In this document: positions 1-35,978 of the stretch, piece after piece
How positions within the stretch are numbered: the stretch's first letter is position 1
Layout: every line of letters starts with the position of its first letter
IMG/VR virus record: IMGVR_UViG_3300037110_000082
Coordinates: 1-35,978 of that record
DNA length: 35,978 bases
Direction: 5' to 3' (one strand)
Source of the DNA: a virus
Made by a program: the position numbers and the translations under genes
The notes under the pieces: model-generated
What the model was told of the DNA's origin: nothing
Databases searched by the model: none
The model's input: the letters and a program-made list of their open reading frames with translations, nothing else

Positions 1-123
1 CCCCGGCCCGCTCAAGTCGTCGCCGAGATCGTATGCGCGCTTGATGAAGCGGGCAGCCGGTACGCCGTTGATCGACAGGCTCATGGGGCTTGCCGTACCG
101 AGTCGGGCACCGGCCAAGCCTAG
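1..123 (+). CDS. C-terminal fragment of an upstream gene (partial)
   Basis: Frame 1 is open from the window edge to a TAG at 121-123 and encodes about 40 residues (beginning PRPAQVVAEIV, ending GTGQA). The first 20 codons look like coding sequence with GC-ending third positions. The following 110 bases hold no ORF and lead into the hairpin arm before the small terminase gene. It is probably the tail end of a rightward gene. No family can be assigned from so short a piece, and it could also be chance readthrough. Confidence 0.35.
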   Translation, partial: PRPAQVVAEIVCALDEAGSRYAVDRQAHGACRTESGTGQA

Positions 124-177
124 CGTTCCGGGGCGGCAACGTCCGCCCGGCAACCTCCCGCTGACGCAAACGAGATG

Positions 178-220
178 GTGCAGTGTCACAGCGCCGTCAG
201 GCGCTCCTAAACCAAAGTCG
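178..220 (+). repeat. Reverse hairpin arm upstream of small terminase
   Basis: Stem AGCGCC (190-195) and GGCGCT (200-205) with loop GTCA, preceded by a GTGTCAC-type tail and followed by CCTAAACCAAAGTCG. It ends about 11 nt before the ATG at 232. The A-T closing pair replaces the G-C pair of other copies, which is a compensatory change. Confidence 0.75.
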
Positions 221-231
221 TAAGCCCTTCC

Positions 232-846
232 ATGTCCAAGACCCGCTCAGCAGGCCAGAAGTGTGGTGCCGAGAAGCACAACGGCAAAGGCAGGTGCACG
301 CTCCCGGCAGGCTGGGGCACCGCACACGTCGGGGCCGGGACGTGCCGTAAGCACGCGGGTAACGCCCCTGAGGCGGTCCGCGCCGGGCTGGTCCAGCTGG
401 CTCGCAGGGATGCGCTGATGGGCCCGCTCTCGATCGAGCCCCAAGACGCGATCCTGCAGTGCATTCAGATCAGCGCCGGGGAGGTCGCTTACGCCTCCGA
501 GCAGATCGCACTCTTGCAGGCAGCCGAGTTCGTCGGCGAGCCGCGCCACACGCTTGTCCGCAAGACCGACGGCGCCACGGTCACGGAGATCCGCCAGGAC
601 CCGCCGGCGCTGCACGTGTGGATCCAGGTTCGCCAGCAGGCGATGGACCGGCTCGTCGCGTTCAGCTTCGCGGCGATCCGCGCGAAGATCGCAGAGCAGC
701 GCGTCCAGCTCGCACGCGACCAGGGCCTGCTTCTCTACCAGGCGGTCAGCGCCGTCCTGAGGGCGGTGGGCGTCGCGGATAGCCCGGAGGTGGGCGCGAT
801 TGTCCGCAGAGAGCTCACCTTGGTTGCCGGCCAGTCCGCAGCTTGA
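232..846 (+). CDS. terS: Putative terminase small subunit
   Basis: The 204-residue protein begins with a cysteine/histidine cluster: C11 in KCGAEKH, C22 in GRCTLPAGWGT, and C38 and H41 in GTCRKHAG. The CG-x-K…C-x2-PAGWGT…C-x2-H pattern is typical of small terminase proteins in actinophages, where this subunit recognises packaging sites. The rest is mostly helical, including a long amphipathic helix around 130-175. It lies immediately upstream of the large terminase and overlaps its start by 47 nt, which supports the role. The ATG at 232 is taken because it immediately precedes the metal-binding motif and follows the hairpin arm. Function rests on the motif and gene order, not on a search. Confidence 0.75.
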   Translation: MSKTRSAGQKCGAEKHNGKGRCTLPAGWGTAHVGAGTCRKHAGNAPEAVRAGLVQLARRDALMGPLSIEPQDAILQCIQISAGEVAYASEQIALLQAAEFVGEPRHTLVRKTDGATVTEIRQDPPALHVWIQVRQQAMDRLVAFSFAAIRAKIAEQRVQLARDQGLLLYQAVSAVLRAVGVADSPEVGAIVRRELTLVAGQSAA

Positions 847-1705
847 CCCGTTCCTGGTCGCCGCCGACCTGTTCGACCCGCCCGCCGCCGCCGCCGGGCG
901 CTGGTACTGCGACGTGGAGGGCTGCGACGGGCATCCGCACGCGGGGATGCACTGGTGCGAGCACCCGCTCGATTCGGGCGCGCACACCTGGGAGTGCCGC
1001 CACCAGCGCGCAGACCAGCGGATCCCGCCCGAGTTCGCCAGCGGCAAGGCGTCGGACCTGCTGATCATGGCGGGGCGCGGGTGGGGGAAGACCAGGGTCG
1101 CGGCGGAGTGGATCGTCGGCCAGGCGCGCAGCGTCCCGGTGTCGAACTGGGCGGTGATCGCGCCGACCTTGGACGACGTGCGCGACACGTGCTTCGAGGG
1201 CGAGTCGGGGATCCTGCCGGCGCTCGACTGGGACCGCGAGGACGACCGCTACAACAAGACCGCGCTCCGGGTGCGGCTGGACAACGGGTCGGTGATCCGC
1301 TCCTACAGCGCCGAGACGCCCCGCAAGTCCCGCGGCCCGAACCTGTTCGGCGCGTGGCTGGAGGAGATCGCGCAGTGGAAGTCCCGGACGATGTGGGACA
1401 ACCTGTTCCCGGCGATCCGCCGCGGGCTGGCGCAGACGATCGCGACGACCACGCCGGCGCCGGTGCCGTTGGTGCTGGAGTTCGTCAAGCGCAAGGACGG
1501 GTCGGTGGTGATCGTCCGCGGCTCGACGTTCGACAACGCCGAGAACCTCGCGGCGTCGAAGATCGCCGCGTTGAAGGTCCGCTGGGAGGGCACTCGCCAC
1601 GCCCGCCAGGAGCTTTATGGCGAGCTGCTGCAGGACGTCCCCGGCGCGCTGTGGTCCCCTAGCGTGATCGAGGCGACCCGCGGGCTGCTGCTGGAGGATC
1701 AATGA
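800..1705 (+). CDS. terL: Terminase large subunit, ATPase half
   Basis: A 301-residue packaging ATPase that would power DNA translocation into the prohead. Walker A is AGRGWGKT at 91-98, Walker B is LFGAWLEE at 182-189 ending in the catalytic acids, and the coupling motif ATTTP is at 215-219. A TTG start at 800 is chosen because GGAGG (786-790) lies 9 nt upstream. The N-terminus carries a Cys/His-rich stretch (C37, C42, H45, H47, C53, H55, C66, H68), a possible zinc ribbon, before the ATPase core. The ORF stops where the nuclease domain should begin. That domain is in the next ORF, in another frame, overlapping by ATGA. So the enzyme is either two polypeptides or joined by a -1 frameshift. 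Confidence 0.92.
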   Translation: MSAESSPWLPASPQLDPFLVAADLFDPPAAAAGRWYCDVEGCDGHPHAGMHWCEHPLDSGAHTWECRHQRADQRIPPEFASGKASDLLIMAGRGWGKTRVAAEWIVGQARSVPVSNWAVIAPTLDDVRDTCFEGESGILPALDWDREDDRYNKTALRVRLDNGSVIRSYSAETPRKSRGPNLFGAWLEEIAQWKSRTMWDNLFPAIRRGLAQTIATTTPAPVPLVLEFVKRKDGSVVIVRGSTFDNAENLAASKIAALKVRWEGTRHARQELYGELLQDVPGALWSPSVIEATRGLLLEDQ

Positions 1706-2442
1706 GCGTCAACGTCAGGCGCAGCGACCTGCGGCGCGTCGTAACAGCAATTGATCCGGCCGCAACCTCCTCGGAGGACGCGGACGACACCGGGATCGTG
1801 ACCGTCGCGCGCGGCCCCTGCCAGCCCGAGACGTGCAAGCTGTCCGTCCGCTGCCCCGGCCACGGGTACGTCTTGGCGGACGACACCTGCCACCTCGGGC
1901 CGATCGGGTGGGCGACCGTCGCCGTGCAGGCGTTCGACACCTGGCAGGCCGATCGCATCGTGGCTGAGGTCAACAACGGCGGCGAGATGGTCGGGGTGAC
2001 GGTGAGGACCGTGCGGCCGGGGATCCCGTATGCGACCGTGTACGCCACACGCGGCAAGCGGGTGCGCGCCGAGCCGATCTCAGCGCTGTACGAGCAGGGG
2101 CGGATCCATCACCTCGGGACGTTCCCCGACCTGGAAGCCGAGCAGTCGACCTGGACGCAAGACTCCAAGTGGTCGCCCAACCGCGTCGACGCGCTCGTGT
2201 GGGGGCTTACCTACCTGGGCTTGGTGGGTGACCAGGGCGCGGCGTTCATGGCCGCCTACCAGGACGAGATCGAGCACCGCAAGCCGGCGCTCGACCCGCG
2301 GCTGGCGGCACTGCCACGCTTGGGCGCCGGGGCTGACACGCCACCGCAGAGCACGCTGCGCCCTCACTGCAAGCACCGCTTCTTTACCGGCACTTGCGTG
2401 TACTGCGGGGGTGCCGACCCGAAGCTACAGGCTTTGGTTTAG
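1702..2442 (+). CDS. Terminase large subunit, RNase H-like nuclease half
   Basis: A 246-residue protein matching the C-terminal nuclease of large terminases, which cuts the concatemer. Likely metal-binding acids are D18 (VTAIDPA), E89 (VAEVNN) and D163 (NRVDALVW), the usual spacing for the RNase H fold. The ATG overlaps the TGA of the ATPase ORF, so translation is probably coupled. Together the two halves total about 547 residues, close to a normal single-chain large terminase. The C-terminus adds an unusual small Cys/His knuckle (C223, H225, C232, C235). The stop codon TAG lies inside the following hairpin arm. Confidence 0.9.
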   Translation: MSVNVRRSDLRRVVTAIDPAATSSEDADDTGIVTVARGPCQPETCKLSVRCPGHGYVLADDTCHLGPIGWATVAVQAFDTWQADRIVAEVNNGGEMVGVTVRTVRPGIPYATVYATRGKRVRAEPISALYEQGRIHHLGTFPDLEAEQSTWTQDSKWSPNRVDALVWGLTYLGLVGDQGAAFMAAYQDEIEHRKPALDPRLAALPRLGAGADTPPQSTLRPHCKHRFFTGTCVYCGGADPKLQALV

Positions 2443-2550
2443 GGGCCGGCTGACGCCGACCCTTGACACTGCACAGTCACGCTGGCCAGTGTCGTTGGTG
2501 GCCTGTTGCTGCGCACCTGGCTGTTGCGGTTGCCTAAACCAAGTCGTTAC
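2433..2550 (+). repeat. Forward hairpin arm overlapping terminase stop, with degenerate reverse arm
   Basis: The forward arm (2433-2480) reads GGCTTTGGTTTAGGGGCC, then a stem-loop closing in GCCGACCC and the tail TTGACACTGCACAGTC. The terminase TAG is part of the arm. A degenerate reverse arm (about 2518-2550, ending CCTAAACCAAGTCGTTAC) lies just before the portal ribosome site. Confidence 0.7.
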
Positions 2551-2569
2551 CGGCAGGAAAGAAGGCACG

Positions 2570-5530
2570 TTGTCCAACCTGATCCTTCCGTCCTCCGTGC
2601 AACGCCACCGAGACGCCGCAGAGCGCGTGTCCAAGCAGCAGCGGATCGACGACTTCGTGGCGGTAGCGAAGAGCTTCATGGGCCCGGGCGCGGCGCAGAT
2701 GGGCGGCATGTCGGGCGCGGTCGGTGGTGCGGCGCCGGGCTCGCCCATGAAGACGTCGTGGACCTCGAACTTGGGTAACGCCGCGCTGCTGCAACGCGCG
2801 ACCCAGACCTACAGCCAGCAGCACAACGTGCCCGCGGCGGAGATCGAGCAGGCATTGGCCGACCAGGGGTTGAGCTGGTCAGCTCCGTTCGCGCCGGGCC
2901 GGCCGCTGACCCCGTTCGCGGGCTACCGCGAGCCCGCCCGCACCCGCGACTTTCAGGTCGGCGAGAACGTCCAGGTCACCCCGCGCGCGGGCCGCGTCAG
3001 CTTCGCGACGCTCAAAGCGCTGTACGCCGCCTGGGACGTCCCGCAGCTGTGTGTGCAGCATCTGATCAACGACGTCCGCAGCCTCGATAGCAGCTGGCTG
3101 CCGGCGAAGGGCGTCAAGACCGACGTCAGCGCCGACATCGACGCGGCGGAGGCGTTCTTTGCGTTGCCCGACCGCCGCCGGCCGTTCAAAGCCTGGCTCG
3201 GGATGTACCTCAACGACGTGTTTCGCTGGGACGCCGGCACGATCTACGTGCGGCGCAACAACGGCGGGGACCCGATCGCCGTGGAGGTCACCGACGGCAC
3301 CACGATCATCCCGCTCGCCGACTACTTCGGCCGGATCCCGATGGACGAGACCGACCCCGACGCCGACCCCGGCGAGGAGCTCGACGGCGAGCTGGTCCCG
3401 GCATACGTGCAGGCGATCATGGGGATGCCGTGGACGTGGCTGACGGCCGAGGACCTGATCTACCAGCCGCTGAACCCGCAGTCAGAGAGCCAGTACGGGC
3501 TCGCGCCGCTCGAGAAGATCCTTTTGACCGGGAACACCGACGTCCGCTTCCAGCTGCACTTCCTCGAGTACTTCACCGACGGCAGCCTGCCGGCGGGGCT
3601 GATGGAAGCGCCGCCCGACATGTCCGATCCGGCGCAGCTGCGCGAATGGCAGGACACCTGGGACGCGCTGATGATCGGCGACCAGGCGATGCTGCGCCGC
3701 ATCCGCTGGGTGCCGTCAGGGTCGAAGTTCGACGCCGTCAAAAACAGCGACTTCGACGAGAAGTTCCCGCTGTACCTGATGCGCCGCTGCTGCGCCGCCT
3801 ACGGCGTCACACCGTCGGACATCGGCTTCACCGACCAGGTCAACAAAGCCACCGGCGACACGCAGATCGACGTGCAGTTCCGCGTCGGCACCCGGCCGGC
3901 GCTCAGGCACGTCGAGGACATCCTCAGCCTGTTCGCGCAGCGCGACCTCGGCCTGCGGGTGAAGCTGCAGATCGACGATGGCCGCGAGACAGAGGACCGC
4001 GTCGCGACCGCCCAGGCCCACTCGATCTACATCCAGGCCGGCGTCGAGTCCCCCGATGAGGTGCGGGATGAGATCGGCAAGCCGACCGACAAGACGCAGG
4101 CCGTCAGCCGGTTCATCCAGACGCGGCAGGGGATCACGATGCTCGAGACGCTGCTCGGGCAGACCAAGAACCCGATCGACCCGGAGACGTTCGCGCCGTC
4201 CGGCAAGGTCGAGTACGCCGAGCCCGCGCCCGCGCCGGTGCCGCCGCCGGGCAAGCCGCCCGCGCCGGGCGAGCCGGCGGCAGCGGGAGCAACCGAGCAG
4301 GCGGCCGCGTCCGACGCGACGCCCGCCGGCGAGAAGCCCGCGATCCCGGGCGGGCAGGACGCCGCCAACACGAACACTTCCCCCGTCGCGAAGGCCGAGA
4401 CGGCGGGGATCACCGCTCAGAGCGGCATCCAGGGCTCCGACCTGATCGGCCGCGACGACGAGGACGAGGACGAGGACGACGACGAGAACGAGCTCGACGA
4501 GGTCCGCAAGGCGCTGATCGACGTCAGCCTGCGCCGCTGGAAAGCGAACGCCCGCAACCGCTTGCGCAAGGGCCAGGCGCCACGGCGGTTCGTCGACCCT
4601 TCCCTGCCCGCCGCCGTCCACGATCAGGTGTGGGCAAAGCTCGAGCACGCCGCCAGCAGAGAGCAGGTGGACGCAGCCTTCGCGGTGCCCCCAAAAGGTG
4701 AGGCCCGCAAGGCGGGCGCGCCGACCCTCGCCGGCTTCCACAAGCACGCGGATGAGATCGTCGAGCACTACGCGCCGCTGATCGCTGACGAGCTCGCGAA
4801 GCTGTGGAGCGCCGCGACGATCCGCCAGGCGTTCGACGCCGCCGGCGCCGCCACCAAGGAAGCGGTCCCGAAGCCGCCGCCGCCCGAGCCGCCCGCCGAG
4901 ACGCCGGGCGCGCCGGCGCTCAGGGTGCTGCAGGGCGGCAGGGGAGACCTCGAGGCGCTCAAGGCGCTCATCACCGAGCTCCAGGGGGACGCCGCCTTGC
5001 AGGGCGCGCACGAGGCCGCACACGCCGCCGGCGCCACGATCGCCGCGAGCCTGCAGGGCGTGACCGAGCAGCTCCCCGACTCGTATTGGTCGACGTGGGA
5101 GCCGGGATTCGGTGCCGCCGCTGCGAAGGACGCCGCCGGCGGGCTCAAGGAGCTGCTCGACCAGGCGGACATCACCCTTCAGGGCTTGACCGACAGCGCG
5201 ATCGACCGGATCGGCAACGCGCTCGCCGACGGGCTCGCGGCCGGGGACAGCTTCGAGACCACCGCCAAGGCCGTGCAAGAGGTCGTCTCCAGCCCGGCCC
5301 GCGCGCAGTTGATCGCGAACACCGAGTACGGCCGCGCGATGTCTGCGGCGAGCATGGACACCTACCGCGAGAGCGGGGTGCAGGAGAAGGACTGGCTTTG
5401 CGAGGATGACGCCTGCGATCTGTGCCAGGCGAATGCCGCGGCGTCACCGCTGGGGATCGACGAGGACTGGCCGAGTGGCGAGTACCCGTGCCACCCAGGG
5501 GATAGGTGTGCTGTAGCACCTCACGTTTGA
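2570..5530 (+). CDS. Portal protein fused to MuF-like head morphogenesis domain
   Basis: About 986 residues from a TTG at 2570, chosen because AGGAAAGAAGG lies just upstream and the next codons begin the portal-like sequence. Residues 1 to about 540 resemble siphophage portals, the dodecameric ring through which DNA passes: the stretch with WLTAEDLIYQPLNPQ, QYGLAPLEKIL and YGVTPSDIGF is characteristic. A Pro/Ala-rich linker (about 550-600) and a very acidic run (about 630-645) follow. The C-terminal 90 residues, with IANTEYGRAMS and paired cysteines (CEDDACDLC, YPCHPGDRC), fit the Phage_Mu_F minor head domain. The open frame extends upstream to 2030, but that part overlaps the terminase and is noncoding in this frame. 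Confidence 0.9.
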   Translation: MSNLILPSSVQRHRDAAERVSKQQRIDDFVAVAKSFMGPGAAQMGGMSGAVGGAAPGSPMKTSWTSNLGNAALLQRATQTYSQQHNVPAAEIEQALADQGLSWSAPFAPGRPLTPFAGYREPARTRDFQVGENVQVTPRAGRVSFATLKALYAAWDVPQLCVQHLINDVRSLDSSWLPAKGVKTDVSADIDAAEAFFALPDRRRPFKAWLGMYLNDVFRWDAGTIYVRRNNGGDPIAVEVTDGTTIIPLADYFGRIPMDETDPDADPGEELDGELVPAYVQAIMGMPWTWLTAEDLIYQPLNPQSESQYGLAPLEKILLTGNTDVRFQLHFLEYFTDGSLPAGLMEAPPDMSDPAQLREWQDTWDALMIGDQAMLRRIRWVPSGSKFDAVKNSDFDEKFPLYLMRRCCAAYGVTPSDIGFTDQVNKATGDTQIDVQFRVGTRPALRHVEDILSLFAQRDLGLRVKLQIDDGRETEDRVATAQAHSIYIQAGVESPDEVRDEIGKPTDKTQAVSRFIQTRQGITMLETLLGQTKNPIDPETFAPSGKVEYAEPAPAPVPPPGKPPAPGEPAAAGATEQAAASDATPAGEKPAIPGGQDAANTNTSPVAKAETAGITAQSGIQGSDLIGRDDEDEDEDDDENELDEVRKALIDVSLRRWKANARNRLRKGQAPRRFVDPSLPAAVHDQVWAKLEHAASREQVDAAFAVPPKGEARKAGAPTLAGFHKHADEIVEHYAPLIADELAKLWSAATIRQAFDAAGAATKEAVPKPPPPEPPAETPGAPALRVLQGGRGDLEALKALITELQGDAALQGAHEAAHAAGATIAASLQGVTEQLPDSYWSTWEPGFGAAAAKDAAGGLKELLDQADITLQGLTDSAIDRIGNALADGLAAGDSFETTAKAVQEVVSSPARAQLIANTEYGRAMSAASMDTYRESGVQEKDWLCEDDACDLCQANAAASPLGIDEDWPSGEYPCHPGDRCAVAPHV

Positions 5531-5534
5531 CACC

Positions 5535-5590
5535 GCTTGGGTTAGGCGCGGCTAGCGCCGCTGTGTCCCGGATCGCGGGACGGGACGGCG
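5535..5590 (+). repeat. Forward hairpin arm after portal, second tail type
   Basis: CTTGGGTTA (5535-5543) is followed by stem GGCGC (5544-5548) and GCGCC (5554-5558), then the GTGTCCCGGATCGCGGGAC tail, which is itself palindromic. The tail is the reverse complement of the right half of the complete elements at 10938 and 21244. It lies between convergent genes and may end transcription, but there is no T-tract. No gene is seen in 5531-5699. Confidence 0.65.
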
Positions 5591-5699
5591 CATGGGTGCG
5601 AACAACGGCGGGCCTTGAAGGTGTGGGGCCGGGGGTGTCGTGCTAGACCGTGGCGGGGGTGACGCGGTGTCGCGGTTACGCCGCAGGAGTCACTGCGAG

Positions 5700-6140
5700 T
5701 TACAGGCTGAGGATGACGGCGGCGCCCGCGATGCAGGCGATGTGGAACACCTGATCGGTCCAGAAGCGAACCTCGGTGCCGACGTCGTACAGCGGGCGCT
5801 CGCGGTGCTCGTGGTGCCCTGGGGCATCCTCGGCCGGCTCGCGGTCCATCCGTGACGCGAATGCAAACCAGGGCTCAGGCTGCGTCTGGCGAACCGTCCG
5901 CGACCACCACTGCACCGGCTTGCGCGTGTCGATGATCAGGTGCGCGAGCGCCAACGGCGCGGCGACCCGACCGAACACGGGCGCGAGCAGCGCTCCGTGG
6001 ATCCCGGCGTGAACGTAGCCGGCGGGGTGGCGCAGGTCAGCCTTGTGGCGGGCCATCCAATCGTTCTGAAGCGGCCAGTCGGCCACCAGGTGCGCGACGA
6101 GGCCCCAGACCATCCGGTCGGTCGCAGTCCGATCATCCAC
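5700..6140 (-). CDS. DUF3307-like membrane protein (leftward)
   Basis: A 146-residue protein from a GTG start at 6140, preceded on its own strand by AATGAGG. The order LVAHLVADWPLQNDWMA, then HAGIHGALL, LALAHLIIDTRKP and WTDQVFHI fits the DUF3307 family, small multi-pass membrane proteins of unknown function in bacteria and phages. Three hydrophobic segments are visible, near residues 10-27, 44-70 and 128-146. It runs against the head genes and lies between portal and protease, so it is probably a moron, an added gene with its own expression. Its role is unknown; an envelope-directed function is an inference from its membrane nature. Confidence 0.75.
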   Translation of the reverse strand: MDDRTATDRMVWGLVAHLVADWPLQNDWMARHKADLRHPAGYVHAGIHGALLAPVFGRVAAPLALAHLIIDTRKPVQWWSRTVRQTQPEPWFAFASRMDREPAEDAPGHHEHRERPLYDVGTEVRFWTDQVFHIACIAGAAVILSL

Positions 6141-6180
6141 AGCCTCATTCTGCCGTGACCTAACCCAGAGCCCTACCAGG

Positions 6181-6807
6181 GTGGTGATTTCAGTGTGCTG
6201 GACATGCGGCGGCTACCCGTGGGAGATGCACCACGACCAGCGCGCGATCACCACATCGGTATTGCAGGACGCCGCCGACTTCGCCGGCACCGACATCGCC
6301 ACGGTGGTCGCCAACATCGCAAAGACGATGGCGCTCGTCTCAAGCGTCGAGAAGCGCGCCGCATCCCAGCCGGTCGCCGCCGAGTACGCCGCCTGTCGTG
6401 TGGTGAAGACCGTCGCCGAGCAGCGCTACTCGCTCGGGCTCGGCTATCCCGCGATGCGGCTGGACAAGGGCGTGGCGGCCGACGGCCACATCGACTTCGT
6501 CAGCCCCGAGGCGCTCGAGCAGACGGCGTGGCGGTGGATCTCCAAGGCGCGGACGACCAGCCTGTTTCACACGCCGGGCACCAGCACCGACGGCCACGCG
6601 ACGGTCGTGGAGAGCTACATCTACCGCGGCCCGGACTGGGCGATCGCCGACACCGTGATCAAGGCGGGGGACTGGCTGCTGGGGACCGTCTGGGATGAGT
6701 ACGGCTGGGCGCTGGTCAAGGCGCGCAAGGTCAACGGCTGGTCGCCCGAGGGCGGCGCGAAACGAACCCGGCCGAGCGCGGCACGCCTCGCCGAACTAAG
6801 GAGCTGA
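6181..6807 (+). CDS. XkdF-like prohead serine protease (Peptidase_S78_2)
   Basis: A 208-residue protein carrying the hallmarks of the XkdF/S78_2 prohead protease fold. The His motif DGHATVVESYIY has H139 and E144 as candidate catalytic residues. It is followed by WLLGTVWDEYGWALVK and VNGWSPEGG, with S188 the candidate nucleophile. Such proteases cleave scaffold and capsid precursors during head maturation, and the gene sits just before the scaffold and capsid genes. The N-terminus has CWTC and HH residues of unclear meaning. The GTG at 6181 is the longest start; GTG at 6184 or 6193 are alternatives. The next gene starts 4 nt after its stop. Confidence 0.8.
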   Translation: MVISVCWTCGGYPWEMHHDQRAITTSVLQDAADFAGTDIATVVANIAKTMALVSSVEKRAASQPVAAEYAACRVVKTVAEQRYSLGLGYPAMRLDKGVAADGHIDFVSPEALEQTAWRWISKARTTSLFHTPGTSTDGHATVVESYIYRGPDWAIADTVIKAGDWLLGTVWDEYGWALVKARKVNGWSPEGGAKRTRPSAARLAELRS

Positions 6808-6811
6808 ACAG

Positions 6812-8590
6812 ATGGCGCAAGTGCAACCGACCGAGATCACCGAGCTCGACGTCGAGAAGGTCTCCGGTGTCGAGTCACCGGCGAGCGGGACCGAGTTCCT
6901 GATCCTCAAGGCAACCGCCGAGCAGGACACCGAGGACTGCCCGACGTGCAAGGGCAAGGGCACGATCCTGCAGGGCAACCGCAAGTGCCCGGACTGCACC
7001 GATGGCAAGGTCGCCAAGCAGGCCGAGACGGCCGAGCCCGACGACGCCGCCAAGGCGCTGAGCGCCGCGGACCGCGACAAGATGCCGGCCAGCTCATTCG
7101 CCTACGTCGACGCGGCCGGCGGCAAGCATCTGCCCGTCCACGACAAGGGGCATGTCCAGGCGGCGATGGGACGCCTCGGCCAGCAGGATTTCTCGGGCGC
7201 CAAGGGCTCGGCGGCCGACGCCAAGGCCAAGGCGGCGCGCAAGATCAAGGCGGCCGCGAAGACGCACGGAATCGACGTCGACGAGGACTCCGACGTGGCG
7301 CAGACCGCCAGCAAGGGCGCCGTGCAGGACGCGCTCGGCGGGACCGCGACCCCGGAGCGCGCCGGCTATGACCCGAGCACCGGCCGGTCCGGCGTCGCGG
7401 GCCCGGTCACCACGGGCGCCCGTCAGCTCCCGGAGCCGCGCACCGCCGGCGGCGGCAAGTCGACCTACACGATCCCCGCCGAGGACAAGCAGGACCTGAC
7501 GAAGACCGCGGGCCCGGCGGTCGCGTTCGCGTTCTCGAGCCTGGCGGGCGCGATCGAGAAGCTCGCCGAGCTCCGCGAGCTCGAGCAGCGCGCCAGCAAG
7601 GCCGGGATGACCTTGACGGCGCCCTCGCCGGACGAGTCAGCGCAGCCGGGGAACATGCCGTGGGAGTCCTATGACTCAGCCACCTTGGCGCAGGTCGCGC
7701 ACACGCTCGCATCGTGCGACAGCGCGATCAGCGCGATCATCGCCCGCGAGCGCGCCGAAGCCAACGACGTCGACCCGGGCGACTACGAGAACGCCTGGGA
7801 CCTCGGAGATGCACAGAGCGCGCTGGACTGCGCCCTGGGGATCGTCGCCAGGCTCAGCTTCACCGAGGCCGCCGAAGCGGACCACGCCGGCGCCGAGAAG
7901 GCCGGGCGCAGGCTCTCGGGCAAGACCGAGTCGACGCTGCGCGCCGCCCGGGACCACCTCACCAGCGTCATCGGCGACGGTGACAAAAACACCAAGGCCG
8001 ACAAAGGCCAGGACTCCAAGGAGGAGGACGACATCATGTCATCAGTGACCAAGGAGGAGCTGGCCGAGGTTTTCGCGTCAGCCCTCAAGCCCCTTACCGA
8101 AGCGATCGCCAAGAACGCCAACAACGGCGGCGACATCTCAGAGGGCGACCTGCACGACAACGGCACCGTGAACGATGACCTGGCGCTGCCGGGCACCTCG
8201 ACCACACGGCCCGGCGTCACCAAGCAGGCAGCCCCGGCGGAGCAGGGCACGCAGGAAGCAGCACAGACGGACACGCAGACCATGCAGGACGTGACGAAGC
8301 AGCTCAAGGACCTGACCGAGTACGTCGGCAAGGTCGGTGGGTTGGTCGCGAAGATGGCCAAGGCGCCGCGTGGCGGCGGGCCGATCCTCACAGGGCAGCT
8401 CCCCGCGGGCCTACAGGCAGCGGGCGAGGGCCGACAGGACGGTGCGCTCACCAAGTCAGAGGGCCAGCAGGAGATCGAGCGCTTGGAGAAGCAGCTCGAT
8501 GAGGCGCGCGATCCGATGGCGCGCCAGCACCTGTCGATGACGCTGACGCAGCGCAAGCTGGCCGAGTTCCATCGCACCGCGGGCGTCTAG
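6812..8590 (+). CDS. Capsid assembly/scaffold precursor with DnaJ-like zinc finger and DUF6582-like domain
   Basis: A 592-residue protein from an ATG with AAGGAG 8 nt upstream. Residues 43-62 hold two CxxC pairs (CPTCKGKG and CPDC), like the DnaJ zinc-finger repeat. Residues about 90-157 (MPASSFAYVD, HLPVHDKGHV, ARKIKAAAKTHGI) resemble the DUF6582 domain found in phage head proteins. The remainder is Ala/Glu/Lys-rich and predicted helical or disordered. The last 60 residues have a heptad-like pattern (QQEIERLEKQLDEARD). The position between protease and major capsid, and this composition, suggest a scaffold. An internal in-frame ATG at 8036 with a strong ribosome site probably yields a shorter product. 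Confidence 0.7.
   Translation: MAQVQPTEITELDVEKVSGVESPASGTEFLILKATAEQDTEDCPTCKGKGTILQGNRKCPDCTDGKVAKQAETAEPDDAAKALSAADRDKMPASSFAYVDAAGGKHLPVHDKGHVQAAMGRLGQQDFSGAKGSAADAKAKAARKIKAAAKTHGIDVDEDSDVAQTASKGAVQDALGGTATPERAGYDPSTGRSGVAGPVTTGARQLPEPRTAGGGKSTYTIPAEDKQDLTKTAGPAVAFAFSSLAGAIEKLAELRELEQRASKAGMTLTAPSPDESAQPGNMPWESYDSATLAQVAHTLASCDSAISAIIARERAEANDVDPGDYENAWDLGDAQSALDCALGIVARLSFTEAAEADHAGAEKAGRRLSGKTESTLRAARDHLTSVIGDGDKNTKADKGQDSKEEDDIMSSVTKEELAEVFASALKPLTEAIAKNANNGGDISEGDLHDNGTVNDDLALPGTSTTRPGVTKQAAPAEQGTQEAAQTDTQTMQDVTKQLKDLTEYVGKVGGLVAKMAKAPRGGGPILTGQLPAGLQAAGEGRQDGALTKSEGQQEIERLEKQLDEARDPMARQHLSMTLTQRKLAEFHRTAGV
8036..8590 (+). CDS. Probable nested scaffold protein from an internal start
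   Basis: An in-frame ATG at 8036 lies 8 nt after AAGGAGGAGG (8018-8027), one of the strongest ribosome sites in the window. It would give a 184-residue product beginning MSSVTKEELAEVFAS that lacks the zinc-finger and DUF6582-like parts and keeps the helical C-terminal half. Nested scaffolds made from the end of a longer head gene are known in lambda (Nu3 within C). The SD also encodes Lys-Glu-Glu, so chance is possible. Confidence 0.5.
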   Translation: MSSVTKEELAEVFASALKPLTEAIAKNANNGGDISEGDLHDNGTVNDDLALPGTSTTRPGVTKQAAPAEQGTQEAAQTDTQTMQDVTKQLKDLTEYVGKVGGLVAKMAKAPRGGGPILTGQLPAGLQAAGEGRQDGALTKSEGQQEIERLEKQLDEARDPMARQHLSMTLTQRKLAEFHRTAGV

Positions 8591-8656
8591 GCGCCTGCAC
8601 CCACCCACCCTCGGCGCCGGTCAGGGCGCGCGCCTCACGCAGGTTGAGAGGCGCAC

Positions 8657-10141
8657 ATGGAAGGTCTCGCAGAGCTCACCCAAGAGACGATCGAGCAGGT
8701 CAACAAGGCCGCCCAGACGTCCGGGATCTATGCCGGCTCGGGCATTCAGGGCGTCGACCTCAGCGGCATGGTGTCGCTGGTCCCGGTCAACGTCCCCGCC
8801 CGCAACAACACCTCCGCGTTCCCGCGGACCGTCAGCAAGGACGGCGCGCAGGTCGCGACCTGGCGCGCGCTCCTGAACGTCAACGCCGGCCAGTCCGACG
8901 CGGCGATCGGCTTCGACTACGCCGGCACCTTGACGAACACCCAGGAGCAGGACGTCTACGCCCCGTACAAGCCGCTGGCGAAGGCCGGGCGCGTGACGCT
9001 CGACTCGGTCGGAGTGTCGAAGAACTTCGCCGACGTGCTCGCGGTCGCCGAGCTGCAGACGCTGATGGCGCTGTTCATCAGCCAGGACACGCACATCATC
9101 AACTCCCAGAACTGGGCGCTCGGCGCGCCCGCGCAGCCGGTGCTCACCACGGCAACCACGGGCGGCGCGATCGTCCCCTCGACGGTGTACGTGCGCGTCG
9201 CGGCACGCTCGGGCGCGAACTACTTCATCGGCGGCGGCAACTCGGTCGCGTCGGCGAGCCAGAACATCGTCGTGCCGGCGGGCACCAACACGAACGTCGT
9301 CGGCGCATCGGTCCCGGCGGTTCGCGGCGCCGTCGCCTACGACTGGTACGTCGGCACCACCGCCGCGGCGGGCGCCGAGTTCTACTACACGACCACGACC
9401 GTCGCGAGCGTCAGCATCACCTCGGTCCCGCTCGCCGCGCAGGCGCTGCCGTCGCTGCCGCTGCTCTCGAGCGTCGCCGCGCCCGCGACGGCGCCGGCGC
9501 TCGACACGAGCTGGAACGTCAACTGGTACAACGGCGTGATCGCCTCGAGCCTCGGTGACTACGGCGCGCAGGGGCCCGTGACCCCCGGGACCGGCACGCC
9601 GACCGGCGCGATCTTCATCGACAACCTCGGCGCCGCGATCTCCGGCTCGGGGTCGAGCATCGCGCTGCTCGATCAGATCAACGACGCGCTCTGGACCAGC
9701 GTGCAGCTGTCCCCGACCGCCTACATGGTCAACAGCCTGCAGGGCGACGAGATCTCGAAGCTGCTGCTCGGCTCGGCGGCCGCGACGACGTTCCTGCCCC
9801 CGACCGACACCGACGCCCGCACGAACCTCGCCGGCGGCGGGTTCGTCGGGCGGTACGTCAACAAGGCGGCGGGCGGCGTGCCGGTCAACATCGAGATCCA
9901 CCCGCGCGTCGCGCCGGGCACGATCATCGCCCGCACCGACCGCGTGCCGTTCCCCGGCAGCAATATCGGGACGGCCTACGAGGTCCGGACGCTCTTTGAT
10001 TCGTGGCGTTTTGATTACGCCGCGAGCTTCGTGCCGGGCGTGCTGGGCGGGGGTCCTCGCAGGGACTTCGAAATAAGAAGTCTAGAAACTTTAGTCAACA
10101 CAGCCCCCAGTTGTCAGTGCGTGGCATCGAATATTGGATAA
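8657..10141 (+). CDS. Major capsid protein (HK97 fold) with inserted beta domain
   Basis: A 494-residue protein in the expected place after the scaffold, with GAGAGG upstream of the ATG. The N-terminal part (NVPARNNTSAFPRTVS) and the C-terminal SWRFDYAASFVPGVL and EIRSLETLVN resemble actinophage major capsid proteins. Residues about 158-258 (LTTATTGGAIVPSTVYVRV to AVAYDWYVGTT and TTVASVSITS) look like an inserted Ig/fibronectin-like beta domain, which could sit on the capsid surface. The last 26 codons (10064-10141) change sharply in codon use: 16 end in A or T, with ATA, AGA, CTA and TTA, while the rest of the gene is nearly all GC-ending. Confidence 0.85.
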   Translation: MEGLAELTQETIEQVNKAAQTSGIYAGSGIQGVDLSGMVSLVPVNVPARNNTSAFPRTVSKDGAQVATWRALLNVNAGQSDAAIGFDYAGTLTNTQEQDVYAPYKPLAKAGRVTLDSVGVSKNFADVLAVAELQTLMALFISQDTHIINSQNWALGAPAQPVLTTATTGGAIVPSTVYVRVAARSGANYFIGGGNSVASASQNIVVPAGTNTNVVGASVPAVRGAVAYDWYVGTTAAAGAEFYYTTTTVASVSITSVPLAAQALPSLPLLSSVAAPATAPALDTSWNVNWYNGVIASSLGDYGAQGPVTPGTGTPTGAIFIDNLGAAISGSGSSIALLDQINDALWTSVQLSPTAYMVNSLQGDEISKLLLGSAAATTFLPPTDTDARTNLAGGGFVGRYVNKAAGGVPVNIEIHPRVAPGTIIARTDRVPFPGSNIGTAYEVRTLFDSWRFDYAASFVPGVLGGGPRRDFEIRSLETLVNTAPSCQCVASNIG

Positions 10142-10179
10142 GGCGCCACGTTCACGAGAGTCTCTGAAACCCCGTCGCC

Positions 10180-10216
10180 CGCTGCCCGGTGAGCCCTGAC
10201 CTCCTGCCGGGCGGCG
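10180..10216 (+). other. Hairpin after major capsid gene
   Basis: CGCTGCCCGG (10180-10189) can pair with CCGGGCGGCG (10207-10216), including one G-T wobble, with a 17-nt loop. It lies between the capsid stop and the GAAGGAGGT ribosome site of the next gene. There is no T-run. It could stabilise the 3' end of the capsid mRNA or attenuate readthrough. Confidence 0.45.
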
Positions 10217-10247
10217 TGGCGGCGACAACACCGAAGGAGGTCAACCC

Positions 10248-10541
10248 ATGACGCAGATCTACCACGTCATCCAAACCACCAGCGACCGCTACGTGCTCGA
10301 CCCCGAGCGCGGGATGGTGCAGCGCCGCGAGCTCGTCATGCAAGCGGCGACGACGGGCGCGATCAAGCACGGCGACGATCAGTTCGAGGTGCAGGCCGAC
10401 GGGACGTTCGACGTTCCTGCGCATGTCGCCGCGCACTTCCTCGGCAGGCCGGGGTGGCACGAGGGCTCGAACCCGTTCGCCGAGGCGCAGGACGAGCCCG
10501 AGAAGCCGGCGCGCGCCAAGACCAAGGCGCCGGCGCCGTGA
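10248..10541 (+). CDS. Small head-region protein, unknown function
   Basis: A 97-residue protein with a strong GAAGGAGGT ribosome site. The centre reads FDVPAHVAAHFLGRPGW, a pattern (VPxxxAxxLLxxPGW) I have seen in small proteins next to phage capsid genes. The C-terminus is Glu/Lys/Ala/Pro-rich. Its GTGA junction with the next gene implies coupled translation. It may be a head completion protein, but no function can be assigned. Confidence 0.75.
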   Translation: MTQIYHVIQTTSDRYVLDPERGMVQRRELVMQAATTGAIKHGDDQFEVQADGTFDVPAHVAAHFLGRPGWHEGSNPFAEAQDEPEKPARAKTKAPAP

Positions 10542-10915
10542 ACGCGATCAACGGCGCCGGCGCGGTCGCCCTCGCCGCCGTCAGACAAGCCGCCGAGCAG
10601 CGCCGGCAGGTCGCGCAGAACGCCCCGGCGATCGCCGCGAACCTGCCGGCGCAGGCGGGGCTCGTGTGCCCGTGCGGGGAGCGGATCCGCTCAGAGCAGG
10701 TCACGTACTTCATGCTCGGCGAGGAAACCGTCCCGACCCCCCAAGGTCCCCAAGCAACGATCACGCTGCGGGCCGCCGCGTTCCACTCACGTCAGTGCCC
10801 GTTGGCAGTGGTGGCCGAGCGTAACGCGCTGGCAAGGCGTGAGGGTCCGGCGGGTAGGGTCACGTGGCTCGATGAGAAGCGTGCCGCCAAGCAGAGGCGT
10901 GAGCAGGGCGAGTAA
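10538..10915 (+). CDS. Hypothetical protein with a Cys cluster
   Basis: A 125-residue protein from the GTG at 10538, which overlaps the previous TGA as GTGA. The open frame continues upstream, but the overlap and the MNAING start argue for this position. It is helical at the N-terminus, with CPCGERI at about 43-49 and a later SRQCPL, three cysteines that might bind metal. The C-terminus is very basic (EKRAAKQRREQGE). Its place between capsid and connector genes suggests a virion or assembly role. No family is recognised. Confidence 0.65.
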   Translation: MNAINGAGAVALAAVRQAAEQRRQVAQNAPAIAANLPAQAGLVCPCGERIRSEQVTYFMLGEETVPTPQGPQATITLRAAAFHSRQCPLAVVAERNALARREGPAGRVTWLDEKRAAKQRREQGE

Positions 10916-10931
10916 GTCAACAGGGTAACTG

Positions 10932-11066
10932 CTGTGGTTAAGGGCCGCTTCGCGACCGTGACACGGCACAGTCCCGGCGCCGCTGTTCGAGCGCATCCCG
11001 CTGCACCCGATCCGGCCCGCGATCCGGGACACGGCGCGCTTGCGCGCCCCTAACCCAAAGCGTTAC
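10932..11066 (+). repeat. Complete paired-arm element, copy 1
   Basis: The 116 bases 10938-11053 are identical to 21244-21359. The left arm is TTAAGGGCCGCTTCGCGACC plus the GTGACACGGCACAGTC tail. The centre holds GATCCGGCCCGCGATCC. The right arm is GGCGCGCTTGCGCGCC followed by CCTAACCCAAAGCG. The ends are inverted (GGTTA against TAACC). It fills the gap between two rightward genes, ending about 27 nt before the GTG at 11093. Confidence 0.85.
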
Positions 11067-11092
11067 CTGCAACACATCCAAGGAGTGACACA

Positions 11093-11476
11093 GTGACCCT
11101 TATCCCTGACCCCGCAGGGGTGCTCGAGTCAGACGCGCACCGCCGCGTGCTCGCGCACCTCTCAACACCCGAGAGCGCCTACGGCTGGAGCCTGCAAGCG
11201 CTCGCGACGACGCGGATGGCGGGCGACTACTCGCTGATCCACCAGCGCGTGGCCGAAGGCGAGAGCGCACCGACACCGACCGAGGTGCTCTCAACGATCC
11301 TCGCCTGGGCGGTCGAGCACGGGTACGCCGAGGCGAGCGCCGCCGGCGCCTACCGCCAGACGCCCGCGGGCCACGAGCTGCTGGCCGTAGCGCCGTTCGA
11401 CCCGGGGAACCCGGGGCCGGCGAGCATCGACACCCACACCGCCCACAGTGGCGCCGCTACCGCCTGGGAGGCGTGA
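11093..11476 (+). CDS. Hypothetical protein, possible winged-helix-like fold
   Basis: A 127-residue protein from a GTG with CAAGGAGTG upstream. The segment HRRVLAHLSTPES, later VLSTILAWAVEHGYAE, then AYRQTPAGHELLA, resembles the helix-helix-wing layout of a winged-helix domain (a 'recognition' helix followed by a short beta hairpin). That is a weak structural impression and no catalytic motif is present. It overlaps the next gene start by one base and is probably co-translated. In this position a structural role is as likely as DNA binding. Confidence 0.7.
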   Translation: MTLIPDPAGVLESDAHRRVLAHLSTPESAYGWSLQALATTRMAGDYSLIHQRVAEGESAPTPTEVLSTILAWAVEHGYAEASAAGAYRQTPAGHELLAVAPFDPGNPGPASIDTHTAHSGAATAWEA

Positions 11477-12114
11477 TGCACACCGATCTGATCATCCCGA
11501 CGCTTGACCTCAAGCGCGGGTTCTTCACCGCCGCCGGCCGCGACGTGTTCGCACCCGTCGTCGACTGGGAGCTGGTCGACTGGTGCAAGCGCACCCGCGA
11601 CCGTACCGGCAAGCTGCCCGCGGGCATCGCCGGGGGCTCGGGGAGCTTCACCGCGAACGCGACGCAGGGCTCCCCGAAGATCCTCTCGCACCTCACGAGC
11701 CAGGACAACGCCGCCTGGGCGAACCTCGCGACCACCTACTTCGGGCTGCAGATCACCACTTTGTCGGACTCGGCGCACACCACGGTCGGGGCGATCCCGT
11801 CGACGACGACGGCGACGAACGTGATCGAGCCGACCTACACCGGCTACACCACGCGCTACGCGATGCCGGCCGCGGCGTGGAACGCGCCGGTGCCGGGCGC
11901 CGCCGGGGTGGCGTCGGGGATCACGAACAACGCCGCGTTCAACATGACCGGCTGCACCGCCTTGACCAGCACGATCATCGGCTGGTTCCTGTGCGACCAG
12001 GCCACGGCAGCGGGGAATGTGATCGCGTGGGGGTCCGTCACCTCGACCGTCATCAGTTCGACCCAGACGCCGCCGGCGGTGGGTGCGGGCGCGATCAGCA
12101 TAACCCTGCTCTGA
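11476..12114 (+). CDS. Phage structural protein, fibre/appendage-like
   Basis: A 212-residue protein from ATG 11476 (TGATG junction with the previous gene; GTG 11473 is an alternative). The second half reads YTGYTTRYAMPAAAW, NNAAFNMTG, IGWFLCDQATAAGNVIAWG and AGAISITLL. This is the repeating pattern of a widespread family of phage appendage or fibre-associated proteins, in which a 'GYAR', 'T-N-A-A-x-x-F' and 'GxxxF…A' order recurs before a C-terminal ITL. It is likely a virion surface component. The exact place in the particle is not known from sequence. Confidence 0.65.
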   Translation: MHTDLIIPTLDLKRGFFTAAGRDVFAPVVDWELVDWCKRTRDRTGKLPAGIAGGSGSFTANATQGSPKILSHLTSQDNAAWANLATTYFGLQITTLSDSAHTTVGAIPSTTTATNVIEPTYTGYTTRYAMPAAAWNAPVPGAAGVASGITNNAAFNMTGCTALTSTIIGWFLCDQATAAGNVIAWGSVTSTVISSTQTPPAVGAGAISITLL

Positions 12115-12121
12115 GGGCGTA

Positions 12122-13012
12122 ATGCCCGACAGCCATGCGAACTTCGCGGCGGGCGCGGTAGCGACGGCGCCGAGCCCGGCGACCACGGGGACGACGCTCG
12201 CCGTTGCGACGGGGAGCGTGCCGTGGTCGGCGCCGCCGTTCAACGTGACGGTGTGCCCGGCCGGGACGGCGCCGAGCAACGCGAACGCCGAGATCGCCCG
12301 CGTCACCGCGATCGCGGTCAACGCGCCGACGGGCTACGACACGCTGACGATCGCCCGCGGCCCGCAGGCCGGCGACCCGGGCGGCATCAACCGCTCGATC
12401 GTGGTGGGCGACCAGATCTTCGAGGGGCCGACGGCCAAGACGTTCACCGACATCGAGAGCCAGCTCGCGGTCCCGGTCTCCACGGCGGTCGCCGTGACCG
12501 CCGTTCCCGGGCAGCCCGTGTTCTGCACGGCGGCGCTGGCGGTCGCGCTCCCGAGCGCACCCGTGCAGGGCGCGCGCGTGCAGGTCGTCGCCGCCGGCGG
12601 CACGGTCACGGTCAACGCGGGCGGCTCGGATCACATCTTCTCCTACGGCACCGGCGGGCTGACGACGCTGACGCTGGGCAACGGCACCAACGTCGACCTG
12701 CGCTACCTCGGCACCGTCTGGTACGTGGTCGCGGGGGCGCCGCAGGGAGCGGCGCCGTGGCTGGCGCTTCCCTCCACAAAGCAACTGGTGTTCAACTGCG
12801 GCCAAGCGATTCTCGCCCTCAACGGCGTGATGGGGCAAAACCTCCCGATCGCGCACGGACTCGGGAAGGCACCGATCGGCGCGATCGTGCAGTCGATCAA
12901 CGGAACATCAATAGTTCAGGTGCAGCAGACCGCTGGTTCGGATGCAACGAACCTTTATGTCTCGTCGAGCGCTGCGATCACCGCGGGCGTGAGCTGGATC
13001 GCGTTCGGCTGA
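12122..13012 (+). CDS. Minor structural/tail-fibre-like protein
   Basis: A 296-residue protein starting 8 nt after the previous stop. The N-terminus (NFAAGAVATAPSPATTGTTL, then FNVTVCPAGTAPSNANAEI and RVTAIAV) matches a domain common at the start of actinophage minor structural proteins. The middle is beta-rich with Gly/Thr turns. The C-terminal 90 residues (IAHGLGKAPIGAIVQS to SSAAITAGVSWIAFG) look like a separate adhesion module. From about 12770 to 12970 its codons use more A and T than the rest of the gene (for example CAA, TCA, ATA, GTT, CTT), consistent with a swapped host-range domain. Confidence 0.7.
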   Translation: MPDSHANFAAGAVATAPSPATTGTTLAVATGSVPWSAPPFNVTVCPAGTAPSNANAEIARVTAIAVNAPTGYDTLTIARGPQAGDPGGINRSIVVGDQIFEGPTAKTFTDIESQLAVPVSTAVAVTAVPGQPVFCTAALAVALPSAPVQGARVQVVAAGGTVTVNAGGSDHIFSYGTGGLTTLTLGNGTNVDLRYLGTVWYVVAGAPQGAAPWLALPSTKQLVFNCGQAILALNGVMGQNLPIAHGLGKAPIGAIVQSINGTSIVQVQQTAGSDATNLYVSSSAAITAGVSWIAFG

Positions 13013-13052
13013 TGCTCTTGGTCATAAGCAACGCCCATTAGGAAGGAATGAA

Positions 13053-13256
13053 ATGCCAACAAGCGTGACTCTGACGATCGCCGACGCGGACCTGCCGAGG
13101 CTCCAGGCCGCCCTGACCGCAGCCGGGATCTCGCAGCCCAAGCAGGCGCTGGTCGCCTACATCACGGCGTTCGTCAAGAGCTACGAGACCTCGCAGGCGC
13201 AGGTGGCCTCAGGCGCGAGCTACGCCGCGGGCTACACGCCGATCGCCCCGACTTGA
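13053..13256 (+). CDS. Small structural-region protein, unknown function
   Basis: A 67-residue protein with AGGAAGGA before the ATG. It begins with a beta strand (SVTLTIADADLPRL) followed by two helices (QALVAYITAFVKSYETSQAQV). Similar short proteins with a 'V-x-L-T-v-x-D-a-D' start and 'aYI-x-x-F-V-x-x-Y-E' follow fibre-like genes in other actinophages. Function is unknown. An ATG at 13048 is in another frame and leads nowhere. Confidence 0.75.
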   Translation: MPTSVTLTIADADLPRLQAALTAAGISQPKQALVAYITAFVKSYETSQAQVASGASYAAGYTPIAPT

Positions 13257-13274
13257 GCGCTGAGGTGATCTAGC

Positions 13275-14624
13275 GTGCCGGGCTTCGCCGGCTCCGAGCT
13301 CGCCGGCACGTGCTTCGCCGGCCTGCAGCCGACGCCCGCGCTGATCGTCCCGGCGCCATGCGCAGCCGCCAGTAGCGCGAGCGCCGCCGCCACCGCCTGG
13401 ACCCGGGTGGTGCCGGCGCCGTGCGCGGCTGCGAGCACGACGGCCGGCCTGCTCACCGCCGCCACGGCGATCGCCCCTGCGCTCAGCGGATCGGTGAGCG
13501 CCGCCGGCACGTCGATCAGCGCACCGGCGTTGCTGGCACCGAGCGCGGCCGCGTCCGCGTCGACCGCGACCGGGACGCTCAGCGCCATGGCAGGGCTGGC
13601 GCCGGCGCCGGCGCAGTCCGCCGGCGTCGCGAGCTCGTCGCTGGCGGCCGCGTCAGCCATCCAGCCTGCAGCGTCCGCGTCGAGCGCGAGCGCCGCCGCG
13701 ACCATGACCGCTACCGCGACGCTCGCCCCCGCCGCCGCGAGCAGCCTGAGCGCCGACAGCGCGACCGTCACCGCGGCGGGCGCCGCGAGCATCACCCCTG
13801 CCCCCGCCGGCGCCTCCAGCGGCACGCAGGGGACCGTCACAGCGTCAACCACGCTCACGCCGCAGGCCGCCGCCGGAGCGAGCACAGCGACCGGTGCGCT
13901 CGCCGCAGCCGCGGCGCTCACGCCGGGCGCATCCGCCGGCGCGAGCAGCGCGACGTCGAGCATCACCGCGGCCGTCTCGCTGAGCCCGAGCGCCGCCACG
14001 AGCACGAGCACCGCGGCCGCGAGCATCACCGTAACCGCCACGCTCACCCCCGCCGCCGCGAGCAGCGTCAGCGCCGCCGGCGGCACCGTGAGCGCTCCGG
14101 GCATCACGATGATCACCCCGGCGCCCGCCGGTGCTCTCAGCGCCGCACAGGGCGCCGTGAGCGCGGCGACGACGCTCACCCCGGCCACGGCCGGCGCCGG
14201 GAGCGGGACCTCGGCGACCGTCGCCGTGCCGGCGACGCTCACGCCGGCCGGATCCGGCGGTGCGAGCGGGGCCGCCTGCACCCTCCTCACCGCCGCGGCG
14301 TCGCTGAGCCCGAGCGCAGCCGCCAGCACGAGCACGGCCGCCGCGAGCATCACGGCAGCCGCCGGCATCGCGCCCGCGCCCGCGTCCGCTCTGTCGAGCA
14401 GCACCGCGAGCCTCGCGGCCGTGGCCGTCGTGCTGTCTCTCACCGCCGCCGTGGGCGCGTCCGGCACGCTCGCGGCTTTGACCGTGCCGGGGCCGCTCGG
14501 CCTGGCGCCGTGCGCCGCCACGAGCACCGCCGCCGGCGCCGTGACCGTGTGGGTCCCGACCGTGCTCGCGACCGTGACCCTCAGCGATGCGGCGCTCTAC
14601 CAGGTGGCCCTCTCCGATGCCTAA
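13275..14624 (+). CDS. Ala/Ser/Thr-rich tandem repeat protein
   Basis: A 449-residue protein from a GTG after GAGGTGAT. After a short N-terminus (MPGFAGSELAGTCFAG), nearly all of it is a degenerate repeat of about 22 residues with the core TLTPAAAS-x-SA-x-x-ATVTAA. Longer units also recur, for example SLSPSAA-x-STSTAAASIT at two places. The end (VTLSDAALYQVALSDA) is non-repetitive. Such low-complexity beta-forming proteins occur near phage connector and tail genes, but no function is established. Because codons are so GC-rich, the antisense frames are also open for hundreds of codons. This strand is preferred because of gene order and junctions. Confidence 0.7.
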   Translation: MPGFAGSELAGTCFAGLQPTPALIVPAPCAAASSASAAATAWTRVVPAPCAAASTTAGLLTAATAIAPALSGSVSAAGTSISAPALLAPSAAASASTATGTLSAMAGLAPAPAQSAGVASSSLAAASAIQPAASASSASAAATMTATATLAPAAASSLSADSATVTAAGAASITPAPAGASSGTQGTVTASTTLTPQAAAGASTATGALAAAAALTPGASAGASSATSSITAAVSLSPSAATSTSTAAASITVTATLTPAAASSVSAAGGTVSAPGITMITPAPAGALSAAQGAVSAATTLTPATAGAGSGTSATVAVPATLTPAGSGGASGAACTLLTAAASLSPSAAASTSTAAASITAAAGIAPAPASALSSSTASLAAVAVVLSLTAAVGASGTLAALTVPGPLGLAPCAATSTAAGAVTVWVPTVLATVTLSDAALYQVALSDA

Positions 14625-14907
14625 CGCCAATCCCAACACGTACAGCATCGGCGATCTCGTGCAGCTGACCGCGAGCTTTCAGACCGTGCCGGAGGGCGCG
14701 CCGATCGACCCGAGCGCCGTGCTGATCACCGTCTGCGACCCCGCTTTGAACGAGACGACGCCGGCCGTGGAGAACCCGTCGGTGGGTGCTTTCACCGCCC
14801 TGGTCTCACCGACGATCGCGGGTAAGTGGCGCTGGCGGGCGACCGGGACCGGCGCGGCGCAGGCGTCGGCGGACGGGCTGTTCCTGGTAGCGGAGCAGAC
14901 GTTCTAG
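14617..14907 (+). CDS. Small Ig-like structural protein
   Basis: A 96-residue protein from ATG 14617, overlapping the end of the repeat protein by 8 nt. The pattern YSIGDLVQLTASFQT, then PSAVLITVCDP, GAFTALVSPTIAGKWRWRATG and ADGLFLV is an immunoglobulin-like strand order. It matches a small actinophage family found next to head-tail connector genes. It probably decorates or joins the neck, but the exact role is not known. Confidence 0.7.
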   Translation: MPNANPNTYSIGDLVQLTASFQTVPEGAPIDPSAVLITVCDPALNETTPAVENPSVGAFTALVSPTIAGKWRWRATGTGAAQASADGLFLVAEQTF

Positions 14908-14915
14908 GCGGCTAC

Positions 14916-14960
14916 TGATCAGGGCCGCGCAAGCGCGACCGTGCGGCGGATCGCGCCCTC
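14916..14960 (+). repeat. Forward hairpin arm after 14907
   Basis: GGCCGCGCAAGCGCGACC forms a CGCG stem with a CAAG loop and the same C-A mismatch seen in other forward arms. It is followed by GTGCGGCGGATCGCGCCCTC. The usual TTTGGGTTA is not recognisable here, so this is a degenerate copy. Confidence 0.55.
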
Positions 14961-15000
14961 GTGACGGTAGGCTTCGTGGCGCCAGAATTAGCAGCACGGC

Positions 15001-15031
15001 GAGAGCCCGGTCAGTGCGCCGGGCTTTCGTT
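15001..15031 (+). terminator. Candidate intrinsic terminator
   Basis: GAGAGCCCGG (15001-15010) pairs with CCGGGCTTTC (15019-15028) with one G-T wobble and an 8-nt loop, followed by GTTT. This is the best intrinsic-terminator-like hairpin in the late region. It would divide the operon before the connector gene at 15087. The T-run is short and interrupted. Confidence 0.5.
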
Positions 15032-15086
15032 TGGGTCGCCCCCGGCGGGCACCGAGACCATCCGATCGCAATGCAGGGAGGATCGA

Positions 15087-16073
15087 GTGAGCGTCACCCC
15101 GTTCGCGCCCGCGCCGTTTGACACCCCGATCGTCGCGCCCTCGGCGACCACGCTCAGCCGCCGCCAGCCGTACATCAGCCCGTCTGAGCTGGCGGCCGCC
15201 CCGACCGCGCTGGCGCTGAAGAACCTCGTGCCGGGCGGCAGCGCCGGCCAGCAGGCGAGCGAGCTCTACAACGTCCTCCTGCGAGCGTCTGACTGGGTTG
15301 ACCTGATCTGCTTCCACGGCCCCGACGGCACCCTCGCCGCGTCCCCCACGATCCAGTCGGGGTGGGTCACCCCCAAGCACGGGCGCCTGGCGCTGATCTG
15401 CAACTGCAAGCCGATCCTGGCGGTCACCGGCCTGGCGCTCGGCGCCGGGCCGCAGGCCCTGACGGACATCGGCGACGTCGCGGCGCAGCGGATCAGCATC
15501 GAGACGTCGATCATCGCCCTGAACGGCCCCGCGCCGATCCCGAGCGGCGGACCGTCGCCGGTGCCGGTCGGATGGGGCAGCTCGCGCGGCTGGCGCCAGT
15601 ACGCGGTGTGGTCCTACATCGCCGGCTACCCGCACATGGTGCTCGCCGCCCCGAGCATCGCGGGCGCGGAGTCGCTGACGGTGGCGGGCAGCGTCCCCGG
15701 TCAGCCCGAGCCCTACGGCGTGTACCCCGGAACGCAGCTGACGGTCCGTGACGCGCTCGGCGGCGTCGAGGTCGCGGTCGTGCAGTCTGTCGCGGGGGAT
15801 GTGCTCAGCCTCGGCTCGCCTTTGCAGTTCCCGCACAAGGTCCCCGTCTTCCCGGACTTCGTGTACGTGACCGCGCTGCCGCACGGGGTCGAGCAGGCGA
15901 CGATCTCGCTCGCGTCGTGCCTGATCAAGCTCCGCGGCACGCGGGCGGCGGTGATGCCCTCCGCGGGGCAGGCAGCGACCAAGACCGCTCTGATCTCGTC
16001 CGGGGGCTTGGAGGACTACGAAGTAGCTGTGGACCTGCTGAAGCCGTTCACGACGGTGTACCGGGCAAGCTGA
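15087..16073 (+). CDS. Putative head-tail connector protein with C-terminal beta domain
   Basis: A 328-residue protein from GTG 15087, chosen because GGGAGGAT lies just upstream. An open frame to 14961 would cross the terminator hairpin. The N-terminal helices (YISPSELAAAP, LYNVLLRASDWVDLICF) resemble gp6-like connector proteins that sit below the portal. A second part (residues about 190-290: YAVWSYIAGYPHMVLA, GAESLTVAG, VYPGTQLTVRD) looks like an added beta domain. A similar strand pattern is inserted in the tail tube protein. Two further cysteines lie in ICNCKP. Assignment rests on family resemblance and position. Confidence 0.65.
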   Translation: MSVTPFAPAPFDTPIVAPSATTLSRRQPYISPSELAAAPTALALKNLVPGGSAGQQASELYNVLLRASDWVDLICFHGPDGTLAASPTIQSGWVTPKHGRLALICNCKPILAVTGLALGAGPQALTDIGDVAAQRISIETSIIALNGPAPIPSGGPSPVPVGWGSSRGWRQYAVWSYIAGYPHMVLAAPSIAGAESLTVAGSVPGQPEPYGVYPGTQLTVRDALGGVEVAVVQSVAGDVLSLGSPLQFPHKVPVFPDFVYVTALPHGVEQATISLASCLIKLRGTRAAVMPSAGQAATKTALISSGGLEDYEVAVDLLKPFTTVYRAS

Positions 16074-16075
16074 AC

Positions 16076-16240
16076 TGCTTTGGTTTATGGGCGCTACGCG
16101 CCGTGACACTGCACAATCCCGGTGCTTTAGGCAGTTGTAGGCTTGACCGCCAGGTGCGCAGCAACAGCCGACCAGCGGGCGGCGGGGCGGGGACTGTGCC
16201 TTGTCACGGGCGCGGTAGCGCCCCATAAGCCAAGTCGTTG
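16076..16240 (+). repeat. Forward and reverse hairpin arms between connector and Lys-rich gene
   Basis: The forward arm (16076-16122) is CTTTGGTTTATGGGCGC, then TAC, GCGCC and GTGACACTGCACAATC. The reverse arm (16193-16240) is GTGCCTTGTCAC, stem GGGCGC and GCGCCC with loop GGTA, then CATAAGCCAAGTCG. The 70 nt between them show no gene. The outer ends are complementary, so this is a diverged complete element. Confidence 0.8.
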
Positions 16241-16252
16241 AAGGGAGACGCC

Positions 16253-16555
16253 GTGACCAGCCTTGCCACAGTCCGCCGCGCGAGCGCCGTCCGCAAGCAG
16301 CACAAGTCCGCATTGGTCTGCCACGCCACCTCGGCCGCCAAGGCGAAGACCGTGGTAGCGAAGGCCGAGAAGGCGCACGCGGCGAAGGTCGGCGGCGTCC
16401 ATAAGACGCGCGCGGCCACAGCGAAGGTCAAGGCGGCGCACGCGAAAGCGTCGAAGGCCGCGAGCGCGCACGCCAAGACCACGACCAAGGCGCACGCCAA
16501 GGCGACCGTCAAAGCGAAGGCGGCGGCGCGTAAGAAGGCTAAGAAGGCTTGCTGA
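16253..16555 (+). CDS. Lys/Ala-rich histone H1-like protein
   Basis: A 100-residue protein from GTG 16253, with GAAGGGAGA upstream; the TTG at 16238 lies in the hairpin arm. After 40 residues it becomes a run of AKA, HAK and KAK units (for example AKVKAAHAKASKAASAHAK), very basic and with almost no acidic residues. This resembles the C-terminal tail of histone H1 and bacterial H1-like proteins, so non-specific DNA binding is expected. Its place between connector and tail terminator suggests a packaged or assembly-associated protein. The role itself is inferred. Its stop overlaps the next ATG. Confidence 0.7.
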   Translation: MTSLATVRRASAVRKQHKSALVCHATSAAKAKTVVAKAEKAHAAKVGGVHKTRAATAKVKAAHAKASKAASAHAKTTTKAHAKATVKAKAAARKKAKKAC

Positions 16556-17076
16556 TGGGGCGTGTAGCGGTCCGCAGCGCAGTCGCCGCCTACCTGACCA
16601 ACGCCGCGCTGCCGTTCGTCGGGACGGTGTACCCGGCGCGGCCGGTGGTCCTGTCCGAGAGCGCCTACGAGCAGACGATGATCGGCGAGGCGGTCGCGCT
16701 CACGCAGGGCGGCTCGAGCGCGGTGCTGGTCGTCAACATCCCCTCGGATGAGAGGTCCCGGCGCGCCGACACCGGGCGCGGCGCGGTCAACGACACCCGC
16801 ATCCACCAGGTCGCGCTCGAGCTGTGGTTCGCGTCGATGGCCGGCGACGGGATCCGGGCGCAGAGCGACTACGACGGGATCGTCGACGCGATCGTGGTCC
16901 TGATCCGCGCCGACGCGACAATGGGCGGGCTGGTGTGGTCGGCGGGCGAGTACACAGCCGGGATCCATCACGAGCACGCGGCGCCGTACACCGACGCGGA
17001 CGGGACGGTCGTGCAGATCCCCGGCGTGATCCGCTTCGAGGTATGGGAGTGGGCCGCCGGGAACGTGCCGAGGTGA
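16555..17076 (+). CDS. Putative tail terminator / head-tail joining protein
   Basis: A 173-residue protein from ATG 16555 (TGATG junction). The start RSAVAAYLTNAALPFVGTVY followed by alternating strands and helices, with IHQVALELWFAS in the centre, resembles tail terminator and completion proteins of siphophages. These cap the tail tube and meet the connector. The order connector, basic protein, this gene, then tube fits. Residue-level identity is too low to be sure from inspection. Confidence 0.6.
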   Translation: MGRVAVRSAVAAYLTNAALPFVGTVYPARPVVLSESAYEQTMIGEAVALTQGGSSAVLVVNIPSDERSRRADTGRGAVNDTRIHQVALELWFASMAGDGIRAQSDYDGIVDAIVVLIRADATMGGLVWSAGEYTAGIHHEHAAPYTDADGTVVQIPGVIRFEVWEWAAGNVPR

Positions 17077-17088
17077 GCCATGGATCAT

Positions 17089-17134
17089 GGGCTTGGGTTA
17101 TGGGCCGCTTCGCGACCGTGACAAGGCACAATCC
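17089..17134 (+). repeat. Forward hairpin arm after tail terminator
   Basis: GCTTGGGTTATGGGCCGC, then TTC and GCGACC, then GTGACAAGGCACAATCCCG. It ends 6 nt before the GTG of the next gene, so here a forward arm serves as the 5' leader. Confidence 0.8.
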
Positions 17135-17139
17135 CGTCT

Positions 17140-17607
17140 GTGGCTGACGAGCGCGAGCAGAATACGCAGGCCGCGCCCTGGCCCGGTGATCTGGAGGTGC
17201 TCGTCGCCCAGCTTTCCTACCGGCCGGGCTGGCGCTTCTCACTCCAGCACGAGGACCGCGGCCAGGGATCCGAGGGCCTCACGTTCACGGTCGTCTCCCT
17301 CGGTTATGACACCCACCACGTCGACCGGGGCGAGACCTACCGGGTCGCGCACTACTTTCCCGTGCCGCCAGCCGCCTACAACCGCCAGTCGTGGGCCCGG
17401 TGGCTGCTTGATCGCTTGATCGAGGTCGAGACCCACGAGTGCTGCGAATACTTCCGGGTCGCTGGCTTGCAGCCGTTCGCACCGAATCACGGCCCCGGCT
17501 GGGATCCCTACGGCGTTCGCGAGCTGAATAGCGCCGAGCACGCCGAGACCACTTTCCGCGGCGAGCGCCGCTCGGCGTCTCAGGCTGCCGCTCCGCTCGT
17601 CCCTTAG
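17140..17607 (+). CDS. Conserved phage protein of unknown function
   Basis: A 155-residue protein from GTG 17140. The centre (LSYRPGWRFSLQHEDRG, then VVSLGYDTHH, YRVAHYFPVPPAAYN, SWARWLLDRLIEVETHE and FAPNHGPGWDPY) is a pattern I recognise from a conserved hypothetical family in actinophages and soil metagenome phages. No function is known for it. The many aromatic and His residues and a fixed 'HGPG-x-DPY' end suggest a compact fold. No clear ribosome site is visible, and the leader is the hairpin arm. Confidence 0.75.
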   Translation: MADEREQNTQAAPWPGDLEVLVAQLSYRPGWRFSLQHEDRGQGSEGLTFTVVSLGYDTHHVDRGETYRVAHYFPVPPAAYNRQSWARWLLDRLIEVETHECCEYFRVAGLQPFAPNHGPGWDPYGVRELNSAEHAETTFRGERRSASQAAAPLVP

Positions 17608-17635
17608 CCGTTCGGCCCGCTGACCACGCTGCGAG

Positions 17636-17683
17636 GGCGCGATCCGCCACACGGCGCCGCTAGGCGCCCTTAACCCAAAGCTG
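17636..17683 (+). repeat. Reverse hairpin arm before 17694
   Basis: GATCCGCCACAC tail, stem GGCGCC (17653-17658), loop GCTA, GGCGCC (17663-17668), then CTTAACCCAAAG. It ends about 11 nt before the ATG. Confidence 0.8.
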
Positions 17684-17693
17684 GGAGACCGTC

Positions 17694-18026
17694 ATGCCGA
17701 GATACCGCAACACCGGCGAGCGCCGCGTCTGGCCGACGCTGACCGACCAGGCCACCGGCCGCACGCTCGAGCTGGCAGCGGGCCAAGAGGGCGAGCTGGC
17801 GGGCGAGGTCGATGACCCGTACCTGGACCGCATCGACGATCCGGGCACACAGCCGCTGGGCAGCGTTCCGTTCACGGTCAGCACTTCCGATTCTGCGCCC
17901 GAGCGGGAGGAGAAGCCCCCCGTCCCCGCCGCCGAGCCCGTCGACGAGCATGCCGCGCGCGAGCAGGCGCTGCACGCCGAGATCGCCGCCGCCCAGGCCG
18001 AGCTGGACGCCGACGCCAAGGGCTAA
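17694..18026 (+). CDS. Small structural-region protein with coiled-coil end
   Basis: A 110-residue protein starting MPRYRNTGERRVWPTL, with a GGGAG ribosome site. The N-terminal half is a short beta domain of a type common in small phage head and tail genes (PRYRNTG…RTLELAAGQEGEL). The second half is Pro/Glu-rich and then helical (HAAREQALHAEIAAAQAEL). Its TAA stop is part of the following hairpin arm. Function is unknown. Confidence 0.7.
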   Translation: MPRYRNTGERRVWPTLTDQATGRTLELAAGQEGELAGEVDDPYLDRIDDPGTQPLGSVPFTVSTSDSAPEREEKPPVPAAEPVDEHAAREQALHAEIAAAQAELDADAKG

Positions 18027-18061
18027 GGGCCGGCTACGCCGACCGTGACAAGTCAACGGCA
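18021..18061 (+). repeat. Forward hairpin arm, left copy flanking the methyltransferase
   Basis: About 39 bases here recur at 18969-19007 with two differences, in the same orientation. Stem GGCCGGC and GCCGACC with the C-A mismatch, then GTGACAAGTCAACGG. The two copies bracket the methyltransferase gene as direct repeats. Confidence 0.85.
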
Positions 18062-18154
18062 ACCGTCCCGTGTCACCACGGTGAGTTGGGACGCGTCCCG
18101 CGGCGATCGCCAGGCACGCGTCCCGTTGGTCGTCCCGTGGATCCCGGCAGCTGC

Positions 18155-18970
18155 TCAGCGGGACGCGTCCCGGCCGACGTCGGGCCCGCGGGATGTGTAG
18201 AGCTCCCATGCGCGCCCGATCGCGCCCGAGCCCGGGTAGAGGTCGTCGAGCGTGTCGCCTGCCGTCGCGCCCAGCATCGAGAACATCCAGACCGCGAACT
18301 CGGGCGGCTTCATGCCGACCAGCGCGCCCGGGTAGCTGTCATAGCGACCGCGGTAGTCCAGGTGGTCGATGACCTCCTGCGGGCGGTCGGTGCTCAGTTC
18401 CCGCCCGCCGTAGACGAGCAGCGGCTCCCAGGCGCTGAGCGGCCGTCGGCTGCGCGTCGGGCGGACCTGCCTGCGCCACACGCAGACGCGGATCCCGGCG
18501 GGACACATCCGCAGGACCTGTGGGACGGACTCGGCCGACGTCGAGAGCGCCCAGCCGTCCGGCCAGCCGGCGATCAGCCGCTCGATGAGCTCGGCGTGGT
18601 CCACCTCCTGGCGCTCGACGTAGTAGCCCGATTTGCCAGGGTAGGGAGGGTCGGCGTAGGCGAAACGTCCCAGGGATCCCGCGAGATCTCGGCGGGACGG
18701 CTCGGCAGCTGCGCGGGACGCGTCCCGCAGGCCTGGCCTCCTGGAGGACGAGACGGCTTGAGCGAACCGCCACGCTCGCTTGCGGCAGACGACGCCGCAA
18801 TAGATCGCGTCCCGCCTGCAGCCGGGACGGATCGGTCCCGCGCACCAGGTGCACATCCGTCCCGCCGGGATCCCGTCGACGCGGAACGGGGCCCGCGCGG
18901 CCGCCGGGGAGGCGTCCCGCTCGGATCCAAGCGTCATCACCACGGGACGCGTCGCGCCTCGATCGTGCAA
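18155..18970 (-). CDS. DNA methyltransferase with N-terminal zinc finger (leftward)
   Basis: A 271-residue protein. DPPY at 107-110 (YADPPYPG) is the catalytic motif of amino-methyltransferases. The SAM-binding motif near 242-251 (DDLYPGSGAIG) follows it, so the order is catalytic motif first (beta-type). An N-terminal Cys cluster (C40, C43, C51, C58, C62) resembles zinc fingers on phage site-specific methylases. It could protect phage DNA from host restriction. The TTG at 18970 gives the longest form; ATG at 18937 is an alternative. The gene is flanked by near-identical hairpin arms and is rich in CGGGACG/CGTCCCG words, which encode its recurring RDAS motifs. Confidence 0.8.
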   Translation of the reverse strand: MHDRGATRPVVMTLGSERDASPAAARAPFRVDGIPAGRMCTWCAGPIRPGCRRDAIYCGVVCRKRAWRFAQAVSSSRRPGLRDASRAAAEPSRRDLAGSLGRFAYADPPYPGKSGYYVERQEVDHAELIERLIAGWPDGWALSTSAESVPQVLRMCPAGIRVCVWRRQVRPTRSRRPLSAWEPLLVYGGRELSTDRPQEVIDHLDYRGRYDSYPGALVGMKPPEFAVWMFSMLGATAGDTLDDLYPGSGAIGRAWELYTSRGPDVGRDASR

Positions 18971-19010
18971 GGGCTAAGGGCCGGCTGCGCCGACCGTGAC
19001 ACGTCAACGG
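18968..19010 (+). repeat. Forward hairpin arm, right copy flanking the methyltransferase
   Basis: Near-identical to 18021-18061 with two substitutions (A to G in the loop, A to C in the tail). It overlaps the TTG start of the methyltransferase on the other strand. This is what one would expect of a recombination scar around an inserted cassette. Confidence 0.85.
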
Positions 19011-19048
19011 GCAGGCGCCAACCGACCCCCTGAACCTGAGCCCCAGCC

Positions 19049-19192
19049 TCAGCGCCTCCCGCCTGAGTGAGGCCAGGGGTCCCAGCCGGCAAGGCCGGGA
19101 TCGCGCTGCACGTCTCGCTCAACGCCGGGATCCTGCGCCATCAGCGCCAGGATCGCGGCGACAAACCGCGCGAACACCTCGCGGGGCGCCAT
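19049..19192 (-). CDS. Small ORF downstream of winged-helix gene
   Basis: A 47-residue ORF from ATG 19192, starting 4 nt after the stop of the winged-helix gene, so it is probably co-transcribed and coupled. It begins with a hydrophobic helix (MAPREVFARFVAAILALMAQ) and ends in a Trp/Pro/Gly-rich tail. Codon use is like its neighbours. No family is recognised. Confidence 0.5.
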   Translation of the reverse strand: MAPREVFARFVAAILALMAQDPGVERDVQRDPGLAGWDPWPHSGGRR

Positions 19193-19196
19193 CGGC

Positions 19197-19721
19197 TCAG
19201 CCGACGGCAGCGGCGGGCTCCGCGATCACCCACCTGGTGTTGGCGCGCTCGCCCTTGCGGACCAGCAGCCCCTTCGCCTCGAGCTCCTTGAAGCGCCGCA
19301 GGATCGTCTCCGACGTTGAGCCGAGCGCCCTGGCGAGCGCGGGGGACTGGTCCCCGATGCCGGCGCGGACGGCTTCGAGCACCGCATCCGCTGACGGCGC
19401 GCCGGTTGTGGGCTTGGCGGCTGTGGTCGGGTACTTGGTGGCACTCGGGCGCGTGCGCTTGCGGCTGGCGGTCCGCTCGCCGTTGGTCGGCTTCATCGCG
19501 GTCACCGTGCCGCCCGAGCCGCCGCCGCCATTGCCGCCGCTCGAGCCGATCAGCGCGCGGCGCGTCTCGGTCAGCATCGCCAGCTCGGTCTTGTAGGTCT
19601 CCTTGAGCCCGGCGATCTCGCCGTCGACATGCGCCAGCAGCTGCGCGCGCCCGTCGGCGGCGGCCTGCGCGATCTGGGAGAACTGCGGGTACTGCACCAC
19701 GGGGACTGTCTGCGTCGCCAC
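19197..19721 (-). CDS. Putative winged-helix DNA-binding protein (leftward)
   Basis: A 174-residue protein from GTG 19721, preceded on its strand by GAAAGGA. Residues about 1-58 are a helix or coiled coil (AQLLAHVDGEIAGLKETYK). A Gly-rich linker (GGNGGGGSGG) and a basic Thr/Lys/Pro segment follow. Residues 111-167 fit a winged helix: DAVLEAVRAGIGDQSPALA, then STSETILRRFKELEAKGLL and a wing (VRKGERANTRWVI). It could regulate the morons or dimerise through its N-terminus. It lies in a leftward group inside the rightward tail region. The DNA target is unknown. Confidence 0.65.
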   Translation of the reverse strand: MATQTVPVVQYPQFSQIAQAAADGRAQLLAHVDGEIAGLKETYKTELAMLTETRRALIGSSGGNGGGGSGGTVTAMKPTNGERTASRKRTRPSATKYPTTAAKPTTGAPSADAVLEAVRAGIGDQSPALARALGSTSETILRRFKELEAKGLLVRKGERANTRWVIAEPAAAVG

Positions 19722-19764
19722 GGTTACGTCCTTTCACTAGGCAGACATCGGTTGGCGGGTAAGG

Positions 19765-19959
19765 CTACACCCGAGCGTGAGAGTCAGTCTCGGCAGGCTC
19801 CGTCACCCTGGCGACCTGCAGCGCGTTAGCCACCCACAGCCGCAGCGCCGCCAGCCGCTCGAGCACCGGGAGCGGCGCGCCGTCAAGCGCCCGGGCGGCG
19901 AGCGTCAGCGCGTCGCGCGCTTGGCGCAGCTCCGTCAAGTCGGGTCCGGCGCCTGCCAT
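19765..19959 (-). CDS. Small helical ORF, first gene of leftward group
   Basis: A 64-residue ORF from ATG 19959, ending 43 nt before the winged-helix gene. Sequence such as ELRQARDALTLAARALDGA and VLERLAALRLWVANALQVA suggests two or three amphipathic helices. The frame stays open upstream through the hairpin arm, but the ATG at 19959 is the first beyond the arm. Unknown function. Confidence 0.45.
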   Translation of the reverse strand: MAGAGPDLTELRQARDALTLAARALDGAPLPVLERLAALRLWVANALQVARVTEPAETDSHARV

Positions 19960-19970
19960 CTGCCACCCGT

Positions 19971-20017
19971 GATTGTGCCTTGTCACGGCGCCGCCAGGCG
20001 CCCATAAACCAAAGCAG
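19971..20017 (+). repeat. Reverse hairpin arm before tail tube gene
   Basis: GATTGTGCCTTGTCAC tail, stem GGCGCC (19987-19992), loop GCCA, GGCGCC (19997-20002), CATAAACCAAAGCAG. It separates the divergent ORF at 19959 from the tube gene at 20039, so it lies in both leaders. Confidence 0.8.
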
Positions 20018-20038
20018 TTTCGAGAAGGAGTGAAGACG

Positions 20039-21247
20039 ATGCCGATCGGAGCGTTCTCCGCCATCCCCACGCCGGAAACGACGATCGGGATCGCCAAGGA
20101 AACCATTCGCGGGACACCCGTCCCGCCGACCTACTTCCTGCCGGTCTCCTCGCCGGCGTATAAGCCCAACCGCCAGTACCTGCCCGACGAATCCCTGCAA
20201 GGCAGCATGGTCGGGATCTACGACGAGATCCCCGGCCTCAGGTACGACGCGCACGGCTGGGACCAGCACCTCTACCTGGACTCCTTCCCGCTGCTGGTGC
20301 AGGGGGTGCTCGGCGCGCCCGACACGGTCACCGTCGCGCCCGCCTCGACCGCCCTGACCGCCCCGGCGGCCGCGGGCGCCACAACGATCTCGACGACCGC
20401 CACGATCCCGCCGGGGTCGCTGGTCACGATCGCCTCCGGAAGCCCGGGCACGATCGAGACCCACCAGACCACGCTCGTCACCGGCGCGGGCCCGTACACG
20501 GTCACGCTCGCGTTCCCGCTGATCTACGCCCAAGCGTCCGGCGCGTCGGTGACCGGGCTGACCAAGCACGCCTTCAGCCTGCTGAACAACAGCCCGAGCA
20601 CCGGCAACCAGCCGCCCTCGTTCACGATCAGCGACTACGGGGGAGAGACCAACTGGCGCCAGCTGACCGCCGCGCAGCTCGACGGCATCAACCTGCAAGG
20701 CTCCCCGGAGGCGCTCCCGAAGGCGGCGCTGACGTGGTTCGCGAACCCCGCCACCACGCCCGGCGCCAACCCCGTCGCGTCCTACACGACCGCGGAGTCA
20801 CCGCCCGGGTGGACCGCGCAGCTGCTGATCGGCGGCGCCGCGATCGCCTACGTCGTCAGCTGGGAGTGGGACCTCAAGCGCGGCGTCAAGCCGATCCCCG
20901 CGATCACGGGGACCCAGCAGTACTGGCAGTACTTCGCCTCGGTGCTGGCCGCCACCGCGAAGTTCACGGTACTCGAGGACATGGGCCAGACGTGGCTCAC
21001 GGCGTTTGAGTCGGGCGCGACCGAGACCGTCGATTTGACCGTGTACGACATCCAGAACGGGTGGGCGATCAACCTGCACTCCTCCAAGGCGAAGATCACG
21101 AGCGGGAGCTTGGACCGCTCCAAGGAATGGCTGGAGGTGCCGCTCGAGCTGCAGCTGCTGCCCACAGCCACAGATGCGCTCGCCGCCGGCGGGGGCGTCT
21201 CGCCGTGCGTGGTGACGGTCGGGAACGCCGTGGTTGCCACGTATTAA
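20039..21247 (+). CDS. Major tail tube protein
   Basis: A 402-residue protein from ATG 20039 with GAAGGAG upstream. The N-terminus (IGIAKETIRGTPVPPTYF, LPDESLQGSMVGIYDEIPG) and the C-terminus (WLTAFESGATETVDLTVYD, SLDRSKEWLEVPLELQLL) fit the phage tube fold that stacks as hexamers to form the tail. Residues about 98-172 (ALTAPAAAGATTISTTA, GAGPYTVTLAFPL) are a beta domain that seems inserted. A related pattern occurs in the connector gene at 15087. Position before the tail chaperone and tape measure supports the call. The TAA stop is shared with the second complete hairpin element. Confidence 0.85.
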   Translation: MPIGAFSAIPTPETTIGIAKETIRGTPVPPTYFLPVSSPAYKPNRQYLPDESLQGSMVGIYDEIPGLRYDAHGWDQHLYLDSFPLLVQGVLGAPDTVTVAPASTALTAPAAAGATTISTTATIPPGSLVTIASGSPGTIETHQTTLVTGAGPYTVTLAFPLIYAQASGASVTGLTKHAFSLLNNSPSTGNQPPSFTISDYGGETNWRQLTAAQLDGINLQGSPEALPKAALTWFANPATTPGANPVASYTTAESPPGWTAQLLIGGAAIAYVVSWEWDLKRGVKPIPAITGTQQYWQYFASVLAATAKFTVLEDMGQTWLTAFESGATETVDLTVYDIQNGWAINLHSSKAKITSGSLDRSKEWLEVPLELQLLPTATDALAAGGGVSPCVVTVGNAVVATY

Positions 21248-21370
21248 GGGCCGCTTCGCGACCGTGACACGGCACAGTCCCGGCGCCGCTGTTCGAGCGC
21301 ATCCCGCTGCACCCGATCCGGCCCGCGATCCGGGACACGGCGCGCTTGCGCGCCCCTAAACCAAAGCAGT
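21244..21370 (+). repeat. Complete paired-arm element, copy 2
   Basis: Bases 21244-21359 are identical to 10938-11053. The element begins inside the tail tube stop codon and ends at CCTAAACCAAAGCAG, about 16 nt before the next ATG. Confidence 0.9.
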
Positions 21371-21385
21371 AACCAGGAGGTCAGC

Positions 21386-21922
21386 ATGAAGACCGTAGAG
21401 CTCGAGGGCGGCAGCGCCACGCTGCGAGAACGATCGGACGTGAAGGTCCGCCAGCGCCAGATGATCGAGGCCGCATCCGTGGTCGCCGCGCCGGCGATCG
21501 CCAAGATCCCCAAGGCGCCGGGCAAGCCGGGAGAGATCGACTGGGAGCAGCTGGACAAGGCCGGCCTGAGCTACGTGGAGATGCAGTCGCTGCTGCAGCT
21601 GCAGAACGCCGCGATCGTCGCGCTGCTCGCAAGCTGGAGCTTCCCCGAGCCGCTGCCCGCCACGCTCGAGGACGTGCTGGAGCTGCCCGCCGAGCGCTAC
21701 GAGCAGCTTTCAGAAGCGGTCCGATCGATCGGCGCCGGGATCGTGACCGGGGAGACGAGCTTCGAGCCCGGGGACCCGCGCTCACCCGGGTTCAATGCCA
21801 GCCCTACCGTGCCCTCGCAGGGCTCAGACGAGCCCTCGAGGGATATTCAGGCGTCCACGTCGACCGCCGCGCCGCCGAGCGCTGGCGCGAGCACACCTAC
21901 AGAGCCCGCTATGGCGGCCTGA
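21386..21922 (+). CDS. Tail assembly chaperone, upstream (G-like) frame
   Basis: A 178-residue protein with AGGAGG before the ATG. The body (REIDWEQLDKAGLSYVEMQ-like helices, PATLEDVLELPAERYEQL, VRSIGAGI) resembles G-type tail chaperones, which bind the tape measure during tail assembly. After about residue 135 the sequence becomes Ser/Thr/Pro-rich and loses character. In the -1 frame the same DNA encodes a typical T-type domain, so a fraction of ribosomes should shift. The location between tube and tape measure is canonical. Confidence 0.8.
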   Translation: MKTVELEGGSATLRERSDVKVRQRQMIEAASVVAAPAIAKIPKAPGKPGEIDWEQLDKAGLSYVEMQSLLQLQNAAIVALLASWSFPEPLPATLEDVLELPAERYEQLSEAVRSIGAGIVTGETSFEPGDPRSPGFNASPTVPSQGSDEPSRDIQASTSTAAPPSAGASTPTEPAMAA

Positions 21923-22056
21923 CCCACGAGCAGTACCTCGAGGAGCCCGCCGAGACCGTCGACTGGCTGCTGGCCGTCGACCGCACCCACCGCGAGGTGC
22001 AGGAGCGCGAGGACGAGGCGAAGTGGAAGCGGAGGATGACCAGTGCCCGTCGATGA
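21781..22056 (+). CDS. Tail assembly chaperone, -1 frame (T-like) extension
   Basis: The -1 frame is open to TGA 22054-22056. It encodes a T-like domain: VDRRAAERWREHTYRARYGG, LTHEQYLEEP, TVDWLLAVDRTHREVQERE, then basic residues. It has no good start of its own and must be reached by frameshifting from the G frame. The shift probably lies between about 21760 and 21840. I see no standard X-XXY-YYZ heptamer there; GCCCGGG and ACCCGGG in zero frame are the nearest. The start given is only the approximate beginning of the extension. Confidence 0.7.
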   Translation, partial: LTRVQCQPYRALAGLRRALEGYSGVHVDRRAAERWREHTYRARYGGLTHEQYLEEPAETVDWLLAVDRTHREVQEREDEAKWKRRMTSARR

Positions 22057-22438
22057 TCGCGCCACCAAGCTCGCCCTGGATGAGATCGTCGCGCGCGTCG
22101 AGCTCGCCGGCGCGGTGATCTCAAAGCGCGGCGCGCAGATCGTCCAGCGCCGCGCGATGGGCAAGCTGCACACCGGCTACGGCGTCGTGTCCGGGACGAT
22201 GCGCCGCAGCGTGCACACCGAGGGGCCGGCGCCCCGCGGCGAGGGCGCCTTCGGCACCAGGGTCGGCGCCGGGATCATCTATGCGCGTAGGTTCGAGCTC
22301 GGGTTCACCGGCCCCGACTCGCTGGGGCGGGTGTTCCCGTTGCGCCCGCGGCCGTTCATCGCACCCGCCGTCAGGGAGTCCCGGCCGCTGGTGCAGGCGC
22401 TGGCGGTCTCGGAGTGGCGCAAGGCGATCCGCGGCTAG
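22043..22438 (+). CDS. HK97 gp10-like tail completion protein
   Basis: A 131-residue protein from GTG 22043, overlapping the T-like extension by 14 nt. The order ALDEIVARVELAGAVISK, GYGVVSGTMRRSV, VGAGIIYARRFELGF, RPRPFIAPAVRES is that of gp10/gpZ-like proteins, which act at the head-tail junction or tail completion. These genes usually come before the tube gene; here it comes after the chaperone. Its TAG overlaps the stop of the convergent lipoprotein gene. Confidence 0.75.
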   Translation: MPVDDRATKLALDEIVARVELAGAVISKRGAQIVQRRAMGKLHTGYGVVSGTMRRSVHTEGPAPRGEGAFGTRVGAGIIYARRFELGFTGPDSLGRVFPLRPRPFIAPAVRESRPLVQALAVSEWRKAIRG

Positions 22439-22971
22439 GCGGTCGTGGCCGGCAGCCCGAGATCGGAGCGCACGATCGCAGCCGCAGCCGTCATCGCGGT
22501 CCCATCGGAGATGGTCTGCTGCTCCCAGGACGTCGCGCTGAAACCAGTCTGGGTCCCGAGGTTGTCCATGTCGGCGATCAGCGGCGCCGACGCGGTCACG
22601 AGCCCCTTGATGTCGCTCGCCGCCGGAGGGTATGCGCGGGCGATCGCGAGCAAGCTCGAGTGCGTGTTGGTGAGCGCCTGCGCTACCGGCGCCGTGATCT
22701 TCGCGAAGGTCGCGGCAGGCGCGGAGTCCGGCTCGGCCTTCAATTGCGCGTCGGCTGTCTTGTCGGCTGCCTTGAACGGAGCGATTGCGGCCAGGTACTC
22801 CTTTGCCGCTTGCGCCTTGCTGGTCGCCTGAGCCGCCGGCGCGGCGGCCGCGGTCTGAGTCGCGGTCGCGGGCGCGGCGGCGCTCTGCGTGACGGTCGCG
22901 GGCGCGCTCGAGCCGCAGCCTGCGATCGCGGTTGCCGCGGCGAGCGCGGCGAGTCCTGCCAGGCGTCGCAT
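22435..22971 (-). CDS. Lipoprotein (leftward moron)
   Basis: A 178-residue protein from ATG 22971, with GGAAGG upstream on its strand. The N-terminus MRRLAGLAALAAATAIAGC is a lipoprotein signal with lipobox AIAGC and acceptor C19. A Thr/Ala/Gln-rich linker follows, then an Ala-rich helical domain (residues about 55-178). The mature protein should be anchored outside the host membrane. Phage lipoproteins often block superinfection (established for coliphage Llp-type proteins), but that function here is inference. It faces the tail genes and has its own upstream region, shared almost exactly with the secreted protein at 29648. Stop codons overlap at CTAG. Confidence 0.8.
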   Translation of the reverse strand: MRRLAGLAALAAATAIAGCGSSAPATVTQSAAAPATATQTAAAAPAAQATSKAQAAKEYLAAIAPFKAADKTADAQLKAEPDSAPAATFAKITAPVAQALTNTHSSLLAIARAYPPAASDIKGLVTASAPLIADMDNLGTQTGFSATSWEQQTISDGTAMTAAAAIVRSDLGLPATTA

Positions 22972-23051
22972 AGGACGGCCTTCCGTTTGGTGGGTTATAT
23001 GGTGCATCGGGTTACAAGCGGGTCTATCGGACGACGGGAAGGGAACTTGAG
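22972..23051 (-). promoter_or_regulatory. Shared upstream control region, lipoprotein copy
   Basis: The 46 bases 22991-23036 match 30222-30267 except for one base, and similarity continues to the GAACTTGAG at 23043-23051. On the minus strand it contains a TATAAC box and ends in a GGAAGG ribosome site before the ATG. No clear -35 is seen at 17 nt. It also forms the leader of the tape measure gene. Confidence 0.7.
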
Positions 23052-23053
23052 CG

Positions 23054-25600
23054 ATGGCCGACTTCATCCCGCCGATCGTCGTCGACATCATCAGCCGCTC
23101 GGCCGGCTTCGCCGAGGGCGTCGAGAAGGCGAAGGCGGACATGGCGGACCTGTCCGCTGCCGCGACCGACTCGGCCGCCGCCACCGGCGCGGCGATGGAT
23201 GACGCCAAGGACCGCGTCCACGACGCCACTGAGGGCACCAAGAGCGATTTCGCCAGCTTCGCGGCGGATGTCGCGAACTCTGGCGCTGTCGGCAGCGGCG
23301 TGTTCGATGACTTTGCGGCGGACGTCCACAACAAGGCTGCGGTGGCAGGGGGCGCGATGGAGGACGCCGGCAAGGACGCCGAGAAGTCCGGCGGGCACTT
23401 CAAGCGCTTTGCCAGCGCCGCGGGCAGCGCTTTCAGCGATCTCGGCGGCTCGATCGGCGGCCTGAAAACCAAGCTCGGTGGGGTCGGCGAGGCAGTGCAG
23501 GAGGCGGGCGGCAGCATGTCCAGCCTCGAGAAGGGCGGCCTCGCGGCCGTCGCCGTCGGCCTCGCCGCCGCGGGCTATGAGGGCGTGAAGATGGGCTCGC
23601 AGTTCCAGCAGGCGATGACGCAGCTCGTCACCGGCGCCGGCGAGAGCGAGAAGAACATCGCCGCGGTCGGCAACGGCGTCCTGGCAATGGCCGCCAAGGT
23701 CGGGCAGACACCCGCCGAGCTCGCGAAGGGCCTGTACCTGATCGAGTCCGCCGGCTACCACGGCGCCGCGGGCCTCACGGTGCTCAAATCGGCCGCGGAG
23801 GGCGCCGCGACCGGCAACGCGCAGATGTCCGACGTCGCCAACGTGCTCACAACCGCGATGCACGACTACGCGATCCCCGCCGGCCGCGCCAACGCCGTGA
23901 CCAGCGCGCTGATCGAGACGGTCGCGCTCGGCAAGACGCACCTCGGGGACCTCTCGACCGCGATGGCCTCGGTGATGCCGGTCGCCTCCTCGATGGGCGT
24001 CAGCTTCCAGAACGTCACCGGCGCGATGTCGACGATGACCCTGGCGGGCATGAAGGCGCGGCGCGCCGGCACCGACCTCGCATTCCTGCTGCGCAGCTTC
24101 GGGGACCCCGGCGCCGCCGCCCAGAAGGCGATGGACAGCGTCGGGATCAAGGCGCAGGGACTCAAGGACATCATGTCCAAGCAGGGCCTCGGCGCGGCGC
24201 TGGCATACGTGCAGGACATGATCGGCAAGAAGCTCCCCGCCGGCAGCGTCGCCGCCACGCAGGCGTTCTCAGCGATCACCGGCGGCGCCACCGGCTACAG
24301 CACGGCGCTGATGCTGACCGGCAAGAACGCCGCCACGTTCAACGAGAACTCCAAGAGCATCGGCAAGGTGCTCGATGGCTCCGCCAGGTCGGTGCAGGGG
24401 TTCTCAAAGGCCCAGAAGGACCTCGCGTTTCAGTGGGACCAGTTCAAGGCGATGATGGACGCGATCATCACGAAGCTCGGGATGCACCTGATCCCGCTGC
24501 TCGAGAAGGGCGCGCACGACGTGCTGCCGGCGCTCAAGGTCGGGGTGGCGGTCGTCGTCGAGGTGTTCAAGGACCTCGACGCCGCGTGGAAGTTCCTCGG
24601 GCCGTTCCACGACGCGATCCTCGCGGTCGCCGGCGCGTTCACGATCCTGACGATCGCGTCGATGCCGATCGTCGCGACGATCGCCGCGGCCGTCTGGCCG
24701 TTCCTGGCGGTGATCGCGGCGATCGTCGCGGTCGTCGAGGTCGTCAAGCACTTCGGGATCGTCGAGGCCATCTTCAAGGACGTGTGGGGCGCGGTGGAGT
24801 CGATCGTGACGGGCGCCGTGCACGCCGTCGCGAGCGTGATCTCGAGCGTGCTCGGCGCCGTCGTCGGCTTCATCGAGGGGATCTGGCACGACATCGAGCA
24901 CGGCGTCACCGCCGCGTGGGACTGGATCAAGTCGGCCGTCGGCAGCGCCGTGGACGCTGTCGGCAACCTGATCGGCAGCATCGCGGGCACGATCGCGGAT
25001 GCGGTCAGCGGCGTGTTCAATGCCGCGGTGAGCTTCGGAGGGAAGATCCTCTCGGGGATCATCAACGGGATCGGCGCCATCGCCGGCGACGTCGGCAACC
25101 TGATCGCCGGCGTCGCCAGCACCGTCTGGAATGCCGCCACATCGGTGTTCACCGCCGCGCTTCACTTCGGCGAGAAGCTCGTCGAGGGGATCGGGCACGC
25201 GCTGATCGCGCTCCCCAAGGTGGTGCTGCACGCGATCGAGAGCATCCCGATCATCGGCAAGGCGATCAAGATCGCGCTCGAGGTCGGCCACAGCCTTGTC
25301 GGCAAGGCCTTGGGTGTGGTCGGGCTCGCCGAGGGCGCCGTCGTCGCGAAGCCGACATTGGCGCTGATCGGCGAGGGCTCGGAGCCCGAGGCGGTCCTGC
25401 CGCTCTCCCAGCTGCGCCAGCTGCTCGCCGGGCACCAGGGCGACTTCTACCCCGCCCGGCAGGGCGCCGGCACGCAGCAGAAGGCCGGCGGCTTGACGAT
25501 CGAGAACCTGAACATCAACGGGCGCTCACGCACCGACGCGCAGATCGTCAACGACATGTGGCTGCGGCTGCGTCCGTACCTGACCGCTCCTGCTTACTAG
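23054..25600 (+). CDS. Tape measure protein
   Basis: An 848-residue protein, the longest uninterrupted tail gene, with GGGAAGGGAA upstream of the ATG. The N-terminal 150 residues are coiled-coil-like (FAEGVEKAKADMADLSAAA). Residues about 180-420 match the TP901-type core (FQQAMTQLVTGAGESEKNI, ANVLTTAMHDYAI, MTLAGMKARRAGTDLAFLL). Hydrophobic helices lie near 535-570. The end (VAKPTLALIGEGSEPEAVL, GGLTIENLNINGRS) is typical of tape measures. It sets tail length: at about 1.5 angstrom per residue, roughly 125 nm. Confidence 0.92.
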   Translation: MADFIPPIVVDIISRSAGFAEGVEKAKADMADLSAAATDSAAATGAAMDDAKDRVHDATEGTKSDFASFAADVANSGAVGSGVFDDFAADVHNKAAVAGGAMEDAGKDAEKSGGHFKRFASAAGSAFSDLGGSIGGLKTKLGGVGEAVQEAGGSMSSLEKGGLAAVAVGLAAAGYEGVKMGSQFQQAMTQLVTGAGESEKNIAAVGNGVLAMAAKVGQTPAELAKGLYLIESAGYHGAAGLTVLKSAAEGAATGNAQMSDVANVLTTAMHDYAIPAGRANAVTSALIETVALGKTHLGDLSTAMASVMPVASSMGVSFQNVTGAMSTMTLAGMKARRAGTDLAFLLRSFGDPGAAAQKAMDSVGIKAQGLKDIMSKQGLGAALAYVQDMIGKKLPAGSVAATQAFSAITGGATGYSTALMLTGKNAATFNENSKSIGKVLDGSARSVQGFSKAQKDLAFQWDQFKAMMDAIITKLGMHLIPLLEKGAHDVLPALKVGVAVVVEVFKDLDAAWKFLGPFHDAILAVAGAFTILTIASMPIVATIAAAVWPFLAVIAAIVAVVEVVKHFGIVEAIFKDVWGAVESIVTGAVHAVASVISSVLGAVVGFIEGIWHDIEHGVTAAWDWIKSAVGSAVDAVGNLIGSIAGTIADAVSGVFNAAVSFGGKILSGIINGIGAIAGDVGNLIAGVASTVWNAATSVFTAALHFGEKLVEGIGHALIALPKVVLHAIESIPIIGKAIKIALEVGHSLVGKALGVVGLAEGAVVAKPTLALIGEGSEPEAVLPLSQLRQLLAGHQGDFYPARQGAGTQQKAGGLTIENLNINGRSRTDAQIVNDMWLRLRPYLTAPAY

Positions 25601-25621
25601 CAAGCATCTCGCGTCAAAAGC

Positions 25622-25752
25622 TTTCGGGTCTAGGGGCCGCTGCGCGACCCGTGACAAGGCACCGTCCCGGCGCGGTGCTTCGAGCGCATCCCGCTTGGCA
25701 CGATCCGGCCCGCGATCCGGGACACGGCGCGCTTGCGCGCCCCTAACCCTTG
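25622..25752 (+). repeat. Complete paired-arm element, diverged copy 3
   Basis: It begins TTCGGGTCTAGGGGCCGCTG. The central GATCCGGCCCGCGATCC part and the GGCGCGCTTGCGCGCC right arm are the same as in copies 1 and 2. The left arm and inner left segment have several changes, including a compensating extra G-C at the stem base. It follows the tape measure gene. Confidence 0.85.
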
Positions 25753-25769
25753 CCTGTAAAGGAAAGCCG

Positions 25770-25802
25770 ATGATCAGCCTGCGCCACGGAGAGACGAGCT
25801 GA
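25770..25802 (+). CDS. 10-codon leader ORF before distal tail gene
   Basis: ATG at 25770 follows AAAGGAAAG at a proper distance and encodes MISLRHGETS, then TGA. One base separates it from the GTG of the next gene. It may couple translation into the GTG-initiated gene, which itself has GGAGAG within this leader. Confidence 0.4.
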   Translation: MISLRHGETS

Positions 25803-25803
25803 C

Positions 25804-26706
25804 GTGCCGGCCTGGCCGCTACCGCCCGGCAAGCCGAGCATCTACGCCTCGATGCCCGGCGGCGTCACCGCACCCGCACTGGCGAGCTGGCAGGCCAGCT
25901 ACAACGGCGTCCTGATGGGTGCCGGCACCCCGATCGGCGTGCTCAAGTTCCACGGGCTCGGGGGGCTGCCGACGGTCGGCTCCCACGACGTGCCGTGGCC
26001 GCGGGACACCGGCGAGAGCCCGGGCGTCGACGCGATGGCCGGCCGTGACCCGGGCGCTGACCTGGTGATCACCGCCAACATCTACGCGCAGATGGTCGCG
26101 CTCGGCGGCGCGCTCGCCGCCGGCGGCGCGCTCGAGAACCCATTTTGGTTTCAGTTGCCTGGGCTGCCGGCGCTGTGTTCGATGTGCCGCCCGCGCACCC
26201 GCGCCGACGAGTGGGACGCGAACGTCGCCTCCGCCGGGATGTGGACGCCGACGCTCAGCTTCCACGCGACCGACCCGCGGCTGTATGGCCAGGCGCAGAC
26301 GGCATACACCGCGGCGGCGTCGGTCCCGGCGGCGCAGCTGACGATCGCCAACGCCGGCAACACCGAGACCCGCCCGGTGCTGATCCTCAACGGGCCGCTC
26401 AGCGCCCCGAGCATCCAGTTCGGCGCGGCCGCCAACCCGATCCTGATCGCGTTCGCCGCGGGGACCAACATCGCCGGCGGGGACACCGTCGTGATCGACC
26501 TCTCCACCCCGCACACCGTCACCTACTGGACCGGCGGGGTCGGCTCGGGCGGCGCGGTCTCGGACGCGTACAACGTGCTCGACCAGGCGACCACGTCATG
26601 GCCGACGCTGCCGCCTGGCGCGACCACCCTCAGCTTCGGCGCGAGCCAGGCGTCACTGGACGCCGCGCAGTTCGGCGTGTGGTGGTCAGACGCTTACATG
26701 CTGTGA
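25804..26706 (+). CDS. Distal tail protein (Dit-like)
   Basis: A 300-residue protein directly after the tape measure. N-terminal GVLMGAGTPIGVLKFHGLGG, then WPRDTGESPGVDAMAGRDPG and LVITANIYAQM resemble the siphovirus distal tail N-domain that docks on the tube end. The second half (LTIANAGNTETRPVLILNG, GDTVVIDLST) is the galectin-like or TIM-related beta part seen in actinophage Dit proteins ('aGt-x-x-RPvi-x-v-xG'). GTG is the only start with a fitting upstream site. Confidence comes from order plus this motif. Confidence 0.8.
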   Translation: MPAWPLPPGKPSIYASMPGGVTAPALASWQASYNGVLMGAGTPIGVLKFHGLGGLPTVGSHDVPWPRDTGESPGVDAMAGRDPGADLVITANIYAQMVALGGALAAGGALENPFWFQLPGLPALCSMCRPRTRADEWDANVASAGMWTPTLSFHATDPRLYGQAQTAYTAAASVPAAQLTIANAGNTETRPVLILNGPLSAPSIQFGAAANPILIAFAAGTNIAGGDTVVIDLSTPHTVTYWTGGVGSGGAVSDAYNVLDQATTSWPTLPPGATTLSFGASQASLDAAQFGVWWSDAYML

Positions 26707-26708
26707 GG

Positions 26709-26845
26709 CGCTTCGGGTTATGGGCGCCTAGCGGCGCCTTTTGGCGGATCGCGCCCTCGCATCGTGAGCTGAGGGCTCCGAGGCGGCGATCCCGCACACG
26801 GCCCGCGCAAGCGGGTCCTGACCCACACCCGAAGCCACACCACGC
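26709..26845 (+). repeat. Complete paired-arm element with perfect terminal inverted repeat
   Basis: The ends GCTTCGGGT and ACCCGAAGC are perfectly inverted. Left hairpin GGCGCC-TAGC-GGCGCC; right hairpin GGCCCGC-GCAA-GCGGGTC with a GNRA loop and one G-T pair. The interior differs from copies 1-3. It fills the gap between two tail genes. Confidence 0.8.
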
Positions 26846-26862
26846 AGGGAGGTGAAAGGGCC

Positions 26863-28212
26863 GTGCCCGACAACGTCCGCTACCTGCTCACGACACTGGA
26901 CCCGCAGGCGAACGGGCAGCCGATCGCCTACCCGATCGCCGAGCTCCCGTTCACCGGGGTCACGTTCTCGATGTGCTTCAACCAGGCCGGCCCGTTCTCA
27001 GCGACGCTGTCGATCGAGGACCGCCAGGTGCAGGCCAGCAACTGGCAGGAGGCGACGAACCCCGGCAAAACGTTCTTCTGGATCCAGATCGACGGGCAAT
27101 GGGTCTACGGCGGCCGCATCCTGAACCGCGTCTACAACCTCGCGGCGCAGACGGTCACGATCACCGGCTCGGACTTCTACGGCTACTGGACCCAGCAGCT
27201 GCAGGCGCGCGACTACACCGCATACCTCCAAGCCTACGTCGGCGCCACCAGCCAGACCTATGCGTGGGCGGCGAAGACCGCGACGCACACAGTGGCGGGC
27301 GCGCCGACGCCGATGATCGCCTGGCAGCTGTTGCGCGACGCCGCCGCCGTAAGCGGGTTCCTGCCGAACCTGAGCGTCCCGTTCCACGGGCAGGGCGTCG
27401 GCGCGAAGTCAGACCCCGACTATTGGGTCACGAACTACCTCGCCGCCAACTACGTCACGTTTTCCGGGCCGCTGTCTCAGCAGCAGACCGTCGACGCGCT
27501 GCTACAGCAGTTCGTCGGGATGGGCGGCGGCCACACGTTCGCGACGTCCGTAGGCGTCGACATCGTCACCGCGCTCGCGACGGACGCCAACGGCAACCCG
27601 CAGGCGCAGACGTGGGTGGCGTGGCCCCGGTACGGCGAGACCGCGCTCGAGCAGGGCTACGTCGCCGGCGCCGACGTCGGCAGCATGAAGGTGCTCGACC
27701 TGTCCACGGTGCTCGATCTGGAGTGGTCAGAGGACGCGACCGCGCAGGCGACCACGCTCGTCGAGATGACCGGCGCCAGCGGCGTCAAGGCGAACGCCAA
27801 GCAGACCGACCCCGGCGCGCTCGCGGCCAACTACCCGCTGACCCAGCAGGCGATCTGCCACACGAGCACCTCGCCGACGACGCTCAGCCCGGCGGTCCTC
27901 CAGAGCCTGTATGAGGGCGACCGCGACCTGTACTCGTTCCCGCAGATCGCGCCCGTCGTCACCCTCCCGGTGTTCGCGGCCGGTGGGTGGGGGATCACGC
28001 AGCTGCCGATGGGCGAGGACATCGGGATCTTCAACCCGTTCGAGCGGATGGGCGAGCAGTACGCCGGTTCGCTGCCGTTCCCTTCCTGGTCGACGCTCGC
28101 GACCATGCGGCTCGTGCGCGCCGACGTGACGATCGCCGACCAGGGAGTGAGCACCATGCAGCTGACCTTGAACCCGCCGCCGGGCTCACCTTCGCCGCCC
28201 GGGTACAAGTAG
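26863..28212 (+). CDS. Tail-associated (baseplate/Tal-like) minor tail protein
   Basis: A 449-residue protein from GTG 26863 after GGGAGGTGAAAGG. The start (NVRYLLTTLDPQANGQPIAY, FTGVTFSMCFNQAGPFSATL) and IDGQWVYGGRILNRVYNL fit the minor tail protein that follows the distal tail protein in actinophages, forming the hub below it. Residues about 130-200 are helix-rich (MIAWQLLRDAAAVSGFLPN). No peptidase motif is visible. It ends VSTMQLTLNPPPGSPSPP and its stop directly abuts the next ATG. Confidence 0.75.
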   Translation: MPDNVRYLLTTLDPQANGQPIAYPIAELPFTGVTFSMCFNQAGPFSATLSIEDRQVQASNWQEATNPGKTFFWIQIDGQWVYGGRILNRVYNLAAQTVTITGSDFYGYWTQQLQARDYTAYLQAYVGATSQTYAWAAKTATHTVAGAPTPMIAWQLLRDAAAVSGFLPNLSVPFHGQGVGAKSDPDYWVTNYLAANYVTFSGPLSQQQTVDALLQQFVGMGGGHTFATSVGVDIVTALATDANGNPQAQTWVAWPRYGETALEQGYVAGADVGSMKVLDLSTVLDLEWSEDATAQATTLVEMTGASGVKANAKQTDPGALAANYPLTQQAICHTSTSPTTLSPAVLQSLYEGDRDLYSFPQIAPVVTLPVFAAGGWGITQLPMGEDIGIFNPFERMGEQYAGSLPFPSWSTLATMRLVRADVTIADQGVSTMQLTLNPPPGSPSPPGYK

Positions 28213-29091
28213 ATGCCGCCCGTCATCCCGGGCCGCGCGGCACGCCAGGTGCAGGCGCTCGCCCGCCCCGCCAACCAGGCGCGCGCGACCGCACAGCAGC
28301 AGCAGGGCGGCAGCTCCGGGACGATTCCCGGCACGGCCAGCGACCCGACGCAGGTCGGGCATACGACAGGGATCATCCCGCTGAACCCGCCGACGGGCCC
28401 GAGCCCCAACGGCGACCAGGTCGCGGGCGTCGGCATCCAGGTCCTCAACAACGCCGACCCGCCAACCCCGGTCGTGGTGATGGGGAACCTCGCCGCCACG
28501 CAAACGTCCGGGACCGACCTTCCTGCCAACTTCACCGACGGCGGCTTCGCGTTCGTCGACGATGGGGGGAACCTCGTCGCGGGGTACTCGCAGGAGACGG
28601 GGCTGTGGGGGTTCGCGCCCCCCGCGGCCGGCGGGCCGTCGATGCTGACCGCGTGGATGGACTGGGTCACCGGTGCGGGCATGAACGTGCTGATGCCCGA
28701 CGGCGAGCAGGTGGCGGGCTACGGGATCACGGTCCCGGCGACGGCACCGACGCACGGGCTCGGGTTGCTCTACAACGCCTGCGTGACCCAGGTAGGCTCC
28801 TACGCCGGGGGCTCCATCGGGTTCTGGGGCAACTGCCTCGACGACGCTGCGTGGACATCGGAGAGCGCTGTGGCGATCGTCAGTGCCTACACGCTCGACG
28901 GCGCCAGCTCGATCCAGCTATGGACCGGCAACTACTCCGCGGCGGACGCCAACAACAGCCACCAGTTCACCGCGTGGGACGTCCTTGCAGTGACCGGCAC
29001 CCTGCTCTCAGCCCCGGGCGACGAGCTGGTGGTGGCGGGACCGTGCATGCTGGCGGTCAACTACCTCCTGAAAGGCAACGTGGGCGACTAG
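28213..29091 (+). CDS. Candidate receptor-binding or tail-tip protein
   Basis: A 292-residue protein that begins right at the end of the previous gene. A basic, Gln-rich N-terminus (GRAARQVQALARPANQARA) and Pro/Gly-rich linker lead into a beta-rich domain (residues about 75-292) with many Gly, Asp, Asn and Trp residues. It is the last rightward virion-like gene before the lysis genes, where tail-tip or receptor-binding proteins usually lie. No family was recognised with certainty, and it could equally be a minor tail protein. Confidence 0.6.
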   Translation: MPPVIPGRAARQVQALARPANQARATAQQQQGGSSGTIPGTASDPTQVGHTTGIIPLNPPTGPSPNGDQVAGVGIQVLNNADPPTPVVVMGNLAATQTSGTDLPANFTDGGFAFVDDGGNLVAGYSQETGLWGFAPPAAGGPSMLTAWMDWVTGAGMNVLMPDGEQVAGYGITVPATAPTHGLGLLYNACVTQVGSYAGGSIGFWGNCLDDAAWTSESAVAIVSAYTLDGASSIQLWTGNYSAADANNSHQFTAWDVLAVTGTLLSAPGDELVVAGPCMLAVNYLLKGNVGD

Positions 29092-29125
29092 CGCCCGCCG
29101 TCCCCGCTTCACCCCGCTCCGAGGC

Positions 29126-29168
29126 GGCGATCCCGCACACGGCGCGCTTGCGCGCCCCTAAACCAAAC
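29126..29168 (+). repeat. Reverse hairpin arm before 29189
   Basis: CGATCCCGCACAC tail, stem GGCGCGCTTGCGCGCC, then CCTAAACCAAAC. It ends about 20 nt upstream of the ATG. Confidence 0.8.
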
Positions 29169-29188
29169 CCCAGGAGCCATCCTCCCTG

Positions 29189-29662
29189 ATGAGCACCACG
29201 CCCCCGCTCCCGAAGTGGCGCGACCCGACCGACCCGGCGAACTACCCGCCGCGCGCGCGGACCCACCACCACTATCTCGCCGCCGCCGTCAAGTTCTCGC
29301 CGGCGGCGATCAAGCGCGAGATGGCGCAGGTGGAGGGCTTCAACGCCAAGCTCGCGGTGCTCGTGACGCGCGGGGTTGGGACGATGGCCTGCGCGTACCT
29401 GTTCGCGGTCCTGGCGATCTCCGGGTTCCCCGCGGCGATGCGCAAGGGCGGGATCGGGTTCTCGAACTGGCTTGCGGAGGAGTTCCTGCAGCTCGTCTTG
29501 CTGTCGATCATCATGGTCGGGCAGATCGTCTTGGCGAAGGCCTCCGATGCGCGCGCCGAGAAGCAGGCGGCGGACACGATCGCGATCCTCGACGAGGTCA
29601 GGGCGCTGCGCGGAGCGCTCGCCGAGCGCACGACTCCAGGGCCACGCTCACAAGCTGAATAG
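29189..29662 (+). CDS. Two-TM membrane protein, DUF1003-like topology or holin candidate
   Basis: A 157-residue protein. A polar N-terminus leads to two hydrophobic helices at about 62-82 (VGTMACAYLFAVLAISGF) and 98-117 (EFLQLVLLSIIMVGQIVLA), followed by a charged helix (RAEKQAADTIAILDEVRAL). This layout resembles DUF1003 proteins and similar membrane proteins found near actinophage lysis genes. It could act in lysis or exclusion; neither is shown. The ribosome site AGGAG is followed by CTCC close to the ATG. Its end overlaps the convergent secreted-protein gene by 15 nt. Confidence 0.65.
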   Translation: MSTTPPLPKWRDPTDPANYPPRARTHHHYLAAAVKFSPAAIKREMAQVEGFNAKLAVLVTRGVGTMACAYLFAVLAISGFPAAMRKGGIGFSNWLAEEFLQLVLLSIIMVGQIVLAKASDARAEKQAADTIAILDEVRALRGALAERTTPGPRSQAE

Positions 29663-30202
29663 CGCCAGGGCGCCCGTCGATGGCAGGTACCTGGCGGAGC
29701 CGGCGAACCTCACTGCAACGCCGTAGCTGCTCAGCGAGTCGCCGCCGATATCGCTGGGGATGCGGACGGTGACCGTCTTGAGCGGGCACGGCTGCTCGCC
29801 GATGGCCGCCTTGGGCGCAAAGAACTTGATCGAGGTGCCCGACGCGGAGCTGGCGATCATGCACGTCTTGCCGGCCGGCAGCCGGAAGGACTCGATCGCC
29901 TTGACGATCGGCTGGTCCTGCCCCGCCAGCGGCTCTCCGACGCCGGTCCACGGCGGCGTAGTAGCGCTGGTCAGCGTGAACCTCAGCGGCGCGCCGCGCT
30001 CGACCGTCGGGCACGGGAGCTTGGTCTCGCCGCGCCGGCAGGTGCCCGTCGGCGCCGCCTCGACGGTCGCCTCGACGGTTGCCAGCTGCCCCACACCGGC
30101 GCCGCCGCCGCTGCTGGCGATTACGGTCGGGATCTTGGCTTGTGCGGCTGCTGGTAGGGCGAGGGCCGCGGTGAGTGCGGCGAGTGCTGCTAGGCGTCGC
30201 AT
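29648..30202 (-). CDS. Secreted protein with cleavable signal (leftward moron)
   Basis: A 184-residue protein from ATG 30202, with GGGAGG upstream on its strand. MRRLAALAALTAALALPAAAQA is a signal peptide with cleavage expected after AQA, and no lipobox. The mature domain is beta-rich and has four cysteines (TCRRGETKLPC, KTCMIAS, QPCPLK), enough for two disulfides. The first 10 residues and the upstream DNA closely match the lipoprotein gene at 22435. No family was recognised. An exported role during lysogeny or superinfection exclusion is possible but unproven. Confidence 0.75.
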   Translation of the reverse strand: MRRLAALAALTAALALPAAAQAKIPTVIASSGGGAGVGQLATVEATVEAAPTGTCRRGETKLPCPTVERGAPLRFTLTSATTPPWTGVGEPLAGQDQPIVKAIESFRLPAGKTCMIASSASGTSIKFFAPKAAIGEQPCPLKTVTVRIPSDIGGDSLSSYGVAVRFAGSARYLPSTGALALFSL

Positions 30203-30282
30203 GGACGGCCTCCCTGTTAGGTGGGTTATACGGTGCATCGGGTTACAAGCGGGTCTATCGGACGACGCTGACCGAACTTGAG
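30203..30282 (-). promoter_or_regulatory. Shared upstream control region, secreted-protein copy
   Basis: Matches 22972-23051 (46-base core at 30222-30267 with a single difference). On the minus strand it has TATAAC, then GGGAGG before the ATG. The whole 30203-30528 interval (326 bases) has no gene. It holds this region, two hairpin arms and the endolysin leader. Confidence 0.7.
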
Positions 30283-30298
30283 GCGCTGCCAGCACTGC

Positions 30299-30415
30299 TG
30301 TTCAGGGGCGCGCAGGCGCGCCGTGTGCGGGATCGCCGCCTAGGAACGGCGCTGCGGTTCGAGGGCGCGATCCGCCAGAAGACGCCGGTAGGCGTCCTAT
30401 AAACCACACCAGCGG
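30299..30415 (+). repeat. Forward and reverse hairpin arms before endolysin
   Basis: Left hairpin GGCGCG-CAGG-CGCGCC with the GTGTGCGGGATCG tail. Right hairpin GACGCC (30381-30386), loop GGTA, GGCGTC (30391-30396), then CTATAAACCACACC. The A-T pair in the right stem is another compensatory variant. The AAGGAG leader of the endolysin lies beyond. Confidence 0.75.
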
Positions 30416-30528
30416 CCAAGCGCCCGAATCGAGCTTCCCGCCGCGCGGCCAACGGGCACGACAACAGTGACACCCCTCCGCGCGGCGGTGAGAACCGTAG
30501 GAACTACTGACGCTCATAAGGAGCCTCC

Positions 30529-31206
30529 ATGCTGCTGATCAACTTCCGCGACGCTGTCGATGCCAGCGTGCTCAACCCTGATGCGACCGACGCGGTTTTC
30601 TACTGCGATGGTCCGTGCGAGAACCGTGACGCCGTGGCGGCGCGGTGCCCCCACGCCCGCCTGTTTGCGATCACGACGCTCGGCGCGACCGGCCATGGGA
30701 TCTTCGCGTGCGACTCCGAGACGGGCGACCTGACCGTCGCGCAGACGGAGAACTGGGTCGCCGTACAGCACGCGCTCGGCGTCCACCCGATCGTCCCGTA
30801 CGCCAACCAGGACCGCTGGCTGAACCTCGGGCTGCTCGCGGCGCTCGCGAAGTACGGCGACTCGATCGAGCGCTGGGACGCCGACTACGACGGGATCGCC
30901 GCCGTGCCGAGCTGGGCGTCAGCCAAGCAGTACGCGACCGGCGACGTCGACCTCGACGTCGCGCGCGCTGATTTCTTCACCGGCGCCGAGCCCGTGCCGC
31001 CCGCCGTGCACCAGTGGAGCGCCGAGCTGCAAGTCTCGGTCCCGGAGGGCTCGAGCGGCACGCTTCGCTTCCACGGCGCGCTCGTTCTCAAAGATGGCGA
31101 GTGGACCGCCGGCGGGCTGCCGGGCGTGGTGAAGTGGTCAGGGCCCGGCGGCGGGCAGTGGCGGATCCGCGGGCTCGAGCTCGACTCCCCGCCGCTTGGG
31201 CGCTGA
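30529..31206 (+). CDS. Putative endolysin, GH25-like TIM-barrel glycoside hydrolase
   Basis: A 225-residue protein with AAGGAG before the ATG. The strand and motif order VFYCDG, ARLFAITTLG, ACDSETGD (62-64 D-x-E), TENWVAVQHALGVHPIVPY, WDADYDG and SAKQYATGDVDLDVARADF matches a GH25-like family common in actinobacterial phages. There the D-x-E pair is placed where the muramidase acids lie. A C-terminal beta part (about 155-225) could bind the wall. It would cut the peptidoglycan backbone at lysis. The holin-like gene downstream supports the role. Confidence 0.7.
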   Translation: MLLINFRDAVDASVLNPDATDAVFYCDGPCENRDAVAARCPHARLFAITTLGATGHGIFACDSETGDLTVAQTENWVAVQHALGVHPIVPYANQDRWLNLGLLAALAKYGDSIERWDADYDGIAAVPSWASAKQYATGDVDLDVARADFFTGAEPVPPAVHQWSAELQVSVPEGSSGTLRFHGALVLKDGEWTAGGLPGVVKWSGPGGGQWRIRGLELDSPPLGR

Positions 31207-31240
31207 CGATTCGTTTAGCCACCCGCCTGTCCCCCCCCAC

Positions 31241-31564
31241 ATGCCCGACCCTTCGCCAAGCAGCGCCGGCACCCCGCGTGAGGCCTACGAGGCCGCGATG
31301 CGCCAGGCGCGCGAGACCTACGACTCGGCCGCCGAGGGCTCGCGCGAGCGCGTCGCCGTCCACGCGATCGACAAGACGCTGATCGAGGTCGGCGCGGGCG
31401 AGACCCCCGGCGGCGAGAGCGCCGTGGAGCTGCGCGTCGGTGGCCGCCCCTACGTGCTGGCGAGCGAGCAGGCGACGCAGCTCGTGCTGCTGCTCAGCGT
31501 GCACGCCTACCACGCAGCCGGCCGCGACGCCCCCGGTGCCCTTCCCCGCCGCAACCCAACATAA
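31241..31564 (+). CDS. Hypothetical protein in lysis region
   Basis: A 107-residue protein from ATG 31241; a TTG at 31196 is also possible, and neither has a clear ribosome site. The N-terminus is helical (REAYEAAMRQARETYDSAA), then strands (VELRVGGRPYVL) and a hydrophobic helix (ATQLVLLLSVHAYHAAG). No family was recognised. Confidence 0.6.
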   Translation: MPDPSPSSAGTPREAYEAAMRQARETYDSAAEGSRERVAVHAIDKTLIEVGAGETPGGESAVELRVGGRPYVLASEQATQLVLLLSVHAYHAAGRDAPGALPRRNPT

Positions 31565-31580
31565 AGAGAGAAGCTCCTCA

Positions 31581-31670
31581 ATGCCTACCGTATCCCGCGA
31601 GACCGTCGTCCGGATCCACACGATCATCGGCACCCCATTCGCCGCGGGCTTCAAGGGAGAACACAGATGA
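31581..31670 (+). CDS. 29-residue microprotein before holin-like gene
   Basis: ATG 31581, with AAGAGAGAAG upstream, encodes MPTVSRETVVRIHTIIGTPF plus nine residues. Its TGA overlaps the ATG of the holin-like gene, so translation is probably coupled. It may be a leader that sets holin expression. It is too short to classify. Confidence 0.5.
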   Translation: MPTVSRETVVRIHTIIGTPFAAGFKGEHR

Positions 31671-32365
31671 CCACATGGTCAATTGAGCGGGTCGTGGCGA
31701 CCGCCACCCCGCTGTTCAGCGCCGCCTCAGCCGTCGGGCTGGGCTGGCTGGGGACGCACTTCCCCGGCCTGCCTCACCCGGACCCGACCGACGTCGTCGC
31801 GCTCGAGGTCGCCGGCGCGACCAGTGCCGCGGCGGCCGCGCTCAAATGGCTGCACGGCCGCGCGCACTACACCGAGCTCGCCGACGACGCCGCCAAGGTC
31901 CGCGCCGAGCTGGCCAAGCTGCAAGCCGTGGTTGCGCGCAACCCCACCGCGGGCCCGGCGCTCGCCGACGTCGAAGCGCTGCTCAAAGCCCACGAGGGGC
32001 AGGTCGAGGCCTCGATCGACGAGCACGTCCCCAAGGCCGTCGCGCAAGCGCTCGCATCCCTGTTCGCCGGGCTCGGGCAAAGTAGCAGCGCCGCTACCCG
32101 CAGAGTACCCGTCGAGCAGTGGCCGCAGCAATCGACCGGCAGCGTGGTCATCACCGACCAGCGGGCAACGAGCACCGTGCCCGGCTCGGCGCCCGTGGTG
32201 ATCACCGACGCGCCGATCCCGCACGGCGCCGTCCAAGCCACGCCCCCGCCGCCTACCGCTACCGCCACTGCCCCGCCCCCGCTGCCGCCCGCGAGCGCTG
32301 CGCCGGCCGCACCCGACGCGCCTGCTGTGAGCGCCTCGGAGCCGATGGCCAAGCCCGCCGCCTAG
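31667..32365 (+). CDS. Putative holin with Pro/Ala-rich tail
   Basis: A 232-residue protein. Two hydrophobic helices lie at about 12-32 (ATPLFSAASAVGLGWLGTHF) and 42-63 (VVALEVAGATSAAAAALKWL), followed by a charged helix. The 'W-L-x-x-HFPGL' turn and 'ALKWLHG' end are common in actinophage two-TM holins or membrane proteins next to endolysins. The C-terminal 80 residues are a disordered Pro/Ala/Thr stretch. It would permeabilise the membrane to release the endolysin. ATGA coupling to the 29-residue ORF. Confidence 0.6.
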   Translation: MTTWSIERVVATATPLFSAASAVGLGWLGTHFPGLPHPDPTDVVALEVAGATSAAAAALKWLHGRAHYTELADDAAKVRAELAKLQAVVARNPTAGPALADVEALLKAHEGQVEASIDEHVPKAVAQALASLFAGLGQSSSAATRRVPVEQWPQQSTGSVVITDQRATSTVPGSAPVVITDAPIPHGAVQATPPPPTATATAPPPLPPASAAPAAPDAPAVSASEPMAKPAA

Positions 32366-32368
32366 CCG

Positions 32369-32545
32369 ATGGTGAGCCTCGACCGCGGGCTCGAGGAGGC
32401 CCTGGCGCTGCTCAATGACCTCGAGCACGACGAGGACGACGAGCGAGGCAAGCGCCGCGCCGAGCTCGCGATCATGGCCGTGGAGCGCGCCCGCGAGCTG
32501 CTCGGCGATCATGCAGGCGAGGTCCTGCACCATGAGGACTGGTAG
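32369..32545 (+). CDS. Small acidic helical protein
   Basis: A 58-residue ORF starting 3 nt after the holin-like stop. It is helical and heptad-like with an acidic centre (ALALLNDLEHDEDDERGKRR) and ends VLHHEDW. Good codon use and tight spacing support it as real. No family is recognised. Confidence 0.6.
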   Translation: MVSLDRGLEEALALLNDLEHDEDDERGKRRAELAIMAVERARELLGDHAGEVLHHEDW

Positions 32546-32549
32546 GCGC

Positions 32550-32605
32550 AGGGTTCGGGTTAAGGGCCCGCTTGCGCGGACCTTGACGAGGCACCGTCCC
32601 GGGCG
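32550..32605 (+). repeat. Forward hairpin arm after 32545
   Basis: GGTTCGGGTTAAGGGCCCGC, then TTGC and GCGGACC, then TTGACGAGGCACCGTCCCGG. The stem differs from other copies but still pairs. The TTGACG here is not followed by a -10 at suitable distance. Confidence 0.75.
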
Positions 32606-32661
32606 CGGTTAGGCGAGCGGTTCCGCCCGGTCGTTGCCGCGAAGGGCGGTAGGCTCAGTCG

Positions 32662-32886
32662 ATGACCCAGAGCCTTCGCGACGAGATCGAGGCGCTCCGC
32701 CGGCAGCTCGCCGAGCGTGACGAGACGATCCGCGTGCTGAGCGTCGCGCTCGCGCGCGAGCAAGCGGACCATCCGGGGCTGCGCGTCGTCGTCCAGGACG
32801 GTGTGCTGCGTCCAGCGTGGCCGGGGAACACCTGGGGCTCGCGCGATGACCCGATCGTCATCCCGCAGCCGTTCACCACGATCTAG
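32662..32886 (+). CDS. Small coiled-coil protein
   Basis: A 74-residue protein from ATG 32662. The first 35 residues form a coiled coil (LRDEIEALRRQLAERDETIR). The remainder is a short beta/Pro-rich end (PAWPGNTWGSRDDPIVIPQP). Last rightward gene of the late region. Function unknown. The upstream GGGCGGTAGGCTCAG offers a weak ribosome site. Confidence 0.6.
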   Translation: MTQSLRDEIEALRRQLAERDETIRVLSVALAREQADHPGLRVVVQDGVLRPAWPGNTWGSRDDPIVIPQPFTTI

Positions 32887-32930
32887 GCGGCAGCGACCGC
32901 CCGCAACCGCTCGCTCGCAGCTCCGTGATG

Positions 32931-32970
32931 GTGCCGTGTCACGGCGCCGCCAGGCGCCCATAACCAGCAG
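32931..32970 (+). repeat. Reverse hairpin arm, last copy
   Basis: GGTGCCGTGTCAC tail, stem GGCGCC-GCCA-GGCGCC, then CATAACCAGCAG. No rightward gene starts nearby. It lies between the convergent late genes and the leftward operon. The rest of 32887-33106 has no gene; an imperfect hairpin near 33058-33095 could end the leftward operon. Confidence 0.7.
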
Positions 32971-33106
32971 TGAGCCGTTCAGCAGTACCCGCTTCGCCCT
33001 GTGGCCGACATGCCCGGGTGTAAGAATGAGCAGGCAGCACCTCTTCTCCCTTGGCGACCCCGCCCTCCGACCTTACAAAGGCCGGGGGGCGTTCGTCGTT
33101 AAGGGG

Positions 33107-33391
33107 TCAGTCGGCCGAGGGCTCGCCGCCCTGCCCGAACAGGTGCCGCGCGATCGCGCCGACCTCGGCGTCGAGGCGGTCAAAGCGCAACTCCTGGCGG
33201 TCAAAGCGCGCCATCAGCCGCTCGATCAACGTCTCCAAGCGCTCGAACTGGGCGCGGCTCTCGGCGCGGTAGGCGTCGATGCGCGCCGCCGTCTCACCGC
33301 GGTAGGCGGCCGTCTCGGCTCTGAACGCGGCGGTCTCGGCGCGGTAGGCGTCGTCGATCTCGGCGCGGATGATCTCATCGTGGTCAGGCAT
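33107..33391 (-). CDS. Coiled-coil repeat protein A (paralogue of next gene)
   Basis: A 94-residue protein beginning MPDHDEIIRAEID. It is built of AYRAET-type repeats (AYRAETAAFRAETAAYRGET), then an amphipathic helix (FERLETLIERLMARFDRQEL). Its first 40 bases match the gene at 33397-33645 almost exactly, so the two arose by tandem duplication. A long coiled coil or fibrous helix is expected. Function is unknown. Confidence 0.65.
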   Translation of the reverse strand: MPDHDEIIRAEIDDAYRAETAAFRAETAAYRGETAARIDAYRAESRAQFERLETLIERLMARFDRQELRFDRLDAEVGAIARHLFGQGGEPSAD

Positions 33392-33396
33392 GGTTA

Positions 33397-33645
33397 CTAC
33401 TCGTCCCCGTTCTCGCCGCCACGCTCGCTGAGCCGCATCAGCTCCGCGATGATCGTGGCGATGTCGCGGTCTTGGCGTTCCATGTGGGCGTCGATCCGCT
33501 CAAACTGCGCTTTGGACTCCGCCCGGAACGCCGTCGTCTCGGCGCGGTAGGCGTCAAGGCGGGCGGCTGACTCCTCGCGGAACGCGCGCGACTCGGCGCG
33601 GTAGGCGTCGATCTCGGCGCGGATGATCTCATCGTGGTCAGGCAT
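33397..33645 (-). CDS. Coiled-coil repeat protein B (paralogue of 33107-33391)
   Basis: An 82-residue protein from ATG 33645, preceded on its strand by GGAGAG. MPDHDEIIRAEIDAYRAES, then AARLDAYRAETTAFRAES and a charged end. It ends 5 nt before the start of paralogue A. Upstream codons in the same frame belong to the preceding gene region and lack a suitable start. Confidence 0.7.
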   Translation of the reverse strand: MPDHDEIIRAEIDAYRAESRAFREESAARLDAYRAETTAFRAESKAQFERIDAHMERQDRDIATIIAELMRLSERGGENGDE

Positions 33646-33673
33646 GGCTTCTCGCTCTCCGGTTGATGGGTGC

Positions 33674-33889
33674 TCATTGGGGCTCGCGATAGACGGTGCG
33701 CAGATCGCGGCGCTGTCCGTCGCGCAGGCGGTCACGCTTGCGATCGCGGTAGACGAAATAGGCGGTGGGCGCGATGGCGACTTGCATCATCAGCGCGAGC
33801 CCGGCGAAGAAGGCGACCCAGCCGAGCGTGGACATGCGATCCGGGCTGGCCTTGCAAGCCGCCGCGGGGATCAGCAGCAGGGCGCTCAT
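33674..33889 (-). CDS. Small membrane protein
   Basis: A 71-residue protein starting ATGA-overlapped with the gene before it. It has a hydrophobic N-terminus (MSALLLIPAAACKA; a lipobox is possible but weak) and a clear TM helix (LGWVAFFAGLALMMQVAIA), then a basic tail (YRDRKRDRLRDGQRRDLR). It probably sits in the inner membrane with the tail inside. Function is unknown. Confidence 0.65.
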   Translation of the reverse strand: MSALLLIPAAACKASPDRMSTLGWVAFFAGLALMMQVAIAPTAYFVYRDRKRDRLRDGQRRDLRTVYREPQ

Positions 33890-34002
33890 CGCTCGCCGGC
33901 ACCGATCCGAGGCGGCGTCGGCAGCTTCGCGGCGATCATCGTGTAAGCCATCACTCGCGCCAGCTGCTCGCGCATCTTCTCATGGTGTTGCATGGCGGTC
34001 AT
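33886..34002 (-). CDS. 38-residue small ORF in leftward operon
   Basis: ATG 34002, with GGGAGA at a proper distance on its strand, encodes MTAMQHHEKMREQLARVMAY plus a short basic end. Its TGA overlaps the next ATG. Tight coupling supports translation. Function is unknown. Confidence 0.55.
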   Translation of the reverse strand: MTAMQHHEKMREQLARVMAYTMIAAKLPTPPRIGAGER

Positions 34003-34034
34003 GGTCGTGGGTCTCCCGTGTAGGTGGTGGGGGG

Positions 34035-34403
34035 CTAGCGGGCGAGTTCGAGGATCTGTTCGCGCGTGAGCGGCGGGGCGCCGAGCAGCCCGAGGATTCC
34101 CCAGCTTGCGGTCTGCTGGTTGCGCGCCTTCTGGACGCGGTTCTTGTGGGTGCCGCAGAGCCGCACGCCCGAGACGTTCCAGGTGCCGACGCGCTTGCAG
34201 CACTCGCAGGCGGGGCGGGCTGCCAGCTCGATCTTGCGGGCCGCGCGCATCGCCTCGTTGAACTCGTCCACGCAGCGGTAGCAGAGCGCTTCGCCGTCGC
34301 GCTGGACCGTGACGTGATGCTCGGGGCAGTCGGCGTGGCAGCGGTCGCAGCGGGTTGAAGTGGTGGCGGTCATGGCGGGCTCCTGGGTGGCTGGCTTGCT
34401 CAT
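34035..34403 (-). CDS. Zinc-finger protein, first gene of leftward operon
   Basis: A 122-residue protein with two Cys clusters: C19, C22, C41 and C44 (CDRCHADC and CYRC) and C66, C68, C69, C83 and H86 (CECC, LCGTH). Two treble-clef or ribbon-type zinc sites are likely. A short helix (QILELAR) ends it. It is transcribed from a strong promoter overlapping the operator at 34411-34450, possibly as a leaderless message, since only 7 nt separate the -10 box from the ATG. DNA or protein binding is expected; the role is unknown. Confidence 0.7.
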   Translation of the reverse strand: MSKPATQEPAMTATTSTRCDRCHADCPEHHVTVQRDGEALCYRCVDEFNEAMRAARKIELAARPACECCKRVGTWNVSGVRLCGTHKNRVQKARNQQTASWGILGLLGAPPLTREQILELAR

Positions 34404-34410
34404 AGGAACT

Positions 34411-34450
34411 AATCTAGCAGCTAGATCCTAGCTTGTCAAGCTGCTAGAGT
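34411..34450 (-). promoter_or_regulatory. Divergent promoter/operator between leftward operon and HTH gene
   Basis: On the minus strand TTGACA (34439-34434), a 17-nt spacer and TAGATT (34416-34411) form a near-consensus promoter. A perfect 9-bp inverted repeat, CTAGCAGCT (34414-34422) and AGCTGCTAG (34439-34447), with 16 nt between, overlaps it. On the plus strand TAGAGT (34445-34450) lies 7 nt before the ATG at 34458, fitting a leaderless start. Confidence 0.75.
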
Positions 34451-34457
34451 ACGAAAC

Positions 34458-34700
34458 ATGGCGACGCAGACGACGGACATTCAGGGAGACCCGAAGTGGC
34501 AGGACGCCGCTTGGGGAGAGTCGCTGACGGCGCTCGCGCGCCAGATCGCGCGGCTCGACGAGAAGCGTGCAGGGCTGGCCTTGGAGCGCGACCGGCTGAT
34601 ACGCGACGCGCTCGGCGCCGGCGTGCCACCCCGGACGCTCAAGCTGTGGACCGGGCTCGCGCTGCAGCGTATCCACCAGATCAAGAACCACACCCGCTAG
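34458..34700 (+). CDS. HTH DNA-binding protein, probable regulator
   Basis: An 80-residue protein. Residues about 43-77 (ERDRLIRDALGAGVPPRTLK, then LWTGLALQRIHQIKNH) fit a helix-turn-helix of the kind 'LIREALAAGVxxRxIAxxTGLSRQRVxQI'. The helix before it is coiled-coil-like and could dimerise. It faces the leftward operon across an inverted repeat, as a self-regulating repressor would. Direct evidence for which site it binds is lacking. Confidence 0.75.
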   Translation: MATQTTDIQGDPKWQDAAWGESLTALARQIARLDEKRAGLALERDRLIRDALGAGVPPRTLKLWTGLALQRIHQIKNHTR

Positions 34701-34704
34701 CCGC

Positions 34705-34733
34705 TTGACAGTATGCGGTCTATGCGCTAGACT
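34705..34733 (+). promoter_or_regulatory. Rightward early promoter
   Basis: TTGACA (34705-34710), exact 17-nt spacer and TAGACT (34728-34733). This is the best sigma70-type promoter on the plus strand. It starts just after the HTH gene and reads into the early operon with the ERF gene. Confidence 0.8.
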
Positions 34734-34752
34734 GACGTAGAGAACACAAAGC

Positions 34753-34806
34753 GGTGCGGGCGACGACGCCAATCGCCCCCGCACCATGACCCAAAGGAGC
34801 AATCCC
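34753..34806 (+). other. 5' leader hairpin and SD-occluding hairpin
   Basis: GGTGCGGG (34753-34760) pairs with CCCGCACC (34778-34785), and adjacent CGA with TCG, giving a strong leader stem without a T-run. Downstream, AGGAG before CAATCC pairs with CTCCT just before the ATG at 34811, which could hide the ribosome site. Confidence 0.55.
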
Positions 34807-34810
34807 TCCT

Positions 34811-35011
34811 ATGAGTGCGCAGCAAGATACCTCAACCGCCAGGTCCCGCGACGGGCTCACCCGGCTCGCGTGGGACCTGATCGCAGACGACATCCTCAAG
34901 CATCAAGAGGACTACCAGGCCCTGCTGGCAGAGCTGCGCGCCGAGCTCGCCGCGGCTGACTTCATGCCGGCCGGCTACACCCCTGACGCCGGGGATCGGC
35001 GGGACTTCTGA
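34811..35011 (+). CDS. Small early protein, unknown function
   Basis: A 66-residue protein, first gene of the early operon. A helix with an acidic face (LAWDLIADDILKHQEDYQAL, LAELRAELAAADF) and a short polar end (PDAGDRRDF). It ends in a TGATG junction with the next gene. No family was recognised. Confidence 0.7.
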   Translation: MSAQQDTSTARSRDGLTRLAWDLIADDILKHQEDYQALLAELRAELAAADFMPAGYTPDAGDRRDF

Positions 35012-35265
35012 TGCCCGCCACGACCACCGTCACGTTCCCCGCAGGCGTGCGGCACATCCAGGCGAGCGGCTTCGCGCAGGATTGGCCCGCATACGACGCG
35101 CTCACCGCCGAGGACGGCTGGGAGGAGCGCTCCTGGTGGTGCACCGAGGCCGATGGCAAGGGGTGCGAGCCGACCGACGACGGCGCAACGCTGCACACCC
35201 ACAAGGAAACCACGATCGGCGGCTGCCGCGTCGTCGTCAGCCCGCCGTTCGAGGCGCGGACATGA
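35011..35265 (+). CDS. Small early protein, unknown function
   Basis: An 84-residue protein with three cysteines and Trp/His-rich segments (EERSWWCTEADGKGCEPTDD, then LHTHKETTIGGCRVVV). It looks like a small beta domain, perhaps with a metal site (C, C, H, H, C). It lies between coupled starts and overlaps the ERF gene by ATGA. Function is unknown. Confidence 0.65.
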   Translation: MPATTTVTFPAGVRHIQASGFAQDWPAYDALTAEDGWEERSWWCTEADGKGCEPTDDGATLHTHKETTIGGCRVVVSPPFEART

Positions 35266-35978
35266 GCGCCACCTCATCACCCACGGCCAAGCTCAACGGC
35301 CATGCGCCGCTCGCCGCCGTCGAGAAGCCCAGGGGCCTCTACGCCAAGCTGGCGGAGGTCACGGCGGACGTCGGCTATGTCGCCAAGAACGGCGAGAACA
35401 CGTTCCAGGGCTACAAGTACGCGACCGCGGAGGCGGTGCTCGCCGCGATCCGCGGGCCGCTCAGTGCCCGCGGCGTCGCGCTGATGCCGTCGCTCACGGC
35501 GCTGTCGGAGCGCGAGTACCAGACGTCGAAGGGCAAGGCCAGCGTCATCACCACCGCGCACGTCAGCTTCACGTTCATCGACGGCGAGACCGGCGAGCGC
35601 CACGAGTGCATGTGGGCGGGCGAGGGCGACGATCCCGCCGACAAAGGGCTCGGGAAGGCGTACACGAACGCGATCAAGACATTCGCGCGCCTGCAGTTCC
35701 TGATCCCCCAAGGCGACGACCCCGAGGCCGACGCGAGCACCGACCAGCGCAGCGCGGACCGGGCCGCGGCGAGTGCGCCCAAGATCGCGCCAGCCCCGGC
35801 GAGCTCGCAGCCGACCGCGAAGCCGCCGGCACCGTCGGAGCGCCCCGCGTCGGACGCCCAGAAGCGGATGCTGAACAACCGCGCGGCGAGCGCGGGGCTG
35901 CGCACGAGCGAGTTCGCGAACATGATCCTGCGCGCGGGCGGCGGGGAGGAACGGACCTGGGAGTCAGAGGCGGCGGCG
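35262..35978 (+). CDS. erf: ERF-family single-strand annealing protein (partial, 3' end outside window)
   Basis: The visible 239 residues match the ERF superfamily of phage recombinases that anneal complementary single strands: AKLAEVTADVGYVAKNGE, GYKYATAEAVLAAI, LSARGVALMPSL, AHVSFTFIDGETGERHE and DKGLGKAYTNAIKTFARL. An Ala/Pro/Ser-rich linker leads to a second helical domain (DAQKRMLNNRAASAGLRTSE), seen in several ERF and Rad52-like phage proteins. It acts in phage DNA recombination or replication. The stop is beyond the window edge. ATGA overlap with the previous gene. Confidence 0.92.
   Translation, partial: MSATSSPTAKLNGHAPLAAVEKPRGLYAKLAEVTADVGYVAKNGENTFQGYKYATAEAVLAAIRGPLSARGVALMPSLTALSEREYQTSKGKASVITTAHVSFTFIDGETGERHECMWAGEGDDPADKGLGKAYTNAIKTFARLQFLIPQGDDPEADASTDQRSADRAAASAPKIAPAPASSQPTAKPPAPSERPASDAQKRMLNNRAASAGLRTSEFANMILRAGGGEERTWESEAAA

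Follow-up and report, generated by a model that had tools for sequence, protein, structure and literature searches.

A family of REP/BIME-like, putatively mobile hairpin elements between the genes of a siphovirus-like phage

REP and REPIN elements have been described from bacterial chromosomes. The nucleases of REPs recognize hairpins folded from single-stranded DNA, contacting the loop or irregularities in the stem, and in one system a G in the loop is critical (PMC8266576). The CGTC super-family of REPs features a CGTC or TGTC tag adjoining an 8–9 bp stem whose first pairs are AT, together with a CCA tail (PMC3733652). DNA mini-hairpins that have GNA or GNNA loops and two or more G-C pairs are extraordinarily stable (PMC4686876). 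Among phages, actinobacteriophages carry ultra-small mobile elements (MPMEs); MPME1 measures 439 bp, and its copy in Hope is located within a gene and comes with a 6-bp addition (PMC3029335). Cluster K phages harbor SAS and ESAS repeats, and related phages keep their ESAS at the same gene families (PMC3203893). Within the titles and abstracts of the open literature covered by a non-exhaustive search, no report placed a REP/REPIN-type family inside a phage genome.

Here, we describe such a candidate family in the IMG/VR virus record IMGVR_UViG_3300037110_000082. The window, i.e., the whole stretch of DNA analyzed, is the entire record of 35,978 bp, and the genome is probably incomplete. It belongs to a siphovirus-like tailed phage with head and tail genes for terminase, portal-MuF, protease, tail tube, and tape measure; the product of 8657–10141 aligns with annotated major capsid proteins (43% identity to Arthrobacter phage Mufasa8). 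The large terminase subunit (843–2442) is encoded in two reading frames, an ATPase half and a nuclease half overlapping by 4 nt. It is also split in three relatives (L101, L106, L116), with 825 bp between the halves in L106, and is a single gene in Mufasa8. A strong hairpin 3' of the capsid gene (10142–10247) also occurs at that junction in L101, L106, L111, G016, and G024; its loop often has GACCTCC(T), the complement of the next gene's AGGAGGT ribosome-binding site, and it is a candidate for a conserved translational switch. Other repeats include the upstream regions and first codons of two minus-strand genes with signal-peptide-like starts (22934–23051 and 30165–30282, 83% identical), an adjacent minus-strand gene pair with related tandem repeats at 33107–33735 (families D10 and D18), and, in the relative L114, a closely packed array of degenerate short repeats of the GCCTNGCC type (5698–5982).

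The window contains 24 hairpin arms (13 left, 11 right), or about 0.67 arms per kb; E. coli K12, for comparison, has about 600 REPs (PMC8266576). In right orientation, an arm consists of an outer block ending in CAC (type A, GRYTGTGCCNTGTCACGG; type B, GCGATCCSSSACACGG), a GC hairpin with a stem of 5–8 bp, and the tip C(N)TAAMCCAAAGC-3'. The original prediction had counted about 20 sites flanked by TTTGG(G/T)TTA; the family is real, with a larger count, and the flank is a partial description of it. TTTGGKTTA with at most one mismatch occurs at 17 sites against 0.77 expected, a number reached in none of 100 shuffles, and the exact tip is present in only 8 of the 24 arms. CAC-hairpin-C(N)TAAMCC is therefore the better signature: CAC stands on the 5' side in 20 of 24 aligned arms, with C(N)TAAMCC on the 3' side. 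Tips are degenerate in the arms at 18021, 21244, and 25622, and two tips (2535–2543 and 6161–6169) have no hairpin. The covariance search that had been suggested as a check, built from 11 arms, returned 20 window sites at E<0.05, every one an arm and none at a random position within a gene. Likewise, an arm HMM run over 2.92 Mb of collected loci recovered exactly the 24 window arms (E<0.08), with zero matches in the other loci. The observation is thus confirmed, and is stronger than first stated.

Arms mostly alternate left to right, forming units of about 110–170 bp or flanking one or two genes, and the ends of a unit may be A/A, A/B, or B/B. Seven bare units were delimited with the HMM: 2425..2545 (left arm A at 2425–2478 and the worn right tip at 2535–2543, the latter from a tip scan), 10925..11066 (A-B, core 10938–11061), 16071..16242 (A-A, flanked by g17 and a small basic gene), 21234..21374 (A-B), 25619..25761 (A-B), 26705..26836 (B-B, degenerate right arm), and 30291..30414 (B-B). 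Three units, also from the HMM, bear genes. The first (17085..17685) encloses a phrog_1540 gene (17140–17607) between left arm A (17085–17135) and right arm B (17636–17685). The second (18012..20022) comprises left arm A (18012–18055), another left arm A (18963–19008), and right arm A (19971–20022), with two minus-strand genes, one with a DPPY methylase-like motif (18155–18970) and one encoding a winged helix (19197–19721). The third (32549..32971) holds a small gene (32662–32886) between left arm A (32549–32599) and right arm A (32927–32971). At 5529..6170, a left arm B found by the HMM (5529–5577) precedes a minus-strand DUF3307 gene (5700–6140) and the worn right tip at 6161–6169. Three arms are solitary: a plus-strand right arm of type A at 174..224 (hairpin 190–205; HMM E 6.5e-8), a minus-strand left arm of type B with a degenerate tip at 14904..14957 (HMM E 0.016, and the covariance model), and a plus-strand right arm of type B at 29125..29170 (HMM E 3.5e-6).

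All 24 hairpins lie wholly between genes. As originally described, the left arms follow stop codons, their hairpins beginning 1–34 nt past the upstream gene end in 12 of 13 cases. Right arms, first placed about 10–40 nt before start codons, have hairpins that finish 26–63 nt ahead of the next start in 9 of 11. Three left arms contain a stop codon, as had been noticed (TAG at 2440–2442; 18024–18026; TAA at 21245–21247), so an insertion at a gene border can be harmless. Given a coding density of 89% and the presumed loss of copies within genes, the "boundary specific" placement, correct as an observation, is better explained by a gene-dense genome that tolerates insertions only between its genes.

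Comparison with relatives points to insertion. Junction lengths were compared with those of the orthologous junctions in as many as 17 related loci, whose capsid proteins are 61–69% identical, with lower identity elsewhere. Arm-bearing junctions span 127–2012 nt in the window versus mostly -20 to about 60 nt, free of arms, in the relatives. The junction between terC and portal (unit 2425) measures 127 nt against -20 to 56 nt, with one relative at 1849 nt; g17-g19 (unit 16071) measures 481 nt against -8 to 2 nt, or about 120 nt with a small basic gene, two relatives having longer inserts and the relatives lacking arms there. Lengths of 617, 2012, 203, and 156 nt at g19-g20 (unit 17085), g20-g21 (unit 18012), TMP-g26 (unit 25619), and g26-g27 (unit 26705) correspond to 9–29, -4 to 3, -1 to 3, and -17 to 0 nt, respectively. 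At g21-g22 (unit 21234), 138 nt compare with 18–62 nt in most relatives, and two relatives hold other genes. Junctions that are arm-free in the window are of similar length throughout, at 4 versus 1–19 nt for protease-scaffold (all relatives but one) and 66 versus 20–92 nt for scaffold-capsid. Because the matching junctions of relatives mostly abut and lack arms, the units are insertions rather than ancestral signals. The region 5529..6170 is a place where relatives hold other variable DNA, and it is therefore only a possible insertion. No homologues of the genes enclosed in the 17085, 18012, and 32549 units were found in 14 relatives tested. Genes inserted at such junctions in relatives come without arms, and arms are therefore no general requirement for gene acquisition. 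In a single case, the relative G014 reads GCTTTGGGTA at the 17.1 kb junction, a possible target motif.

Two units further show recent copying, since 10938–11061 and 21244–21367 differ at 1 of 124 positions and unrelated DNA lies outside them (7–13 identities per 30-base bin, the random level). A third unit is 77% identical. In addition, the left arm at 18017 has a copy at 18968 (43 bases, 95% identical).

The hairpins themselves carry a strand-specific signal. Among 17 distinct hairpins, several stem positions vary and pairing is kept. Every loop is of one of two kinds, either C-GNA-G or C-GNNA-G (n = 14) or G-CYTG-C (n = 3), and such loops occur on either strand in 9 of 132 other GC hairpins of the window (Fisher 3e-16, a value that overstates independence because copies are related by descent, a concern lessened by loops that differ in length and class from copy to copy). 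Most tetraloops of the family (GCCA, GTCA, GCTA, GGTA) are not of the RNA-stable GNRA type. In all asymmetric hairpins the G...A loop is on the strand ending TAAMCCAAAGC, the tip strand. A G.T wobble is present in 9 of 13 left and 0 of 11 right arms, always on that same strand. The hairpin is thus under selection, on one strand, and is DNA-like in appearance.

We favor, at a probability of about 0.58, the explanation that this phage was colonized by one family of non-autonomous mobile elements resembling REPINs and BIMEs, which an HUH/Y1-type hairpin nuclease would move in trans. A unit would consist of two single-strand hairpin sites in inverse orientation. A hairpin-recognizing single-strand nuclease or transposase of the HUH/Y1 type, as in REP/REPIN and IS200/IS605, would recognize the folded strand of each arm; it may come from the host or from phage sequence missing from this record, and would copy the unit to a new place. 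Insertions within genes would be lost, leaving only junction copies, and accessory genes between arms may be carried along or the units may serve as harmless landing pads. Mobility is inferred here from one genome, with no filled and empty pair at near-identical sequence. The Y1 transposase (PF01797) was absent from the window and 10 related records in a search that included positive controls, the genome being incomplete.

The likeness to REP/BIME/REPIN elements mobilized by TnpA-REP (RAYT), recognized in the original prediction, extends to short intergenic hairpins, 20–50 nt palindromes in inverse left-right pairs, to the many copies with mixed end types, to conserved sequence outside the stem, and to the absence of coding capacity. 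Unlike those elements, the arms have CAC before and TAAMCCAAAGC after the hairpin and reside in a phage, and a RAYT was not found. The alignment of 24 arms shows no GTAG (or close variant) at the hairpin foot as in the GTAG super-family; nor do the arms match the CGTC super-family, having a G-C foot and 5–8 bp stems, with TGTC only in type A arms and two bases away. Because the tag differs, we say that the family works like REP, not that it is a member. IS200/IS605 ends likewise have subterminal single-strand hairpins, and in line with them no target duplication was found here with the ends assumed; they differ in that the left and right hairpins here are on opposite strands, and no TnpA or TnpB genes were found. 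Less likely, at perhaps one chance in five in our judgment, is a phage-adapted class of single-strand hairpin transposon with its own tag, CAC...TAAMCCAAAGC, that would carry accessory genes from junction to junction and build the mosaic by cassettes rather than chance recombination.

A classical MITE, similar to Correia or ERIC, whose double-stranded ends are recognized by a DDE transposase, is an unlikely alternative. Units of 110–170 bp, within the usual range of about 100–200 bp, with terminal inverted repeats, an intergenic location, and absence from relatives would all fit such an element. Yet at 10 units with assumed ends the longest shared flank words are 3–5 nt, equal to random pairs, and the relatives are too distant to fix exact ends, targets, or duplications. 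That no target-site duplication above chance was found counts, weakly, for HUH single-strand transposition. Moreover, double-strand recognition leaves the compensatory stem changes and the one-sided loop and wobble types unexplained, and local one-strand hairpins with DNA-type loops set the arms apart from Correia, ERIC, and other MITEs.

Slightly less probable again are recombination boundary sequences, repeats that phage annealing recombination would spread and exchange and at which modules would be swapped, with no transposase involved. An ERF-family single-strand annealing protein, cut by the contig end, is encoded on the same contig (35265..35978, plus strand; E 4.8e-14), accessory genes are bordered by arms (17085–17685, 18012–20022, 32549–32971), and the mixed A/A, A/B, and B/B ends suggest shuffling. 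Recombination alone, however, explains neither the first arrival at many abutting junctions nor the preserved hairpins, and relatives gain junction genes without arms too. The ERF protein may instead be a helper of recombination or exchange between units, and modular recombination, one of the roles first suggested, is possible as a consequence since accessory genes sit between arms.

The other suggested role, in mRNA processing or translation, did not hold up, and RNA-level elements (terminators, RNase processing sites, or mRNA-stability hairpins acquired as regulatory parts) appear improbable. They would suit a location right after stops and before starts, and REPs and MITEs elsewhere can alter mRNA stability (PMC10969869). 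But the tip strand of the left arms, which carries the DNA-type loops, is opposite to the mRNA of the structural genes, and left arms are predicted to fold at a mean of -7.1 kcal/mol on the mRNA strand versus -10.4 kcal/mol on the other. A role as mRNA 3' structure predicts the opposite and is disfavored. In the window, none of the arm hairpins overlaps a terminator with a T-tract, as the original prediction had also noted; the flank is TAAMCC or its complement, and the same operon in relatives runs without arms. Intergenic promoter repeats like those of halovirus HF2, which have promoter activity (PMC8707807), can be largely dismissed: repeats do lie upstream of genes and type A arms read TTGTCA-17-CATAAA, but a promoter scan of the window found none at arms, type B arms lack a -35-like block, left arms would fire antisense, and HF2 repeats hold their positions in relatives while these arms do not.

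Two phage systems merit comparison with the preferred REPIN-like reading. MPMEs share the ultra-small size, but the units here are 110–170 bp, non-coding, and present at about a dozen loci of one genome. SAS/ESAS are likewise inverted repeats that occur many times in a single phage, between genes and close to gene starts; the arms lack the 13-bp SAS and, unlike ESAS, are not conserved in position, the junctions being arm-free in the relatives compared. Integron attC sites, N4 hairpin promoters, and Helitron/IS91 ends appear not to fit in layout or required partners.

Searches for the arms and the host covered several further collections. Arm patterns gave single chance matches or none in IMG/VR; in a scan of genome contigs, none of the matches listed was an arm by HMM. 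Thirty-six capsid-homologue contigs and 26 full viral records gave weak scattered scores only, the best (G014) proving on reading to have abutting genes and no arm. Among 396 and 395 genomes reached via actinobacterial loci, no host was found under strict filters, and the host may be outside this set; one marginal match (G472) scored only 2 bits with the arm HMM. The capsid protein was absent from the 396 genomes, full-unit blastn against phages and plasmids returned nothing relevant, and no arm was found in Mufasa8.

In summary, a GNA or GNNA loop on one strand offers a simple sequence test for telling whether the hairpins of a repeat are of the single-strand DNA or the RNA kind. Such remodeling of a virus genome, at about a dozen junctions, by miniature elements known from bacterial chromosomes would be rare. 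If the units are mobile, they would provide a concrete, testable route by which accessory genes reach the structural operons of phages precisely at gene borders, and REP-type movement, the mechanism of which is poorly understood, would become easier to observe through the fast phage life cycle.
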